A stretch of 61,263 nt of DNA from a virus. How positions within the stretch are numbered: position 1 is the stretch's first letter; each line of letters starts with the position of its first letter. Below the pieces are notes generated by a model. It was given only the letters and a program-made list of their open reading frames with translations. It made no database searches and was not told the origin of the DNA. The position numbers and the translations under genes were made by a program. The stretch spans positions 1-61,263 of the IMG/VR virus record IMGVR_UViG_3300045432_000021; one strand, written 5' to 3'. Below, one piece after another: positions 1 to 61,263 of the stretch.

Positions 1-626
1 TCGTTGAAGAGGGTAAGGATCGATTCAAAAAAGCTAAAACAATCATACAACTTCATTCCTCTACCTCGGATTTAATTTATAATAAATTTAAAATTAGTGA
101 AATTCCAGCTTTTACACCTCAACTTAAGGAGCTAATAGACGCTATTAATAGCTATGATATATATGATCTAAGAACTCCGACACCTATAAAATTAAACTCA
201 GTTTTTAACTCATATAACTATCCACGTGTAGAAAAGTTTATAGAAAACTTTCAAGACGGTCTAAGAGAGTTTAACATACAGGAACAAAACGCAATAAAAT
301 ACTTTATAAGGTATCTCAAGGAGCAAATAGATACAACTGAGTGCTTTAGAGGAATGATTAAAGACTATTCAGTTATTAGTTGTTGCTGCTCTTTTGCTGT
401 CAATGAAATGGCGCAAGTTTTACTTAAAAAATATAATTCTGATATCGTTATTTTAATTAACATAGATACAAAACAAGTCTTCTTTAGACGATCTAAAGAT
501 TGCACTGCTAAGTTAGATGTAATAGCTGATAAGTTATGCGGTGGTGGAGGTCAAGAGTATGCTGCAGCTGGGTATATAACAGAGACCTTTCTAAACTTTA
601 CAAAATTACTTACACCATGCAGCTAA
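1..626 (+). CDS. DHH-family phosphoesterase, C-terminal part (5' end outside the window)
   Basis: The frame is open from base 3, so about 207 C-terminal residues are visible and the start lies upstream of the window. Near the end is a glycine-rich motif, GGGGQEYAAAGY, which resembles the DHHA1 signature GGGH-x2-AAG of DHH phosphoesterases (RecJ and NrnA/oligoribonuclease-like enzymes). That family hydrolyses single-stranded DNA, short oligonucleotides or cyclic dinucleotides. The usual His is Gln here and there is one extra Ala, so substrate binding may differ. The catalytic DHH motif would be upstream and cannot be seen. The stop overlaps the next start by 10 nt, placing the gene at the head of the replication block. 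An oligonucleotide-recycling or recombination role is inference. Confidence 0.7.
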   Translation, partial: VEEGKDRFKKAKTIIQLHSSTSDLIYNKFKISEIPAFTPQLKELIDAINSYDIYDLRTPTPIKLNSVFNSYNYPRVEKFIENFQDGLREFNIQEQNAIKYFIRYLKEQIDTTECFRGMIKDYSVISCCCSFAVNEMAQVLLKKYNSDIVILINIDTKQVFFRRSKDCTAKLDVIADKLCGGGGQEYAAAGYITETFLNFTKLLTPCS

Positions 627-913
627 ACACTGATATAGAGACACCTTCCTCTAATATAATGAAGCACGAGACGGAACATTTACTGCTCTCGTTTTGTACT
701 CTGTGTAGTTTACTGAAGGGTAAGAAGTTAAGCATGCAAAACGTTTTTGTTATCGTTTTACAAGAAGAACGATTGAGAAATATATTAAAGGAGTTATTAT
801 GTGTAGATACGACATACGAAATAGTTAAAATGTTTATAAGTTATGAACCTCTAATACCTGTTAGTAAGTATGTTACTAAGTATCTCAATACACAGTCTAG
901 GATAGAAATATGA
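617..913 (+). CDS. Small unknown protein upstream of gp59/gp32 position (gp33 analogue by position?)
   Basis: A 98-residue protein starting at an ATG that overlaps the end of the DHH gene and overlapping the next gene by 4 nt (ATGA), so it is translationally coupled on both sides. The sequence is mostly helical with a Cys-containing segment (LLLSFCTLCSLL) and no motif I recognise. In T4 the order is 33-59-32 with lengths 112, 217 and 301; here the order is 98, 215 and 278 residues, ending in a clear gp32. This makes a gp33-like late co-activator conceivable. I see no residue-level similarity to T4 gp33, so the function stays open. Confidence 0.75.
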   Translation: MQLNTDIETPSSNIMKHETEHLLLSFCTLCSLLKGKKLSMQNVFVIVLQEERLRNILKELLCVDTTYEIVKMFISYEPLIPVSKYVTKYLNTQSRIEI

Positions 914-1557
914 TTAGCGATAGTCAAAAACAAATTTATAATTCCTTTTTATATACATCACGCAAGGTCAAGAATCAGCCTTGCAAGTTCAGACAAAACT
1001 TTGATTCAATAGATCCTACAACGGAACTAACCTTAAAAAAGTTAGATAGTTTCTTTTCGAACTACCATAATATTAAGTATAGTGATTTTTTTCTTGCGCC
1101 ATATGAGATATACAACAACGAAGAGTATTTTAACTTGCAGTTCTATACTACTAGGCGCGCAATCAAGTGTTATTCAACCTATATAAAGCAAAAAGAGACA
1201 TCCGACCCAGATCACGAAAGTACTATTGATGACTGCAAACAAGCTTGCTCATTTATCTATAAGTTCTGCAAAGAAAATAAGCTAACACTACATCAATACA
1301 AGAACCTCATTAACGGAACTACACCAATCGTACTACAGCATCTCAGAGATCATAAAATTAACTTCTATATACTACAAGGTCTAGAAATTCACAGTCTCAT
1401 TCAATCTACAGAACCGCAAATAATTAATTTTATTGTAGACGATTTTTTTAATATATACAATACAACAAAAAGCAATTTTATCAGATCAACTAAACTAAAA
1501 ATTGTAATTAGATCAGCCTTTAAAATAATTGAAGACCGTCTATTGCAATTTAGCTAA
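910..1557 (+). CDS. Unknown protein, possible gp59-like helicase loader
   Basis: A 215-residue, largely helical protein directly upstream of the single-strand binding protein gene. It matches T4 gp59 (217 aa) in length and position. The C-terminal half, with a phenylalanine/isoleucine-rich helical stretch followed by a basic segment (SNFIRSTKLKIVIR), faintly resembles the end of gp59. T4 gp59 loads gp41 helicase onto gp32-coated forks. The middle segment FFLAPYEIYN...LQFYTTRRAIKCY looks like a conserved core but I cannot assign it to a domain. The call is inference from synteny. Start ATG overlaps the previous stop by 4 nt. Confidence 0.75.
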   Translation: MISDSQKQIYNSFLYTSRKVKNQPCKFRQNFDSIDPTTELTLKKLDSFFSNYHNIKYSDFFLAPYEIYNNEEYFNLQFYTTRRAIKCYSTYIKQKETSDPDHESTIDDCKQACSFIYKFCKENKLTLHQYKNLINGTTPIVLQHLRDHKINFYILQGLEIHSLIQSTEPQIINFIVDDFFNIYNTTKSNFIRSTKLKIVIRSAFKIIEDRLLQFS

Positions 1558-1605
1558 CTAACTCTATAATCATTTTATCTCGTTAAGAGATTTTCTAAAA
1601 CCAAA

Positions 1606-1617
1606 AACTAATACAAT
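1606..1617 (+). promoter_or_regulatory. Candidate variant promoter AACT-N2-TACAAT before gp32
   Basis: TACAAT ends 7 nt before the gp32 ATG. AACT sits 2 nt upstream instead of 4. Possibly a variant of the AACGAACT class. Confidence 0.3.
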
Positions 1618-1624
1618 AATAACT

Positions 1625-2461
1625 ATGTTTAATTCTAATATGTTTCAATCAATTAAGGCTGCTCTTTCGAAAGACGAAGATAAGGGCAGTGGTCTTTATA
1701 CTGAGATTCTTAAAACTACTGCAGGCAATACTTATACTATTCGTCTACTACCTTATAGTAAGGACCCGTCTAAGACTTTCTTCCATCATTATACTCATGG
1801 ATGGAATTCATTCGCTACTGGTAAGTACGTTCAAGCGCTTAGCCCTACGACCTTTAATGAACGTGACCCCATCTCTGAAGAACGCTTTCGTGCAATGCGT
1901 ACCGGTACTGAAGATGAGAAGTCTCGTATGAGTGCAGTTCGTCGTTCAGAGAAATGGTTAGTTAACGTCTATGTTATTGACGATCCATCTAACCCTGATA
2001 ATAACGGTAAAGTTAAGATCTTGCGATATGGTAAGCAATTGCAAAAGATTATTATGGAGGCAATTGAGGGTGAAGACTCGGAAGAATATGGTGAGAAGAT
2101 TTTCGATCTAGGTTCTGAGGGTGTTAACTTCAAAGTTAAGGTAGAGCAGCAAGGTGATTATCCGACATATGTAGCCTCGCGGTTTACTACTACTAATAAG
2201 TTAAAGCTTTCTGAAGATGAACAAAAAGCTATCTATGATTCGACCTATGACCTTACTAAGGTTAATAGCATTAAGAGTTATGATGAACTCAAGCAAATGA
2301 TTGACGATCATATCTATGTCCGTACTGACGCTGCTCCTGCAACTGAAAGTCAACCTCAAACACGAGTTAGTAGCCCTGTTGCTGAAAGGCGACCTGTCTC
2401 GCAACCTGTAGTAGAGACGAGTGTTGAAGACGATATCGACGAACTTCTAAAAGATCTATAA
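1625..2461 (+). CDS. gp32: Single-stranded DNA-binding protein gp32
   Basis: 278 residues, near the 301 of T4 gp32. The core segment SEKWLVNVYVIDDPSNPDNN followed by GKVKILRYGKQLQKII matches the OB-fold core of gp32 (T4 has [27 protein letters not shown]). The end is the typical acidic, disordered tail with the gp32-like terminal motif DDIDELLKDL, used by this family to bind replication partners. The protein coats single-stranded DNA at replication forks and in recombination. It contains no cysteine at all, so the zinc-binding subdomain of T4 gp32 (three Cys, one His) is missing; related marine phages also lack it. The gene is preceded by a 67-nt gap with a possible -10 (TACAAT). Confidence 0.93.
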   Translation: MFNSNMFQSIKAALSKDEDKGSGLYTEILKTTAGNTYTIRLLPYSKDPSKTFFHHYTHGWNSFATGKYVQALSPTTFNERDPISEERFRAMRTGTEDEKSRMSAVRRSEKWLVNVYVIDDPSNPDNNGKVKILRYGKQLQKIIMEAIEGEDSEEYGEKIFDLGSEGVNFKVKVEQQGDYPTYVASRFTTTNKLKLSEDEQKAIYDSTYDLTKVNSIKSYDELKQMIDDHIYVRTDAAPATESQPQTRVSSPVAERRPVSQPVVETSVEDDIDELLKDL

Positions 2462-2462
2462 T

Positions 2463-2885
2463 ATGACAGCTCAAGAAAAACAAGCATTGTTACAGTTCAT
2501 GGGTGTTACCTATGGTGCTGCAGTAAAGATGGATAGGGATATTGTAAGTTCTTCAAATCAGCTTACACCTATTAGTGAAAGTATTAAGCATCAGTTTGAA
2601 AGACTAATGCCAGTACCTGTAGACGATTATCCTCATACACCTCCAGCTTCTGAACCGTATAATCCACCTCCGGCAGCGCCGGTACCACTAGGAGTAGCAT
2701 ATCCATCAGAACTACAACCTGAGCCTACACCTCAACAAGATTATCGAGGTACTGTTGCACACGATCCTACATTAATTGATACTCTTATTTCAATTAGGAT
2801 GGCTTTAACTCGTATTGGTGATATACTTGAATCAAAACAAGCAAATGACAAGCCCGCAAAGAAATCTAAAGCTCAGCAGACCTGA
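2463..2885 (+). CDS. Proline-rich small protein between gp32 and gp45 (unknown)
   Basis: 140 residues. The ATG begins 1 nt after the gp32 stop. The N-terminal 55 residues are soluble and helix-prone, residues about 55-95 are a proline-rich linker (many PP and PxP), and the C-terminal part is a short helix followed by a lysine-rich end. This looks like two small binding segments tethered by a flexible linker. Its last 41 nt overlap the start of the clamp gene in another frame. I do not recognise it; position suggests an accessory replication or transcription role. Confidence 0.8.
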   Translation: MTAQEKQALLQFMGVTYGAAVKMDRDIVSSSNQLTPISESIKHQFERLMPVPVDDYPHTPPASEPYNPPPAAPVPLGVAYPSELQPEPTPQQDYRGTVAHDPTLIDTLISIRMALTRIGDILESKQANDKPAKKSKAQQT

Positions 2886-3570
2886 ATTTATAAAGTTTAT
2901 AGATTCTTTTTCAAAAATCAATGACTCCTTTATTGCTGAAGTAAAGGAGGATAGTATCTCAGTTATTACCTCGTCTTCAGATAATACTTTAATTAGCTAT
3001 GGTGACTACAAGTGTCAGTCTACCTATAGTACTAATTTAAATATACCTGATTGTAAGAAACTAGTACGTGTATTAGATACTATTAATAGCGATGTTATTG
3101 ATCTAAAGATTAATACCAATAACTTAGAGTATACTAGTAATAGTGTTAAGTTTAAGTATCATCTCTTTGAGGATGGCTTCTTGCAAAAGCCTTCTCTTAG
3201 TCTTGAAAAGATTAAAAACTTTACATTCGATATTACCTTTAGTTTGACTAAGCAGCAGTTAGCTTCTATTATTAAGGGTAGTACTTTTGCTACAGAGACT
3301 AATAAACTATATTTGTATACTGAAGAAGATAAACTTATCGCTGAATTAACAGACAAAGCTCGACATAATTCAGATTCTTATACTATGTCGTTAGGTACTG
3401 TTGACTTTAAGTTGCAGCCTGTGTCTTTAAATTTCGATAATGTAAGATTATTGACTTTGCTTAATGATGTTATTACTGTAAATATCAATACTAAGTATGG
3501 TGTCATTATTATTGTAACTAGTAATGATACGACTAAGATATCCTACCTTATATCCTCTTTAACCCAATGA
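2845..3570 (+). CDS. gp45: Sliding clamp (gp45-like DNA polymerase processivity factor)
   Basis: 241 residues from the ATG at 2845 (T4 gp45 has 228). The N-terminal segment KLSRPEFIKFIDSFSKINDS parallels the T4 start MKLSKDTTALLKNFATINSG, and alternating beta strands continue to the end as expected for a two-domain clamp monomer. In T4 the trimeric clamp tethers polymerase and is also the mobile enhancer for late transcription through gp33 and gp55. An upstream TTG at 2815 in frame is possible but less likely. The gene overlaps the preceding one by 41 nt and the next by 4 nt. Assignment rests on position, size and the N-terminal resemblance. Confidence 0.82.
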   Translation: MTSPQRNLKLSRPEFIKFIDSFSKINDSFIAEVKEDSISVITSSSDNTLISYGDYKCQSTYSTNLNIPDCKKLVRVLDTINSDVIDLKINTNNLEYTSNSVKFKYHLFEDGFLQKPSLSLEKIKNFTFDITFSLTKQQLASIIKGSTFATETNKLYLYTEEDKLIAELTDKARHNSDSYTMSLGTVDFKLQPVSLNFDNVRLLTLLNDVITVNINTKYGVIIIVTSNDTTKISYLISSLTQ

Positions 3571-3887
3571 ACCGTCATTCTAGAAATAAATTATCTACCC
3601 CTAGCTACTTTATTAAACGACTTAAGGATAGTAAATTCTCTACCTTTAAGGTTTTTGGTAATTATTCAGATTTAGATCCACGTAAATGGACTATTTTAAT
3701 CGATCCTGGTGTGTCATCCGTCTTCGTGACATGCTTTGAGAATAAAACTCAAAACAAAGAAGTGTTGTTTGAATTTAACGATGGTGGTAGACTCTTTCCA
3801 AAGAACTTTTCTCTTAAAACTGAGTCTATTGAAATCGTTGTGACAACACTTTTAGGTGCAGGAGTGCAACAAAGAGAAGATTTTTAA
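3567..3887 (+). CDS. Conserved small phage protein, function unknown
   Basis: 106 residues, overlapping the clamp gene by 4 nt (ATGA). It contains the pattern SYFIKRLKDSKFSTFKVF, then DPRKWTILIDPG, then FEFNDGGRLFPKNFSL. I recall this arrangement from hypothetical proteins of marine T4-like phages, but no function is known to me. It has no membrane segment or signal peptide. Coupling to gp45 suggests early expression with the replication proteins. Confidence 0.8.
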   Translation: MNRHSRNKLSTPSYFIKRLKDSKFSTFKVFGNYSDLDPRKWTILIDPGVSSVFVTCFENKTQNKEVLFEFNDGGRLFPKNFSLKTESIEIVVTTLLGAGVQQREDF

Positions 3888-3909
3888 ATAACACTAACTA
3901 ATTAAGAGT

Positions 3910-4236
3910 ATGGAAACTGATAAAGGCGATACTCCACTAAGTTCTGATGATACTTTAAGAATTAAAGAGCTAGTCAAGGAAGCACTAGCTCTTCATCTTA
4001 CAACTGTAAAGAAAAGGCATACTGAGAGAGAATTAAACGAAGCTCTTAAGAGTATTGTTGGTGAGTTTTTAGATTGCTTTGTAGTTCTAGGCTACGACCT
4101 TCAAGGCGAGCCTAGGATTGTAAGGTCATCAAAGACTAAAATGTCAGAAGCTGCCTTAAGACTGTTATTTTTTAAAGCAGCCAATATGGAGTTGTATAAT
4201 AATGAGAATCCTGGATATAGTGACGAGCCTTTTTAA
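3910..4236 (+). CDS. Small unknown protein of the replication block
   Basis: 108 residues, start ATG 22 nt after the previous stop. The sequence is acidic at both ends with a central helical region (HTERELNEALKSIVGEFLDCF). No motif is recognised. The 3' end overlaps the next gene by 35 nt in a different frame, a longer overlap than elsewhere, so one of the two starts could be misplaced. Confidence 0.7.
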   Translation: METDKGDTPLSSDDTLRIKELVKEALALHLTTVKKRHTERELNEALKSIVGEFLDCFVVLGYDLQGEPRIVRSSKTKMSEAALRLLFFKAANMELYNNENPGYSDEPF

Positions 4237-4501
4237 GAAAAAGGCTCCTAATAAGCTAGAAGGAAGAATGTATGCAGTAACAACTGGGGATTATGCAGGT
4301 CAAATATTTCTACTTGTAAAGCAGGTAGCAAATAGTTACTGGTTCTTATCGATACCCTCAAATAATAATCAAAAAGTACCAAAAGATAAGTTTGAATTCG
4401 GAATGAACTACGGTATACTAGATTATATAGGTGACTTACCTAGGGATATCTTTAAAACTGTAAAAGCGCAATTCGAATATAATGAAAACTCTCATCATTG
4501 A
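4202..4501 (+). CDS. Small unknown protein before RNase H
   Basis: 99 residues. Residues 20-70 look like a small beta-barrel (GRMYAVTTGDYAGQIFLLVK, then YWFLSIPSNN), compatible with an SH3-like fold, but no family is recognised. The start lies inside the previous gene (35-nt overlap) and the end overlaps the RNase H start by 20 nt. Such packing argues for coupled expression with the flanking genes. Confidence 0.7.
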   Translation: MRILDIVTSLFKKKAPNKLEGRMYAVTTGDYAGQIFLLVKQVANSYWFLSIPSNNNQKVPKDKFEFGMNYGILDYIGDLPRDIFKTVKAQFEYNENSHH

Positions 4502-5354
4502 TGGAAATAATCTCGTTCACAGAACTTTTTGGATTGTGAAAACGAGAATTAGCGAACAAGAACAGTCATCAAGTGATAGTATCGAGAACCTGCATATCTA
4601 TTTTACATTAAACGCTATTAATAGCTATGTAGCTATGTATAAACCTACTAAGATACTAGTAGCGTGGGACGAGAAACCAGATTATGAGAGTAATATTCGC
4701 AAATCTATGCTTACTGAGTATAAAGGTAATCGTTCTAGCGACTCGACTCCACATCAACACAATGAAGCTATCAAAGAAATGCTTGGATTGCTGGGAATTA
4801 AGTCAGTTTTTCCGAGAGAACTCGAAGCAGATGATGTAATCGCGTATCTTTGCAAAGAAACTGAAGGTAAAAAGGTTATTGTATCGGTAGATCGCGATTT
4901 TATTCAGTTAGTTAATGAGGATGTAACGCTTTTTGACCCTATTCGAAAGAAAGAGTTCAGTTTAACTAACTTTAAAGAGGCTACAGAGCATAATAATGTA
5001 GAAGAGTGGATGACAGCTAAGTGTTTGACTGGTGATAAGTCAGATAACGTTGCTGGTATCCCTAAATTCGGGAAAGTGAAGATTAATAAGTACTTAAACG
5101 GTGAGATTACTCTTACCGAAGAGGAGCAAAGTGTGTTTAACCGTAATCGTGATATCTTTTGCTTGTCTAGATATAAGAATACACCAAGAGAGCTTGAGTA
5201 TTACAATAATCAAATGGAGCAGTCAGTGAAAGGTAGCTGGAAAGACTTCATTAAGAGCTGCGAAGTTCGGTCTTTTCAGAATATCTTGAAGAAAAAAGAG
5301 AGTTGGTATAGCTTGTTCTTTATGCAGCAGAAGCTATCGTCATTATTCGCATGA
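4482..5354 (+). CDS. rnh: RNase H / 5'-3' flap exonuclease (T4 Rnh-like, FEN family)
   Basis: 290 residues (T4 RNase H has 305). Acidic metal-binding residues of the FEN/5' nuclease family are visible: LIIDGNN (Asp7), the WDEKP region near residue 62, LEADD (Glu115, Asp117, Asp118), SVDRDF (Asp137, Asp139) and GDKSDNVAGIPKFG (Asp185, Asp188) followed by the helix-hairpin-helix region. The basic KGNR segment near 81-84 fits the substrate arch. The enzyme removes RNA primers and flaps from Okazaki fragments. It overlaps the primase start by 4 nt, tying primer synthesis and removal together. Confidence 0.92.
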   Translation: MKTLIIDGNNLVHRTFWIVKTRISEQEQSSSDSIENLHIYFTLNAINSYVAMYKPTKILVAWDEKPDYESNIRKSMLTEYKGNRSSDSTPHQHNEAIKEMLGLLGIKSVFPRELEADDVIAYLCKETEGKKVIVSVDRDFIQLVNEDVTLFDPIRKKEFSLTNFKEATEHNNVEEWMTAKCLTGDKSDNVAGIPKFGKVKINKYLNGEITLTEEEQSVFNRNRDIFCLSRYKNTPRELEYYNNQMEQSVKGSWKDFIKSCEVRSFQNILKKKESWYSLFFMQQKLSSLFA

Positions 5355-6382
5355 TTCTACCTACTGAATACGTAATACTCAAGTTTTACGAGTTTAGCTA
5401 CTACCCAAAGTACAATAAGTATAACAATACTTATCAAGCTGGGTGTGCTATATGTCGTGAAGGTGGTTCTCTTGGTAAAAAGCGTAGATGTTACTATATT
5501 CCTGAGAATGATAACATCTTCTGTCATAATTGCGGTTGGTCAAGTAAGCCTTATAAGTGGATTAGTGAAGTATCCGGTTTGACTCAGGCTCAAATATACG
5601 AAGATGTAAAGGAAAAAAGTGTAGTTGACGGGTTTATCAGTGAGCAGCAACCTGAGAGACCTAAGAGTAGTACTTTGCCTCAAGATAGTATTAATTTATT
5701 CGATTCTACACAGACAGACTACTACAGAGACAATGATATAATGAGGGTATCCCTGCAGCTGCTGAAGAGTAGAAGATTAGATACAGCCGTCAATAGGCCT
5801 AACGCGCTATACCTGTCCCTCAAGGCAAACACGCATAAAAACAGGCTAATTATACCATTCGTCAATGAAAAAAACGAAATTGAGTTCTATCAATCAAGGA
5901 CTATCCTATCTTATGATGTTAAAATGCCGAAGTATCTCTCTAAATCGAATGCCGACCGAACTTTGTTTAATATTAACAAAGTAGACCGCAATAGTGAGTA
6001 TGTTTATATATTTGAAGGTCCTATTAACGCGTTTTTTACTAAAAATAGTATCGCGGTAGCAGGTATTAACGAAGGTAAACAGTCATTCACGCCGAGGCAG
6101 CAGGAGCAGCTAGATAATGTGCTGAGATTGCAGACTAAAGTGTGGGTTCTTGATTCCCAATGGATTGATAACGCTTCTTTTACTAAATCTAAGATATTAC
6201 TTGAACAAGGGTTTAAAGTCTTTATCTGGCCTGAGAAAATCGGTAAGCAGTATAAGGATTTTAACGATATTGCTATAGCTGCTAAGAAAGATGAGATAAG
6301 TGCGGATTTTATAAATAAAAATACCCATGAAGGACTCACAGGTATTCTTAAATTAACTGAAATTGGTAGATTTAGAAATTAA
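5351..6382 (+). CDS. gp61: DNA primase (gp61-like)
   Basis: 343 residues against 342 in T4 gp61. The N-terminal zinc-binding domain is visible: GCAIC (Cys32, Cys35), Cys47 and FCHNC (Cys58, His59, Cys61). A TOPRIM-like region follows, with VYIFEGPINAFF (the Glu of the first motif) and a later WVLDSQWID. The segment YKDFNDIAIA resembles the conserved end of the catalytic core. Primase makes RNA primers on the lagging strand, working with the gp41 helicase, which is not in this window. Its stop overlaps that of the convergent gene in the palindrome TTAA. Confidence 0.92.
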   Translation: MILPTEYVILKFYEFSYYPKYNKYNNTYQAGCAICREGGSLGKKRRCYYIPENDNIFCHNCGWSSKPYKWISEVSGLTQAQIYEDVKEKSVVDGFISEQQPERPKSSTLPQDSINLFDSTQTDYYRDNDIMRVSLQLLKSRRLDTAVNRPNALYLSLKANTHKNRLIIPFVNEKNEIEFYQSRTILSYDVKMPKYLSKSNADRTLFNINKVDRNSEYVYIFEGPINAFFTKNSIAVAGINEGKQSFTPRQQEQLDNVLRLQTKVWVLDSQWIDNASFTKSKILLEQGFKVFIWPEKIGKQYKDFNDIAIAAKKDEISADFINKNTHEGLTGILKLTEIGRFRN

Positions 6383-6807
6383 ACGTATTTGTATTGACTA
6401 TTAGTAGATTGAGCAACATAACCTTTGAAGGACTCAGATAGAGAAGCTAATTCAGTAGCTACTCTTGAAATTTTACGAGCTTCAGATTGCTTCATACTGT
6501 CAAATATAGTATCAGCTTCTGCCTGAGCTAATGTATGTTGAATAGAACCGGGGTTAGTACCGTTTAAGAACTCAACAAACTCTGAGCAGCGACTAATCCA
6601 CTCTTCAAGTTGCTGTTTCATCTCTGCAGCTTGTTGAGTTTTAATTTGAGACGCTTGCTGAACTAGAGAATCAGCTTCAGGTGAAGGAGCCTTAGTATCG
6701 AACTCTTCAGGGTTGGTATCATCATCTAGAGAGGCTTCCATTGCTGCTCTTTCTTCTGCTGTTTGCTCGCGTAGGACTGTAAAAAATCTCTTTTCAAACT
6801 TACTCAT
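6379..6807 (-). CDS. Unknown acidic, helical protein with late-type promoter
   Basis: 142 residues. The N-terminus is MSKFEKRFF, then an acidic stretch of residues 18-45 and a long helical glutamine-rich region (residues 48-130). No enzymatic motif is seen. A box AATAAATA lies 5 nt before the ATG, so expression is probably late and the product may be virion-associated or an assembly factor; this is inference. The start is back to back with the divergent gene at 6839. Confidence 0.75.
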   Translation of the reverse strand: MSKFEKRFFTVLREQTAEERAAMEASLDDDTNPEEFDTKAPSPEADSLVQQASQIKTQQAAEMKQQLEEWISRCSEFVEFLNGTNPGSIQHTLAQAEADTIFDSMKQSEARKISRVATELASLSESFKGYVAQSTNSQYKYV

Positions 6808-6812
6808 AACTT

Positions 6813-6820
6813 TATTTATT
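6813..6820 (-). promoter_or_regulatory. Late-type box AATAAATA, 5 nt before ATG 6807
   Basis: Back to back with the plus-strand box at 6826-6833. Confidence 0.55.
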
Positions 6821-6825
6821 CTCGT

Positions 6826-6833
6826 ATTAAATA
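6826..6833 (+). promoter_or_regulatory. Late-type box ATTAAATA, 5 nt before GTG 6839
   Basis: Its spacing decides the GTG start. Confidence 0.55.
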
Positions 6834-6838
6834 ATTGT

Positions 6839-7165
6839 GTGAAAAGTCCACAAAAACCTTATCAAATTGGTGTAGCTGATAAACCTATCATAAGCCAGGG
6901 TGATATAAGCTCTCAAATTAGACAATTTAAAGATGAAGAAGAGCAAAGTAAGGCTCCAGGTGTACTTCCCGACCCTGTCGATAAGATCGTACCTGTTTTA
7001 GGCAATGTATATGTCTCCTTAATACAAGCTAGATCTATTTTAAGTCAAGCAGCTAATAACCCAGTGATAGATAAAGATAAACTTGAGAAGATTAAAGAAA
7101 AGATTGATAATATTAATAAAGAAATACTTGATTTGTCGATATATCTCTCTATAATAGCATTATAA
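6839..7165 (+). CDS. Small unknown protein (GTG start)
   Basis: 108 residues from GTG at 6839. The frame is open further upstream but without an ATG except deep inside the divergent gene, and ATTAAATA ends 5 nt before this GTG, the same spacing as at other late genes. The product is soluble, with an N-terminal extended region and a C-terminal helix pair (residues 60-108) containing KLEKIKEKIDNINKEILDLS. Function unknown. Its stop TAA and the next ATG overlap (TAATG) inside a 24-bp palindrome. Confidence 0.65.
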   Translation: MKSPQKPYQIGVADKPIISQGDISSQIRQFKDEEEQSKAPGVLPDPVDKIVPVLGNVYVSLIQARSILSQAANNPVIDKDKLEKIKEKIDNINKEILDLSIYLSIIAL

Positions 7166-7174
7166 TGCTATTAT
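7151..7174. repeat. Perfect 24-bp palindrome at a stop/start junction
   Basis: Left half ATAATAGCATTA is followed directly by its reverse complement. It spans the stop of the 108-aa protein and the ATG of the membrane protein gene (TAATG). Confidence 0.85.
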
Positions 7175-7560
7175 TACTTCGATCTTTATTAATTACCCTT
7201 ACAATTAGTCTTAGTATTGCGTTTTCGTTAAGAAACGTGTTTGGTCTATGGGAGACCTTTACTTTAGCTACTATTTTACAGTATGTAGTATCTATAATCT
7301 TTAAATCCTATGAGGAAAGAGCAGGTAGAGTAGCACAGCTTACAGAAACTTTAGATGAATTGCTGTCAAGACAAGAAGTAACAGTAGAGTGTCCGTGCGG
7401 TAAGAGTGAAATACCGGTTACTATCTTTGTTGACGAGGAAACTATTGTAAAATGTGATGTTTGTAGTAATAAATTTAGGGTAGTTACGGAAATTAGTACT
7501 AGATTGCTCACAGAGCCTTTAGAAATAGAGAATATGTTTGACAAGCTTAACGAACAGTGA
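7165..7560 (+). CDS. Membrane protein with zinc-ribbon-like C-terminal domain
   Basis: 131 residues. Two hydrophobic segments (about 3-22 and 30-48) predict a hairpin in the inner membrane. After a helical linker, residues 75-110 carry ECPCG and KCDVC, four cysteines spaced like a zinc ribbon facing the cytoplasm. The function is unknown; the arrangement is common in small phage membrane proteins. It shares a TAATG junction with the upstream gene. Confidence 0.78.
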   Translation: MLLLLRSLLITLTISLSIAFSLRNVFGLWETFTLATILQYVVSIIFKSYEERAGRVAQLTETLDELLSRQEVTVECPCGKSEIPVTIFVDEETIVKCDVCSNKFRVVTEISTRLLTEPLEIENMFDKLNEQ

Positions 7561-7566
7561 TATAAT
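7549..7566 (+). promoter_or_regulatory. AACGAACA-N4-TATAAT promoter for the gene at 7576
   Basis: AACGAACA then 4 nt then TATAAT; the -10 ends 9 nt before the ATG. It overlaps the 3' end of the preceding gene. Confidence 0.65.
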
Positions 7567-7575
7567 TAACTTGCG

Positions 7576-7818
7576 ATGAAGCAATTTACCTTTGATCTAA
7601 AAGACGGAACTAAGAAAGTAATGGAATTCGATGAGTTTGTACGCTGGATGTGTCTAGTTGAGAGCTTAGAAGTTATCTCTAAAGCGTGTGATGATCGTAA
7701 TATCCCCGCTAATAATGATAGTTGGATTAAACCCTTAGCTATTCAGAGTTATATGGATGAACGTTTTCATTCTATGAAGCATGACTTAACTGTTGAAGCT
7801 ATGATGGGTAATATTTGA
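7576..7818 (+). CDS. Small unknown protein behind an AACGAACA promoter
   Basis: 80 residues, start ATG at 7576. Upstream, inside the end of the previous gene, is an AACGAACA-N4-TATAAT promoter whose -10 ends 9 nt before the ATG. The sequence is mixed helix and strand with no recognised domain (VRWMCLVESLEVISKACDD). It lies directly upstream of the glycosyltransferase and overlaps the TTG that could extend it. Confidence 0.75.
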   Translation: MKQFTFDLKDGTKKVMEFDEFVRWMCLVESLEVISKACDDRNIPANNDSWIKPLAIQSYMDERFHSMKHDLTVEAMMGNI

Positions 7819-7820
7819 TT

Positions 7821-8621
7821 ATGACGTTTGTTACTATCACAGATTCTAATCAGTGGAGGTATATATTACCTAATCTAGTTGTATTAGAGAGCTTTAAGAG
7901 ATCATATACATACTATATCTTTGGTAATAATAAGTATGTTACGTCATTATTGATAGCAGAAATTAAAAGGTTAGATATTGTGCATGGTACAATACACGTC
8001 AGCAATATACCTTCTTTCTTTAGCACTTTCGGATTAAAGCCTACTAATACTAATCATAGTTGGATTACTCCAACCACAATGGATAGATTTGTTATACCGC
8101 TACATACAGATATCGATAAGTTCCTATGGTTAGATTGTGATACTCTTATAATTAGTGAGGAAATTTTTGACTTAGAGCATATAGAGACGTCTGATAAAGG
8201 TATCGCTGCTGCAGTTACTGACACCACTCTAGATGATCACATTATTTATTTTAGTAAGGCTGACTTTCTTGCTGATCTAGCCGTGGAAAACAGCAGCACT
8301 TTTAATGCCGGGGTATGCTTAATGGATTGTAATAAGCTAAGAGATAATAAATATGAGGAATTTATTAGAGAGGTTTATGATAGGTCGCAGGGTAGGTATG
8401 TAAACGATGAAGTTATACTTAACTTGTACGATCAGTCTTTTAACTTACTACCTAGTACTTATAATTGTATGACTCATAAACCTTTCGAGGTGAGAGACCC
8501 GGTTATTGTTCATTTTTCCGGTAAGGATTATAAACCGTGGATAAATCATGTATACAAAAGCGGATATTATTTAAAATACTATAAGTTATGGGAGTACTAC
8601 TACCTTTCACTAGCTGATTAA
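7821..8621 (+). CDS. Glycosyltransferase family 8-like enzyme
   Basis: 266 residues from ATG 7821; an in-frame TTG two codons upstream is the only alternative. A DxD motif in FLWLDCDTLI (Asp105, Asp107) would bind the divalent metal and nucleotide sugar. STFNAGVCLMD near residue 155 is the typical FNAGV acceptor-side motif, and VIVHFSGKDYKPW near 235 is the C-terminal HFxGxxKPW motif of GT8 (glycogenin/LgtC type). It transfers a hexose from a nucleotide sugar. The target is not shown; it could be modified phage DNA, a virion protein or host envelope glycan. It sits beside the adhesin cluster with which it converges. Confidence 0.87.
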   Translation: MTFVTITDSNQWRYILPNLVVLESFKRSYTYYIFGNNKYVTSLLIAEIKRLDIVHGTIHVSNIPSFFSTFGLKPTNTNHSWITPTTMDRFVIPLHTDIDKFLWLDCDTLIISEEIFDLEHIETSDKGIAAAVTDTTLDDHIIYFSKADFLADLAVENSSTFNAGVCLMDCNKLRDNKYEEFIREVYDRSQGRYVNDEVILNLYDQSFNLLPSTYNCMTHKPFEVRDPVIVHFSGKDYKPWINHVYKSGYYLKYYKLWEYYYLSLAD

Positions 8622-9664
8622 GCTTCGCGCCAAGTGTAGTTAACATTAAAGGTAAAGTAATTAGTGCGTTTGCCTGATGGAGCGTAAGGGTCAGAGTACG
8701 GACCTATAGGCCCGGTATTAGTATTAGTAGAATATGTTAATTGCACGCTAGCAGCGGTGTCTGCGTCGAGATTATATATAGCTATTGGAAATCTAAACCT
8801 CGATACAAAGAAATTACTTGACGACTCTAAAGATCCGTCCTTAGAGAGATAGATACACTGTATATTTTTGTAAATACCGACAGAAGTAGCTGATATATTA
8901 ACATATGCTGTAGAGACAGTGACGGATTTAGTTGTGTGATCTATAGAATAACCTAACTCAGTAGGTTTAAAACTAGAACTAACACGATTAATAAGCCCAT
9001 ATGTTAAGACAGTTGGGAAAGTCTCACCAAAACTAGGAATATCTTCAGTGGTTTGCGATAAAATTAGCTCATTATTATTATAGTATGTTCTATCGTAAGG
9101 TATTTGGTAGGTTGCTGCATCTACAGGTATAGAATAGTTATAACCATCTGCAGCATTTACTGTCAGTCTGTAGCTTAAGACTGAACCCCAGTTAATTTTT
9201 AACCTATAATAGAAGATAATGTATTGACCAGCCTTAATATTGAGAGGAGTCAGGAAGGTATTACGAGCAAATGCGTTGCTAGATTGAGATCTTTTTATAG
9301 CAAACTCTTTAATAGTAGTATCTGACGTGGATGGTAGTGTGGTAAACGATCTATAATAGACTTTTGTACTAATATCTTCAACATAAGCCTCACTTGTCGA
9401 TGCTTTTACGCCGCTTAGTCTAGAATCACCAGTCGACTCCTGAATACCATTTAAAAAGTAGCCAGACTTACCGGCAAAGCTGTTACTCTTACCAAAATCT
9501 AAGTAACTAAGCAAGCTAGGTATATCATATGTGTATAAGTCTAGTAGCCCGCCAGATAGAATGGTATTTGTTGACCAATCTGATTCCTCAACAACGAGTC
9601 CATTGTCAATTACTTGATAACTATACTCCCCCTTAAGATCTAAATTTAAATTAACGTTATTCAT
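8618..9664 (-). CDS. Virion structural protein of the adhesin cluster (unknown)
   Basis: 348 residues, rich in Ser, Thr, Tyr and beta-strand patterns, without cysteine-based or enzymatic motifs. The N-terminus (DNGLVVEESDWSTNTILSGG) resembles the attachment region of small tail or fibre proteins I have seen in phages, but I cannot name it. The start overlaps the previous stop by 1 nt (TAATG), so it is co-transcribed with the lectin-like gene. Its stop shares TTAA with the convergent glycosyltransferase. Confidence 0.75.
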   Translation of the reverse strand: MNNVNLNLDLKGEYSYQVIDNGLVVEESDWSTNTILSGGLLDLYTYDIPSLLSYLDFGKSNSFAGKSGYFLNGIQESTGDSRLSGVKASTSEAYVEDISTKVYYRSFTTLPSTSDTTIKEFAIKRSQSSNAFARNTFLTPLNIKAGQYIIFYYRLKINWGSVLSYRLTVNAADGYNYSIPVDAATYQIPYDRTYYNNNELILSQTTEDIPSFGETFPTVLTYGLINRVSSSFKPTELGYSIDHTTKSVTVSTAYVNISATSVGIYKNIQCIYLSKDGSLESSSNFFVSRFRFPIAIYNLDADTAASVQLTYSTNTNTGPIGPYSDPYAPSGKRTNYFTFNVNYTWREA

Positions 9665-10887
9665 TAGGTATAGCTGATAATATAGTTAGAATAATTGCCA
9701 ATTGGTCGCTCATTGCTATTATTAGTATAATTTATTCCAGATCCAATTAACTTCCAGGTACTATCGAAGCTAGAAAGAGATAGTGTTATACTGCTATCTG
9801 CAGATACATATTGGAAGTAGTCTGTACGCGTTAAAGAAATTATCTCGGTAGTCGTAGTATTGTAAAGATTTACATTATAGCCGAAGTTGTAAAGGTCATA
9901 AGCAGAGAAGCCATTATCTATACCTCTATTAAACGCTCGATCTACATTAATACTTATAAGACCAAAATGCTGCCTAGTACTAGAAGCCGGTTCAAAAGTA
10001 ATTGCTGGTGGAGGTGTATAAGGTTCATAGACTGGTGGAACATATGGCTTATACTCACAGTCTGTAACTAGGCATGTATTATCTAATATTGGAGCTTCAA
10101 GTAAAGTTGTTGAGCTAGTAGGAGTAACATATGTAAAATCTTCACGACCTTCAACAGTAAAGTTACTAAATCTTACATCAGGTGCCGGTGCATTACCTGA
10201 AACTGGCTTAACAAATACAACACCAGGTCTAAATCTACTATCAGGAGTTCTACTAAAATTGACATTCTGTGTCAAAATATTAACAAAGTCTTCTGTAGGG
10301 CTATATCTAAAATCAATATATAATGTTTGACCTACATTACCTAACCGAGCTCTAATAGTCTTTTTGCGAGTCTCAAGTATATTAAAGTTGTATGTGGATA
10401 ATGATGTATTAACGGAATACTCTCTCCAACTATATGCTGGCGCTTGCCCTCGGACTGATATAGAGTTTAATTTTCGTCTTGAATCTAATTCACCATCCCT
10501 TACTAAGACACCGAGCGAGCTAACAGATAGAGCAAAGCTACCTGTTGTATCTAGACCAACTCCAATAACGCCTAAATCTATATTACCTAAAGATCCAGCA
10601 TAGCCTAGATCAACATTATTACCAGCAGATAACAGATAGGAGAAAAAATACGTATCATCTGGATAAGCTAAATAGCTTAATGAATCTGTACTAGTTAATA
10701 TAGAGTACCCCTGAGATAAAGCTATGCCCTGCGAGTCTTGTAAAAATAAACAGATACCAAGCTGAGAGTTAACTGGTATGCTTGTAGCGTAATAATCAAA
10801 AGACCATACTATATCGTAATACGGTGAAAGAGCTTTCTCATAAATCTTAAAAAGTTTAGCATTAGGATTAAGAGCAGGATACTCCAT
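9664..10887 (-). CDS. Virion protein with legume-lectin-like (concanavalin-fold) N-terminal domain
   Basis: 407 residues. Residues about 25-220 follow the pattern of L-type lectin domains: FDYYATSIP, a strand QLGICLFLQD, then DLGVIGVGLDTTGSFAL, NSISVRG, and a strand pair ending in GQTLYIDFRYSP. A proline-rich hinge (YVPPVYEPYTPPP) near 280 separates this from a second beta domain (300-407). Carbohydrate binding by the tail is likely; metal-binding residues are not certain. GATAAATA lies 6 nt upstream of the ATG. Confidence 0.7.
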   Translation of the reverse strand: MEYPALNPNAKLFKIYEKALSPYYDIVWSFDYYATSIPVNSQLGICLFLQDSQGIALSQGYSILTSTDSLSYLAYPDDTYFFSYLLSAGNNVDLGYAGSLGNIDLGVIGVGLDTTGSFALSVSSLGVLVRDGELDSRRKLNSISVRGQAPAYSWREYSVNTSLSTYNFNILETRKKTIRARLGNVGQTLYIDFRYSPTEDFVNILTQNVNFSRTPDSRFRPGVVFVKPVSGNAPAPDVRFSNFTVEGREDFTYVTPTSSTTLLEAPILDNTCLVTDCEYKPYVPPVYEPYTPPPAITFEPASSTRQHFGLISINVDRAFNRGIDNGFSAYDLYNFGYNVNLYNTTTTEIISLTRTDYFQYVSADSSITLSLSSFDSTWKLIGSGINYTNNSNERPIGNYSNYIISYT

Positions 10888-10892
10888 ACGTA

Positions 10893-11114
10893 TTATTTAT
10901 CATTGTTCGCAATTATAAAGACGCACGTTAAAGTATTATTGTCTCTAAACCTACAACAACATACTAGTTTATAGTTTAGTCTTTTATATTCTCTATAGAT
11001 GGTCTTAAAATGCTCAACATCGACATTTAAGATGATACTCTTTCTAGTTTTATCTATCAAGATATAATTTGTAAACTCCTGACCTACTGCATAAGCTCGA
11101 TTAGGTATATCCAC
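10893..11114 (-). CDS. Small cysteine-containing unknown protein (GTG start)
   Basis: 73 residues from a GTG. CATAAATA ends 5 nt before this GTG; an ATG one base upstream is out of frame. The middle has a CCCRFRDNN segment. No family is recognised. Position between late adhesin genes suggests a late product. Confidence 0.6.
   Translation of the reverse strand: MDIPNRAYAVGQEFTNYILIDKTRKSIILNVDVEHFKTIYREYKRLNYKLVCCCRFRDNNTLTCVFIIANNDK
10894..10901 (-). promoter_or_regulatory. Late-type box GATAAATA, 6 nt before ATG 10887
   Basis: It drives the lectin-like gene and overlaps the stop of the preceding 73-aa gene. Confidence 0.55.
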
Positions 11115-11119
11115 ATATA

Positions 11120-11127
11120 TATTTATG
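11120..11127 (-). promoter_or_regulatory. Late-type box CATAAATA, 5 nt before GTG 11114
   Basis: Followed by TATAT and the GTG. The box overlaps the stop of the 53-aa gene. Confidence 0.5.
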
Positions 11128-11284
11128 ACTTTTCGTGAAATAATATCTCTTTTACCTTCGACCTCAATTGGTTAGCCGACTTATAATCTTCAATTTCATT
11201 TATTGAAAATCTAACATTGCAGAGTAATTTTTCAATAAACAAAAAATCTTCGAATGTAAACCCTTCAACAATTATTTCTTCCAT
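11123..11284 (-). CDS. Very small unknown protein (53 aa)
   Basis: An intact ATG-initiated frame of 53 residues fills the 171-nt space between two minus-strand genes. It starts 1 nt after the stop of the tail-collar protein gene and is acidic at the N-terminus (MEEIIVEGFTFEDFLF). Its tight coupling supports a real gene; the function is unknown. Its end overlaps the upstream region and promoter box of the next gene. Confidence 0.55.
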   Translation of the reverse strand: MEEIIVEGFTFEDFLFIEKLLCNVRFSINEIEDYKSANQLRSKVKEILFHEKS

Positions 11285-11285
11285 A

Positions 11286-13028
11286 TTATAATGTATATCC
11301 TACAACGCGAAGTACAACTGCATCACTATTACAAACGGGAGATCTAAACGCCATAACCAATTGACCGGTATTATTAGCAGATAGCGGTAGAAATACCTGA
11401 CTTACATCACACTCTGGAGGATTACCTATACTGTTAGACCCTCTAAGGTAGCTCACTGTATATTCTGTTGACGATGCGAAACGTTGAGTATCTGGACCAA
11501 GTAAGTCTATATTTGGAGCTGATACTATTACCCTTGGAGTATTAGGTTGTGCAGTACCAGTCTCGTTAAATTTGGTAACTCTACTTTCTATAATTAAGTT
11601 CTTAGCGTTACTTGGTATAGTTGTTGAAGGGCTTGCGATACCTGCTGGTAGAGTTGATGCATTTGGAACAGTGGCAGGTAGTTGAGTTATAAAGGGATAT
11701 GCTGTTATAGCACCAAAAAAGCTCTCTGGAACATTAATACCAGGTACGTTCAAAGGATCTTCTTCACTTGAATGTTTATAAAAAGTAACTGGAGTTTTGA
11801 GGAATGTTATAGGTGAACTTGCATTATATGCAGTGTTAGAACCAGCAGGGGTTTCTGCACCAGCTAATATAGTGGGAGTAGCAATCGGATTTAAAACTCG
11901 ACCATAATTATCAATTAAAAATGCCCCGCTTATAGTCTGCGATGAGGTAACTTGAGGTAAGCTGATAACATGATTACCAGATAGCGCTGTTACTGTTAAA
12001 CCAGTTGATGTAACTCCATTAAGAGTAGAGCTGAGACCAGCTGTAAAGGAAATGGTAGAGCTAACTATGGGGTCAGCTATTGCCTTTATAATATAGAGCA
12101 TTCCGGTTGCGCTCAATGTACTAACATTGGTTGTTCTAGCGCATAACGAATAAACCGTAGATGTTGCAGGGCCACTCGCTGTACCGTAGAGAGTTTTATT
12201 TATAAGATCAGGTACTTTAAAGTTAGTAACGTCACCTCCATAAGTAGTACCGATAGCGGTATACAACTGAGGATAAGTAGCTGATGGTACAGCCTGGCCA
12301 TTACATAATAGCCACCCAGATGGAGCATTGGCAGCAGAAGCAAAAGGCATTATGGAGCCTACAGGAATCTGACCAGCTGTTCCTGGCACGAAAAGCGTTG
12401 ATGACTGAGTATAATTTGTCCATTTTAGTTTACCTGTAATATCTGTTGATAAAAACAATTCATTGGCAGTTGCGATAGGCCACTCATAACTTACATTATT
12501 AATTTTAAGCTTTCCTGGTAGAGTAAAATACTCTGTATCAGACGGTTGAATACTATTTGTGATAATTGTCTGAGAATTTAAACCTATTTTACCACCACTT
12601 AAGATTAATGAATTGCCAACTATACCTGGATCAATATTACTAGCAGAAACTAACCCTACAGTAAAGGTATTACCAGTTCTTATAATAGTACTATCGCCCG
12701 CTTCATATACCCCGCCAATTACTTCCCAATTTGCTATATTATTAGAGGCGCCACCTATAAATCTATATAGAATTTTGTTATCACTATCATACGCCTGATC
12801 GCCAGGAGAAACGTTTGTTGAATCAGTTACATTATTACTTGAACCTCTAAATGTATTACCAATTAAGATACCGCCTAGAGTAGTGCCATCACCGACGTAT
12901 AGTTTCTTAGTATCTGTAGTATATCCTAGCTCTCCTGCAGCAAGTACCGCGCCCAGTCTATCAGCATTGATACCTCTACGTACTAGAAGTCTTAATAGAG
13001 AATTTTCAAATATTTCAATTTTTGCCAT
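11286..13028 (-). CDS. Tail fibre protein with Mtd-N-like domain and phage tail collar domain
   Basis: 580 residues. Residues 10-55 (RRGINADRLGAVLAAGELGY then KKLYVGDGTTLGG) match the N-terminal domain of the Bordetella phage major tropism determinant, a virion-attachment trimerisation module. Residues about 222-275 (PVGSIMPFA, PSGWLLCNGQAVP, YPQLYTAIGTTYGG, FKVPDL) are a clear phage tail collar domain. The C-terminal 300 residues are Ser/Thr-rich beta structure, likely the receptor-facing part. No late box matches the standard spacing; it may be transcribed from the box upstream of the next gene. Confidence 0.88.
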   Translation of the reverse strand: MAKIEIFENSLLRLLVRRGINADRLGAVLAAGELGYTTDTKKLYVGDGTTLGGILIGNTFRGSSNNVTDSTNVSPGDQAYDSDNKILYRFIGGASNNIANWEVIGGVYEAGDSTIIRTGNTFTVGLVSASNIDPGIVGNSLILSGGKIGLNSQTIITNSIQPSDTEYFTLPGKLKINNVSYEWPIATANELFLSTDITGKLKWTNYTQSSTLFVPGTAGQIPVGSIMPFASAANAPSGWLLCNGQAVPSATYPQLYTAIGTTYGGDVTNFKVPDLINKTLYGTASGPATSTVYSLCARTTNVSTLSATGMLYIIKAIADPIVSSTISFTAGLSSTLNGVTSTGLTVTALSGNHVISLPQVTSSQTISGAFLIDNYGRVLNPIATPTILAGAETPAGSNTAYNASSPITFLKTPVTFYKHSSEEDPLNVPGINVPESFFGAITAYPFITQLPATVPNASTLPAGIASPSTTIPSNAKNLIIESRVTKFNETGTAQPNTPRVIVSAPNIDLLGPDTQRFASSTEYTVSYLRGSNSIGNPPECDVSQVFLPLSANNTGQLVMAFRSPVCNSDAVVLRVVGYTL

Positions 13029-13040
13029 GATATGTTTTTA

Positions 13041-14159
13041 TTATGATATAGGTCCGCCGGATAATGCAGTTACTTGCGAAAATCTAAAGACAGGTATAGC
13101 TAAGTCACCTGAAGAAGATGAATTGATTACAATAAATCCTGCTGAACTAACGCTTGCTGTATAACTAGTACCTATAGTAGTTATGTCTGAATATGTAGCT
13201 TCAAATACTTGCTGATTAGTGAATGCATTCTGATCTATAGTACCGTTATAAGCGGAACCTGTACCAGCGGTATCTGTTGATATTATATAACCGAACATCG
13301 ATGAACGACTAGTTATTATACCATCTTCATTATAGTTAATATTATCAAACCTAGTATTAACATTGCCAGCGTGTTTTGGCTTTAGAGATATTATACCAGC
13401 ATTTGACTCTAGACTATCGTTATCTACATTTTTTAATCTAGCTGTCAATACTCCATCTACAGCTTGCAAGCCATCACCCACAAAGTTACTGCTTAGAGAG
13501 CTTGTTGTAACAGTTCCAGGAGGAACTTGAGTGATTGTGAGTTGTGAATTTACATTATACCCGAAGTATCTTGGATCAACATTTACATCGATAAGATTGC
13601 CACTACCGCCTGAAATAGACCTACCGAAAGAAGTACTGCTTATTGAATCTTTAGTAATACCCTTAACAGCTAACTTATTGTTAACAATATTCATTGTAAC
13701 ATTATCTACGTTAGCTGATATACCTATACCGAACGATAGTCCGCCATTTGCTGTTACAACATTAGGGCTAAGCTTAGTATATCCTAGTGAATAGTCTTGA
13801 ATACCTAATATGTTTGAGCCACTTGCATACTTGAGAATCAACCCATCAACTTTTGGGCTTATATTAAGCCAGTGAGTAAGATTACTGTAATCCGTACCAG
13901 TTAACTGATACATTAACGACCCTGTAAATACTATATCATTCTGAACAGCTCTAGAAACTGTATTTCTAGATAAACTATTGCTAACAGGGTTATGTATAAC
14001 ACTACCAACAGGTCTACCACCATAAGTAGTGCCGTCTCCTACAAATACTCTTGCTGTATCGGTTGTATATCCTAATTCACCCTGCTCAAGTATAACAGCC
14101 TTACGCTGAGAGTCGGTACCTCTTCTAATCTTTAATTTTATTATAGTTTGTGCAGGCAT
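13041..14159 (-). CDS. Tail fibre protein with Mtd-N-like domain
   Basis: 372 residues. Residues about 8-52 (KIRRGTDSQRKAVILEQGEL then ARVFVGDGTTYGG) repeat the attachment module of the downstream gene, so the two are paralogous at the N-terminus. The rest is Asn/Ser-rich beta structure with no enzymatic motif. It probably forms a trimeric fibre on the same baseplate site type. A perfect TATAAATA lies 9 nt before the ATG. Confidence 0.82.
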   Translation of the reverse strand: MPAQTIIKLKIRRGTDSQRKAVILEQGELGYTTDTARVFVGDGTTYGGRPVGSVIHNPVSNSLSRNTVSRAVQNDIVFTGSLMYQLTGTDYSNLTHWLNISPKVDGLILKYASGSNILGIQDYSLGYTKLSPNVVTANGGLSFGIGISANVDNVTMNIVNNKLAVKGITKDSISSTSFGRSISGGSGNLIDVNVDPRYFGYNVNSQLTITQVPPGTVTTSSLSSNFVGDGLQAVDGVLTARLKNVDNDSLESNAGIISLKPKHAGNVNTRFDNINYNEDGIITSRSSMFGYIISTDTAGTGSAYNGTIDQNAFTNQQVFEATYSDITTIGTSYTASVSSAGFIVINSSSSGDLAIPVFRFSQVTALSGGPIS

Positions 14160-14168
14160 TTTAATAAT

Positions 14169-14176
14169 TATTTATA
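14169..14176 (-). promoter_or_regulatory. Late box TATAAATA, 9 nt before ATG 14159
   Basis: Perfect T4 consensus, with a slightly longer spacer than most. Confidence 0.7.
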
Positions 14177-14185
14177 ACTGATTCA

Positions 14186-15004
14186 TTAATATACCCAGCC
14201 ATCTAAAGTAACATTTAACTCATACAGATTTAAAGTATTGTTTGTAGATCCTGCTAAGGTCTGTACTTCAAAGTAATAAGAAGATGTACCAGTAGCAGGT
14301 ATTGCGAAAAACTGTTGGGTCGAGTCATAGATTGTATCTACGCCTAAGGATCGATAGTCTTCTCTTACTTCGCCAGTACATACTGTCTTCCCGTCCATCT
14401 TTAAATAAACCGCAAAATCGCCACCGTTAGACTGTAGGAAAAGTTTCGTATTAATAATAGCGTACCTAGCTGTCGCACCACTAACATAACCAGAGAAAGT
14501 ACTCCAATTAATATTAGTATTTGGTATTATAGTTTGTACCGTGTTTGGCACGCCAAGATAACTATTTATCGATAAACGTGCTGGTGTAATTAAGCTAACA
14601 GGAGCGCTTAAGAGAGATAAAGTAGGTCTTGATGTAATATTAGTAATAACACCATCGACAACAGTTATTCTAGGGTTATCATACACGCCATCTTCAATTG
14701 TAGAGCCACCAATAATCTCAGAAAGAGATTTCAATTCAAGAACACCAGCGGCTGTTCTAGCTACAACTTGATTTTCTGCTCCATCTTTATTAGGCATTAA
14801 TAATTCACCTGCCTTCACATTATTAGCAGATAACAACCCGGTAATCGATGCGCCCTGAGCTGCTCTTCCGACAGAAAGAGAAGATTGCACACCGACACCA
14901 TCATACACCGCTTCTTGACCGGTCGGAGGGATTGTTGTTCCGTTAGTATGTAGCACACCCTTATAGGTAGCGCTAATATTAGTGTTGGTCAAAGCGTTTG
15001 GCAT
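14186..15004 (-). CDS. Tail fibre or baseplate-attached structural protein (unknown)
   Basis: 272 residues, Thr/Ser/Asn-rich. The N-terminal half looks like a fibre shaft; the C-terminal half (residues 165-272, with RYAIINTKLFLQSNGGDFAV and SSYYFEVQTLAGS) resembles a compact beta-sandwich. No named family is recognised. CTTAAATA lies 5 nt before the ATG. It belongs to the same late adhesin cluster. Confidence 0.75.
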   Translation of the reverse strand: MPNALTNTNISATYKGVLHTNGTTIPPTGQEAVYDGVGVQSSLSVGRAAQGASITGLLSANNVKAGELLMPNKDGAENQVVARTAAGVLELKSLSEIIGGSTIEDGVYDNPRITVVDGVITNITSRPTLSLLSAPVSLITPARLSINSYLGVPNTVQTIIPNTNINWSTFSGYVSGATARYAIINTKLFLQSNGGDFAVYLKMDGKTVCTGEVREDYRSLGVDTIYDSTQQFFAIPATGTSSYYFEVQTLAGSTNNTLNLYELNVTLDGWVY

Positions 15005-15009
15005 ACTAT

Positions 15010-15017
15010 TATTTAAG
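15010..15017 (-). promoter_or_regulatory. Late-type box CTTAAATA, 5 nt before ATG 15004
   Basis: Lies in the 16-nt gap between two adhesin-cluster genes. Confidence 0.5.
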
Positions 15018-15020
15018 TTA

Positions 15021-17393
15021 TTATTCTAATATTAACGTACCTTCTTCGAGATTGTAGATAGGTATTAGTGCGTTCCTATAATCTACATTAGTTAGACTTA
15101 CTAACTTAGATTGCAACTCATAGACACTTCTAACCGCTCGGTTTATAACCCCTAATATAGCCTTTTCATTGTCGTGAATATAATATTGATTTATATCAGC
15201 TTGATTGAAATCACTAAAATTAATATTGTAGTTATAATCTTCTAATGTAAAAACGCCTAAAGCATCGTAAGAGCCAGTAAATCTACCAACAAGATTATTC
15301 TTTAGGGTATATATGTCGTTTAATATCTTGTAAAGCTCTTTATTAATAGTAGTAGTCTGAACGTATTCGTCTCGGTTAATTGTTAGCTTTGAAGCACCGT
15401 AGTTAGGATAGGTATTATACTTTGTAACTTGCTTAAATGTATAAGACTCTTTAAAAACATACAGTCTGCAATCTGTCAACAAAACTATATCATCTTCGTT
15501 ATTATAATTGTTTATAACTCCTATACCTTTATATTTATTATCTACTACTAAAACATTGTTATCTGCAGTAGATGTGTCAAAGAAGTTCCACCAAACATCC
15601 GCTTTATCGAAGTCAATATCAGTAAGGTTCCAGATATAAGATACAGCCGGGGTTAGAGAATCAGACAACTTCATAAGTCTCCCAAATTGAAATCGACCTA
15701 GTATTTTTTCAGGTCGATTCTTAAGCTTTTGAAATACATTTAAGTCAGTGCATATATACCAATAGTTATTATTGGACTTAGCAAAAGAAATATTTTTAAC
15801 TACTTCTGATACTCCATCTATAGTAGTTAACTTATCCTCAAGTATATGCTGTTCTTGTAGAATAAAATTGTCATCATAAATGTATAACTTTAACCCATCG
15901 TTATAGTATGTTAATACATAGAGCCTGTTCTCTAGGGTATCAAACTCCATAGCAGCTAACGGCTCTCTTCTAAATGGTGGTCCAGAAAGTCGTTTAATAT
16001 AGTTAAACTGTGTATTAAATATTTTACAGGTATAATTGCCTGAGTCATAAACTACAAGATAAGAATCTGTGCAGCAGATTTTACTTGGACCATTAAACCT
16101 CGATGGGTCAGTTGAATAACCAGAGCCTCCTAGAACTTCTATAAAGTTGCGCTGATTAGCAAAAGCTAAATCCTTATTAAAGAATCCAGCTATCTCATAT
16201 TTTAAAATATTATTGTTTGCAAAATCAGATATAAAAACATGACTGGTATTAAGGCATATACTATTTAATTGACCAAATGGTAGCTCATTTTCAACAGTTT
16301 CGTACTTATCAGAAACTTCAATAAGGTTGGTGGTTGTCAAGTCAGTTGACAAGGAAATAAATTTGGTGTCAGATATACCTAATATAACAAACGTATCTGT
16401 ATTTTCAGCGTACTTAACACTCACGTAGCTTTTAATTTTACCTAACTCAACAAATTTTTCTACATTCTCGAACTTAATAGGTTGACTAGTTGCTTGACTA
16501 GTATTATCGTATAAAGTTAAATTCTCTGCACTTGATGTGTTTGTTACTGAGCTAATGGTTGACGGTGGCACCCCTAAATATCTAACATTATCAGATGCTG
16601 GTAAATCATTATTAGGTATAAACATACGCGAAAAAACGTATGTGTTATTAATATGTAGCTTTGTTAATCTATCCTTTATTAAGTTATATGTTAGATAATC
16701 GTTAGCCTCGAAAGATACATCTTGCAAGCTATATGGGAGAGTAACAGTGTCTCCAACTAATCTATCATATGTAAATTTTGATAATGCTAAGTCGGTTGAA
16801 AATAAACGCTTTGGCTCTAATAATTGCTGTGTATAAAAAGTCTTAGCTACACCGTTATTGACCTCGACTAAACCTGTAAAATTAGTGCCTTCTGATGTCA
16901 ATGCTACATATTGCTCATTGAGCGTACCGACACCTACTACTATACCGCTCGTAAGGGCTGCTACTTCACCTGGTGACGGAGTATAACTATTTGCACTCCA
17001 TGATAGATTAACACCAAGAAGAGTCTTGTAGACCGTTCCTGTTTCAGGGTCATATGTAAAGTCAGGAGATTCAACTAGACCTACATAAACTGGACCCCAG
17101 TATACTCCGACACCTCCAATAGTATCAACTATTCTCTCACCATATTCATCATAAGCAATATTTAAAACACCGTGATCTTGTTCAAAAGCTTCCCACTCTA
17201 CATAATACCCATTAACGTACATTCTAACATAGCCGTCAGGAGAGTAAATAAGTTCTGAAATATAGGCATTGTAATTAACAAGACTTGAAGACAGCGGCGT
17301 TGTCTTAATACAAGATGTCTCTTGATCTAAGATAGCGATGTTATACTCATCGCCAGAACTGTAGAACTTTTTATAGTTGGTGTAATCTATCAT
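15021..17393 (-). CDS. Large virion protein with NHL/beta-propeller-like repeats
   Basis: 790 residues, Tyr/Asn/Asp-rich. Residues about 370-560 contain repeated blades such as SICLNTSHVFISDFANNNIL, SKICCTDSYLVVYDSGNY and MEFDTLENRLYVLTYYNDGL, the pattern of NHL or similar propellers. The C-terminal region is helical. It is probably part of the tail adhesion apparatus. The start ATG overlaps the stop of the 1101-residue protein (ATGA), so the two are co-translated. Confidence 0.75.
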   Translation of the reverse strand: MIDYTNYKKFYSSGDEYNIAILDQETSCIKTTPLSSSLVNYNAYISELIYSPDGYVRMYVNGYYVEWEAFEQDHGVLNIAYDEYGERIVDTIGGVGVYWGPVYVGLVESPDFTYDPETGTVYKTLLGVNLSWSANSYTPSPGEVAALTSGIVVGVGTLNEQYVALTSEGTNFTGLVEVNNGVAKTFYTQQLLEPKRLFSTDLALSKFTYDRLVGDTVTLPYSLQDVSFEANDYLTYNLIKDRLTKLHINNTYVFSRMFIPNNDLPASDNVRYLGVPPSTISSVTNTSSAENLTLYDNTSQATSQPIKFENVEKFVELGKIKSYVSVKYAENTDTFVILGISDTKFISLSTDLTTTNLIEVSDKYETVENELPFGQLNSICLNTSHVFISDFANNNILKYEIAGFFNKDLAFANQRNFIEVLGGSGYSTDPSRFNGPSKICCTDSYLVVYDSGNYTCKIFNTQFNYIKRLSGPPFRREPLAAMEFDTLENRLYVLTYYNDGLKLYIYDDNFILQEQHILEDKLTTIDGVSEVVKNISFAKSNNNYWYICTDLNVFQKLKNRPEKILGRFQFGRLMKLSDSLTPAVSYIWNLTDIDFDKADVWWNFFDTSTADNNVLVVDNKYKGIGVINNYNNEDDIVLLTDCRLYVFKESYTFKQVTKYNTYPNYGASKLTINRDEYVQTTTINKELYKILNDIYTLKNNLVGRFTGSYDALGVFTLEDYNYNINFSDFNQADINQYYIHDNEKAILGVINRAVRSVYELQSKLVSLTNVDYRNALIPIYNLEEGTLILE

Positions 17394-20300
17394 TTAAAGT
17401 CGATAAAGTTAATATTGTTTATATACACTCCAGCTGGTAGTAAAGATTTTGATTGAGATAAAATCTCATTAATTATGTTTTGTCTAAACTCACTATCTTC
17501 AACCTTTAAATTTTTAATATAAATATCTACCAGCTTACTACTACTCGTTTGTGAGAATTTAAATAACCTCTCAACCTCTTCTGTATTATTACGTTGACCA
17601 GCAGGTATAGATAAAACAATATCATCTATAGCTTTTCCAAACATATTTACCGCATATATTTCGGTATCATTAAGAACCTTATCATAAAACAGAAAGTTAC
17701 GAATTCTTGCATCTTTAATAAAGAACTGACCAGGCTGCTTCAAATAAGTCGCTATATCAATGCCGTTAAAAAACCCTAATGTACCTAAAAATAATTCTTC
17801 ATGAAATATTGTTTGATACTTATACTTGCCAACTGGCACTTGAAGATTAGTATGCTTGATGCCATCGACAAACAAGGTTATATTACCTTTTATAGAATCA
17901 AATCTATAAGTAAAATTATGAAATCCTTCATCTATAGTATTCGTATCGAAATCAATAACTTTGCTAACAACCTCTTCCGATGAAAGGTAATTAGTTAAGG
18001 TAAGTTCAAACTTTATACTGTCAGGTTTATAATTTAAATCTAAATACTGATAGTTAGTCTGGGTATAACGCTTAATTTCTGGCGCGAATGCAGTGTAAGT
18101 CCCACTTAGCGGTAACAATGTAAAGGTATTAGTATAGTTACTATCGTAAACATTAAACTTAGCGAGACCTAGTTTATTATTTTCAGTTAAAATTAGAGCA
18201 GTGACTGCAAAAGTAGGTTCACCATATCTATACTCCTTAATAAAATCTATATCTAATACTTTTGTTTCTTCAGACGATAGACTACTTGAAATACTTGATA
18301 AAGAAACACTAGCTACAGCCTGTCTATTCTGACTGTATACCAAAACTTTATTTTTATAACCAATGTAAACATTATTTTTATTATCTATATTAAAGTCAGT
18401 TATAGTGATGTCAGTATTAGATAGACTATCAGACACCTTAACAAAGTCTATAGGAGCTTCTGTACGCTGTAGATCGTGCTTAGTAACTACTTTATCACCA
18501 ATATTATAATATAGAATATCAGAATCTCTACCCGTATATCTTACCTTTCTACCTAGTATATTATATAGCTTATTGTCATATCTAAAGATACTAAGAGCTT
18601 CGTAAGGGTCAGATTTTTCATATGTGCCCCAACGCTGACTGGTAACAGTAGTTACTTCAAGTGTTAATTTATCCAATTGATAGCAGGTACCTTCTATTAC
18701 ATCTAATTCATTATCATTAGCAAGGAAAGTAATAGTGTTTTCTTCTTGTAGGTAACTCTTATAAGCAGTTAGTTGTGACACTACCTCTAATTTTATTTTA
18801 TTACCGAGAGGATCCACTTTATAAATGTAACCATTCTTACATATTACAAAAAAGTTTTCCAAGGCTTTATCAGGAATAACATCTCTAATATCTCTATCAA
18901 ACTTTGTTGAAGAAATATATACATGATCTGTATTATAGACATAGAGTATATTATTCTGATAGGTATATATAAATGGTGTAATAACAGTGTCACTTCTTAC
19001 CCCGAACCCGGTGTTAGTTTTATTACCTGCTATCTGAAAACCATAATCTGTACTCTGATCTATATACAAATCAAAACTTACAGTAAATTGACCGGATTTG
19101 TTTACCTCTGGCGAAACTATATACTTGTTATATTTGGTGCCATCGTAGGAAATAGTATTAGACTCGTAAGCAACAGATACATTAGATGTGTTATAGTAGT
19201 TATTAAATCCTGATAGGAGAGGAGCGCTACCTACAACAATATTATTAATATCATCTACTCCAATTCTTTCGTATCTATAACTGGTACTAGGTTCCAATGC
19301 TAAAGAACTAGCAAAATCTATTATTGGTGTTACATTATTGCTGTCATCATAATACCTATCTAACCAAACACCAGGAGCATCAGTTGTACTAGCTGAAAGC
19401 CAAGTACATAAATACCTACCATTATTAAATTGATTAGTATATCTACGATTTATGTATATCTTATCTGAAAGAAGAGGTGAAGGGCCGCCGCAGCTACCAT
19501 TAGAGACAAAATCTGTATCGTTTATATTAATTTTTTCGAAAGGGTACATGTTATCCGGAGTCTTAAAAAAGGTATCAGACCCACTCTTAATAACTAAATC
19601 CTTGTTAAAAAATACATAATTTAGAGTAATATTTTTATTACCTTTTTCTTGATTATTACCTGTGAGCAACGATGTATATTCTCTAAAATCGATATCTGGT
19701 ATACTTCTATCGGCAGATAGTAAGTTAGTACCAGTGCTGACATATCCCTTTTCCGTTCTATAATTATTAAGGGTTATAAAATTTAAATTAAAGTAGTCCG
19801 GGCTCTCTAGATTGTAGTTTGTGTGTAGTAGATACTGCGATGGTAGGTCATACTTACTTTTACTATCGTTAGGAGTTAAATTATTAAGCTGAGTAGGTAC
19901 ATATGAGACCCAGCTAGTGGAATTTTTGGTATCTACTTGAGTAAAGTTATAGTTGATAGCTATTATACTCGCATTTTTACTCGCAGAGAGGTCATCTACT
20001 GTAGTTAGTCTTAAATCTTCATTATCATATATAAGAGTTTTTACAGTTTCACCCGATATAACTTTGTATAAAGTTAAATAACCTCTTTTGTCTAGCTGAT
20101 ACCTAAACACATCGTTTCTTTCAGAGTTAACTATACTACGTGGATCGATACTTGATGCATAACTAAAGAAAGTTAAGTTATTTGTTGTCTGTATATAATT
20201 TAGATAGAAATCTCTAGACCCAATAATCGAAGAAGGTGTAGTATTATGCTTAACTCTAAGTAGTTTATTGGTTAGTATCTCAAGTTCAAAACTAACTCTA

Positions 20301-20695
20301 TTGTCAAATGCAGATGAGCTTAAAGCTTTTACAGAAACACTAGCACTATACTCGTTAGTAGCGGATAGTAAAGTGATGTCAGATGTATCTATACTCAAAC
20401 ATCTACTATCAGCTGTTGAAACGATAGAGTTAAATATAAGAGGTGTTGTAATAGTGTATAATGGACTCTTTTGCTTGAACGATCTGAGAAACTCGCTATA
20501 TTCTTTCTTTTCTGTAAGGTAATGTGAAGTATAATTATTTATAGATGAATTATAAACATTGGAAAATGCAGATATTTCAAGTAAAGACAGTCCGTCATCG
20601 TAGTTTACACGTCTCTGTTTAAACGCATAAAAGGGGTCACTATAAACAGCTGGTAGAGCATATATAGCAGAGACACTTTTAGTCTGTAAATTCAT
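17390..20695 (-). CDS. Giant virion protein with LamG/concanavalin-like domains
   Basis: 1101 residues. Near residue 510-590 is a jelly-roll segment (GQFTVSFDLYIDQSTDYGFQ). Around 910-1035 a LamG-like domain is visible: FHNFTYRFDSIKGNITLFVD, then LFLGTLGFFNG and a closing IRNFLFYDKVLNDTEI. The middle carries NHL-like strands (IYKVDPLGNK). The C-terminus resembles baseplate-attached proteins (hydrophobic INNINFIDF). LamG domains in tail proteins usually bind glycans. CATAAATA lies 9 nt before the ATG. Confidence 0.75.
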   Translation of the reverse strand: MNLQTKSVSAIYALPAVYSDPFYAFKQRRVNYDDGLSLLEISAFSNVYNSSINNYTSHYLTEKKEYSEFLRSFKQKSPLYTITTPLIFNSIVSTADSRCLSIDTSDITLLSATNEYSASVSVKALSSSAFDNRVSFELEILTNKLLRVKHNTTPSSIIGSRDFYLNYIQTTNNLTFFSYASSIDPRSIVNSERNDVFRYQLDKRGYLTLYKVISGETVKTLIYDNEDLRLTTVDDLSASKNASIIAINYNFTQVDTKNSTSWVSYVPTQLNNLTPNDSKSKYDLPSQYLLHTNYNLESPDYFNLNFITLNNYRTEKGYVSTGTNLLSADRSIPDIDFREYTSLLTGNNQEKGNKNITLNYVFFNKDLVIKSGSDTFFKTPDNMYPFEKININDTDFVSNGSCGGPSPLLSDKIYINRRYTNQFNNGRYLCTWLSASTTDAPGVWLDRYYDDSNNVTPIIDFASSLALEPSTSYRYERIGVDDINNIVVGSAPLLSGFNNYYNTSNVSVAYESNTISYDGTKYNKYIVSPEVNKSGQFTVSFDLYIDQSTDYGFQIAGNKTNTGFGVRSDTVITPFIYTYQNNILYVYNTDHVYISSTKFDRDIRDVIPDKALENFFVICKNGYIYKVDPLGNKIKLEVVSQLTAYKSYLQEENTITFLANDNELDVIEGTCYQLDKLTLEVTTVTSQRWGTYEKSDPYEALSIFRYDNKLYNILGRKVRYTGRDSDILYYNIGDKVVTKHDLQRTEAPIDFVKVSDSLSNTDITITDFNIDNKNNVYIGYKNKVLVYSQNRQAVASVSLSSISSSLSSEETKVLDIDFIKEYRYGEPTFAVTALILTENNKLGLAKFNVYDSNYTNTFTLLPLSGTYTAFAPEIKRYTQTNYQYLDLNYKPDSIKFELTLTNYLSSEEVVSKVIDFDTNTIDEGFHNFTYRFDSIKGNITLFVDGIKHTNLQVPVGKYKYQTIFHEELFLGTLGFFNGIDIATYLKQPGQFFIKDARIRNFLFYDKVLNDTEIYAVNMFGKAIDDIVLSIPAGQRNNTEEVERLFKFSQTSSSKLVDIYIKNLKVEDSEFRQNIINEILSQSKSLLPAGVYINNINFIDFK

Positions 20696-20704
20696 TACTA
20701 TGAT

Positions 20705-20712
20705 TATTTATG
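20705..20712 (-). promoter_or_regulatory. Late-type box CATAAATA, 9 nt before ATG 20695
   Basis: Precedes the 1101-residue LamG-like protein gene. Confidence 0.6.
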
Positions 20713-20753
20713 CACAATGAGTCAATTCAGAAAATGACTTGTCATAACATTAT

Positions 20754-21386
20754 CTATATATCGTAGTAAGTCTGATCATAATCCTTATAAAGATCGATAA
20801 TATTACAACCTTCAAGTGTATTATCGTCAACTATAATTGGAGATGAGCCGTATCTGTTATATGTGTCAAGAGCAGCTACGTATGTATAGTTACCTAACTT
20901 ACCTTCTAAATTTATAAAGGCATTATTAGAGGAGAGAGGCATAATCTGAGCGCTTAATATATCTATATCTCCTACTTCATCATAATAAGAAGATTGAAAT
21001 ATGTTTATAGGCTGCTCTATTCTCAATGTAGAATTGTCCTTATATATAATAAGCATTTGCATCAAGATACTAGAATTAAAATAACTAGTATTGTTGTAAT
21101 ACAGGTGAGATTTTGTAGTTAAGATACTACCAAGAGGCTTATTATATACTATCTCATCAATAATATTAGAGGTTCTATAATCTACTAGCACTGGCCTAGT
21201 GTAATTTTCGACAGGTGACCCATCTCCCCAATCTATATCTAAATATAATGCTTCAGAGTCACTTTCTACTATATTACTTAAAATATAGTTTATATTAGTC
21301 TTTGACTTTATATCTATACCTGATAGAGTGACTGTGTCCCCTGAGGTAAAGCTAGGTACATTTACTGATATAGTTAAATCTCTCAT
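20754..21386 (-). CDS. Virion protein with PKD-like domain
   Basis: 210 residues. DIDWGDGSPVENY followed about 50 residues later by SHLYY matches the WGDGS...H.Y signature of PKD beta-sandwiches. PKD modules serve as spacers or weak binders in surface proteins. It overlaps the upstream 1000-residue gene by 4 nt (ATGA), so the two products may assemble together. No catalytic motif is present. Confidence 0.72.
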   Translation of the reverse strand: MRDLTISVNVPSFTSGDTVTLSGIDIKSKTNINYILSNIVESDSEALYLDIDWGDGSPVENYTRPVLVDYRTSNIIDEIVYNKPLGSILTTKSHLYYNNTSYFNSSILMQMLIIYKDNSTLRIEQPINIFQSSYYDEVGDIDILSAQIMPLSSNNAFINLEGKLGNYTYVAALDTYNRYGSSPIIVDDNTLEGCNIIDLYKDYDQTYYDI

Positions 21387-24385
21387 ATAAATACCTCTGT
21401 TCCTGATATGGTTCCTGTTGTACTATTGCCGCCTATAGAAGCAAATGTAGTATTAACAAAGTCTGTAGTACGTATTGTATTAGAATGCTTGTACCATTTA
21501 CTATCTAAGAACGAAATTAACTGATCACTTGTTATTTCAAATGTATGTTCTACTAAGTGGAAGTGATTATTATTATCCATTAGTATAAATACCAATTTAT
21601 AAACATCGTTTAATGAATTATAAGTCAATATTGGCCTCTTAACTCTTACTGGGTTAAAATTACACTCAGTATCAAACTCATTTGCAAGGGTAAAGTTACC
21701 TGAAAGCGCTACAATTTCGGAACTAGATGGGAATAATTGCTTAGCTGTATTATCTGTTATGTTAAACTGATAGATGTAAGGTAAAAACATCTTATTATTA
21801 CTATTAATAAGATCGGTATTAGTAATATCTGTTACTAATTGACCGAGACTGTTCACAATAGCAGGTACAATTTTGCAGAAGCTTATAGTTTTCTCTTTCT
21901 CATTAAAGAATCTTTGTGAAAAGACATTTAGAGAGGAGGCTGAAGATATACTATACACAGTATTAGCCGTACTTGGCTCGATATAGATACCATTCTCATA
22001 CACTATCTTATCAAAAACAAGGTAGCTTGGAGTTTCAATACATATTGTATTGTAAAATATTTCTAGATCTTTTGGTTTATTGTATATTTCTGATTTAACC
22101 GATGAGCTATACTTACTAAAGATGCTACTTAATGAGTCGCTTATTGACTTGGTGTTAGTAGAGCCACCTGTTTTTGAATATATCCTACCTTGTAATTGAT
22201 CTTTATATGTTTGCGCTCTATATACATTATCTCCAGTTAAAGATGACATTACTGTCAGCCCGGTAGCATAAACTATATCACTGTATGGTATACGCTCATT
22301 ATATGTATCGTCTTGAGCTAATACGAAATTGGTACTGAAGTTACCACCATCATAGTCTGTTACTAAATTACTAGACAGAACAGAGCTAGTATTTAAGGTA
22401 AAATTAGCACTTAACGATACACTATTTGCGTAATCGCGTGCTATAGTAGGAGGCGTTAAACTAGATACACCTCCATCCATTAATTCATCATAATAATACT
22501 CAAACGCACCAGGATAATTTGTAAAACCTGCATAGATAGGATCAGACAATAGTTCACCACTATCATAAGTAAAACTATTACCGTCTTTTAATTGGTAGTA
22601 GACTACTTGATTTAGAGCGGACACACTATTAAAGCTGAGGTCTAATATATCAAACGTATTAACAACGTTATCAGGCGTTTCCTCAAACCAATCATAAGGG
22701 TAAAGATCTCTAAAGTTGAGAGTGTAATAAGGTATTGTTAAAGGGTAAGTAGGTGTAGTACTTACAACAACTGTTCTTGTTGTGAATTCGTATAAAAAAT
22801 TATACCCTAGGGTTGGATCTTTAAAGGTATAGCCGTCCAGCTGTAAGTATTTTAAAGAATTTTCTGATGCATCAACTGTTTGAACTTCAAAAGATTTAAA
22901 AGTTTGTCCAAACTTATCCTTAAAAAGAGCATATTCGTTGCCATATATGTCGTATTGAATCTTAGTTATATAGCCTTGATTGTATAGATCGCTAAAGTTT
23001 AAATTTATCTCAAAATTATTAAACGAATTTATCGTGCTTTGCTCTGTTACGTAGTAGGGTGAAAAGGTTTGGTCGCTTGATTGTACCTTAGGTATACCTA
23101 CTGCAAATCCACTTGAAACATTTCTAACATCTGGTCTATAATCGTGAATATATACTAAGGGACTGTCCTGACTCTTATTTATAGTTACATTTCCATACCG
23201 TTTTGGGTCCGGAAAAACATATATTTTATTTGACTCTAATTTACTCTCATCGACTCTATAGCCAAAGTTATTAGAATTTAATTGAAAAATACCTTGAGTA
23301 TCAGGACTAAAGAATAAACCTACATTTCTAAGAAGTCTAGCTTCGTCTGATCTAACTGTAGGAGTCGAAGCGACCTGCAGATTGTGTATATTGTTAGAAG
23401 GGTTGCTTGCTGTAACAAGTACACCAGAGACAGGAGTACCACTTGTAGTATCAATATAGTATATATCTGTACCTATATACTTTTCTAAAAGCTTTTTCTT
23501 GAGAACTAAAACATCACTATTAGTTAGCCCTGTAACTTTTGAATTATTGAGTAAAGTTAAAGGGTTGGTCGGGTCGCAAACCGGGTCATACTTAAGACTA
23601 ACGTTAGCTATTAAAGGTATCTCGACGAGAAAAGCTACACTACCAAAGATTTCCTCATATTGACTACCTGTAAAAAATAATTTAGCTTCGACTGGATTAT
23701 AGTTTGAAGTATAATAGTCTTTAAATGTTCCGTTAGCAGCGTTAAAATCTGACTGCTCTACATCTAACGGTAGATCAAAGTAACTACCGTAGACGTCTAT
23801 ATATTCTTCTATGTCGACTTTTAAATATTTTGAAATACCTGAAAGAGTAAACCCAAGAGTAGAATATTGCGGATCATCTTGAGCAGAGAAGACGTAGTTG
23901 TAGATATTGTCATATAACCCCTTTTCGAGCGAGACTTCAGTACCCTTAATTTTGTTTCTATCTACAGAATACTTTGCATCATCACGTTTGTTCTTATAGA
24001 AGAGTATGACTTGACGTATCTTCTCAACAAAAAACGGTATTGCTACATCAAGGTCTGCTGGATCATTAAAGTTAATATTACTAAGAAACTTTCTTTCTTT
24101 AGCAGTAGAAAAAGTTACTATAATTTCCTTTATAAAAGCAACATAATAATCAACATAGCTGAGAGACTGACCGTCCCTTGTAGCATTTTTTGAGGCAGAC
24201 CAGTCTTGTAGATAAGTTATGTAAAAATTATTATATTCTTCAGGAGAGTAGTCTACTTTTGTTAAAGTTATAAACTCTAAAAAAGAGAACGGGGCGTTGT
24301 TGTCCTCTGCTACTGAAAAATCTACATCTGGATTAGTAATTGAGGTAGGTACTAAATTTGTAGCATATGTAATTGCAGCTGCCAT
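21383..24385 (-). CDS. Giant virion structural protein (unknown)
   Basis: 1000 residues. The N-terminal 250 residues are helical with charged segments (REFLSNI-type helices and KNKRDDAKYSVDRNKIKGTE) as in baseplate-anchoring domains; the rest is Tyr/Asn/Ser-rich beta structure. No domain family is recognised. ATTAAATA lies 6 nt before the ATG and overlaps the stop of the preceding gene. Its position next to gp6 and PKD proteins suggests a baseplate-periphery component. Confidence 0.75.
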   Translation of the reverse strand: MAAAITYATNLVPTSITNPDVDFSVAEDNNAPFSFLEFITLTKVDYSPEEYNNFYITYLQDWSASKNATRDGQSLSYVDYYVAFIKEIIVTFSTAKERKFLSNINFNDPADLDVAIPFFVEKIRQVILFYKNKRDDAKYSVDRNKIKGTEVSLEKGLYDNIYNYVFSAQDDPQYSTLGFTLSGISKYLKVDIEEYIDVYGSYFDLPLDVEQSDFNAANGTFKDYYTSNYNPVEAKLFFTGSQYEEIFGSVAFLVEIPLIANVSLKYDPVCDPTNPLTLLNNSKVTGLTNSDVLVLKKKLLEKYIGTDIYYIDTTSGTPVSGVLVTASNPSNNIHNLQVASTPTVRSDEARLLRNVGLFFSPDTQGIFQLNSNNFGYRVDESKLESNKIYVFPDPKRYGNVTINKSQDSPLVYIHDYRPDVRNVSSGFAVGIPKVQSSDQTFSPYYVTEQSTINSFNNFEINLNFSDLYNQGYITKIQYDIYGNEYALFKDKFGQTFKSFEVQTVDASENSLKYLQLDGYTFKDPTLGYNFLYEFTTRTVVVSTTPTYPLTIPYYTLNFRDLYPYDWFEETPDNVVNTFDILDLSFNSVSALNQVVYYQLKDGNSFTYDSGELLSDPIYAGFTNYPGAFEYYYDELMDGGVSSLTPPTIARDYANSVSLSANFTLNTSSVLSSNLVTDYDGGNFSTNFVLAQDDTYNERIPYSDIVYATGLTVMSSLTGDNVYRAQTYKDQLQGRIYSKTGGSTNTKSISDSLSSIFSKYSSSVKSEIYNKPKDLEIFYNTICIETPSYLVFDKIVYENGIYIEPSTANTVYSISSASSLNVFSQRFFNEKEKTISFCKIVPAIVNSLGQLVTDITNTDLINSNNKMFLPYIYQFNITDNTAKQLFPSSSEIVALSGNFTLANEFDTECNFNPVRVKRPILTYNSLNDVYKLVFILMDNNNHFHLVEHTFEITSDQLISFLDSKWYKHSNTIRTTDFVNTTFASIGGNSTTGTISGTEVFI

Positions 24386-24391
24386 TTAATA

Positions 24392-24399
24392 TATTTAAT
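24392..24399 (-). promoter_or_regulatory. Late-type box ATTAAATA, 6 nt before ATG 24385
   Basis: Overlaps the stop codon of the PKD protein gene. Confidence 0.5.
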
Positions 24400-26554
24400 C
24401 AAACAAATCGAGACCTTTATATAGCTGATTGCTTATTAAGTTTGCAATAATGCCGTCTTGTTTTGACCACTCAGAGTAAGAAGATACATTAGGGGTTATA
24501 GTAGTATTTGTATCTTCAAAGTTAATAATACTATCCTTTATGGTTCCCTCTACAGTAGATATATGTCTATAAAATGTATAATAATCCTTTATTTTAGTAC
24601 CATAACCTGTATCTGGTAGAACTAATCCCCATCCCCAGTTATCATTATACGCACTTATGATGTAGGTTTTTGAATTAACTGCACTTACGGGTTGGTAGGT
24701 GCTTATGACTTTAAAATTATTACCAAATCTTTCATGAGCTACTAAACTCTGACCTGCTGTAATAGTTTGAAAAATAGATACTGGCTGACCTAAGTTAACA
24801 CCATATACTTCATTATTGCTATAACCTTTAGTATCAAAATCTTCATTATATGCATTAACGCTACCAAACAGTCTCGATTTATTAATAGAGAGGATATCAA
24901 TTAATCTAGATAATTCCGCAGGGTAACGATAATTATTAGCACTAAACTTTAAAGTATCAATATTCAATTCTTCTAATAACGAATACAAGTTATTGATATT
25001 GGAATAATCGAGAACCTTATTGTTGGATATAAAATTAGATATCTTTTCGTAAGTTAATTTACCTATAGTTGTTTGCTCTGAGTCTATAGTACCAAAAATA
25101 TTACCTAAGAACTCATCATACAATACCTTGGTATCTAAAAATAGACTCTGAAGAGAAATATCTTTGAATTTCTGAGTAAGATCTATATCTTCATTTATCT
25201 TAGCTATAGTATACTGACCTCTCACAGGGTAAATATCAAAATTTGTTGATCTACCACTTATAGAAATGCTAACCGATGTTAAGGAATCGACTAGGCTAAT
25301 ACTACTTGACGAGGGTGAATAAGTATCATAACCTATTGATTCACCTGATAGAGTTAAAACACCGCCAATATATGTAAGATAGTTAGGAGTATAAGCTGTT
25401 TGATATATACAGCTTATATACACATCTTTTAAAGGGTCCGGCTGACCAGTAGATGGATTAACAGGTAAAGCACTTGCAGGTAACGTCAGAGTGCCTCTAT
25501 ATACACCGTAAAGTTGATTAGCTGATAATAGAGTTGTATTTGAGGCAAAAACAGCAGAGCTATAAACAGTATTATTCTTTCTCAAAGAAAGAATAAAGCT
25601 ACTCGAAACTGGTTTCTTGAGAGTAAAATTTTCAGTATCCTTAACTTTAACAACAAACCCAATTTTAGTATTAGCGAATTTATTTTTATTTATTGGGTAA
25701 CTTGCTTGTGATGTTCCCTCTGACTCAAGTCCACATGAGGTAATAGATAGGTAACTGTAGTCTGTGTTGTCTAAGATTGTTATACCAGTTAATGTAGTAT
25801 TGAATGTATTGCTAGCGTATAGTAAGCTTCCTGGTTCATAGCCAAAAAATAGATCAACTCTAGGCTTACTGATATCACTCTTAAAGTAAACCGTAGCAGA
25901 GCCAGATGATCCGCAAAAATATGATCCACTATCAGTTGAATTACATCTAATTATATTGGCACCAGATAATTTAAAATATAGATCGTCGTTGCTTGTAGAA
26001 AAGGAGGAAATCTCAACAAACTCTGAAGTATTTTTTGTTATTGGTTGAATTTGATAGAACGAAGAGAACGGATATAAATGACCGTAATAGGCATTAGCGA
26101 GTCCAGTATCAAAGTAATTGTCGTAAGCACCAGAGGCAAACGGTACTATAGTTAATGACGAGCTGTTCTGTGTTTGATAAGATGTAAACCGCGTAATATT
26201 TATTGGTGTCTTAATTTTATTGGCTATTAATAAAATAGGATACACTTCTGTACTAGCTGCTAAAACATTATTAATAAAATTAATAGTAGTAACTGTCTCT
26301 GTATCGGTAGTTACATTACCGAGTCTATCATAAAAATGACAAGTCACCGTATAGACACCAGGTAATCTATAGTAGTGTTGACCTGTTAAAGCTTCTGATG
26401 AAGTACCGTCACCGAAATCCCAGAGTACACGAGTATTAGACCTAACTCCATCCTTATTGAATTCAGGTTTGAAGTAAAAGCTGGTGAAGGGTAAAGTATA
26501 ACTTGACAGGGCGAGTGCGCCAGTGTAATTGAACGTTTTGAATAAGCTCGCCAT
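24395..26554 (-). CDS. Virion protein with N-terminal PKD domain
   Basis: 719 residues. Residues about 25-90 hold a textbook PKD signature: VLWDFGDGTSSEAL, then GQHYYRLPGVYTVTCHFYD. Several further beta-sandwich segments follow, and the C-terminal 200 residues include a helical region and an aromatic segment DNWGWGLVLPDTGYG. No enzymatic motif is seen. It is encoded next to gp6 and expressed from CATAAATA 5 nt before its ATG. Likely part of the baseplate or fibre network. Confidence 0.8.
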   Translation of the reverse strand: MASLFKTFNYTGALALSSYTLPFTSFYFKPEFNKDGVRSNTRVLWDFGDGTSSEALTGQHYYRLPGVYTVTCHFYDRLGNVTTDTETVTTINFINNVLAASTEVYPILLIANKIKTPINITRFTSYQTQNSSSLTIVPFASGAYDNYFDTGLANAYYGHLYPFSSFYQIQPITKNTSEFVEISSFSTSNDDLYFKLSGANIIRCNSTDSGSYFCGSSGSATVYFKSDISKPRVDLFFGYEPGSLLYASNTFNTTLTGITILDNTDYSYLSITSCGLESEGTSQASYPINKNKFANTKIGFVVKVKDTENFTLKKPVSSSFILSLRKNNTVYSSAVFASNTTLLSANQLYGVYRGTLTLPASALPVNPSTGQPDPLKDVYISCIYQTAYTPNYLTYIGGVLTLSGESIGYDTYSPSSSSISLVDSLTSVSISISGRSTNFDIYPVRGQYTIAKINEDIDLTQKFKDISLQSLFLDTKVLYDEFLGNIFGTIDSEQTTIGKLTYEKISNFISNNKVLDYSNINNLYSLLEELNIDTLKFSANNYRYPAELSRLIDILSINKSRLFGSVNAYNEDFDTKGYSNNEVYGVNLGQPVSIFQTITAGQSLVAHERFGNNFKVISTYQPVSAVNSKTYIISAYNDNWGWGLVLPDTGYGTKIKDYYTFYRHISTVEGTIKDSIINFEDTNTTITPNVSSYSEWSKQDGIIANLISNQLYKGLDLFD

Positions 26555-26559
26555 CTAAT

Positions 26560-26567
26560 TATTTATG
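26560..26567 (-). promoter_or_regulatory. Late-type box CATAAATA, 5 nt before ATG 26554
   Basis: Overlaps the stop codon of gp6. Confidence 0.6.
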
Positions 26568-28374
26568 TATTAACTATGATAATATTATTTGCTAATTTCG
26601 ATATCTCGTAGAAGTAAGCGTATTGAAAATTAGCTAATTTATAATTTTGCGAAGTAGTTATAATATCATACTCAGCATATATCGGATTCCATACTAGACA
26701 GCTAATACCTTGAACCTCAAAGCCTGTATCTATTCTTCTTGTTGCTATACCTTCGACTCCGTATGTATTTAAAATACTATTAGATATATCACTTAAATTA
26801 ACAACAGAACCTAGGCTGAGATTTGCAAACGCGTTTTTAAATATCTCTTGTATAGTTTGTTTTAAGGTTGTCGTATTAATAGTGTTTGTTCTATTTTTAT
26901 ATATAACTAGTCTTGAGCTGTCTATAATAGACAAGGATGGGGTTTCACCTACAAGCTCTAGACCGATATTAAATGCTTTATAGATAGGATCAGCAAAAGT
27001 AATATTATGAGTAAGATCTTTAATTAAATTACACTCATTTAAAATAAGTTGTTTCTGAGACGGGTTTAAATAATTTGGTATTTGCTCAGAAACTATAGTG
27101 TTTGTAGGTACAAGATATAAATTAACATTATTGAAGGTTGCTGAATTAGCGTATCTTACCTGGTTGAATAAAACTCTACTATCGTCATTTGGTCTATTAA
27201 GCCCTATATCGTAAAAATATTTTAAAACAGTCGAGGTATATTCTTCATTCGATAATACCTTAGCAGACTTTACAACACCGTTAAAGTTCTTGCTTATAAA
27301 AAACTCGTAATCAAGACTAGTAACTAATCGGTTTTGTAGTGAAAATATCTTAGGCGCATTTGTACGTATTTCTTCTACTGTCTCCTCATATGCAACAGGT
27401 GTAGAATCGTTCAAGTTAGTAGCTAAAGCATAACTTGAATTATTGATAGTAATAAAGGTAGTCTCGCTTGTATATACATCTGCTGCGATACTTTCAAATG
27501 TTGGCGAGGTAAAAATATTAAATTTAGATCTGCTTATAGCATTAGCAGATATAACACCAGGTGCATTATCAGAAAGCACATAATAAATTTGAACTATATC
27601 ACCCTCTCTTAATTTGTGACCGATAACATCATTACCAAATTTAAATTCATAATTACCATTTTCATTTAACCTCTTCTCGTATTTTAGACTACCAGGAGAT
27701 TCTAAATATAGTGAAGCTGACTCAGTCCATTGCTGCCAAGTACCTGTATCATAGCTCTTAACATATACAGTAAAGGTGTTATCTGATATGAAAGGCTCGG
27801 TAATAGAATTGGTAGCTGGCCTTGTATTAATTACTTTTACGACCTCGAACTCTTCACCAGTGGCTGTATAAGGTAAGTGCTCCTTTATACTGCCTTGATG
27901 TAGTATACTATTACTAATTGATAGTGACTGCTCACCCGCTATTGTTTTTTCAAAAGAAATATCTTTTAAAGTAGTATAATTAACGCCGGAAATATTGACA
28001 TAAGAAAATTTACGGATAGAATAAGGACCTATAGGTAGATTTGAGGTACCTACTAAAGATATGTTAGCTACTGATGTTTGTTTACCTAGTGGCTTGTATC
28101 CTAGATTAGATACAAGTTTATTCATATTCTCGTATAACTCAGCTGTCGTAAAGGTAGATTCAGATGAAGTTGTATTGAGATAAAATAAAAGCGTATGATA
28201 CATATATGCAACGACATCAATAAATGCGTTAATATTAGATCCTTCAAAATTTTGATCTCTAAAGACTTCTGATTCATTAAGCCTCTGTATAATTAAAGAC
28301 TTTAAAGAGGTAGCATCAAAAGTAGCGTATGCGTTTTGAGGTAGGTTATATTCTGTAAAATTTTTAATACTCAT
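26563..28374 (-). CDS. gp6: Baseplate wedge protein gp6
   Basis: 603 residues from the ATG at 28374, against 660 in T4. The N-terminus (SEVFRDQNFEGSNINAFIDV, then VAYMYHTLLFYLN, LYENMNKLVSNLGYKPLGKQ) is the conserved gp6/gpJ-like wedge start. NYEFKFGNDVIGHKLREGD matches the central motif of these proteins. In T4 gp6 forms the ring of the baseplate core with gp7, gp25 and gp53. A TTG three codons upstream is in frame but the ATG follows the gp25 stop by 1 nt and is preferred. Confidence 0.93.
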   Translation of the reverse strand: MSIKNFTEYNLPQNAYATFDATSLKSLIIQRLNESEVFRDQNFEGSNINAFIDVVAYMYHTLLFYLNTTSSESTFTTAELYENMNKLVSNLGYKPLGKQTSVANISLVGTSNLPIGPYSIRKFSYVNISGVNYTTLKDISFEKTIAGEQSLSISNSILHQGSIKEHLPYTATGEEFEVVKVINTRPATNSITEPFISDNTFTVYVKSYDTGTWQQWTESASLYLESPGSLKYEKRLNENGNYEFKFGNDVIGHKLREGDIVQIYYVLSDNAPGVISANAISRSKFNIFTSPTFESIAADVYTSETTFITINNSSYALATNLNDSTPVAYEETVEEIRTNAPKIFSLQNRLVTSLDYEFFISKNFNGVVKSAKVLSNEEYTSTVLKYFYDIGLNRPNDDSRVLFNQVRYANSATFNNVNLYLVPTNTIVSEQIPNYLNPSQKQLILNECNLIKDLTHNITFADPIYKAFNIGLELVGETPSLSIIDSSRLVIYKNRTNTINTTTLKQTIQEIFKNAFANLSLGSVVNLSDISNSILNTYGVEGIATRRIDTGFEVQGISCLVWNPIYAEYDIITTSQNYKLANFQYAYFYEISKLANNIIIVNT

Positions 28375-28375
28375 T

Positions 28376-28861
28376 TTATACAAAGTTGTAGCCGTCTATA
28401 TTTAAGACCCCTTTCAGTGAAAGTTGATAAACTTCTAATTCTGGTATAGAGAATTCAAGATTTATTACATATTCCATATCATCTATGTTTGCAAGTACCT
28501 CTATAAAATCAATAGAGATTCTAGGCTCTTGAATAGCAATACCGTCAAGTATAGTTTGAGCTAAAAAGAAAGCTTTATTCTCCGAAACTGTCTCAAAAAG
28601 ATATACTCTAAGATCTAATCCAAATAGAGGATTTAATAACTTCTGACCTGGCGTTGTAGAAAGAATATTTTTAAAAGCATTTACTACCGCATCTCTATCT
28701 GTTATATACGCTAGATCTTTTGTTTCTCTCTTAGAGTACATTTCATTACCTTTAAGATACGTAGATGTCAAATCAAGCTTTATATCTTTGTATAAGTAGC
28801 CTCTAGATATAGCAGCTTGTATATCAGTAGGTCTTTGAACGATATTTAATTTTATAGCCAT
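28376..28861 (-). CDS. gp25: Baseplate wedge protein gp25
   Basis: 161 residues (T4 gp25 has 132). The family signature is clear: YLYKDIKLDL, DRDAVVNAFKNILSTTPGQK and LNPLFGLDLRVYLFE, the gp25/GpW lysozyme-like fold that nucleates sheath polymerisation. It lies directly upstream of gp6, the same pair as in many contractile tails. A short in-frame mini-ORF with its own late box precedes it by 3 nt. Confidence 0.95.
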   Translation of the reverse strand: MAIKLNIVQRPTDIQAAISRGYLYKDIKLDLTSTYLKGNEMYSKRETKDLAYITDRDAVVNAFKNILSTTPGQKLLNPLFGLDLRVYLFETVSENKAFFLAQTILDGIAIQEPRISIDFIEVLANIDDMEYVINLEFSIPELEVYQLSLKGVLNIDGYNFV

Positions 28862-28864
28862 ATA

Positions 28865-28921
28865 TTATTCTTTGACAGTTTTTTTATTATAAGCTCTCTT
28901 ATCCTTTCTAACGTACAGCAT
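28865..28921 (-). CDS. Possible 18-aa leader peptide ahead of gp25
   Basis: An ATG-initiated frame of 18 codons (MLYVRKDKRAYNKKTVKE) ends in TAA, then TAT and the gp25 ATG, all in one frame. CATAAATA ends exactly 5 nt before this ATG, the spacing seen at late genes. It may be a translated leader for gp25 or merely a 5' untranslated segment. The peptide is basic. Low confidence as a protein. Confidence 0.35.
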   Translation of the reverse strand: MLYVRKDKRAYNKKTVKE

Positions 28922-28926
28922 ATAGA

Positions 28927-28934
28927 TATTTATG
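28927..28934 (-). promoter_or_regulatory. Late-type box CATAAATA upstream of gp25 and its mini-ORF
   Basis: 5 nt before the mini-ORF ATG, 65 nt before gp25. It overlaps the divergent AACGAACT-type promoter by 2 nt. Confidence 0.6.
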
Positions 28935-28950
28935 CGAACTATTATATAAT
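28933..28950 (+). promoter_or_regulatory. TGCGAACT-N4-TATAAT promoter for the gene at 28956
   Basis: Same class as the others with two changes in the upstream element. The -10 ends 5 nt before the ATG. Its left end overlaps the minus-strand late box of gp25. Confidence 0.65.
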
Positions 28951-28955
28951 AAGGC

Positions 28956-29225
28956 ATGAAGTTTAGAAACATACCTGTCTCTATTAACGTTGATTTAGTT
29001 CATGTAACTACATCAAGAGTATGTGCGGAGCTACCACTAGCAATCAAGCAGACTTTTAATATACCAGACGAAGCGTATATTAACAAGAACAATGAATGGT
29101 CAATTCATAGATTCTCATCTCACATTATTGAAGAGGTAATCAGACCTGCAACCAAAGAAGAACAAGATTTAATGAAAGCTTTGCAGCTAATTACTAGTTA
29201 CGTTCAAGAGAACGTTGCTGACTAA
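28956..29225 (+). CDS. Small unknown protein behind an early-type promoter
   Basis: 89 residues. A promoter TGCGAACT-N4-TATAAT ends 5 nt before the ATG, so the mRNA could begin at the start codon. The sequence is a mixed fold ending in an acidic helix (KEEQDLMKALQLITSYVQEN). No family is recognised. The stop is directly adjacent to the stop of the convergent gene. Confidence 0.75.
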   Translation: MKFRNIPVSINVDLVHVTTSRVCAELPLAIKQTFNIPDEAYINKNNEWSIHRFSSHIIEEVIRPATKEEQDLMKALQLITSYVQENVAD

Positions 29226-29498
29226 TTACCAATTAGCGCAGGAAAGAGCTTTAGCAGTTCCTGGCTTAGCTGAGGAACACTTATGACGAGCCCTAAAAGC
29301 TTTACGCTTTTTAGGGTTTGATTTTTTTATTCGACGTTTAGGATCACCGTAGTGAACTCTCTTAAGCTTGCCGTCAACCCTTACACATCTCATATATTTC
29401 TTCGAAGGTCTTGTAGATGATTGCTGTTTTGTAACTTTCGTACAACGAGCACCTGCCTTTTCTTCCAATATCTCTGCTACAAGTTTGTCGAATTCCAT
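29226..29498 (-). CDS. Small basic phage protein with conserved KPGTAKALSCANW-type tail
   Basis: 90 residues. The segment VHYGDPKRRIKKSNPKKRKA, then FRARHKC, then a C-terminal SCANW belongs to a motif seen in many phage proteins (YGDP..IKK..PKRRKSFRARH.C....YWSC.AW), whose role is unknown. Four cysteines and the very basic middle suggest metal and nucleic-acid binding. ATTAAATA lies 5 nt before the ATG, so expression is probably late. Confidence 0.8.
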   Translation of the reverse strand: MEFDKLVAEILEEKAGARCTKVTKQQSSTRPSKKYMRCVRVDGKLKRVHYGDPKRRIKKSNPKKRKAFRARHKCSSAKPGTAKALSCANW

Positions 29499-29503
29499 GT
29501 AAT

Positions 29504-29511
29504 TATTTAAT
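29504..29511 (-). promoter_or_regulatory. Late-type box ATTAAATA, 5 nt before ATG 29498
   Basis: Back to back with the plus-strand box at 29518-29525. Confidence 0.55.
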
Positions 29512-29517
29512 AAAAGG

Positions 29518-29525
29518 ACTAAATA
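29518..29525 (+). promoter_or_regulatory. Late-type box ACTAAATA, 5 nt before ATG 29531
   Basis: An AAGGA lies just upstream but too far from the ATG to be a useful ribosome site. Confidence 0.5.
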
Positions 29526-29530
29526 TTTGT

Positions 29531-30106
29531 ATGGTCAAAAGATATTTAACCTTAGTTGAAACGTACCTCTCTAGATATGAAAGAGGTGGATTTTTAGTAG
29601 GAGATGTTTTTAAGTTTAATGATAACTTTAAATCTGGTGAGACGTATAAAAAGTTAGGTCAAAATTCTAAAGATCTAATAGATCAGATGATAGAAACTGG
29701 TCTCCATGTTAGAGTTGTAGGTATCAAAGACACAACTTCACCTAGATATCCAGGCAATCCACAGACCTCATCTGCAGATGTTTCATTGACCTTAGCTCTA
29801 GATTCAGGAGGCGGTAGATATACCCATTATGTAAATGTTTCACCTGAACTAGGTGAGCCTGCTTCTTTCTATCCTAATCTACCACCTATACCTGATGCTG
29901 TTGTACGTAAGAACAATACAAATGTTAAACCTAAAGAGGTAGAACCTATTGATCATATTTCAAATAAGTCAGACAAAGGTGACGGTAAGTTATCTAACAC
30001 TAACCTAGCCTTACCTACTAAGAATACTGAATTACCAAGTAACGCAGCGACTCCATCACCTGCACAAGCTTCCTATACTCATGACTACCTTGGTGGTTTA
30101 AAATAA
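29531..30106 (+). CDS. Conserved phage protein, function unknown
   Basis: 191 residues. The N-terminus KRYLTLVETYLSRYERGGFL, then GDVFKFNDNFKS, looks like a domain conserved in marine phage hypotheticals. Residues 120-191 are low-complexity and Pro/Asn/Lys-rich. ACTAAATA lies 5 nt before the ATG. It overlaps the next start by 1 nt. A virion or head-assembly role is possible but not shown. Confidence 0.78.
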   Translation: MVKRYLTLVETYLSRYERGGFLVGDVFKFNDNFKSGETYKKLGQNSKDLIDQMIETGLHVRVVGIKDTTSPRYPGNPQTSSADVSLTLALDSGGGRYTHYVNVSPELGEPASFYPNLPPIPDAVVRKNNTNVKPKEVEPIDHISNKSDKGDGKLSNTNLALPTKNTELPSNAATPSPAQASYTHDYLGGLK

Positions 30107-30339
30107 TGGAATCTTTAGCTAGACTTGTTGTTGTAGTTTTACTAACTGTAGCTCTCATAGGTCCGGCTACCGTAGCAATATCTTTATTTGACTCGATACC
30201 TGTATTCTTTGTATGGGTAGCAGCTTTGCTTTCACTAGCTTCTAGCGTCGGTATGATCGCTACAAAAATACCAATAATGTGGATAGGTTTAATTCCTGCA
30301 ATTTGTGCAGTTGTTAGTTTGTATATTAGATATAAATAA
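30106..30339 (+). CDS. Small integral membrane protein
   Basis: 77 residues, almost entirely hydrophobic: segments about 7-29, 33-50 and 55-73 predict three membrane helices with short loops. No signature of a known holin or exclusion protein is evident. It is coupled to the preceding gene by a 1-nt overlap. Its last codons form the late box TATAAATA for the next gene. Confidence 0.75.
   Translation: MESLARLVVVVLLTVALIGPATVAISLFDSIPVFFVWVAALLSLASSVGMIATKIPIMWIGLIPAICAVVSLYIRYK
30331..30338 (+). promoter_or_regulatory. Late box TATAAATA, 6 nt before ATG 30345
   Basis: Lies in the last codons and stop of the membrane protein gene; serves the thermonuclease gene. Confidence 0.6.
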
Positions 30340-30344
30340 ATGTA

Positions 30345-30761
30345 ATGTACCAATATAAATGTACTATAGTTGAAGTCACAGATGGCGACACTATAAAAGT
30401 AAATATCGATGTTGGTTTTAATACTTGGATAAATAATGTAGTTATTAGACTGCAGGGAGTAGATACACCAGAAAGTAGAACTGTTAACGCTACAGAAAAA
30501 GCTTTCGGGGTCGCTAGTAAAGAATACATAAAAAAAATGCTACCCGAAGGTAGCAAGCATGTAGTAACAACTACAATTGATGACAAGTATGGAAGGGTAC
30601 TCGGTGACTTTCTTATAGAGGGTAAGTCATTATGTGAGATGATTGTAAAGGAGGGATATGGCGTGCCATATAAAGGTCAAAATAAATCAGATATTAAAGA
30701 CCTACACTTAGCTAATAGAGCAAAGTTAATAAAAGAAGGTAAAGTTAAGTTACCTTCTTAG
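30345..30761 (+). CDS. Thermonuclease-like (staphylococcal nuclease homologue) enzyme
   Basis: 138 residues. The SNase active-site pattern is complete: VTDGDT (residues 11-16), IRLQGVDTPES with Arg35, Asp40, Thr41 and Glu43, and DKYGR (Arg84). These positions nearly equal those of mature Staphylococcus aureus nuclease (Arg35, Asp40, Glu43, Arg87). The family cleaves DNA and RNA with Ca2+. No signal peptide is seen, so it acts in the cell; DNA degradation of the host or nucleotide scavenging is inference. TATAAATA lies 6 nt before the ATG. Confidence 0.9.
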   Translation: MYQYKCTIVEVTDGDTIKVNIDVGFNTWINNVVIRLQGVDTPESRTVNATEKAFGVASKEYIKKMLPEGSKHVVTTTIDDKYGRVLGDFLIEGKSLCEMIVKEGYGVPYKGQNKSDIKDLHLANRAKLIKEGKVKLPS

Positions 30762-31717
30762 CAATGCTCTAGATGAATTGTACAAGCAAAGAAGTTAATC
30801 TCTTTATCAATTACAAAGCTACTCTCGTATAAATGCTTTGCAATAGTAGCAATCATACTCTTCTTACTCAAATCGCCATGATCTTTATCCCAGACGCCTA
30901 GATCTTTATCATAGATAAAGTTAAGATATTCAATGAGTAAGTTATCATAATCTCCATTGAATCTACTCTCATTCTCAATGAGAAACTTACGTAGCTCAAT
31001 AGTCTTCTTATTTTTAATATGATTAAAGATAGATTCGAGTAACTCACTATCCAACTTAGTATTAACGATAGACAAGTTACCACTAATAACGTTTTTCTGT
31101 AATTCATTAATAGTCTTTCGAAGGTCAGGGAAGTTAGCCTTAACTAAGTCTACAAATTTCTTCTTCTGCTCATCGCTAACATTAACTTTTTCTAGCTTAA
31201 GAATATTATAGCACCTACGTACTGCTTCTTCGATAGTAGGGGTAATATCAAGTGCTTGACATCTAGATTGTAAAGCAGGAATAATCTTATGCTTATAATT
31301 AGCTGTAAGAATAAATCGGGTATACTGTGAGTATGACTCCATTGTATTGCGCAAAGCAGCTTGCGCACTAATAGAGAGGAAGTCACACTCATCTAGTACT
31401 ACCATTTTAATCTTGCCATCGAATGACTTAGTCTGAGCAAACGTAGATACTTTATGTCTGATGGTATCAATACCAGATTCATCTGAAGCGTTAATGTAAA
31501 GATAACTACACTTAAGAATATCATTAACAATAATCTTAGCTAGTGAACTCTTACCAGTTCCAGGGGTATTAGCGAAGAGCAAATTAGGTATCTCATCTCC
31601 GAAACCTGATATAATCTCACGTGTTCTAACCGGTAGAATGATATCTTCTAGAGACTTCGGCCTATACCGCTCGACCCATAATCCCTTGATTGATTCTGTT
31701 ATTGAATTGCTATCCAT
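30758..31717 (-). CDS. gp44: Clamp loader large subunit gp44 (RFC-like AAA+ ATPase)
   Basis: 319 residues, the same length as T4 gp44. VERYRPKSLEDI is the conserved N-terminal box; Walker A is NTPGTGKSS (51-58), Walker B VVLDECDFLS (106-114), sensor 1 FILTAN (135-140) and the Arg-finger motif SRCQ (151-154). With gp62 it loads the gp45 clamp. gp62 is not found in this window. The gene stands apart from gp45 and on the opposite strand, next to dUTPase. Confidence 0.96.
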   Translation of the reverse strand: MDSNSITESIKGLWVERYRPKSLEDIILPVRTREIISGFGDEIPNLLFANTPGTGKSSLAKIIVNDILKCSYLYINASDESGIDTIRHKVSTFAQTKSFDGKIKMVVLDECDFLSISAQAALRNTMESYSQYTRFILTANYKHKIIPALQSRCQALDITPTIEEAVRRCYNILKLEKVNVSDEQKKKFVDLVKANFPDLRKTINELQKNVISGNLSIVNTKLDSELLESIFNHIKNKKTIELRKFLIENESRFNGDYDNLLIEYLNFIYDKDLGVWDKDHGDLSKKSMIATIAKHLYESSFVIDKEINFFACTIHLEHC

Positions 31718-31723
31718 GATATA

Positions 31724-32179
31724 TTATTTGCCTGATGAACCCTGACCGTTAGCGCCTCGTTCGCTCTCAACTACAGTATAGGTCCATTCAAATTTTGGTT
31801 GTATTAGTTTATGAAATTCGATTTGCGCGATTCTATCTCCAACACTAACTTGGTAATCTTTATCACTAAAATTATAGAGTAAAACACCTAGATCGCCACG
31901 ATATTGATTATCAATTCTACCGAGATGAGGTTGAATTTGATGCTTAAATCCTAAGCCTGACCTAGGTGATATAATAAAATAATATCCAGGTTCGATATAA
32001 CCTACAGTTAGTCCTACAGCAACTACCGCTGATCCTTTAGCAGGGATAACTAGCTCTGCCACACTATAAAGATCGGCGCCAATATCACCGGTCAAAGGGT
32101 CGCTAATATTAAACTTAGGTAACTGAGCGCTTTCATGAGTTTTTACAAACTGTACTAATGGTTGTGTTTCTGTATTCAT
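31724..32179 (-). CDS. dut: dUTPase (trimeric dUTP diphosphatase)
   Basis: 151 residues. All five motifs are visible: GADLYS (34-39), PRSGLGFK (72-79), GRIDNQYRGDLG (87-98), GDRIAQ (114-119) and RGANGQGSSGK (141-151). It hydrolyses dUTP to dUMP, preventing uracil incorporation and feeding dTMP synthesis. Motif 5 has Gln where the family normally has the stacking Phe (GFGS). The upstream region holds a candidate -10 TATAAT. Confidence 0.95.
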   Translation of the reverse strand: MNTETQPLVQFVKTHESAQLPKFNISDPLTGDIGADLYSVAELVIPAKGSAVVAVGLTVGYIEPGYYFIISPRSGLGFKHQIQPHLGRIDNQYRGDLGVLLYNFSDKDYQVSVGDRIAQIEFHKLIQPKFEWTYTVVESERGANGQGSSGK

Positions 32180-32190
32180 ACTATACTATC

Positions 32191-32202
32191 ATTATAGTAG
32201 TT
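32191..32202 (-). promoter_or_regulatory. Candidate variant promoter AACT-N2-TATAAT before dut
   Basis: A perfect TATAAT on the minus strand, ending 11 nt before the dut ATG, with AACT 2 nt further upstream. Confidence 0.3.
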
Positions 32203-32219
32203 GAATCAAACTAATCAAG

Positions 32220-32227
32220 CCTAAATA
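32220..32227 (+). promoter_or_regulatory. Late-type box CCTAAATA, 6 nt before ATG 32234
   Basis: Precedes the gp16-like gene. Confidence 0.5.
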
Positions 32228-32233
32228 GTTTTA

Positions 32234-32668
32234 ATGAATGAAGAGTTAGATGAAGCTGTCAATGATATTTTGTCACAGCTAAAAAATACTACAGTAATTA
32301 AACAGACGCCGGTAACTGATACTCTAACTAAGGAAAAGTTAGAAGAGTTTCTAATCAAGAACTCTGGTAAGTTAGTTACAGACTCTATTAATTTAATAGA
32401 TGATATGAGAGACTTTGTAGGAACTGCAGATGCAGACCCTGATTCAATATCCGCACTTGCGGAATTAATTAAAGCTGCTTCCTCTGCAGTTGACACTCTC
32501 AATAAGATCTACATATCTGATGAAAGAAATAAGAATCAAGTCAAGATTAAAACTATGGATATTGAGTCTAAGGAAAAATTAAGTATAATGGATAATCAAA
32601 CCAAAGTACTTCTCTCAAGAGAGGATATAATGAAAGCTATTATAGATAAAGAAGTTATCGATATTTAA
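32234..32668 (+). CDS. Probable small terminase subunit (gp16-like)
   Basis: 144 residues. The middle helical region (IKNSGKLVTDSINLIDDMRD, then DPDSISALAELIKAASSAVD, TLNKIYISDERNKNQ) resembles the coiled-coil central region of T4 gp16 and its marine relatives, which form a ring that activates the gp17 packaging motor. Flanks are acidic. It lies 15 kb from gp17 and on the other strand. CCTAAATA lies 6 nt before the ATG, consistent with a late gene. The call is based on pattern only. Confidence 0.6.
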   Translation: MNEELDEAVNDILSQLKNTTVIKQTPVTDTLTKEKLEEFLIKNSGKLVTDSINLIDDMRDFVGTADADPDSISALAELIKAASSAVDTLNKIYISDERNKNQVKIKTMDIESKEKLSIMDNQTKVLLSREDIMKAIIDKEVIDI

Positions 32669-34407
32669 GCTTTTCCAGCTAATGCAGCTGTTACCTGATC
32701 TTTAGTGCCAACGCAAAATCTTACTCTCATTTCTCCAACATCAGGTAAACTTGCAGCGAATACTCGCTTCCAGCCGCCAGGTACAAATTCTAAAGTACGT
32801 CCAGGTACCGGTTTGACTCCTGTTATTTTGTAAAAGGCGTACGGGGTAAAATCTATGATTTTATTGCCACCTTTTGCGGCGCCCTTACGATCAATACATT
32901 GTACTAATTCATAGGGCTTGCCTTTGAACGACACAGCAGCAAATACTTGATTATTACGAGCAAGTCTGCCGAAGTCTGAAAGCTTCAATTTAAGACCTGA
33001 TTCAGAGATTATTACTTCACTTATAGCTACTCCATGATTAAATGCGTTGAGTTTATATTGAGTAAGGTCTAAATTATTCACAGCAGCTCGCGTATAACCA
33101 GAGGATGAACCTCCTTGTCCATTTAAATATTGATCTATTAAAACATGATCTCTTTCCCCTGCCATACTAGGAGTGAGTACCTTACCTATGTTAGCAGTAC
33201 CTTCAAGAGTATGTATGTCATCTGGAGTCTCGTCATAAGAGTCTGTCCATACTATCTTGTCCTCGTCATCCTTCCATGCAGCAAAAACAGTAAATCTAAA
33301 ATCGGGACCCTTAATATAACTACGAGCTATTACTGGTTCGCTTACAAACACTTGATCAGTATAAGGCACAGCTGGGGGAGAGACTTCATTTAAATTAAGA
33401 TTATCATTAGTCTCAGGAGCCACTCTGTCAGATTGACCCACTGAATTAAAAGCTGTGGGAGTACCGTTGACACTCCCTATTGTAGGAGTCTTATTAACTT
33501 GAGATAGATTCTGAGATGAATCATAACCGTTATATCTAACTGAGTATTCATACTTCGTGAAGCTACCTCCAAGATTAGATGCTATCTCGCCTAGTATATT
33601 TGATGATAGGGTATTAATATCAAAATAAGTTTTTAAATCTGGAGTATATCTATAGTTATTAGGAGTTGATCTAAGTGATTGACCACTAGCAGCCTTCTGA
33701 ATAAAGAGAGGTTTATCAGGTTCATCTACTAAAGCCCCTTGTATAGCACCCCATGTATCACTGCAAGCCTTAGAAACCTCTGTTATACCATCCTGGAAAG
33801 CTTTTGGAATCTTATTAAACACAGACATATCCATTCCATTTGTAATACTAATCATGGAATCTTTTAGTTCGTCAAGCGATAGCATCGATGTGCTAGTTGC
33901 GGAAGGTATAACTTGTGTTATCTTACCAATACTAGGTGATGGCGAACTAAAAACATTAAACGGAGCATACAAGCAATCCTTTAAAGCATTTTTTAGACTT
34001 TTATAAAAAGCTATATTACTCGGCGATACATCATTTACAAAGAAGTTATCTGACTCACCAGTCTCATTACCCTCGGCTGTTGTGGGTAGTTTATCAATAT
34101 TTGCAAAAATATATTCTACTCTCTTTATCTCATCTTTAAAAATAGGATAGTTATTAATTTTGCGTACATAAAAATTTATAGTTGCAGGATCAATATAACT
34201 ACTACATAATATAAAGGTATTTGTAAAGGTCTCTCTTGCCTTTAAATTACCATTTATAGCTTTATTAAAGTTTATAGCTAATTCAAAATCTAATTGTAAA
34301 TCAGGATCGTCTAGTAACTCACACAAAGTTGTATCGAACTTTATAAACTCTCTACTCAGAGCATATCCAAACAGCTTTTCAGCTAAATTAGATTTATATA
34401 TTATCAT
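32665..34407 (-). CDS. Tail/baseplate-associated structural protein (unknown; hub or spike region by position)
   Basis: 580 residues. The N-terminal 160 residues are helical (KLFGYALSREFIKFDTTLCE). The middle is low-complexity. Residues about 380-560 form a beta-rich domain with ARNNQVFAAVSFKGKPYELV and a late FVPGGWKRV. No lysozyme motif is recognised. The gene is adjacent to the hub and gp53 genes, where T4 has gene 5, so a spike or hub-cap role is possible. GTTAAATA lies 6 nt before the ATG. Confidence 0.72.
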   Translation of the reverse strand: MIIYKSNLAEKLFGYALSREFIKFDTTLCELLDDPDLQLDFELAINFNKAINGNLKARETFTNTFILCSSYIDPATINFYVRKINNYPIFKDEIKRVEYIFANIDKLPTTAEGNETGESDNFFVNDVSPSNIAFYKSLKNALKDCLYAPFNVFSSPSPSIGKITQVIPSATSTSMLSLDELKDSMISITNGMDMSVFNKIPKAFQDGITEVSKACSDTWGAIQGALVDEPDKPLFIQKAASGQSLRSTPNNYRYTPDLKTYFDINTLSSNILGEIASNLGGSFTKYEYSVRYNGYDSSQNLSQVNKTPTIGSVNGTPTAFNSVGQSDRVAPETNDNLNLNEVSPPAVPYTDQVFVSEPVIARSYIKGPDFRFTVFAAWKDDEDKIVWTDSYDETPDDIHTLEGTANIGKVLTPSMAGERDHVLIDQYLNGQGGSSSGYTRAAVNNLDLTQYKLNAFNHGVAISEVIISESGLKLKLSDFGRLARNNQVFAAVSFKGKPYELVQCIDRKGAAKGGNKIIDFTPYAFYKITGVKPVPGRTLEFVPGGWKRVFAASLPDVGEMRVRFCVGTKDQVTAALAGKA

Positions 34408-34413
34408 GTTATT

Positions 34414-34421
34414 TATTTAAC
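34414..34421 (-). promoter_or_regulatory. Late-type box GTTAAATA, 6 nt before ATG 34407
   Basis: Sits in the 38-nt gap after the hub gene. Confidence 0.5.
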
Positions 34422-34445
34422 TGATTATAACTAGAATTATACCAT

Positions 34446-36104
34446 CTACTCAATAAATGGCGCACCTTCAGGAATTGGTACCTCTAGATTAGCATCTGTA
34501 ACTACTGTAGGGTCTGACGATTCTGCAGTATCTGGTACTGGTTCTCCTTGCGAGATATCAGGTAGAAGACTTGTGTCTATAACGTCATCATCATTCTCAG
34601 ACGACTCGGGCAGGTCTGGTGAATTATTATTGCTATTATTAGGTTCTATAAAATCTGTATTATTAGTTCTAGTCGATGGAGCAACGTTATTAGTAGCAGC
34701 AGAGTTTACTTTCTGTACTACATCGGCTTTCACTAAACCATTTTTATCTTCAATAAAGATTTTAACTGCTGTTATTTCATTACTGTATATTTCATTTGAA
34801 AAGATATGCTTTATACCTATAACAAACCAATATCCAGTTGCTGATGAGTCTCTATCTCCTTCATAACCTCCGTTTAATTTAATAAATCTTCCTGGCTTAC
34901 GATACGGGTTTCCTGTTGTACTAAATATAACAGCTGTATTATCATAAATAAAACTCTTGTATAACATCGAAGTAATGCCATCTTCAAGTAAATTCTCATC
35001 ATCAAGAATTTTATAATCAAACGCTAATATTTTTTCAACAGAATTGTCATCTTTTATATCTACTCTTGTAGGCAAATTACTAAGCTTATTTTCAAGAGCA
35101 TCTTGCTGGAAACCCTCTCTTAAACTTTTATACTTAACATCGACTCCAATAACATCGGTAAGATTTAATAGCGATGTTACTCCTGTGTAATTCACCCACT
35201 TTTCTTCGTACAAATATTTAAAATCCGGTCTTATGACGGTTACATTTTCTATGTTATTTTCACGATACGAAGGCGCGTTGGATTCACCACCTATAGTAAA
35301 TTGCTCTAATACCTCTTCAGTTAAATTCTTATTATTAGTCTCAAGCTTACTGATTAAACTTCTTATTTTCTCGAATAAAGGTATAATCCTAAACTTTCTA
35401 ATAACAGCTTTTTTATTTTGGTTTCTTTCTTCTACAAAATTTTCTAATTGCAATAATCCTGGACTTTTTTTATCACCGGTTAAAAGCAAATACTTATATA
35501 GTAGTTTTAAAAAGTCGTAATAGCTGTTACTCTTTAATATAGAAGCATCAACACTCATTTCATTACTACTCTCTCTGTGTGTTTCAAAGCTAGCTTTATC
35601 AATAATATCTTCATTATTAAAGCATTTCAATAATAAGTTATATATAGAATCTGTTATCTTGCCACTAGCCTTTAATTCAGAAGGCTCGAGCTTTTTCTGT
35701 CTAAGTAGATTTATAGAGTATTCCTCGAAGTTATATATAGCGCTCTTGTCAATAGGGTTAGGAGATGGCTCTGTATTATTCTGTAGTATAGTTAGAGCTT
35801 GTAAAGAGTTATCCTGTAAATTAGTTTCTTTAAAATCTAAGTTTTCTATATTAATATCAAAGAGAGATGTACTGTCATTAACACCAGATCCTAAACCTAA
35901 CTTATCTAATATACCATAAAAATTATTAAAGACAACCGTTCCTACAAATCCCATATTAGCAAGATTGTCATCTATCTCTAGATACTTTACAATACCTTTT
36001 GGCAAAGGTATAAACTTATTAGTTTTAGTATCACCGGTTAGTTTTGATATAGAGAAATTAAACCGATAAACACTATTCTTGATATTAGATAAGTTATCGT
36101 TCAT
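34446..36104 (-). CDS. Probable baseplate hub protein (gp27-like)
   Basis: 552 residues. Residues 45-70 (DDNLANMGFVGTVVFNNFYG) follow the pattern of the first hub beta-barrel, and residues about 425-470 (GNPYRKPGRFIKLNGG, then GYWFVIGIKHIFSNEIYSNE) follow the second barrel pattern found in gp27/gpD-like hubs. The C-terminal 100 residues are acidic and disordered. The hub connects the spike to the tail tube. It overlaps gp53 by 4 nt (ATGA), so both are made from one message. Confidence 0.65.
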   Translation of the reverse strand: MNDNLSNIKNSVYRFNFSISKLTGDTKTNKFIPLPKGIVKYLEIDDNLANMGFVGTVVFNNFYGILDKLGLGSGVNDSTSLFDINIENLDFKETNLQDNSLQALTILQNNTEPSPNPIDKSAIYNFEEYSINLLRQKKLEPSELKASGKITDSIYNLLLKCFNNEDIIDKASFETHRESSNEMSVDASILKSNSYYDFLKLLYKYLLLTGDKKSPGLLQLENFVEERNQNKKAVIRKFRIIPLFEKIRSLISKLETNNKNLTEEVLEQFTIGGESNAPSYRENNIENVTVIRPDFKYLYEEKWVNYTGVTSLLNLTDVIGVDVKYKSLREGFQQDALENKLSNLPTRVDIKDDNSVEKILAFDYKILDDENLLEDGITSMLYKSFIYDNTAVIFSTTGNPYRKPGRFIKLNGGYEGDRDSSATGYWFVIGIKHIFSNEIYSNEITAVKIFIEDKNGLVKADVVQKVNSAATNNVAPSTRTNNTDFIEPNNSNNNSPDLPESSENDDDVIDTSLLPDISQGEPVPDTAESSDPTVVTDANLEVPIPEGAPFIE

Positions 36105-36481
36105 GCATTTATTTGTTGCTCTATATTAGTTAATACATTATCAATAAACCCTGGCTTTATATATCTATATGATTCGCCACTTTTAGCAAGAAATATATCC
36201 TTAGGCTTATTAATAATAAATATTAACCACCATAGATCTATTGTACCATACAATCTAAATGAGAGAGTCGTCCAGGCAGTATTAACATTTGGTGTTATAA
36301 CATTGAAAATACTATCATCAAGATCATCAGGTATCATAATCTTGTTGTTTATATTATAAAAGTAATAGCTATTATCTTTATCTTTTAATAGTTTAAAAAC
36401 TTTAAAAATATTTTCATACCTAGTTCTGGTGAGACTAGGTAGATCTGTTACTTGATTTTGACTTAAGCCTATAGGGTTCAT
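36101..36481 (-). CDS. gp53: Baseplate wedge protein gp53
   Basis: 126 residues. TAWTTLSFRLYGTIDLWWLI followed by FIINKPKDIF matches the core of the gp53/LysM-like wedge family, and the end (KPGFIDNVLTNIEQQI) matches as well. In T4 gp53 bridges wedge and hub. TATAAATA lies 17 nt before the ATG, farther than usual. Confidence 0.88.
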   Translation of the reverse strand: MNPIGLSQNQVTDLPSLTRTRYENIFKVFKLLKDKDNSYYFYNINNKIMIPDDLDDSIFNVITPNVNTAWTTLSFRLYGTIDLWWLIFIINKPKDIFLAKSGESYRYIKPGFIDNVLTNIEQQINA

Positions 36482-36498
36482 TAAATTATATGGTTAAG

Positions 36499-36506
36499 TA
36501 TTTATA
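36499..36506 (-). promoter_or_regulatory. Late box TATAAATA, 17 nt before gp53 ATG
   Basis: Perfect consensus with the longest spacer seen; overlaps the stop of the tube cap gene. Confidence 0.6.
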
Positions 36507-37632
36507 GAGTACCAGTTCTAATCTTACGACCTGTGAAGCCAGAATTAATCATTGTATTAGCTACATCAGCTAATAAACTTGTAAAAGTTAAGGTTACTAT
36601 ATATGCATCAGGTATAGAAGTCTCAACAGTTCTACTAACAGATGGGGTAGGTCCCTCCTGACCATCTAAGTTTTTTAAATCAGCTGCACCTAATAATTGA
36701 GGAATAGTGACTGGTAAATTACGTCGGGTCCCTTGGAAGTTAATTTCCATATTACTAATATAGCTGTACGGCATATAAATTTGTCCAGGTATAGTTAAGT
36801 TGTATAGCTTAGGAGGTGAGATGCGTGAGAAGGAAGTTCTAAAAGGTTTATTTTGAAAAGCTAGAATCCATAAAAATTCATAGTTTTGCTGATAGGAGAG
36901 CTTATCTGTCTTCTTAACAGTATTATATAGAGGAAAGCTAACAGTTACACTTTCACCTTCAGTACTATATTGAAAATATTTCGGCTTTTCGATAAAAGTT
37001 CCAGGCTGGGTTATGTTGAATAAAGCTGCTGTTTGCTCTACACCGCTTTGTGCTAAATCTATATTCTGTTTAATACCGTCACTTAAAAAACCAGAGTCAG
37101 AATTCCAAGTGCTTTTTGCTCTTAAGGGAGTCTCATTAAAGAAAGGTAGAGAGTAATTAAATCCAGTTGGCTTTGTTAGGTATATACCAATATAGGATTT
37201 TAACTTATCATCTAATAACCCTTCATCACTACCTGTATCGGCTTTTATTTTGTTTAATAATGTTTCTAAGAAATTATCTGTAAGATTATAGGTTGGACCT
37301 AGTGACATTGCACCTATTAAGGAATCTAACTTAGTTTTCAGCGTACTGAGGGTTTCTTGATTATTTATACCTGTTTTAAAAGCATTAATATAATATAATG
37401 CAGAAGATATTAACGAGTTTTGTAATTGTTCTCTTTCTTGCAAGTACATAACAGGTACCTTTTTAAGCGCTGCTAGATTATGAGGTGATATTGTCCATGC
37501 AAAATCACTGACAACATCAATAATGGTGCCAGTCGAGACTAGCTTTACAAGAGGGTCAGTATTCTGCACAGTAACACCAAGTATTGATGTAGAGGTCTCT
37601 TCCGTAGTAGTTGCGTAGTATGGTCCTGCCAT
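36502..37632 (-). CDS. Tail tube cap or initiator protein (gp48/gp54-like)
   Basis: 376 residues (T4 gp48 has 364, gp54 320). The C-terminal half has a tube-like pattern (LTIPGQIYMPYSYISNMEIN, then IPDAYIVTLTFTSLLADVAN), matching baseplate proteins on which the tail tube starts. The N-terminus is helical. It starts 1 nt before the stop of the tape measure gene, i.e. 1 nt gap, so the pair is co-transcribed. Whether it corresponds to gp48 or gp54 cannot be decided here. Confidence 0.65.
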   Translation of the reverse strand: MAGPYYATTTEETSTSILGVTVQNTDPLVKLVSTGTIIDVVSDFAWTISPHNLAALKKVPVMYLQEREQLQNSLISSALYYINAFKTGINNQETLSTLKTKLDSLIGAMSLGPTYNLTDNFLETLLNKIKADTGSDEGLLDDKLKSYIGIYLTKPTGFNYSLPFFNETPLRAKSTWNSDSGFLSDGIKQNIDLAQSGVEQTAALFNITQPGTFIEKPKYFQYSTEGESVTVSFPLYNTVKKTDKLSYQQNYEFLWILAFQNKPFRTSFSRISPPKLYNLTIPGQIYMPYSYISNMEINFQGTRRNLPVTIPQLLGAADLKNLDGQEGPTPSVSRTVETSIPDAYIVTLTFTSLLADVANTMINSGFTGRKIRTGTL

Positions 37633-37633
37633 T

Positions 37634-40600
37634 TTAGATAGTAGCTATATTGTTCATGGAATCAAACTCAGACCTAAGATTAAATGGAGTCAAAGATGGT
37701 CTTGTTTCTTTTTTTCTGCCTCCAGTTGTATTATTGTAATTATTATTAATATTGTTAGTTTCCTTAGCTATTAGAGCTTTTATTCCTTCTCTAATCTCCT
37801 CTAATACTTTTACTTGTCGTGTAGCTATGCTAAATTGCTTATCATTAGTCGAAGTAATACTTGATACAAGGTTATTAAAAGAGTTTTCTGCTTTCTTACC
37901 TAATACTTCACTCTTGTTTTTAAAGCTATATACTCTATCTTTTACTTCTCTAGAAGCAAGATCAACAGTCTTTTTAACTGTAGCTGGCATTGAGTTGACT
38001 TTTAAGTTAATATTAGGTACTATCTCCTTTATATTATTAACTACTTTACTAGCTCTAGTAGATACCGCACTACTCGCTTCTCTGACAACTTTAATTGTAG
38101 TCTCTTTTGCGTTCTTAAACATATTAGGTAGTTCAGGAATTATTTTTTTAATATTATCTACCTGTCTCGATGCCTTAATAGGTAACTCATTAATTATTTT
38201 TTTAATATTATTAAATTGGCTCGAAATTACATTATACTGCTTATCTTTGGTTGCTATTATACTTGATATTAAATTGTTAATAGCTCCACCAGCTTTCATG
38301 CCTAGAACTTCATCTTTGTCATTAAATTTATATACCTTATTATCCTTAACTAAGAAGTCCTGTAACTCTTCTTCTTTAATAGGAGAATCTACAAGAAGTT
38401 TACCTATAGCTCTAGTCCATTCAGGCTTTATTAAGAGATCTGTTACTACTTTAGCACCTAATCTACCTACTGCATCACCTAATAGACCTCCAGCAAGAGT
38501 ACCTAGACCTCCTGCTAGGGTAGCAGCTCCTCCTGTAAATAGATTCGCAGCAGCAGCACCAGCTGCACCACCAAGTAACCCAGCTATACCTTGACTTAAT
38601 CTTTGGCCAGCTAGAAAATATAATTCGTCATCAGACTTTATCTGATTACTTGCTCTCATTTTCTTATATTCCTCTATTTGACCTCTACCAAAGAAAAGCT
38701 CTGTAAGAGGTCCAACTATAGGTAATTTAGTACTTACGAATTTGGAAGCTTTAGCTAGCTTCTTTATTACCCCTCTTGGGCCACCTAGTTCTGCGCTCGC
38801 TCTAGAAAATACACCTGCGAGATACGCCTTTAAAGGCTCTATAGCAGCAGTCTTAACTGCTGAAGCAGCTCTACCAGCACCCGCCACCACAGCAGAAGCA
38901 GCCTTACTAGCGCCTGAACGCACTGCTGAGGCACCCTTACTGACACTAGATGTAGCCGCGGCGGCACCTGACTTAATAAAATCAATTACCTTATTAGCTC
39001 TAGACGGTAAGGCGCTTTGTGCACTAGACATTACCTTACTAGCGCCTGAACGCACTGCTGAGGCACCTGCTTTAGCTAGCTCAGCACCCTTACCAGCAAC
39101 TGATGTAACAGCTGAAGCAGCTTTACTAGCGCCTGATGCAACTGCTGAGGCACCTGCTTTAGCGAGCTGTGCAGCCTTATCTGTTGCAGCAGATAAAATA
39201 CCCTTTGCACCCTCAACTATCCTAGTTAATCCGTTATTTATACTTTGACTAAGAGTAGTTATAGTATCATCTAAAGCAGATTTAAATTTATCTTTTAATT
39301 TAATTAACCCCTGACCAAGAGTAGACACAACATCGTCAAACACTGGTTTAATTTTATCTTTCAATTTGCCAAATATAGACTCTAAATCTAATACTCTACT
39401 AATTGAAGATGCTGCATTAGATAATGTTTTGCGAATTGAATCTATTTTTCCTTTAAGGGCATCTTTAATTGTAGATGCAGCTGCTCCTATTCTGGTTCCA
39501 ATAGAAGATAAAGCAGGACCTACTGTTCTATTGAATAAAGATAGAGTTCTTGATACAAGTGGACCTAGTGATTTTACCGTTCTATATAACGACTGTACTA
39601 TACCTGAAAAATTATTATTTAAAAGATCATAAGCTAGTGTAAGACCTATAAGACCTTTAAGTAAGCTATCAATATCGATAGGGGTACCTCGTGATTCAGG
39701 CTTGCTACCCGAGTCAAGTTTCTTAGAGGTAACATCCTTTGCCGTTGCAGGTAGAGTCTTGCTAAATACTTTATTATCTGTGGTATCTAACTTTAATCTG
39801 TTAGCTTCAGGGCCTTTAGAAAATTTTCCTATCTCTAGGACACTACCTAAAATTTCGAATATTATTTTATATTTTTGCTTTTCTGACTCTGTTACTGTAT
39901 TGCTAACTACTAATTTTGTTTCGTTGACAGGAGCTGTAAGAGCTTTATTGTTTACTACTTCACCAACAATAGGTGCTAAAGCAGTCTCAGGTGCTTTATT
40001 TTTGTCTATTTCAGCTACTGCTTTAGCCGTACCAGGTAATTTACCTATAATTTTATTTATAGTTTGATTATTAACTATAAACGTTTTTAAGGATCTAGCT
40101 ATATCTTTAACTCTACTCGAATTAACAGGTTCTACAGCTTCCTTTGGATCTATATCTCTTACCTTATCTACGGCTTTATTAATAGCTGCAGGTAATGTTA
40201 CTGTTTTTAATAAAATTTCCTTTACTTTATTAGTAACATTATTAGTCTTAGTAACATTATTAGTCTTAGTAACATTATTAGTCTTAGTAACATTATTAGT
40301 CTTAGTAACATTATTAGGTGTTACTACAGCGGCTTTAGGAGCTTTATCTACAGCCTTGTCAACTGCTTTATTAGCTACAGGCAATGATATAATTTTAGGT
40401 ATTACTTCTTTGAAATTATTAACTATCTTATTTAAAGTTGTAGAAGGTGCTATTGATTTTGGAGGAACACTCTGCACTTTAACTTCTGCTTTATTAACAA
40501 TATCAGCTTTTAAAATGCGATTGCTTTCTCTTTCATAAGGTTTATAGTTTATAACTTTTAAACTCTGACCTTTTACGGTTTTTTCTAAAGCCTTAAAATC

Positions 40601-41164
40601 GTAGGGAGTTTCGCCAACAGCGCGAAATCCATATTTCGTAGCTAAAGATGATATCTTATCTATAGCTTTACTAAACTTACCTGTTAATGATGCGTCTTTA
40701 TCAACAACTTTTGGGGTGACAACTGTGGCAGTATCTTTAGCAAATTTACCAACCTCTACAGTTCTACTAAAAATTTCAAATATAGACCTATACCTTTGCT
40801 TCTCTACTTCGGCAAGAGTACTGCTTAGTTTTTTTGGTTCAGATTTATCTTCCTTTGTAGAAGGTTTTTGCTTAGTATCTACAGTCTTTTTACTAAGCTC
40901 AGAATACTTTATTGCTGAATCATAAGTTTCGTCAGGCTTATCTTTAGACTGCTCTGCGTTACTTACTTTAAGTTCTTTTTCAATAGAACCCATTCTCTTG
41001 ATAATTATATCAAGAGCGTTACTAATATTCTCAATATATGAAGTTGGCTCTTGCTCAGGTATCTCTTCTTTCTTAATATATTTTGAAGAGGCAGAGTCTT
41101 TATCTGCTTGATTTATGTCTTCAAGTATTTTAACTATCGGAAAAATATCTGATTCTTCTGCCAC
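37634..41164 (-). CDS. Tape measure protein (gp29-like, 1176 aa)
   Basis: 1176 residues, GTG start; the box CTTAAATA ends 5 nt before this GTG and an ATG one base earlier is out of frame. Long helical and Lys/Ala-rich stretches dominate. Residues about 285-312 contain (NNVTKT) repeats from an 18-bp DNA repeat, residues about 650-780 are Ala/Ser/Gly repeats (AKAGASAV, SGASKAASAV), and residues about 865-915 form a hydrophobic GAAGAAAANLF...GGLLG segment. At about 1.5 Angstrom per residue it would set a tail of roughly 175 nm. T4 gp29 is half this length. Identification rests on size, composition and place between hub-assembly and cap genes. Confidence 0.8.
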   Translation of the reverse strand: MAEESDIFPIVKILEDINQADKDSASSKYIKKEEIPEQEPTSYIENISNALDIIIKRMGSIEKELKVSNAEQSKDKPDETYDSAIKYSELSKKTVDTKQKPSTKEDKSEPKKLSSTLAEVEKQRYRSIFEIFSRTVEVGKFAKDTATVVTPKVVDKDASLTGKFSKAIDKISSLATKYGFRAVGETPYDFKALEKTVKGQSLKVINYKPYERESNRILKADIVNKAEVKVQSVPPKSIAPSTTLNKIVNNFKEVIPKIISLPVANKAVDKAVDKAPKAAVVTPNNVTKTNNVTKTNNVTKTNNVTKTNNVTNKVKEILLKTVTLPAAINKAVDKVRDIDPKEAVEPVNSSRVKDIARSLKTFIVNNQTINKIIGKLPGTAKAVAEIDKNKAPETALAPIVGEVVNNKALTAPVNETKLVVSNTVTESEKQKYKIIFEILGSVLEIGKFSKGPEANRLKLDTTDNKVFSKTLPATAKDVTSKKLDSGSKPESRGTPIDIDSLLKGLIGLTLAYDLLNNNFSGIVQSLYRTVKSLGPLVSRTLSLFNRTVGPALSSIGTRIGAAASTIKDALKGKIDSIRKTLSNAASSISRVLDLESIFGKLKDKIKPVFDDVVSTLGQGLIKLKDKFKSALDDTITTLSQSINNGLTRIVEGAKGILSAATDKAAQLAKAGASAVASGASKAASAVTSVAGKGAELAKAGASAVRSGASKVMSSAQSALPSRANKVIDFIKSGAAAATSSVSKGASAVRSGASKAASAVVAGAGRAASAVKTAAIEPLKAYLAGVFSRASAELGGPRGVIKKLAKASKFVSTKLPIVGPLTELFFGRGQIEEYKKMRASNQIKSDDELYFLAGQRLSQGIAGLLGGAAGAAAANLFTGGAATLAGGLGTLAGGLLGDAVGRLGAKVVTDLLIKPEWTRAIGKLLVDSPIKEEELQDFLVKDNKVYKFNDKDEVLGMKAGGAINNLISSIIATKDKQYNVISSQFNNIKKIINELPIKASRQVDNIKKIIPELPNMFKNAKETTIKVVREASSAVSTRASKVVNNIKEIVPNINLKVNSMPATVKKTVDLASREVKDRVYSFKNKSEVLGKKAENSFNNLVSSITSTNDKQFSIATRQVKVLEEIREGIKALIAKETNNINNNYNNTTGGRKKETRPSLTPFNLRSEFDSMNNIATI
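40231..40317. repeat. 18-bp tandem repeat in the tape measure gene
   Basis: Four full copies of TAGTAACATTATTAGTCT and a partial fifth, in frame, encoding repeated NNVTKT. It is a coding microsatellite that can vary in unit number. Confidence 0.95.
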
Positions 41165-41169
41165 ATATA

Positions 41170-41177
41170 TATTTAAG
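41170..41177 (-). promoter_or_regulatory. Late-type box CTTAAATA, 5 nt before GTG 41164
   Basis: Supports the GTG start of the tape measure gene and overlaps the previous stop. Confidence 0.5.
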
Positions 41178-41907
41178 CTCTAGTCAAAAAGTCACCGTCA
41201 ATCGTTAATAGTGCTCCATCGCTAAATGTATATGATGTTTGCTCGTTCTTTCTGTACGACGCTATATACTCTGTTATTTTATTATTAATAGCAAGCGGCA
41301 CACTCTCTAAAAGTTTTTTCTTTTCCGCCGTTGTAATATCGCTGAAGTTAATAATACTGTCTTTTACAGAGATACTTTTAATAAACTTAATAATTTCATA
41401 AGATAGCATCGAACTAATAGTTTCTGATATTTTTGTATCATCAGAAACACTCTTTGAAATATCCTTAAAACAAGCTTCAGAAACCTCAATGTCTAATTTT
41501 AGAGTAGGTACTGTTAACAACACATCTACACCTTTATAGGAGACAGTATGACTATATTTAAAGTCTGTTACATTTTTTGTAAGCTCATCTAAGCTATATT
41601 CTTTTTCATCAATAGTAACAGTCTTACCAAAACTATGCTTTCTTAACTGTAAGAGAATCCACTCAGCATCATAAACAGTAAAATCAATCGACTCTAAACT
41701 ATTCTCAATAATAATTTTATTAAGAATAATTGCTAGTTTAATACTTCCAGTGACGCCATCAATGCTGCATTTTAAGATTTCATGATGCTGCTTTACGGAT
41801 AAAGGTTTAAATTTAACAACCTTATTTACTGATGGTACTAAAATATCTAGCGCTGAATCATCTTCAACGGTTTGTAATTCTTTTAAAATATTTAAAACTT
41901 CACTCAT
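41173..41907 (-). CDS. Baseplate hub assembly protein (gp26/gp51-like)
   Basis: 244 residues. The N-terminal region (KVVKFKPLSVKQHHEILKCS) and the end (LAINNKITEYIASYRKNE) follow the T4 baseplate gp26/gp51 family pattern. These proteins help assemble the hub and do not always stay in the virion. It sits directly upstream of the tape measure gene and follows a second member of the family. Confidence 0.68.
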   Translation of the reverse strand: MSEVLNILKELQTVEDDSALDILVPSVNKVVKFKPLSVKQHHEILKCSIDGVTGSIKLAIILNKIIIENSLESIDFTVYDAEWILLQLRKHSFGKTVTIDEKEYSLDELTKNVTDFKYSHTVSYKGVDVLLTVPTLKLDIEVSEACFKDISKSVSDDTKISETISSMLSYEIIKFIKSISVKDSIINFSDITTAEKKKLLESVPLAINNKITEYIASYRKNEQTSYTFSDGALLTIDGDFLTRA

Positions 41908-41911
41908 ATGA

Positions 41912-42739
41912 TTATTGTATTTGCTGCTGTTGGTTTTTCAACTCTTTATTTTCTTTTTCAACTTCTTTATTGTGTATATTAAGCATAATTCTCGTTTCAA
42001 CTGGTGATAAACTATTGTGAAATTCTGGGTCTGCGCTTATCTTTGTAACATAACCATAAAGTGTCTCAAAGTAGTCAATCAAGTTGTGAGAGTAAAGAGA
42101 GCACACAAATAACATAGGGCTATTAGATAGTAAGTCTATACTATACTGTTGTATATTAAATTCTTCGTTACCATCTATTAAAATAATATCATCTACATTT
42201 TTTAATACTCTTTCAATATAATTTTGTATCTTTATAGCTACCTTTAAAGGCAGACTTTTAATTATATTATCACGCTCGCAATTTGGTAACTTATTAAAGT
42301 CTATATTTATATCCTTTATTTGTATAGATTTAATAACATTTTTAATTTTATCGTTTTCATCCTCGTAATATAGCGTTGTAGGTAACCCAACATTAACTGT
42401 AACGCTACCCACTACTATATTTTCATTATAATTTCTAGTAATTCCCTCAATTTTTCCTAAAATGAGCTCTAAACTAAATGTTAAATTCTTACCATCATCT
42501 GAAGTAAATATAATACTATCACTTATAAAAATCATTCTATAACAAACCAATAGATACAGTCTATCTATTATATCTAGATCTGCTGGAATATTTAAAAACT
42601 GTATAAAGAAATTATTAATTCCTTCTAGATCTCTATTCTCACAATATTTTATAAGAGTTAAGTATAACTTGTTTGGTAACTCTGGTACACGAACACTTAA
42701 ACCACTTGGTAGAGTGATCGGTATTGAAAATTGAAGCAT
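41912..42739 (-). CDS. Second baseplate hub assembly protein (gp26/gp51-like)
   Basis: 275 residues. It opens with FSIPITLPSGLSVRVPELPN, KLYLTLIKYCENRD and shares the layout of the next protein: an N-terminal strand pair, a middle beta domain and a C-terminal helical end, with an additional coiled segment (KEVEKENKELKNQQQQI). T4 has two such proteins, gp26 and gp51. A box-like TATAAATT lies 4 nt before the ATG. Confidence 0.65.
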   Translation of the reverse strand: MLQFSIPITLPSGLSVRVPELPNKLYLTLIKYCENRDLEGINNFFIQFLNIPADLDIIDRLYLLVCYRMIFISDSIIFTSDDGKNLTFSLELILGKIEGITRNYNENIVVGSVTVNVGLPTTLYYEDENDKIKNVIKSIQIKDINIDFNKLPNCERDNIIKSLPLKVAIKIQNYIERVLKNVDDIILIDGNEEFNIQQYSIDLLSNSPMLFVCSLYSHNLIDYFETLYGYVTKISADPEFHNSLSPVETRIMLNIHNKEVEKENKELKNQQQQIQ

Positions 42740-42753
42740 ATCTAATTTATAGT

Positions 42754-43473
42754 CTACTTATTAGATATCCATGTATCAGGAGTACTAACAGCGTAATGTG
42801 AGAATGCAAAAGATACTGTCTTCTTCCAATCACCCTCTGTTAACTCTCCATAACTCACTTCATCACCTCCAACGTTAAAAGGTACAGCGTTATAAAAATC
42901 AATCTGTTTACGAGGCTCAAGCTTACCAGCTGACTCTCCGTTATAAGAGCTTTTATCTTTTGTATATAAAACAACAGTTATATTACACTTAATATCCTCT
43001 TCACCATTTTCATCTTCAATTAAGCCTCTGTGAGAGCTAGCAATAATCCAGGGCTTTATAAAATAATCCACTATATCAATATTTGTCTCAAGAAAGGTTA
43101 TATCTATCTTATTAGAACTGCCATAAGGATTTCTCTCATTACCTATATAACCTTGAATAAAGCCTCCCATATTGCCGATACTCTGAGTAGATATACCGAA
43201 TGACTCGTTTGGAAAGGCTATATTTTGAGCTACTAATAACCCAAAATTATTAGTACTCTCACTTTGCTCCGCTAACTGCGTAGTATTTATTCTCCACGAG
43301 TTAGGGGATGATCTTTCGTACTTTGAGAGTACTCTATTTATATTCCTACCTATATCTACAAGAGTTCTAGTCCCTCGAGCTGTAAAATTTACCGTCCAAA
43401 GAAACTTTAACGGTAAATCATTCTTCCAGTCTCGAAATAAATTTAATCTAGAACTTGTAGGAGATGCGGCCAC
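42754..43473 (-). CDS. Tail-tube-fold protein (tube initiator or paralogue of gp19)
   Basis: 239 residues, GTG start immediately after the gp19 stop. PLKFLWTVNFTARG, then SSNKIDITFLETNIDIVDYF and IKPWIIASSHRG fit the tail tube/initiator fold. The segment RKQIDFYNAVPFNVGG resembles the 'AFP' strand of tube proteins. It may be a gp48/gp54-like cap or a second tube subunit. Directly downstream of gp19 in the same operon. Confidence 0.68.
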   Translation of the reverse strand: MAASPTSSRLNLFRDWKNDLPLKFLWTVNFTARGTRTLVDIGRNINRVLSKYERSSPNSWRINTTQLAEQSESTNNFGLLVAQNIAFPNESFGISTQSIGNMGGFIQGYIGNERNPYGSSNKIDITFLETNIDIVDYFIKPWIIASSHRGLIEDENGEEDIKCNITVVLYTKDKSSYNGESAGKLEPRKQIDFYNAVPFNVGGDEVSYGELTEGDWKKTVSFAFSHYAVSTPDTWISNK

Positions 43474-44040
43474 TTATCGTTGTGTTGGACCTCCAAAGCC
43501 AGCCTCTGTTGAAGTATAGAAGTGATATGCAATTGTTACACCTATATCAACAGTCGCTCCGACACCGGCTGACATATTATACTCGATATTACTTATAGTA
43601 CGTATTGACGCTCCATGTAATTTATATTCAGTGATTGGATCTAAGTTTTTACTGAGTTGTGATAAGAGAATATAGGAGTCGCTATTAGGAGTTTTATAGG
43701 CTCCCGTCGAAGTTACATCATTGAATATATTACGTGAACCACTTTCAAAATAGCTCCTTAACAAACTTTTCTCATCAAGGAAAAATGTTAAATTATAAGC
43801 ATCAGAACCGGGATATGTAACACTACCTGGCACATTGAATGGCAGTCCCATATATGGGACTGGAACGTTACCAATAGCCCGTCCTGGTAAGGCAGCTGCC
43901 TTAGCGTAAACAAGGTCATCGGGTTCTAGTCCATTTAGACCTTCTAGTTGAATTCCAGTCACACGAAAAAGGAAGTCACGTGAAAAGTCTCTATCAGTAG
44001 CTACTTTGTAAAATTTTTGAATGTCTTGTGATATAGGCAT
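43474..44040 (-). CDS. gp19: Tail tube protein gp19
   Basis: 188 residues (T4 gp19 163). SRDFLFRVTGIQLEGLNG, LVYAKAAALPGRAIGNVPVP and NVPGSVTYPGSDAYNLTFFL match the gp19 tube subunit pattern, which stacks as hexameric rings inside the sheath. A perfect TATAAATA lies 5 nt before the ATG and a strong hairpin terminator separates it from gp18. Confidence 0.9.
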   Translation of the reverse strand: MPISQDIQKFYKVATDRDFSRDFLFRVTGIQLEGLNGLEPDDLVYAKAAALPGRAIGNVPVPYMGLPFNVPGSVTYPGSDAYNLTFFLDEKSLLRSYFESGSRNIFNDVTSTGAYKTPNSDSYILLSQLSKNLDPITEYKLHGASIRTISNIEYNMSAGVGATVDIGVTIAYHFYTSTEAGFGGPTQR

Positions 44041-44045
44041 ACTAT

Positions 44046-44053
44046 TATTTATA
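44046..44053 (-). promoter_or_regulatory. Late box TATAAATA, 5 nt before gp19 ATG
   Basis: Perfect consensus, just downstream of the gp18 terminator in the direction of transcription. Confidence 0.75.
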
Positions 44054-44075
44054 TCTCAACGGGTATTTTTTACAA

Positions 44076-44109
44076 AAAAATAGCAGCATTATATAATGCT
44101 GCTATTTTT
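44076..44109 (-). terminator. Bidirectional-looking terminator between gp18 and gp19
   Basis: A 15-bp perfect stem (AAAAATAGCAGCATT paired with its complement) with the loop ATAT and A/U tracts at both ends. It lies after the gp18 stop in its transcription direction and before the gp19 promoter. Confidence 0.8.
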
Positions 44110-44128
44110 CATTTTATGTGATTATGTA

Positions 44129-46489
44129 TTAGCTACCAGCTAATTCTTCAAAATTAGCATCTGTTCTTGTAGCGTAGAAGTTAACTCTAATAAACTCTGC
44201 TGTTCTGGCAGGTTTTAAGTAGATGTCTACAATTAACTCGTTATTGTCAATAACTTCTGGTGTATTGTTTCTTTCATCGCAGACGATTAAGAAGTCATAT
44301 AAACCGTCAGCAGCTTTAACTCTCTCAAAGTAAGGAATTAAGGTATTAAGTACGCGTGAGCGAGTGAATACAGTGTTATTCTCGAATACGAAGAAATTCA
44401 TTACTGATTTAGTAGCTTTTTCTAGGTATAGGAATGTTCTGCGAACATTAACTCTATCGAATGCACTTGGCTTTCTTAGAAGAGTCTTTTGACCGAATAC
44501 AACAATGCCTTGATCAGCGAAAGTAGCAATCGGATTTAGATTAATTTGATATAAGCTATCGCGTTGATGTTGATTAGGAGCAATAGCTACGTCAACAGCA
44601 TTAGTAATAACACCTCTATTAAGACCTGCTGGTGCATTCCATGGCCCAACTTCAGAATCAGTTGATACCATTTTAGCAGCGACGAAGCCGGATGGCGGTA
44701 CGTAAACAAATACTCCACTTGCATTATCTAATACTTTCAAGTAGTTAGCGTAGACTGCAGCGTACGATGTGTTGACTAATTCAAACTGATGTCGTAGAGC
44801 CCAGTAAACATCTCTTGTGAAGATTTTAGTCTTATCGGATAATATCTTGGTCTCCTTACCTGTGACTAAGATCTGTCTTAATGGATCTGCTATGAATATC
44901 ATATCACCTCGGCCACCGTCTTTAGGTGGCCCAGCAAAGATAGCAAATTTATTAAACACTGAAGTGTAAAAGTCACGTGCAGTAGTAACGCCTAAATCTG
45001 ATGCTGTGCGTAAGCTATTGATAGCTGCTACAGAATCGGTATCGTTGAAAGAATTAATACCATTACTTCTTGTAGTAGTATATATAGTGCCGAGACCACC
45101 TTCTACAAGAATATCAATATTATAAATTTCTGCGTTACGTACACCTTCAAGAGCTCTATCTACTTTATCCGGAACTTCACCAATGATTTTACCTACGTTA
45201 TTACCGTCGGTATAAGCTCCAAGAGGGAATAGAGCATCTGTAGAACCCATTGCAGCTACCATGCCATTAAGTTGAGTAGCTGATGCGCCAACAACGGCGG
45301 CATTAGCGGCATTAGCGGCAGCAAATGATGTAAGTTGTTGGGAAAGTACTCTGATCTTTTTCTTTGGAGTTCCGTCTGGATTAAGAGGTACAACAGAATT
45401 TAGATTAGATATATACGGGTTAACTAAGATTTCAATATTACGTGAACCGGCTTCAACGTTTTCTAAGAAGAAGTTGGTTGGAGGCCCATCGTTATCAGGA
45501 CGAGTACGATTAAATCCAATAGATCCGTTATAAGCTTCTTCGAAGACATAATTTAGAGCATTATTATCTACACCATTAGAGAATACAGACTGACGTAATT
45601 TAAATACCCCGAGATTAATAGTATCATCAAAGAATCTGGAATTGATATCGTATGGTACAACTTTCTCTTCTAATATTTGAGATATGCTATTCTGTATATT
45701 GCCAGGATCAGCAGAAAGAGTAAAATCTAAGCGAGTTGAAGGAATTTTTGTAAGTGCTGCTTTACCTATGCCGCCAAGGCCTCCTGATAATGAAGTTGTA
45801 TATACTTCAAGTATTGAGTTATATGCACTAGCAGGATTAACTGCAGTGTTGTCTACAACACCTATATAGTAACCATGACCTTGATTGTTAATAGTTGATT
45901 GTCCTTTATTAACTACAAGGAAAGCAGCTCCTGCAAAGAAGGCAGCTGGTGTATTAAGGGCAGAAGGTGCAGCAAATGCACTTGAAGCGTCACTCCATGT
46001 AAAGAGAGAACCATCAAGAAGCTTGCCATACTCAGTCTGAGTTAATGTAAACTGACGAGGCGCTCCAACGAAGTAGTTAAGATTACTTGAAAGAGTGTTG
46101 CTGTCGGTGTAGGAGCTGCCACCTGATAGAACTGTAAAATTGGATCCTTCTGTTTTTGTAACAGCGGCAGGGTAAGCCAAGACCGAAATATAAGAACCGA
46201 ACCCGTCACCGGTTGTAGGTCCATATGGCAATCTATTAACTAAAAGTCTAGATTGAGGACCAGCACAAGCCTTTACAGTGTGGTAAAAATATCTTTCAGC
46301 TGGTGTCTTAGGTAAGCCATATATACCTTCGAATTCTTCGATGCTGGATACTTGAACAATTTCATCAACTGGGCCTTGATCACTAAAGCCTGTGGCGTAT
46401 ATTGTGGTGCTTGGTGGTGTAGGTACTCTAGCGGAGAGATCTTTTTCAATTATCTCCACGCCGGGCGATTGTATTATTCGTTTTGACAT
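44129..46489 (-). CDS. gp18: Contractile tail sheath protein gp18
   Basis: 786 residues (T4 gp18 659). The N-terminus QSPGVEIIEKDLSARVPTPP is the conserved sheath start and the C-terminal domain (DVYWALRHQFELVNTSYAAV, LRKPSAFDRVNVRRTFLYLE, FIRVNFYATRTDANFEELAGS in two parts) is the tube-contacting core. The extra length lies in the middle, surface-exposed insertion. Expressed from TATAAATA 5 nt before the ATG. Confidence 0.96.
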   Translation of the reverse strand: MSKRIIQSPGVEIIEKDLSARVPTPPSTTIYATGFSDQGPVDEIVQVSSIEEFEGIYGLPKTPAERYFYHTVKACAGPQSRLLVNRLPYGPTTGDGFGSYISVLAYPAAVTKTEGSNFTVLSGGSSYTDSNTLSSNLNYFVGAPRQFTLTQTEYGKLLDGSLFTWSDASSAFAAPSALNTPAAFFAGAAFLVVNKGQSTINNQGHGYYIGVVDNTAVNPASAYNSILEVYTTSLSGGLGGIGKAALTKIPSTRLDFTLSADPGNIQNSISQILEEKVVPYDINSRFFDDTINLGVFKLRQSVFSNGVDNNALNYVFEEAYNGSIGFNRTRPDNDGPPTNFFLENVEAGSRNIEILVNPYISNLNSVVPLNPDGTPKKKIRVLSQQLTSFAAANAANAAVVGASATQLNGMVAAMGSTDALFPLGAYTDGNNVGKIIGEVPDKVDRALEGVRNAEIYNIDILVEGGLGTIYTTTRSNGINSFNDTDSVAAINSLRTASDLGVTTARDFYTSVFNKFAIFAGPPKDGGRGDMIFIADPLRQILVTGKETKILSDKTKIFTRDVYWALRHQFELVNTSYAAVYANYLKVLDNASGVFVYVPPSGFVAAKMVSTDSEVGPWNAPAGLNRGVITNAVDVAIAPNQHQRDSLYQINLNPIATFADQGIVVFGQKTLLRKPSAFDRVNVRRTFLYLEKATKSVMNFFVFENNTVFTRSRVLNTLIPYFERVKAADGLYDFLIVCDERNNTPEVIDNNELIVDIYLKPARTAEFIRVNFYATRTDANFEELAGS

Positions 46490-46494
46490 ACAAA

Positions 46495-46502
46495 TATTTA
46501 TA
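46495..46502 (-). promoter_or_regulatory. Late box TATAAATA, 5 nt before gp18 ATG
   Basis: Perfect consensus for the sheath gene. Confidence 0.75.
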
Positions 46503-46525
46503 GTTTTGCTGCCCTTTTTTTAATT

Positions 46526-47104
46526 TTATGTATTTAAAAGTTCGGTATGTAACTGAGAGTAGACGAATGTAAATGACGATTGTATCTCTAACCCGTCTCT
46601 ATAGTTGTATGTTATACCACCAATGGCTGTTGGAAAAGCTTTTGTGTAGGTAAATTTAATTCTATTATTTTCAAATTCATCTAACCCATAGATAGATATA
46701 TTGGATTGATAGTCAAGAAATACATCATCATCTATAAGATTAGTTTTATCAAAGGTACCAGATTTTTCGTCGTGTAATAGATTTAACCACTTGTATATAA
46801 CCCAGTAGTTATTATATTCATTATCTATAGTAAAATTAACAGTTACAGGAGGATATGGACTTTTAGAATGAGATGAATTATAAAGTGTACTACCGGTATA
46901 TCTTATCTCTAAAGCCGGTACAACAATCTCTGGTACAATTGTTCCGTACACGGATAACTGCATTGAGTCTTCCTTTATAGTGGAATTTGATCTTTCATGC
47001 TTTTTGTTTATTTTACGTAGAGCAGCAGGTATGTTAAATACCATGCGAAATTTATCTGCACGAGACTTGTTAAGTGTTGACTGCTGGTAAAAGTTAGAAG
47101 ACAT
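46526..47104 (-). CDS. Tail-tube-fold protein between terminase and sheath genes
   Basis: 192 residues from the ATG at 47104, chosen because TCTAAATA ends 5 nt before it; the frame is open upstream into gp17. VVPALEIRYTGSTLYNSSHS, NNYWVIYKWLNLLHDEKSG and TKAFPTAIGGITYNYRDG follow the tube/tail-terminator fold, with a C-terminal strand TFVYSQL. It could be a tube paralogue or a tail terminator; I cannot decide. Confidence 0.68.
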   Translation of the reverse strand: MSSNFYQQSTLNKSRADKFRMVFNIPAALRKINKKHERSNSTIKEDSMQLSVYGTIVPEIVVPALEIRYTGSTLYNSSHSKSPYPPVTVNFTIDNEYNNYWVIYKWLNLLHDEKSGTFDKTNLIDDDVFLDYQSNISIYGLDEFENNRIKFTYTKAFPTAIGGITYNYRDGLEIQSSFTFVYSQLHTELLNT

Positions 47105-47109
47105 ATTTA

Positions 47110-47117
47110 TATTTAGA
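47110..47117 (-). promoter_or_regulatory. Late-type box TCTAAATA, 5 nt before ATG 47104
   Basis: Decides the ATG 47104 start of the tube-fold gene. Confidence 0.5.
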
Positions 47118-47118
47118 A

Positions 47119-48825
47119 TTAACCTAGTTGAACCCAACCAGTTGATAGTAGATCATCTAAGTCACTTGTGTCTTCTGTATCTTCCATACCGAACACTACA
47201 GCTCCAAGGCCAGCAGTACTACTACCTGCAATCTCGTTATCCAGATATATAGAGGTAGGGTCTTCAAACATCTTTAAGCCAAAATCCATAGGTTCTATAG
47301 CAGATGGTTTACCATAAGCGTCTAGCTCTAATATATCAAAAAATCTTTCAGTTATTTCTTTCTCGAGAATAAACAGAGCATATATCAAGGACATTACTCG
47401 ATCGTCATGAGTTGTACCTCTTGCTTTCCATACACCATTAGGATGTCTAACAAAGTCTTTTAACTCTTTAAGTGTATCTATATCTTTAAATTCAACGCTT
47501 CTCACTTCATTTACAAAATATCTCATATTCATAACACCTTTGTATTTGGTGTTAGTATGAGCAATCATACCCATTTGAGTTTTATCTCGATTAGCAACTT
47601 TTGCACCATATGAAACCACCTTCTCATAACCTATGTCATAAACTAATCTATCTACAACCTGAGCGCCACAATTATTACGCTCAATTAAAGCCAGAGGACT
47701 ACCCCAGTTTCTTAAGATAGAATGTAACTTATTTGTAAATTCGAGAGGTGCTATCATTCTATTATGATATACAGCTACTTGCTTAATAGCTTTTAAATCA
47801 GTTATATCAAGTATCTGTATTACACTAGCATCAATACCAACACCTTCTGAAATATCAACACCTACTACATATAATTTATCTGGATCTGGTTCTTCCCATA
47901 TTCTATAATGACCTTCGTCTAGAATGATCTTTGGATCACAGCATGATTGAGATAGATCGTAAAATAGACCTTCATCAATAGATGAGTCACCAGTTGATAA
48001 AAATTGACACTCAAACTCTTGAAGAAAAGACTCCATACTACCAAGCGCCTTTACCTGTTCCTGCTTCCAGTTTTCATCTCTACCTGGTACATCTGACCAT
48101 ATAACTCTCTCATAAACAAACCCGTTATCTCCTTTCTCAGCTCCGTCATATAGTCTATGAAATAGATTACCAGTACCGTTAGGGGTAGATGCTATTAGCA
48201 CTTTAGACTTTTTAGAGCGTGAAATGGTTGGAAACACCGATCTCCAAAAGTCCTCTAAGATAGACTGAGGTTCTACGAAGCCCATTTCGTCAACAATTAG
48301 ACAGTTAATAGAAGCGCCTCGAGCAGCAGATCCAGTTGTAGTGCTAATACCGATACGGGAACCGTTTTCAAATTCGCAAGATGTCTTACCGTATTCTTTA
48401 ACACCAGGCTTTAACCAGTTTGGTAACTCTTCATATGCTAGCCTAACTCTTCTAAAGATTTCAATTGCAGTCGCTTCTTTATTTGCTACTATAATAATAT
48501 TCTGATAGTCATTAAAGCAAGCAACCCATAAAGCGTAAATTGATAGCATGGTTGTCTTACCTACCTGTCGTGACGCTAATAAGATAACATTTCTATTGTC
48601 TCTTAGAGTACGTAGCATTTTTTTCTGAAAAGGAAATAGTTCGATTACAACCTTACCTTCATCAGGATCGATAATATAGAAAAAGTTCTCTGCAAAGTGT
48701 AAGAGATTAGCCTTACTCTTTTTGAGATGGTGTACCATGTCCTTTGTATATTCACCTTTCCAGTGTTTGTTAGGTAAATTAGGATTTCCTAAATAGTATT
48801 CATTTTTAGTAATATTAGAGGACAT
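47119..48825 (-). CDS. gp17: Terminase large subunit gp17
   Basis: 568 residues (T4 610). ATPase motifs: Walker A SRQVGKTT (85-92), Walker B CLIVDE (175-180) and coupling motif STPNGTGN (213-220). Nuclease domain of the RNase H fold: VVGVDISEG (Asp323), ALIERNNCG (Glu) and HDDRVMSLIYALF (Asp). The enzyme powers DNA into the prohead and cuts the concatemer. Its end lies 14 nt upstream of the next gene start; the ATG faces the divergent scaffold gene. Confidence 0.97.
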   Translation of the reverse strand: MSSNITKNEYYLGNPNLPNKHWKGEYTKDMVHHLKKSKANLLHFAENFFYIIDPDEGKVVIELFPFQKKMLRTLRDNRNVILLASRQVGKTTMLSIYALWVACFNDYQNIIIVANKEATAIEIFRRVRLAYEELPNWLKPGVKEYGKTSCEFENGSRIGISTTTGSAARGASINCLIVDEMGFVEPQSILEDFWRSVFPTISRSKKSKVLIASTPNGTGNLFHRLYDGAEKGDNGFVYERVIWSDVPGRDENWKQEQVKALGSMESFLQEFECQFLSTGDSSIDEGLFYDLSQSCCDPKIILDEGHYRIWEEPDPDKLYVVGVDISEGVGIDASVIQILDITDLKAIKQVAVYHNRMIAPLEFTNKLHSILRNWGSPLALIERNNCGAQVVDRLVYDIGYEKVVSYGAKVANRDKTQMGMIAHTNTKYKGVMNMRYFVNEVRSVEFKDIDTLKELKDFVRHPNGVWKARGTTHDDRVMSLIYALFILEKEITERFFDILELDAYGKPSAIEPMDFGLKMFEDPTSIYLDNEIAGSSTAGLGAVVFGMEDTEDTSDLDDLLSTGWVQLG

Positions 48826-48829
48826 TTTG

Positions 48830-48837
48830 TATAAATA
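48830..48837 (+). promoter_or_regulatory. Late box TATAAATA, 5 nt before ATG 48843
   Basis: Perfect consensus between the divergent gp17 and scaffold-like genes. Confidence 0.75.
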
Positions 48838-48842
48838 GTTAT

Positions 48843-49904
48843 ATGTCGAAATCTAAAAGTAAAGAATTTAATTTGCTAGGTGATGTTTATGGTAGTATCC
48901 TTAATAAAGTAAAGACGGTTAACGAAGGTGTAAACGAGATTGGTGATGCTCCTTTACAGGCTGGAGGTCCTCTTGAAAAGTCAGGATTTAGTAATAAAGT
49001 AATTGATAGAAGAACTTTGAAAGGTAAGGGAAAAGGAAAAGAATTAGAGAATTTTTATAACATTAATAACCTATCAGAAGAAGACGAAGAAGGTTGTAAG
49101 CATGCAGCTGAAGGTTGTGATTGCGACGATTGTGCTCAGTGTAGAGCTAATCAAAACAAAGAAGAAGATGAAGAGAGCAAAATGAAGGGTGTAGATGGAA
49201 AGGCTTGCTGGAAGGGTTATAAACAAATGGGGACTAAGAAGAAAGGTGGTAAGACTGTAGATAATTGTGTTAAGGAAGAAGTTGAAGAAAGTTTGAAAGA
49301 AAGTAGAAAAATAGCCCGCAAAAGCCTAAATAATTTTATGAGACAAAAATCCGTATTCGACAGACTATACGCCAATGTTATGAAAGAATCTTTCGGCATG
49401 CCGGGAGGTCAATCTGGTAGCCCTTATGGTGATGAAGCAGAGGAGGGTAATGACCTCGATGCTCTTGGCCTTGATGAAGTAACCCCTGATGACGAATTAG
49501 GCGGCGAAGGAGAAGGAGATGAAGTTTCCTTCACTCTTGACCGTGCAACTGCTGAAAAACTCCATGAGGTTCTTGGAGCTGTATTAGGTGGCGATATGGG
49601 TGAGATGGAAGATGAAGGCGGTGATGAAGGTGAAGGCGAATTTGGTGAAGAAGGTGGAATGGAAATGGGCGAAGAAGACGAAGAAGAATTAGGTCACGCT
49701 GGTGTTAATGCTAAATACAATGACGGAAAAAGCAATAAAGTTGGTAATCTAAAACCTGTAACCGGTGCTGCATCATCTAAATATACCGATAAAGTTGGTA
49801 ATGACGGTGATTTAGGCCACACTGGTGTTAATGCTAAATACAACGACGGAAAAAGCAATAAAGTTGGTACTCATAAAACCGGTAAATCAGCTTTCGAACA
49901 ATAA
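48843..49904 (+). CDS. Scaffold or prohead-core-like acidic protein with repeats
   Basis: 353 residues. It has an acidic Glu/Gly-rich core (residues 225-285) and two copies of LGHxGVNAKYNDGKSNKVG near the end, from a 58-bp direct repeat. Residues about 113-145 hold KGVDGKACWKGYKQMGTKKK and GGKTVDNCVK, a short motif seen in many phage proteins of unknown role. Basic start and acidic body fit a prohead core or internal protein. A perfect TATAAATA ends 5 nt before the ATG, and a terminator follows the stop. Confidence 0.7.
   Translation: MSKSKSKEFNLLGDVYGSILNKVKTVNEGVNEIGDAPLQAGGPLEKSGFSNKVIDRRTLKGKGKGKELENFYNINNLSEEDEEGCKHAAEGCDCDDCAQCRANQNKEEDEESKMKGVDGKACWKGYKQMGTKKKGGKTVDNCVKEEVEESLKESRKIARKSLNNFMRQKSVFDRLYANVMKESFGMPGGQSGSPYGDEAEEGNDLDALGLDEVTPDDELGGEGEGDEVSFTLDRATAEKLHEVLGAVLGGDMGEMEDEGGDEGEGEFGEEGGMEMGEEDEEELGHAGVNAKYNDGKSNKVGNLKPVTGAASSKYTDKVGNDGDLGHTGVNAKYNDGKSNKVGTHKTGKSAFEQ
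49689..49746. repeat. 58-bp direct repeat, copy 1 (scaffold-like gene)
   Basis: Encodes LGHAGVNAKYNDGKSNKVG; the second copy at 49812 differs at a few positions. Confidence 0.9.
49812..49869. repeat. 58-bp direct repeat, copy 2 (scaffold-like gene)
   Basis: Encodes LGHTGVNAKYNDGKSNKVG near the C-terminus. Confidence 0.9.
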
Positions 49905-49926
49905 ACTAAATAAAAGGAAATAATAC

Positions 49927-49959
49927 AAGCCTAATGGTGAAAGCCATTAGGCTTTTTTT
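49927..49959 (+). terminator. Rho-independent terminator after the scaffold-like gene
   Basis: An 11-bp perfect stem (AAGCCTAATGG), loop TGAAAG and a run of seven T. It ends the transcript 23 nt after the stop codon. Confidence 0.9.
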
Positions 49960-49960
49960 G

Positions 49961-49968
49961 TATAAATA
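49961..49968 (+). promoter_or_regulatory. Late box TATAAATA, 6 nt before ATG 49975
   Basis: Directly follows the U-tract of the terminator at 49927-49959. Confidence 0.72.
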
Positions 49969-49974
49969 ATAATA

Positions 49975-50313
49975 ATGATTGCTTTTAAAGATTTTATAAT
50001 CGAATATTATAAAGGTGACCCAATTGTTAATCCGAGGATGACAAACGGTAAAGACCCTAATAGAGTTCTAAGTAGAATTAATCAGAATACTGTTAATAAA
50101 ACTTACAGTCATAAAGATCCAGTGGTTGATAATATAGTGAGTGGTAAGGCACAATCGCTTAAGTTGTCCGGTCAACCACTAATGGCTCTACTCGCCAAAT
50201 ATGATATTACATTTAGTCCAGGTGAGACTAAGGTTTTAGGCAATTCTGCAGTAGAGGTTGAAATGTCAGAAGATGTTTTAGGTAACACAGGAGTTTTTAG
50301 AAAACGCATATGA
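49975..50313 (+). CDS. Small unknown protein upstream of neck gene
   Basis: 112 residues. MIAFKDFIIEYY then a Lys/Asn-rich segment and an extended acidic end. No family recognised. TATAAATA ends 6 nt before the ATG, placed right after the terminator of the previous gene, so it begins a new late transcript. Overlaps gp14 start by 4 nt. Confidence 0.72.
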   Translation: MIAFKDFIIEYYKGDPIVNPRMTNGKDPNRVLSRINQNTVNKTYSHKDPVVDNIVSGKAQSLKLSGQPLMALLAKYDITFSPGETKVLGNSAVEVEMSEDVLGNTGVFRKRI

Positions 50314-51389
50314 GCTGTAATACAACGAGACAAGATTGTGACCCGGCTAGTATTTTTGCAGCGAATGCTAATCCAGCGTGTTCGCAGTTTTTTAATCCGG
50401 AAACCTTTCAAGCTGAGCAATTAATATATGACAACTCGTTTAAGGATCTTATTAATAGCTATGGAGTACCTATTTACTATTACGTCAATACTTTTAATTT
50501 AAGTAATGCAGATACTTTATACGGTCAGCATGCATTGAGCAGGTTTAATGGACCACATTCATTGCAGATGTATATTGAGTTATCTGAGAATTCTATAAGT
50601 CTATCTAAATTTGGATATGCAGCAGGAGATGATTTAACAGGATATTTACACATAACAACCTTTACAGATACTCTATCACCGGCTGTTAATTATGCTAGCT
50701 TTAATCAATCTATTGAACCAAAAGCAGGTGACTTAATTGAAGTTATTACACTTGGATGTGATAGACCAAATGGAAGAGGTGTTAAAGTATTTGAGATTAC
50801 AGAAAGAGTAGATCAAGATGTATCTGCGTTAAACCCGCTTATGGGTCACTATGTGTATAGATTGAGAGCTAAGAGATATGAATTCTCCTTCGAACCTAAT
50901 GCTCCTCAAGAGCCTGTCAATGATCAAGTTTATGAGAATAAATTTGTTAGTATAGCTGCAACTACTGTCAATGGTATAAAGATTTACTGGGGACCGGTAA
51001 CAGAGGTTAGTAGCATTTATAATCAATATACCTACCTTGATGGTCAAATGTACCTGACTGTAGGTAATTATAACCTATCATGGCTTGCTATAGAATTTGT
51101 ACCAGGTGCTCAGGATGTAGTTCCAGCAACTGACAATACATTACTCTACAACAGTACTAGCTATGTTACACTTAAACAAGGCAGTAAGTACTACAAGTGG
51201 AATGTATATGAAGAGCCTCTTGCACACAGTGCTTTAAACTATGACCCAACGCAAGGTACAATACACGAGATTGCAAGTCAACTAGTAATTAAAGATAAAA
51301 CCTATGATAGCGATATTGATGAGAGCTCCAAGAACGATGTATTGGATATGAATTCAAACAATACTGATATTTACGGCACATATTACTAA
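50310..51389 (+). CDS. gp14: Neck protein gp14-like (head completion)
   Basis: 359 residues (T4 gp14 256). The pattern IYDNSFKDLINSYGVPIYYY, LYGQHALSRF, LQMYIELSENSISLSKFGY, then AGDLIEVITL matches T4 gp14 (ESIQMRGVECYYVPREY...IFGED...F.NFGM..EGDLIYFP). gp14 and gp13 close the head neck. A gp13 is not in the window. The 100 extra residues form a C-terminal beta domain. Confidence 0.82.
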   Translation: MSCNTTRQDCDPASIFAANANPACSQFFNPETFQAEQLIYDNSFKDLINSYGVPIYYYVNTFNLSNADTLYGQHALSRFNGPHSLQMYIELSENSISLSKFGYAAGDDLTGYLHITTFTDTLSPAVNYASFNQSIEPKAGDLIEVITLGCDRPNGRGVKVFEITERVDQDVSALNPLMGHYVYRLRAKRYEFSFEPNAPQEPVNDQVYENKFVSIAATTVNGIKIYWGPVTEVSSIYNQYTYLDGQMYLTVGNYNLSWLAIEFVPGAQDVVPATDNTLLYNSTSYVTLKQGSKYYKWNVYEEPLAHSALNYDPTQGTIHEIASQLVIKDKTYDSDIDESSKNDVLDMNSNNTDIYGTYY

Positions 51390-51399
51390 TTGACTTTAT

Positions 51400-51417
51400 A
51401 ACGAACTACAATACAAT
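51400..51417 (+). promoter_or_regulatory. AACGAACT-N4-TACAAT promoter for the RecB-like nuclease
   Basis: Perfect AACGAACT element, 4-nt spacer, -10 TACAAT ending 6 nt before the ATG. Confidence 0.65.
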
Positions 51418-51423
51418 TGTTTT

Positions 51424-52116
51424 ATGATTGTATTTGATAGCGATTCTCACACATACACTAATACTGAGACGAATGATAGATATATATCTACCACAACTCT
51501 GCTATCTAAATATAAAGAACCATTTGATAAAGAATATCATTCTCTCAGGGTAGCTAAGAGAGAGGGAGTACCGCAGGAAATGGTTCTTGAGGCTTGGGCT
51601 GCAGAGAATAAAAAATCTACAGATCGCGGAAGTCATATTCATAAACTACTCGAGAATTATGTTACTGTAGGAGAGATTCAAAGTGACTATAGATGGTTAT
51701 ACAGGTCATATGACAATGTCGTGAGCACTAGTATTGATAAGTTTAAGACTTTTAGTAGTGAGAAACTACTTTATAATCATGAGTTTAAATTAGCTGGTAC
51801 TGCTGATTTAATTTTTGATCATGGTGATTTCTTTACTGTAGGTGACTTTAAAACTAATAAAAGATTTAGCTTCACCAGTCCTTACAACGAGGTACACAAA
51901 GACCCTATTGCTCACTTATCTTATTGTGAGTTTAATACATACGCTTTACAGCTATCCGTATATGCATATATGCATGAAGAGCTAACTGGTAAAAAATGCT
52001 CTAAACTAGTTGTATTTTACCTTGACGAATCAAACTTCAAACCTATTCATTGTAACTATCTTAAGACAGATGTAATAAACCTCCTAAAACATTTTCAAGT
52101 AAATAGCAAACTTTAA
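51424..52116 (+). CDS. RecB/Cas4-like PD-(D/E)XK nuclease
   Basis: 230 residues. RGSHIHKLLEN (68-78), LAGTADLIF (123-131) with Asp128, VGDFKTNK (139-146) with Asp141 and Lys143, and the Gln-Tyr motif QLSVYAY (176-182) match the nuclease core of the RecB/Cas4 family. No iron-sulfur cysteines or helicase is seen, so a stand-alone nuclease. Promoter AACGAACT-N4-TACAAT ends 6 nt before the ATG. Possible roles are recombination, host-DNA degradation or end processing. Confidence 0.85.
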   Translation: MIVFDSDSHTYTNTETNDRYISTTTLLSKYKEPFDKEYHSLRVAKREGVPQEMVLEAWAAENKKSTDRGSHIHKLLENYVTVGEIQSDYRWLYRSYDNVVSTSIDKFKTFSSEKLLYNHEFKLAGTADLIFDHGDFFTVGDFKTNKRFSFTSPYNEVHKDPIAHLSYCEFNTYALQLSVYAYMHEELTGKKCSKLVVFYLDESNFKPIHCNYLKTDVINLLKHFQVNSKL

Positions 52117-52144
52117 TATTAAATGAATATATACTTAGTATAAA

Positions 52145-52360
52145 ATGAAAAAATCAGCTATACTAAAGAAATTAGAACATCATATTAATTTGATTTATGA
52201 GAATTTAGATAATATTTCTACGTTACTTGAAATTGATTTAGAGGACGAAGTGTTGTGTGAAATGTCAGAAGACTTTAAAAAGAATGTAGAAGAAGCGATT
52301 TCAGAAAACGATACCAGTAGCTATAATGATATTGTGGAGTATATTAATGAGAATTATTAA
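52145..52360 (+). CDS. Small acidic unknown protein
   Basis: 71 residues, strongly acidic and helical (TLLEIDLEDEVLCEMSEDFK). No motif is recognised. A plausible -10 (TATACT) lies upstream. An acidic DNA-mimic role is a speculation I do not make. Confidence 0.65.
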   Translation: MKKSAILKKLEHHINLIYENLDNISTLLEIDLEDEVLCEMSEDFKKNVEEAISENDTSSYNDIVEYINENY

Positions 52361-52368
52361 ATAGGTGT

Positions 52369-52566
52369 ATGAAAGCTTTTAAATCCTTCTTTAAACCTAT
52401 TGACCCTACTATAGAATACGATCCAGAAGAACTACAATTAGGTATTAAAGTAGAACTAGAGCACACACCATATAAGACTATTGCAATAACTATAGCTAAG
52501 CAGCACTTAGCAGAAGACCCAAAGTATTATACCAAACTAAAAGGTATGCATACTGAGATAAAATAA
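52369..52566 (+). CDS. Small unknown protein
   Basis: 65 residues, start ATG 8 nt after the previous stop. It has a mixed composition with a helical C-terminus (ITIAKQHLAEDPKYYTKLKG). No domain is recognised. Downstream of it is the SDR gene with a 7-nt gap, so the three are probably co-transcribed. Confidence 0.7.
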   Translation: MKAFKSFFKPIDPTIEYDPEELQLGIKVELEHTPYKTIAITIAKQHLAEDPKYYTKLKGMHTEIK

Positions 52567-52573
52567 AATTACA

Positions 52574-53431
52574 ATGAATAACATACTAATATTAGGTAAA
52601 GGTTATATAGGTACGTTTTTATATAACTACTTAAAAGACAAAGGACTAAAAGTTAAATTACTAAGTAAGACAGATATTAATTATAATGATTATTATATCT
52701 TTAGTAACTATCTCTTATTTGAAAAACCATCCTATGTAATTAACTGTTCAGGATTTACTGGGATACCTAATATTGACCAAGCAGAAGAACTAAAAGATCA
52801 GTGTTGGTTCTTTAACACACAAGGTCCTGTTAACACAAATAGAGCTTGTAGGTCTAAACGCGTTAATTATATTCACTTATCATCTGGTTGTGTATACAGC
52901 GGGTATAGTAAACGGTTTACAGAGGAAGATACTCCAAATTTTGGACTCTTTAACGAGTCTTCTTTCTATTCCAAATCAAAACACGCCTATGAGACCCTAG
53001 CAGGCGACTATGGAATGACTGTTCGAATTCGTATGCCCTACTGCTCATTAGTTAATGAGCGTAGCTATCTAAATAAGATCTTAAAATTTAATAAACTTTT
53101 AGACGTAGTAAATTCTAGAACATCACTTCATGATCTTAGTAGCTTCTTATACTACTTTATTGACAATAGTTTTAGACCTAATTACTTTGGTATATTAAAC
53201 TTTACTAGTAAGGAGCCTCTACTACCAACGCAAATTATTAGCCTTGTAGAAGATTATGGTAAATTACCAGAAGGTAGAGATTCTAGTTTAGTACAAATTA
53301 CTAGAGAATTAGGTCAAAAGGCGCCAAGATCCAATTGTATACTTTCTACAGATAAATTAGAGAGGCTCTTACCTGACTATAAGGTAAACACAGAACTAGA
53401 ATCATTAAAATATATACTGAGTAATGTTTAA
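52574..53431 (+). CDS. RmlD-like SDR (dTDP-4-dehydrorhamnose reductase-type) protein
   Basis: 285 residues. NAD(P)-binding GKGYIG (8-13), strand motif VINCSGFTG (55-63), active-site Ser in LSSGCVYSG (102-110) and YSKSKHAYE with Tyr132 and Lys136 are all in place. Members reduce or epimerise nucleotide-sugar intermediates. It is the only sugar-nucleotide gene here besides the GT8, so it may modify sugars for DNA or virion decoration; the substrate is unknown. Confidence 0.88.
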   Translation: MNNILILGKGYIGTFLYNYLKDKGLKVKLLSKTDINYNDYYIFSNYLLFEKPSYVINCSGFTGIPNIDQAEELKDQCWFFNTQGPVNTNRACRSKRVNYIHLSSGCVYSGYSKRFTEEDTPNFGLFNESSFYSKSKHAYETLAGDYGMTVRIRMPYCSLVNERSYLNKILKFNKLLDVVNSRTSLHDLSSFLYYFIDNSFRPNYFGILNFTSKEPLLPTQIISLVEDYGKLPEGRDSSLVQITRELGQKAPRSNCILSTDKLERLLPDYKVNTELESLKYILSNV

Positions 53432-53436
53432 AATAA

Positions 53437-53874
53437 ATGATAAAGCTAATACCTTCAGCAGGTATTATAAAGGATACTAAATTAGATTTCGATCTTCTAT
53501 CCTTTATAATTAGTAGATTCTTCCTCCCTAATAAAAGAGTTGTACTAAAAGTTCATAAGACAAGGTTTGATTATTCTTACTTTTGTTCTGATGACGGCAT
53601 GATTGGTTTAGATTTAAAGTCAAATAAAACACTATTACAGACAGTAAAGACTCTCTTACACGAGCTCAGACACTATATACAGACCAAACATTTTAAAATA
53701 GAGTTTGAAGAGTATGATAATAAGTATTATGTTTATTATAATTCTGCTGAAGAGAAAGATGCTCGTACATATGAAAAATTAGCAAAAGAGGTCTGCCAAA
53801 TATACAAAAGCTATAAAAATATAGATAAAAAAATAATGGAATTAAAACTTGCAAACTTTAACGAACTCATATAG
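53437..53874 (+). CDS. Zincin metallopeptidase-like protein (HExxH)
   Basis: 145 residues. LLHELRHYIQ (74-81) contains the HExxH motif (His75, Glu76, His79) and EEKDART (105-111) could supply the third ligand Glu. This matches the SprT/ImmA-like zincin arrangement. No signal peptide. A protease or a peptidase-like regulator; the target is not known. 5 nt after the SDR gene. Confidence 0.65.
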   Translation: MIKLIPSAGIIKDTKLDFDLLSFIISRFFLPNKRVVLKVHKTRFDYSYFCSDDGMIGLDLKSNKTLLQTVKTLLHELRHYIQTKHFKIEFEEYDNKYYVYYNSAEEKDARTYEKLAKEVCQIYKSYKNIDKKIMELKLANFNELI

Positions 53875-53911
53875 TATATGAGAACAACACGTGAATAAAA
53901 AAACAGAATAA

Positions 53912-53919
53912 CATAAATA
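53912..53919 (+). promoter_or_regulatory. Late-type box CATAAATA, 6 nt before ATG 53926
   Basis: Followed by another AATAAA run before the 57-aa gene. Confidence 0.5.
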
Positions 53920-53925
53920 AATAAA

Positions 53926-54099
53926 ATGCTAGAAGGACAAATTGGAAATAATTGGTTTGTGTACGATAAAGATAGCAATAAGATCACAGTCTTTCAAAAA
54001 GGTGATGTAGATCCTGTCGCTTATATTAGTGTAAATGAAGACCTAAGTGAGAAGAACTTTCATTACGAGATTATGGATTGGTCGTTGCAGAATAGCTAA
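53926..54099 (+). CDS. Small unknown protein (57 aa) with late box
   Basis: A 57-residue ATG frame, too short to be an obvious gene alone, but CATAAATA ends 6 nt before the ATG and the frame fills the gap before the holin. It reads like a beta-rich domain (GNNWFVYDKDSNKITVFQ). Function unknown. Confidence 0.62.
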   Translation: MLEGQIGNNWFVYDKDSNKITVFQKGDVDPVAYISVNEDLSEKNFHYEIMDWSLQNS

Positions 54100-54106
54100 G
54101 TTGTTG

Positions 54107-54152
54107 TATCTCAAGCGAGAGTTAAAAATTTAACTTATAATCGCTTGAGATA
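54107..54152 (+). repeat. Inverted repeat with nested hairpin upstream of the holin gene
   Basis: A 12-bp perfect outer stem (TATCTCAAGCGA with its complement) encloses a 7-bp inner stem (AGTTAAA, 54120-54126, with 54129-54135). There is no T tract. The right arm runs into the TATAAATA box of the holin. It may be a terminator for the 57-aa gene, a regulator or an RNA-processing site. Confidence 0.7.
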
Positions 54153-54158
54153 TAAATA
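54151..54158 (+). promoter_or_regulatory. Late box TATAAATA, 5 nt before holin ATG
   Basis: The first two bases belong to the right arm of the inverted repeat at 54107-54152. Confidence 0.7.
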
Positions 54159-54163
54159 CTAAC

Positions 54164-54499
54164 ATGATCGAAGATGAAAAAACATTAATAAGAGAATTTA
54201 TCAACGGTGGTTGGCTTGTTACTTTGTTAGGATCTTTGGCTATGACAGCGCGCTTGTTTGCTTCTGCTAACAAGCATACAATAATTGATCAGGTTAAAAA
54301 AATTATTGCTGCTGCTCTATCTTCTACTATTGCGTGGTTTATACTCGAGCAGACAGATATATCTAGTATATACAAAGCAATGTCATATGGCATAATTGGT
54401 GTTATATCTCCTGAGGTTATCGGTGGTCTTGTTAAATTAGGCAAATATTTTGAGAAAAAGCCTACAGAAGCAATAGATCAAATTAAAAAAATATTATAA
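54164..54499 (+). CDS. Putative holin
   Basis: 111 residues with three predicted membrane helices (about 15-33, 46-62, 74-92), charged ends and a lysine-rich C-terminus (KLGKYFEKKP). This layout matches small class I holins, which form inner-membrane holes at lysis. The box TATAAATA ends 5 nt before the ATG and overlaps the right arm of a 12-bp inverted repeat. No endolysin motif is recognised nearby. Overlaps the lipoprotein start by 1 nt. Confidence 0.68.
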   Translation: MIEDEKTLIREFINGGWLVTLLGSLAMTARLFASANKHTIIDQVKKIIAAALSSTIAWFILEQTDISSIYKAMSYGIIGVISPEVIGGLVKLGKYFEKKPTEAIDQIKKIL

Positions 54500-54858
54500 T
54501 GAAACTTAAACTAGCTAGTATAACTCTACTCCTATCCTCCATACTTCTAGTTGCAGGCTGTGATGTAGCTGCACAAGTCAAAGTAACTTCAGTCCGAACA
54601 GCATGGGATTATGATTTTGTTACAAACGTAGACGTTAAAGGATTTTATATTTATAAGAAAGTACAAAACGGTACTGATGTGAGTTGGGTCAAGATTGGAG
54701 ATGTAAAGGCGCCTGCTTTAGAATTTGCTATTCAGTCTCCTTATGAAGGTACATATGCTGTCGCTGCATATAATGATTATGATGAATCTGATAAGAGTAA
54801 TGAGCTAAAACTTACTGGTAAAATACCTTCCCCTGCTAAATTCAGAACTACCAAATAA
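54499..54858 (+). CDS. Predicted lipoprotein with FnIII-like domain
   Basis: 119 residues. The N-terminus is a lipoprotein signal: MKLKLASITLLLSSILLVAG with lipobox LVAGC (Cys21). Residues 30-110 read like a fibronectin type III fold (GFYIYKK...WVKIGD...YAVAAYNDYDESDKSNE). A membrane-anchored protein next to a holin could be an outer spanin or a surface exclusion factor. No i-spanin is seen. Confidence 0.78.
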   Translation: MKLKLASITLLLSSILLVAGCDVAAQVKVTSVRTAWDYDFVTNVDVKGFYIYKKVQNGTDVSWVKIGDVKAPALEFAIQSPYEGTYAVAAYNDYDESDKSNELKLTGKIPSPAKFRTTK

Positions 54859-54874
54859 CGAACTACTATATCAT
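54857..54874 (+). promoter_or_regulatory. AACGAACT-N4-TATCAT promoter for the zinc-finger protein
   Basis: Perfect AACGAACT with a weaker -10. Here the ATG is 22 nt downstream, so a short leader is expected. It overlaps the stop of the lipoprotein gene. Confidence 0.6.
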
Positions 54875-54896
54875 AAGGTGTAAAGTATTTACTACT

Positions 54897-55139
54897 ATGA
54901 TTTGTTACTGTGGAAAACCTGTCGAGCCAGCTCGCATCGAGTTTGGATTAACTAAGTGCTTATCTTGTGCTAAAAATATTCCATATCGACCCTTAAAAGC
55001 TCGAATGGTTTACTTGGATAAATGTACTTCTATGATTGAAATTCATACCTCTGATTCTTGGAATGAAAATAAAAAGTACTTTACTCCTAACGGAGCGCGC
55101 TCTGTAGTTAAGAACTTTTCAAAAAATATATCTGGATAG
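54897..55139 (+). CDS. Small DksA/TraR-type zinc-finger-like protein
   Basis: 80 residues. The N-terminus MICYCGKPVEPARIEFGLTK, then CLSCAK, matches the C-x2-C...C-x2-C zinc finger of DksA/TraR, except the first pair is CYC (C-x-C). No coiled-coil tip of DksA is present. It could bind RNA polymerase or nucleic acid. Promoter AACGAACT-N4-TATCAT lies 22 nt upstream of the ATG. Confidence 0.72.
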   Translation: MICYCGKPVEPARIEFGLTKCLSCAKNIPYRPLKARMVYLDKCTSMIEIHTSDSWNENKKYFTPNGARSVVKNFSKNISG

Positions 55140-55148
55140 TAGTAATTT

Positions 55149-55160
55149 AACTGTTATAAT
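55149..55160 (+). promoter_or_regulatory. Candidate variant promoter AACT-N2-TATAAT before gene at 55166
   Basis: TATAAT ends 5 nt before the ATG; AACT is 2 nt upstream of it. Confidence 0.35.
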
Positions 55161-55165
55161 AAAGT

Positions 55166-55405
55166 ATGATTGAAAATGAAGTATCCAGAAAAATTCTTGA
55201 TGAAGCGCGAGAAATTATTACAAGACACGCAAAAGAAGATGATGAAATTTTTGAGAAGTGTAAAGCTCTTCTCAAAGAGCCGGAATCAGATGTAGGTCAA
55301 GACGTACTTTTTGATTATCTCTTTAATCGTAAATTTCCCTATGACGGTTCGTGTAGTGATTATGACGACCGTATAGAACGAGAATTAAACCAAGAACTAA
55401 AATAA
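55166..55405 (+). CDS. Small acidic unknown protein
   Basis: 79 residues, acidic and helical, ending in a charged SDYDDRIERELNQEL tail. No family recognised. TATAAT ends 5 nt before the ATG, suggesting an unled mRNA. Next gene starts 5 nt later. Confidence 0.7.
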   Translation: MIENEVSRKILDEAREIITRHAKEDDEIFEKCKALLKEPESDVGQDVLFDYLFNRKFPYDGSCSDYDDRIERELNQELK

Positions 55406-55410
55406 TACAT

Positions 55411-55947
55411 ATGAAAGGCGAATGGAGTGGTGGTAAAGGATCTTTTCCACGTAAAGTTGATACTAATAAGTACAATTCCAACTACGATGTAATCTTTAAA
55501 AAGAATCAAAAGAATCTATTTCTTGATGATCAAAGGTGGCCGCGTGATGTATGCTGGATGAATATTGATTATACATCTTATGAATGGGAGATTGTAAGGG
55601 ATTTTGAACAATTCAAAAAAGCATTAGACGAGAAAACATATGATTTTATCTCGTTTGATCATGACCTTGATAGGTCTGCTTCCTATGAATGTGTCCTAAG
55701 TCTTAGCAATAAAACAGAGTACAATTATAGTAAAGTAAAGGAAAGGACCGGACGGGATTGTGCGATTTACCTAAAGGCTAAGTGTATAAACGAAGGTATA
55801 GATCTTCCTAAGTATGCAGTTCATAGTTTAAACAAGCAAGGGTCTGCTAATATTATTGATATCCTAGAAGAAGATAAACTTATTGCATACAATACTAGTG
55901 ACGAATTAGCTATTAATAAGTCTGATGAGATCTTAAGTATAATCTAA
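55411..55947 (+). CDS. Cyclic-phosphate-processing receiver-like (cPPR) protein
   Basis: 178 residues. NLFLDDQRWP (35-44) has the paired acids of a receiver-like fold, ISFDHDLD (80-87) is the conserved DHDL motif, TGRDCAIYLK (113-122) follows, and HSLNKQGSANI (138-148) contains the H.lN..G..NI motif. These belong to the cyclic-phosphate-processing Receiver domain, predicted to act on RNA 2',3'-cyclic phosphate ends. Such genes often sit near RNA repair systems; none is recognised here. Function inference only. Confidence 0.72.
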   Translation: MKGEWSGGKGSFPRKVDTNKYNSNYDVIFKKNQKNLFLDDQRWPRDVCWMNIDYTSYEWEIVRDFEQFKKALDEKTYDFISFDHDLDRSASYECVLSLSNKTEYNYSKVKERTGRDCAIYLKAKCINEGIDLPKYAVHSLNKQGSANIIDILEEDKLIAYNTSDELAINKSDEILSII

Positions 55948-55963
55948 AGACTAAGTAAACTAT

Positions 55964-56332
55964 ATGACAAGCGACCTAGAATTAAAATTAGTAGAAAAGC
56001 ACCCGGAGATACTTTCTAGGTATAGAGGAGATGTAGATAAAACCTGCTTCGCTTTTGGTTTCGATCATGGCAACGGCTGGTTTTATATAGTTCAGGAAAT
56101 GCTTGATAAAATTCAAAATATTGTAAATGAAACAGGCATAGAAGTCAAAGTAGAACAAATTAAAGAGAAGTGGGATTCTCTAAGATGCTATGTTGATTTT
56201 GAGCCGGGACAAAGAGGAGCTAAAATACAACAAGGGATATCTCAAATAAACGAAATAATAAATAACGCGCAGGAGCTCTCCAAAACTATTTGTCCACGTA
56301 CTGGAGAACCTAAACAAGTATCGTATAAATAA
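55964..56332 (+). CDS. Conserved phage hypothetical protein
   Basis: 122 residues. CFAFGFDHGNGWFYIVQEML, then VEQIKEKWDSLRCYVDF, then helical C-terminus and a CPRTGEP end resembles a family of short phage proteins (FGFECGDGW...QVKEKFGGLRFY...). The function is unknown. A start at 55964 fits. Confidence 0.78.
   Translation: MTSDLELKLVEKHPEILSRYRGDVDKTCFAFGFDHGNGWFYIVQEMLDKIQNIVNETGIEVKVEQIKEKWDSLRCYVDFEPGQRGAKIQQGISQINEIINNAQELSKTICPRTGEPKQVSYK
56324..56331 (+). promoter_or_regulatory. Late box TATAAATA, 6 nt before ATG 56338
   Basis: Overlaps the last codons and stop of the preceding gene. Confidence 0.6.
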
Positions 56333-56337
56333 TTTTT

Positions 56338-56568
56338 ATGAAAGTTGACTTTAGTGATCTTGCAGAAATTGTAGAAATGTTGCTTGAGAAAGCTAAACAA
56401 AAACATCCGAAATCTGAAGCAAATTATGTAGAAAGGACCGTTGACGGTAAGAGGTGTGATGAGTGCACTATGTGGAGAGCTCCTGACGGTTGTTCTGCAG
56501 TTGCTGGTAAGATTAAACCAAACGCTTATTGCGACTGGTGGAAAAAAAGTAAACGCAAAAAAGAGTAG
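56338..56568 (+). CDS. Small cysteine-rich protein (four Cys)
   Basis: 76 residues. RCDECTMWRAPDGCSAVAGK, then PNAYCDWWK places four Cys as C-x2-C-x8-C-x11-C, like the HiPIP-like or zinc-binding small proteins found in many phages. A metal site is likely, the metal unknown. TATAAATA ends 6 nt before the ATG and overlaps the stop of the previous gene. Confidence 0.75.
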   Translation: MKVDFSDLAEIVEMLLEKAKQKHPKSEANYVERTVDGKRCDECTMWRAPDGCSAVAGKIKPNAYCDWWKKSKRKKE

Positions 56569-56575
56569 ATTAGTT

Positions 56576-56593
56576 AACGAACTTTCATATAAT
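56576..56593 (+). promoter_or_regulatory. AACGAACT-N4-TATAAT promoter for the 52-aa protein
   Basis: Perfect element, 4-nt spacer, perfect -10, ATG 5 nt later. Confidence 0.7.
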
Positions 56594-56598
56594 AAGGT

Positions 56599-56757
56599 AT
56601 GAAGTTAATCCTTTCAGAAAGCGACAAAGCGTTTGCTAGAAAGTATAAGATGACAGATTATGAGATGTTCTTATACAAACAAGAAACAGTAAAAGAGGAA
56701 GAAGTCTTAAGAGACTGGTATAAAATTCAAAACAAAGAACACATTTTTTCAAAATAA
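56599..56757 (+). CDS. Small unknown protein (52 aa)
   Basis: A 52-residue frame starting at ATG, placed exactly 5 nt after TATAAT of an AACGAACT-N4-TATAAT promoter. It is helical and charged (ARKYKMTDYEMFLYKQETVK). Real gene status is supported by the promoter; the function is unknown. Confidence 0.62.
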   Translation: MKLILSESDKAFARKYKMTDYEMFLYKQETVKEEEVLRDWYKIQNKEHIFSK

Positions 56758-56764
56758 TTCTTTA

Positions 56765-57202
56765 ATGGATATTAATTTATCAACTTCTATAAAGTATGGA
56801 TATCTTAAAAGTTACTTAGCAATTGCTCGTGAATACGAGGAAAAATTAGAAAAGGTTAAACATAGATTTAGTGAAATATTAGAATTACCATTAGATATTA
56901 GCATAGCTCTAAAACCTATTAGATCACCACATATCGTAGGTAGGTATAATGGCGATGCTAATATTGCAGAGATTGATATACGTAAAGGAAATATAGACGA
57001 CGGCCTACTAACTATTTGTCATGAACTTGTACACGCAGAGCAATACTATATCGGTACTCTGTACAGCGATGAGAAATATTTTTACTGGAAAGGTAAAAAA
57101 TGGCCTGAAGCATCAAGTAAAACATCTGCATATTACAAGTTGCCATGGGAGATAGAGGCATATAATAAACAAGAAGAGATTTATAATTTAGTTTTCAATT
57201 AA
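56765..57202 (+). CDS. Second zincin-like protein (HELVH)
   Basis: 145 residues. ICHELVHAEQYYIG (85-97) has HExxH (His86, Glu87, His90) and PWEIEAY (127-133) supplies a candidate third Glu. The layout resembles SprT-like/phage metallopeptidases. It resembles the other zincin at 53437 in length but the flanks differ; not a simple duplicate. Role unknown. Confidence 0.65.
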   Translation: MDINLSTSIKYGYLKSYLAIAREYEEKLEKVKHRFSEILELPLDISIALKPIRSPHIVGRYNGDANIAEIDIRKGNIDDGLLTICHELVHAEQYYIGTLYSDEKYFYWKGKKWPEASSKTSAYYKLPWEIEAYNKQEEIYNLVFN

Positions 57203-57226
57203 CAAACCAATAACAATAAAAAACAT

Positions 57227-57442
57227 ATGAAACGCGATACAAACTGGCTAAACAACCGCAATCAAATCAAAAACCCTAAGATCTTCAACGTAACTGTCTA
57301 TCGTGATGAGACTGGTAAATTGCAGCTACTTGGAAATCAGACTCTAGTATGTAATCGGCATAATAACAAAGACGTATGGGAGCCAATCAATACCCGTGCC
57401 TTCGGTCGACTGCTTAATAAGCAGGGAGTTAGCTTCTTGTAA
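57227..57442 (+). CDS. Small unknown protein before tailspike
   Basis: 71 residues, N-terminus basic and Asn-rich (RDTNWLNNRNQIKN), with a beta-like middle. No family recognised. It precedes the tailspike gene by 51 nt that carry its late box. Confidence 0.72.
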   Translation: MKRDTNWLNNRNQIKNPKIFNVTVYRDETGKLQLLGNQTLVCNRHNNKDVWEPINTRAFGRLLNKQGVSFL

Positions 57443-57480
57443 AATTAAGAAGTTAAATTAAGATTAACTCAATAGCCATA

Positions 57481-57488
57481 CATAAATA
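57481..57488 (+). promoter_or_regulatory. Late-type box CATAAATA, 5 nt before tailspike ATG
   Basis: Lies in the 51-nt gap before the tailspike gene. Confidence 0.6.
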
Positions 57489-57493
57489 AAGGT

Positions 57494-60400
57494 ATGGCTA
57501 TTGAGTTAACAACGGCAAGTGATAGTGTAATAGATTCTATACGAGCGTCACTTAGCGCTATAGGTAGTAATACTTTAAAAGAGATAATAGATATAACGAG
57601 AGCTAATTATAATGCTCTAACCAAAGATCCTAATACTCTTTATGTAGTTAATGAGGGAGTTGGAGCCAATAGCTCTTTATATAAAGGCACAACAAAGATT
57701 ATAGCGGAGTTCTCTGGTAGCATAGCAGGTAATCTTTCTGCAACTGGTAATATTACTGCAGACGGGGTTGTATATGCGGCTGGTGGTAATAGTAATACTT
57801 GGAACAATACTTCCAATATTATATCTATCAATAGTCCGACCTGGAATACTAATTCAACTACAGTTACAACAAACTCAGGTTACTGGAACGATAGTACAAC
57901 CTTAGTTAAGGCTAACTCAGCGCGATGGGACAGTAACTTAACTACTGTTGCAACAAACTCAGCTAACTGGATTTTAGATGGAGGAAATACGAAGGGATCA
58001 GATCTATTTATAGGTACTTTAGACAATAATGACCTATTCTTTAAGACTAATAATATTTCGAGGCTATCTGTATTAAACAATGGCAATATAGGTATAAGTC
58101 GAATTAGCCCGGATTCTAAACTAGAGATATTCGATAATACTTTAGCAAACAGCGGTAACTTGGAGGGATCAGGTATTTATTTAGCTCAAGCATGGAACAC
58201 AACTGGATCGCCGGTAGCTTTAAAGTTAAATATAACCAATACCAGCTCGGGGTCAGCTAGCAAACTAATAGATTTAAGGGTATCAGAATCTAGTAAATTT
58301 AATGTAAATGCTCAAGGTAATGTCGGCATAGGTACATCTCTCCCAACATCTAAGCTTGATATTTATGACACCACTACAGCACAAGGTTTATCAGGAGCTG
58401 CTTTAAATATCTATCATAACTGGAACTCTGGCTCAGTAGATGCTACTGCTATTAAATTAAATGTTTTTAGCTCAGGCTCTGGACAGAATAGCAAATTTTT
58501 AGACTTGCAGCTAAATGGTACAAGTTATTTTAACGTTAGTAAATTTGGTAATGCTTCAGTCATAGGCACCTTATCTGCTGCAAGAATTGTAAGCAGAGAT
58601 CTATCAGTAGGTGCATCTACCATAGATTGGTCAACATCAAATAGTTTCTACAAGACTATTGGCAGTGACACAACCTTTGCATTTACTAATACTTTACCAG
58701 GACAAACCATTACTGTAGTAGTTAACTCAACCAACACATGGTCAATAACATGGCCTGCTAGTATAGTTTGGGAGAGCGGATTCTACCCTACACAAGCTAA
58801 GTCTACTGAGACAGATATATTTACATTTAAAAATGTAAACGGTGTAATAAGAGGCTCACTAGTAAAAACTCCAATTGAGAGAAGAGTTGGTACTTATGCT
58901 GAGCTCTCAGCAGCTGTGCTTCTAGGAGGTACTATTAACGTAACAGAGATGATTACAATTAATAATACCATAAATCTTACTGTATCTGGCACTAAATTAA
59001 TAGGCGCTAATAATGGTGGTATCATCCTTCCCTATCCTTCAGGTAACCCTACTATAATTGATGTAAGAACATCAAACTGCGAAATACGCAACCTTAACCT
59101 TACAGCAAATCAGCCATTAAATTTAAATAGTGATGCTGGTTACGTCGCTATTAGACTCTCTCAACCTACTGTAACCACAGCTATCGATAATATTATTATT
59201 GAGGACAATAATATTTACAATGTGGGTTCTGGTATATATGCAACTTTTAGTAATGCTGTTAATAGACCTTATAACAGTAATATAAGGATACAGTACAACA
59301 ATATACACGCATGGGCGTACTTAGGAATATATCTTACTGGTAATATAGATAATTTACTTATAAATAAAAATACCGTTGCTTCTAGAGACCCTGGACAAAT
59401 ACATAATTGTGGATTTAACAATATATATGTTGGTCAAAACTGTAATTATGCACATATAATTAATAATGAGGTATCAGGAGTCGGTGCTGTAGGTATCGAA
59501 TTTACCAATAATGATACAGGCTCTCCTAGTGCTTTAATACATGCCTTATCTGGTGGTAGGAGCAATAAAGTAGCATTCAATAATGTATACGCACCGACCG
59601 CAGTAAGTACCAAGACAGGTATCCGTACAAAGGGTACAGGGTCAGTACACGTCGTAAACAATACAGTAATAGGTCCCTTCTTTGCTGGAATAGAGATAGT
59701 TAACGGCCCAGTAAATAGAGCTCCAACCTTAGTTCAAGGCAACCATATAGAAGGTATGTCTGGCAATCAGTCACAATTTATTTCTCTAAATAATACTAGA
59801 AGCTGTAACGTTGTAGGTAACACTTTAACTACTAATGTATGTGCTGCCAACCCAAATCAAAGTAGCTGGGGTATTAATATTAAAAATAGCGGCGAAGACA
59901 TAACCATAAAAACCAACCAACTAACTAATGTAGGAACAGCTGGTGTCAATATTTCAGGTATGAGAAGGAATATAGAACAGATTATACCAGGTTCTCCTAC
60001 TCGTATTAAAATTCTTTCTCCGGGATTTGGAGATGATGTGTATAACGGTAAAGCTGTATTCATTTCCGGTTTATCAGGACTAGGCGGAACCTACACTCCA
60101 TCAGCAGAATGGCAAACTTTATCAGGTTATCATAATATCACACTAGTTGATGCAACCGGTGACCCTGGAGGCGATACGAGTGAAAAGAGATACTTCACTA
60201 TTCCTGTTAACTCAACAGGCTTCAATACTGCAACTATACCGGTCTCGGCACATACAAACTGGATAGATGCAAACATGATAACCCTTAAGTATAGTAAGAT
60301 AGCTATATGTAGTAATAAATTTGTTAATACATATAAGCAGAATTCCGGGCAAAACGCAAGTTTCGACTATAACATATTATTTACCGCTGTACAGAACGCC

Positions 60401-60607
60401 GTAATAAGAAATAATGAGTTCTGGGTTGCTTCTAATATTTCATTACACAGAACAATATCATTATTAGGTGGAGGTACCTTTTATCTAGGTAGTATGAGTA
60501 CACCCGTTACTCTCTTTTTAAAGGCTTCTGCTGGAACCTTTGATCAAACAACTGGAGATAATATAAGGATAGACTATATTGAAGGTGTATCAGACGTTAA
60601 TTTATAA
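57494..60607 (+). CDS. Tailspike/tail fibre with right-handed beta-helix
   Basis: 1037 residues. Near 105-160 are W-containing repeats (TWNTNSTTVTTNSGYW). Two GNIGI/GNVGIGT shaft motifs (at about 197 and 274) are typical of phage fibres, as is WSITWPASIVWESGFYP. From about residue 470 the pattern of parallel strands (IIIEDNNIYNVGSGI, NIRIQYNNIHA, LINKNTV, IINNEVSGVG) shows a pectate-lyase-like beta-helix, probably a polysaccharide-binding or depolymerising domain. Catalytic residues not identified. CATAAATA ends 5 nt before the ATG. Confidence 0.88.
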   Translation: MAIELTTASDSVIDSIRASLSAIGSNTLKEIIDITRANYNALTKDPNTLYVVNEGVGANSSLYKGTTKIIAEFSGSIAGNLSATGNITADGVVYAAGGNSNTWNNTSNIISINSPTWNTNSTTVTTNSGYWNDSTTLVKANSARWDSNLTTVATNSANWILDGGNTKGSDLFIGTLDNNDLFFKTNNISRLSVLNNGNIGISRISPDSKLEIFDNTLANSGNLEGSGIYLAQAWNTTGSPVALKLNITNTSSGSASKLIDLRVSESSKFNVNAQGNVGIGTSLPTSKLDIYDTTTAQGLSGAALNIYHNWNSGSVDATAIKLNVFSSGSGQNSKFLDLQLNGTSYFNVSKFGNASVIGTLSAARIVSRDLSVGASTIDWSTSNSFYKTIGSDTTFAFTNTLPGQTITVVVNSTNTWSITWPASIVWESGFYPTQAKSTETDIFTFKNVNGVIRGSLVKTPIERRVGTYAELSAAVLLGGTINVTEMITINNTINLTVSGTKLIGANNGGIILPYPSGNPTIIDVRTSNCEIRNLNLTANQPLNLNSDAGYVAIRLSQPTVTTAIDNIIIEDNNIYNVGSGIYATFSNAVNRPYNSNIRIQYNNIHAWAYLGIYLTGNIDNLLINKNTVASRDPGQIHNCGFNNIYVGQNCNYAHIINNEVSGVGAVGIEFTNNDTGSPSALIHALSGGRSNKVAFNNVYAPTAVSTKTGIRTKGTGSVHVVNNTVIGPFFAGIEIVNGPVNRAPTLVQGNHIEGMSGNQSQFISLNNTRSCNVVGNTLTTNVCAANPNQSSWGINIKNSGEDITIKTNQLTNVGTAGVNISGMRRNIEQIIPGSPTRIKILSPGFGDDVYNGKAVFISGLSGLGGTYTPSAEWQTLSGYHNITLVDATGDPGGDTSEKRYFTIPVNSTGFNTATIPVSAHTNWIDANMITLKYSKIAICSNKFVNTYKQNSGQNASFDYNILFTAVQNAVIRNNEFWVASNISLHRTISLLGGGTFYLGSMSTPVTLFLKASAGTFDQTTGDNIRIDYIEGVSDVNL

Positions 60608-60618
60608 AATCATTATAT

Positions 60619-61017
60619 ATGAGTAGACCATCCTGGGAAGAATACGCCTTGCTGCTAGCTAATACAGCTAGCTTAAGATCAGAAGATCCATATATTAAAT
60701 GCGGCGCTTGTGTATTAAGACACGATAATAGTGTTGCTGGATTAGGGTATAATGGATCTCCTCCAGGTTATGATATAGATTGGTCTGATAGAGACGCTAG
60801 GCGTCCGTTTGTATCTCATGCAGAGAGATCAGCTCTTCGTTACTGCAAGCCCGGCGAAGCGAAACTAATAGCTGTTACGCTGTCTCCATGTCAGCATTGT
60901 ATAATAGACATTGCAATGTTCGGAATAAAAAAGGTCATCTTTCAAGATGACTACCATGACTATTTTCAAGTTTTAGAGATAGCAAAGCGGTATGATATTG
61001 AACTAATTCAAATGTAA
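60619..61017 (+). CDS. cd: Deoxycytidylate (dCMP) deaminase
   Basis: 132 residues. Zinc and proton-shuttle motif HAE (His67, Glu69) and PCQHC (Cys91, Cys94) are both in place, and the GYNGSPPG loop fits the dCMP deaminase family (T4 Cd). It converts dCMP to dUMP, supplying dTMP synthesis together with dUTPase. It lies 11 nt after the tailspike stop. Confidence 0.94.
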   Translation: MSRPSWEEYALLLANTASLRSEDPYIKCGACVLRHDNSVAGLGYNGSPPGYDIDWSDRDARRPFVSHAERSALRYCKPGEAKLIAVTLSPCQHCIIDIAMFGIKKVIFQDDYHDYFQVLEIAKRYDIELIQM

Positions 61018-61018
61018 T

Positions 61019-61036
61019 AACGAACTGCTTTATAAT
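61019..61036 (+). promoter_or_regulatory. AACGAACT-N4-TATAAT promoter for the last small gene
   Basis: Perfect element and -10 between dCMP deaminase and the gene at 61056; 19 nt to the ATG, 13 nt to the GTG. Confidence 0.65.
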
Positions 61037-61055
61037 AAATTTGTCTTAAGTGTCT

Positions 61056-61238
61056 ATGAGTTCCTATACTATTCTTTGCTTTAAAAATGATCATACTCAA
61101 GAGTTTTTTCTCTGCGAGGATTTTAAAGATGTTCAAACATTAGAAGAGCAACTTCGTAATGATTCTAATGTCAAGTATTATGAAGTTCACGTATACGCAA
61201 TGATTAAATCATGGACTAAACCCTTAGAGGTTATCTAA
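61056..61238 (+). CDS. Small unknown protein
   Basis: 60 residues from ATG 61056; a GTG two codons upstream is in frame. It looks like a short alpha/beta domain (YTILCFKNDHTQEFFLCEDF). Function unknown. An AACGAACT-N4-TATAAT promoter lies upstream (-10 ends 19 nt before the ATG). Confidence 0.62.
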   Translation: MSSYTILCFKNDHTQEFFLCEDFKDVQTLEEQLRNDSNVKYYEVHVYAMIKSWTKPLEVI

Positions 61239-61244
61239 TTTTTA

Positions 61245-61263
61245 TGAAACAGTTATATATTAT
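61245..61263 (+). CDS. Start of a gene running out of the window (tentative)
   Basis: ATG at 61245 begins MKQLYI and continues past the window edge. It is the first frame after the previous stop, but only six codons are visible, so it is tentative. Confidence 0.3.

Follow-up and report, generated by a model that had tools for sequence, protein, structure and literature searches.

Gene content of the locus

The locus described here lies at positions 8618 to 26554 of a 61,263-nucleotide viral contig, which as a whole is called the window. It contains ten large open reading frames (ORFs) of 210 to 1101 amino acids, named g1 (leftmost) to g10. Upstream of g10, and on the same strand, PHROG profiles identify side by side homologues of two baseplate wedge genes, gp6 and gp25. 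The gp25-like protein (161 aa; 28376..28861, minus strand) matches PHROG 261 with an E-value of 1.7e-19 and adjoins gp6 in 25 relatives. The gp6-like protein (26563..28383, minus strand; 606 aa for the ORF with a TTG start) matches PHROG 219 (E 6.6e-40) and the T4-type gp6 profile (E 3e-28), and its start is placed at the ATG at 28374 instead of 28383, because its homologues begin at residue 4. All window genes use the standard code.

The original prediction described nine large, co-directional minus-strand genes next to gp6. All large ORFs of the locus are indeed on the minus strand and next to gp6, but their number is ten, and two small genes had also been missed. The genes are closely packed: g10 begins 8 nt past the end of gp6, and of the several ATGA overlaps proposed, two are present (g9/g8 at 21383-21386 and g7/g6 at 17390-17393), while g2 and g1 overlap by 1 nt. 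The gap of about 390 nt between g3 and g2 houses the two small genes, encoding 53 aa (11123..11284, minus strand) and 73 aa (10893..11114, minus strand, GTG start). Both are found at the matching position in nine relatives, and a g3-g2 gap of 390-426 nt is kept in 18 of 19 contigs. At the other end, a convergent gene for a GT8-family glycosyltransferase (7815..8621, plus strand; Pfam Glyco_transf_8, 5.8e-16) shares 4 nt with the end of g1 and forms the cluster boundary; it has the same place and orientation in the loci of six relatives.

Four of the large proteins, g10, g9, g7 and g6, are single-copy and conserved over most of their length, and are referred to as the core. The core rim candidate g10 (719 aa; 24395..26554, minus strand) consists of an N-terminal PKD domain (PKD_4, 8.3e-10) and a conserved C-terminal part. 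The PKD domain is present in all 18 homologues scanned and is therefore a fixed structural element of g10. In g9 (1000 aa; 21383..24385, minus strand), alignment and an AF2 model indicate a helical N-terminus and a β-rich, partly propeller-like C-terminus. The model has low confidence (pLDDT 53 overall, about 85 for residues 730-970), and Foldseek returned weak propeller matches alone, which derive from this better-modelled C-terminal part. Profile searches of the PDB with g9 and g7 gave no meaningful match.

Structure prediction, which had been suggested as a check, was more informative for g7 (1101 aa; 17390..20695, minus strand). By sequence, g7 has no significant match. The AF2 model is partial (pLDDT 70.6) and predicts β-sandwiches, a β-propeller, a LamG-like region at about residues 810-1005 and a small α/β C-terminus. 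It has strong Foldseek matches to many β-propellers and, among viral models, to a full-length homologue from an uncultured phage (1.4e-66). The LamG domain of the original prediction is predicted in g7 with weak to moderate support: the model matches phage proteins annotated as ConA or LamG at E-values of about 1e-8 to 1e-6 with low TM-scores, and by sequence Pfam Laminin_G_3 was detected in one of 20 homologues (E 0.0024). The fourth core protein, g6 (790 aa; 15021..17393, minus strand), combines an NHL-type propeller with a conserved C-terminal segment of about 150 aa; its profile matches NHL propellers in the PDB at 6e-11 to 3e-10. The window copy carries an insert at about residues 41-164 that is missing in most relatives.

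The remaining large proteins, g8 and g5 to g1, form a putative rim set in which the N-termini are conserved and the C-termini variable. g8 (210 aa; 20754..21386, minus strand) has a conserved N-terminal part of about 170 aa with a PKD-like WGDGS motif. In relatives its length ranges from 170 to 987 aa, with a C-terminal part of 0 to about 800 aa. Similarly, g1 (348 aa; 8618..9664, minus strand) has a conserved N-terminus followed by a variable C-terminal part, which measures 132-950 aa in relatives (one of them truncated by the contig end). The C-terminal ends of both proteins consist of repeats or unrelated modules in relatives; a profile similarity between g1 and g8 was dismissed, as it reflects low-complexity TPT repeats.

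The clearest exchange of modules is seen in g5 (272 aa; 14186..15004, minus strand), a candidate receptor-binding fibre with a conserved N-terminal part of about 55 aa and an exchangeable C-terminal tip. Identity among homologues is 51% over the first 40 residues versus 6-16% after residue 80. The tips, assigned to types by their C-terminal sequence with two types confirmed by Pfam (Gp10_C, 3.8e-18; Peptidase_S74, 3.1e-16), are Gp10_C-like in most homologues and of the S74-chaperone type in three; the remaining homologues and the window protein have other types. When the tip types are mapped on a tree of g7 from 20 contigs, seven changes are required in total, and the S74 type requires three separate ones.

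The Mtd_N, Collar, PKD and propeller modules that had been named for this cluster were all recovered by profile searches. Mtd_N is found in the fibre-like g4 (372 aa; 13041..14159, minus strand; 5.5e-11) and in the short-tail-fibre-like g3 (580 aa; 11286..13028, minus strand; 1.1e-10), which also contains a Phage Tail Collar domain (1.8e-20). The N-termini of g3 and g4 are paralogous (hhalign 99.8%). Their Mtd_N domains recall Mtd of Bordetella phage BPP-1, but neither a reverse transcriptase (RVT_1) nor a TR/VR repeat pair was detected in the 61-kb window, and diversification of these proteins by a diversity-generating retroelement was rejected on this ground. The lectin assignment for g2 (407 aa; 9664..10887, minus strand; variable C-terminus) is weak: an L-type-lectin-like residue pattern was seen by eye in the alignment within the N-terminal 250 aa, but the g2 profile matched nothing in Pfam or the PDB.

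Conservation in uncultured viruses and a recoded jumbo phage

Scans of IMG/VR yielded 41 contigs of uncultured viruses with related loci. The order gp25-gp6-g10-g9-g8-g7-g6-g5-g4-g3-g2-g1 is kept as far as the contigs reach, except in three rearranged contigs and for one local rearrangement near g3/g2, and its recurrence shows that the arrangement is not due to chance. g10 adjoins gp6 in 30 of 30 contigs, and g7 and g6 are neighbours in 34 of 34. Additional genes enter at two sites: between g8 and g7, where the gap exceeds 100 nt in 12 of 32 contigs and reaches 6.9 kb, and between g5 and g4, where 6 of 25 contigs carry inserts of up to 5.1 kb. Among the inserted ORFs are radical-SAM genes and genes for large fibre-like proteins. 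Searching isolate phages by tblastn with g4, g6, g7, g9 and g10 gave no relatives.

Secreted proteins of bacteria commonly carry PKD, LamG and NHL modules, and the genes could accordingly encode proteins that the infected host cell secretes or displays on its surface, instead of virion parts. This explanation is highly improbable, because every contig spanning the gp25-gp6 block has the genes inside it, and because the Gp10_C and S74-chaperone tips are fibre-type modules.

One further relative was retrieved by a GTDB scan, a 376-kb contig from a Paludibacteraceae bin of yak cecum. When TAG is read as glutamine, it encodes a full-length g7 (1263 aa, 11 TAG codons) beside g6 (690 aa, 10 TAG codons); reading TGA as tryptophan was rejected, since it does not open g7. 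The homologues match at E-values of 5e-114 (g7), 6e-87 (g6) and 2e-39 (g9), and the gp6 protein is 37% identical to that of the window (E 3.7e-107). The genes for gp25, gp6 and the g10-like and g9-like proteins lie away from the g7-g6 pair, the g2 and g5 profiles have no match on this contig, and tblastn found no isolate-phage relatives of its g7 either. Other ORFs, which we take from their sequences to encode a tail-sheath-like protein and GroEL, suggest that the contig is a phage. With its TAG recoding and its homologues of gp25, gp6, g10, g9, g7 and g6, it recalls the large alternatively coded gut phages of the Lak type (PMC8346664), to which it may be related; the genes of the window differ in using the standard code.

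These observations bear on the original prediction of a baseplate corona, in which the nine or ten large proteins would be separate adhesins for several receptors. The Mtd_N, Collar, PKD, propeller and LamG-like modules and the variable C-termini of g8, g5 and g1 speak for such a corona, and a host-contact apparatus agrees with the synteny, the modules and the g5 tips. However, receptor-binding proteins are normally swapped, like g5, while g10, g9, g7 and g6 are conserved, have a near-invariant order and occur also in a very distant jumbo phage, as would fit structural proteins. A corona composed entirely of adhesins is thus rather unlikely.

Comparison with T4 and marine T4-like phages

Contrary to the original statement on T4, that phage does have a cassette beside gp6, namely gp7-gp12. 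In T4, and likewise in T4-like phages of Aeromonas and Vibrio, gp7-gp12 follows directly after gp6, while cyanophages and pelagiphages encode giant structural proteins, gp8 and VrlC. The cassette of T4 (Straboviridae) resembles the locus studied here in its position right after gp6, its direction and its end in a short fibre with a collar domain, here g3. It builds the periphery and the pins of the baseplate, and the same role is proposed for the genes studied here.

The cassettes differ in their core proteins. Profiles of gp7, gp8, VrlC, gp9, gp10, gp11 and gp12 found nothing at E≤1 among the ORFs of the window, which is a 61-kb fragment, so that gp8, gp9 or VrlC could be located elsewhere in the genome. 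The controls were positive: gp7 and gp8 profiles find their counterparts across T4-like and marine phages, and gp6 of the window was found at 3e-28. hhalign agreed with the profile searches (gp6, 99.8%) and gave no core-protein signal against T4 or marine proteins. The T4 gp7-gp12 proteins, the cyanophage giant proteins and VrlC were therefore rejected as homologues of the core, as neither search direction gave a profile signal. The combination of these negative results with working controls indicates a different protein set at this position, in which homologues of gp7, gp8, gp9, gp10 and gp11 were not detected among the window ORFs. In contrast, the fibre tips are common to both systems, because the profile of the g5 family finds the C-termini of T4-type gp10 and gp12, and because g3 resembles gp12, over the Collar region only (hhalign 67.5%).

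Alternatively, the core proteins could be very diverged orthologues of T4 gp7, gp8 and gp10. Their place and order relative to gp25-gp6 match, g10 follows gp6 after 8 nt much as T4 gp7 does, and g9 and g10 could be related to T4 gp7 or gp8 by fold. Yet the HMM and hhalign comparisons are silent in both directions, even though gp6 (99.8%) and the cross-lineage gp7 and gp8 controls are detected, and the fold search with g7 returned propellers, with no T4 baseplate chain among the best 50 matches listed. Orthology therefore appears improbable.

Host-recognition clusters are already known from marine T4-like phages. That of pelagimyophages encodes ConA, Mtd and YadA proteins together with glycosyltransferases and lacks T4 gp7 (PMC7029224). 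The pelagimyophage and cyanomyophage cluster with its structural operon (PMC7029224) resembles the present locus in lying beside baseplate genes, in its fibres and in its hypervariability; here, too, the neighbours of the baseplate genes include fibre, Mtd and ConA-like proteins. These phages retain gp8 and VrlC, neither of which was detected in the window, a fragment, and g10-g9-g7-g6 is a different set. Equally, the position between VrlC and a neck gene was not found in this fragment. In our best reading, the locus belongs with these clusters but has its own protein set beside gp6, a structural baseplate rim that would carry exchangeable receptor-binding fibres.

Proposed architecture and host

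The conserved gp25-gp6 synteny, the fibre-type modules and the swapping of g5 tips fit a baseplate-associated, multi-module host-contact apparatus. Likewise, their single copy, conservation, fixed order and distant jumbo homologues fit g10, g9, g7 and g6 as structural wedge or rim proteins. We consider it probable that the cluster, at the place of gp7-gp12, supplies a T4-like phage with a contractile tail with both its host-recognition fibres and its peripheral baseplate, comprising rim and pins; the location on the virion is inferred from the genes. In such a baseplate, g10, g9, g7 and g6 would form a structural rim on the gp25-gp6 wedge, and their PKD, propeller and ConA-like folds would serve as rigid platforms for protein-protein contacts. 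The predicted trimeric fibres g5, g4 and g3 would dock via their conserved N-termini and expose their variable tips, while g8, g2 and g1 would lie at the periphery and vary at their outer ends. By analogy with the fibres and pins of T4 (PMC3004832), receptor contact would cause the fibres to pull on the rim, and the signal would pass via gp6 to sheath contraction.

A further proposal, to which we give about even chances, is that the locus represents a non-homologous second type of peripheral baseplate, in which gp7-gp11 is replaced by the PKD/propeller/ConA core g10-g9-g7-g6. Aquatic viruses would share this core with gut jumbo phages that recode TAG, which are probably phages of Bacteroidota, and host-range genes would enter at fixed insertion sites. 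If this is true, T4-type contractile tails can keep the gp25-gp6 wedge and yet swap the entire outer baseplate, and a new protein set becomes available for studying how the receptor-contact signal reaches the sheath. The swappable tips of g5, g8 and g1 would then set the host range in an uncultured lineage. A comparable division is known from the branched tailspike complex of Ackermannviridae (CBA120; PMC11414711), in which several receptor-binding proteins dock through conserved N-terminal parts and exchange their C-terminal tips. In the present locus, by contrast, the exchangeable element is the small fibre g5, and no fold of a tailspike depolymerase was recognised.

Signals at the gene starts bear on the host. 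Shine-Dalgarno sequences precede 4 of 49 genes in the window and 11 of 235 in the relatives, which corresponds to the background level. Bacteroidota lack Shine-Dalgarno sequences (PMC6847099), which makes a Bacteroidota host plausible for the window virus, in agreement with the bin of the jumbo contig. A ATAAATAAT-like motif is located, mostly 5-7 nt before the ATG, at 20 of 49 gene starts in the window; the associated P of 1e-20 is not independent, because the motif was picked after viewing the upstream sequences. In the relatives, whose gene starts form a separate but related set, it occurs at 103 of 235 starts (P 3e-91), and the motif may be of promoter-like origin.

Translation starts and host

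Shine-Dalgarno motifs are generally lacking at gene starts in the window and its relatives, the uncultured virus contigs with the same gene cluster, and a ATAAATAAT-like motif precedes the ATG, mostly at a distance of 5-7 nt, at 20 of 49 starts in the window and 103 of 235 in the relatives. Together, these features suggest a Bacteroidota host or, alternatively, promoters located very near the starts.

The recoded contig

Loci L072 and L079-L083 lie on JAGBVI010000001.1, an apparent jumbo phage contig of 376 kb from a Paludibacteraceae MAG. Its structural genes read TAG as glutamine, and many of its other genes are devoid of in-frame TAG.

Genes within and around the cluster

In three relatives (L012, L040, L062), the cluster contains extra genes between g8 and g7 or after g5, encoding radical SAM, glycosyltransferase-like and amidinotransferase-like proteins (the latter two assigned by eye). 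Residues ~41-164 of the window's g6 constitute an insert that most relatives lack.

A GT8-family glycosyltransferase gene (7815-8621, plus strand) is convergent with g1, the leftmost cluster gene, and overlaps its end; it also adjoins g1 in six relatives, and its product could alter virion or host glycans. Upstream of the baseplate wedge genes gp25-gp6, a 90-aa protein (29226-29498, minus strand) without a Pfam match is 92% identical to its counterpart in relative L002, compared to 63% for neighbouring gp6. The 1037-aa protein at 57494-60607 (plus strand) is possibly another tail fibre, as judged from a marginal Phage_tail_C match (2.6e-5).
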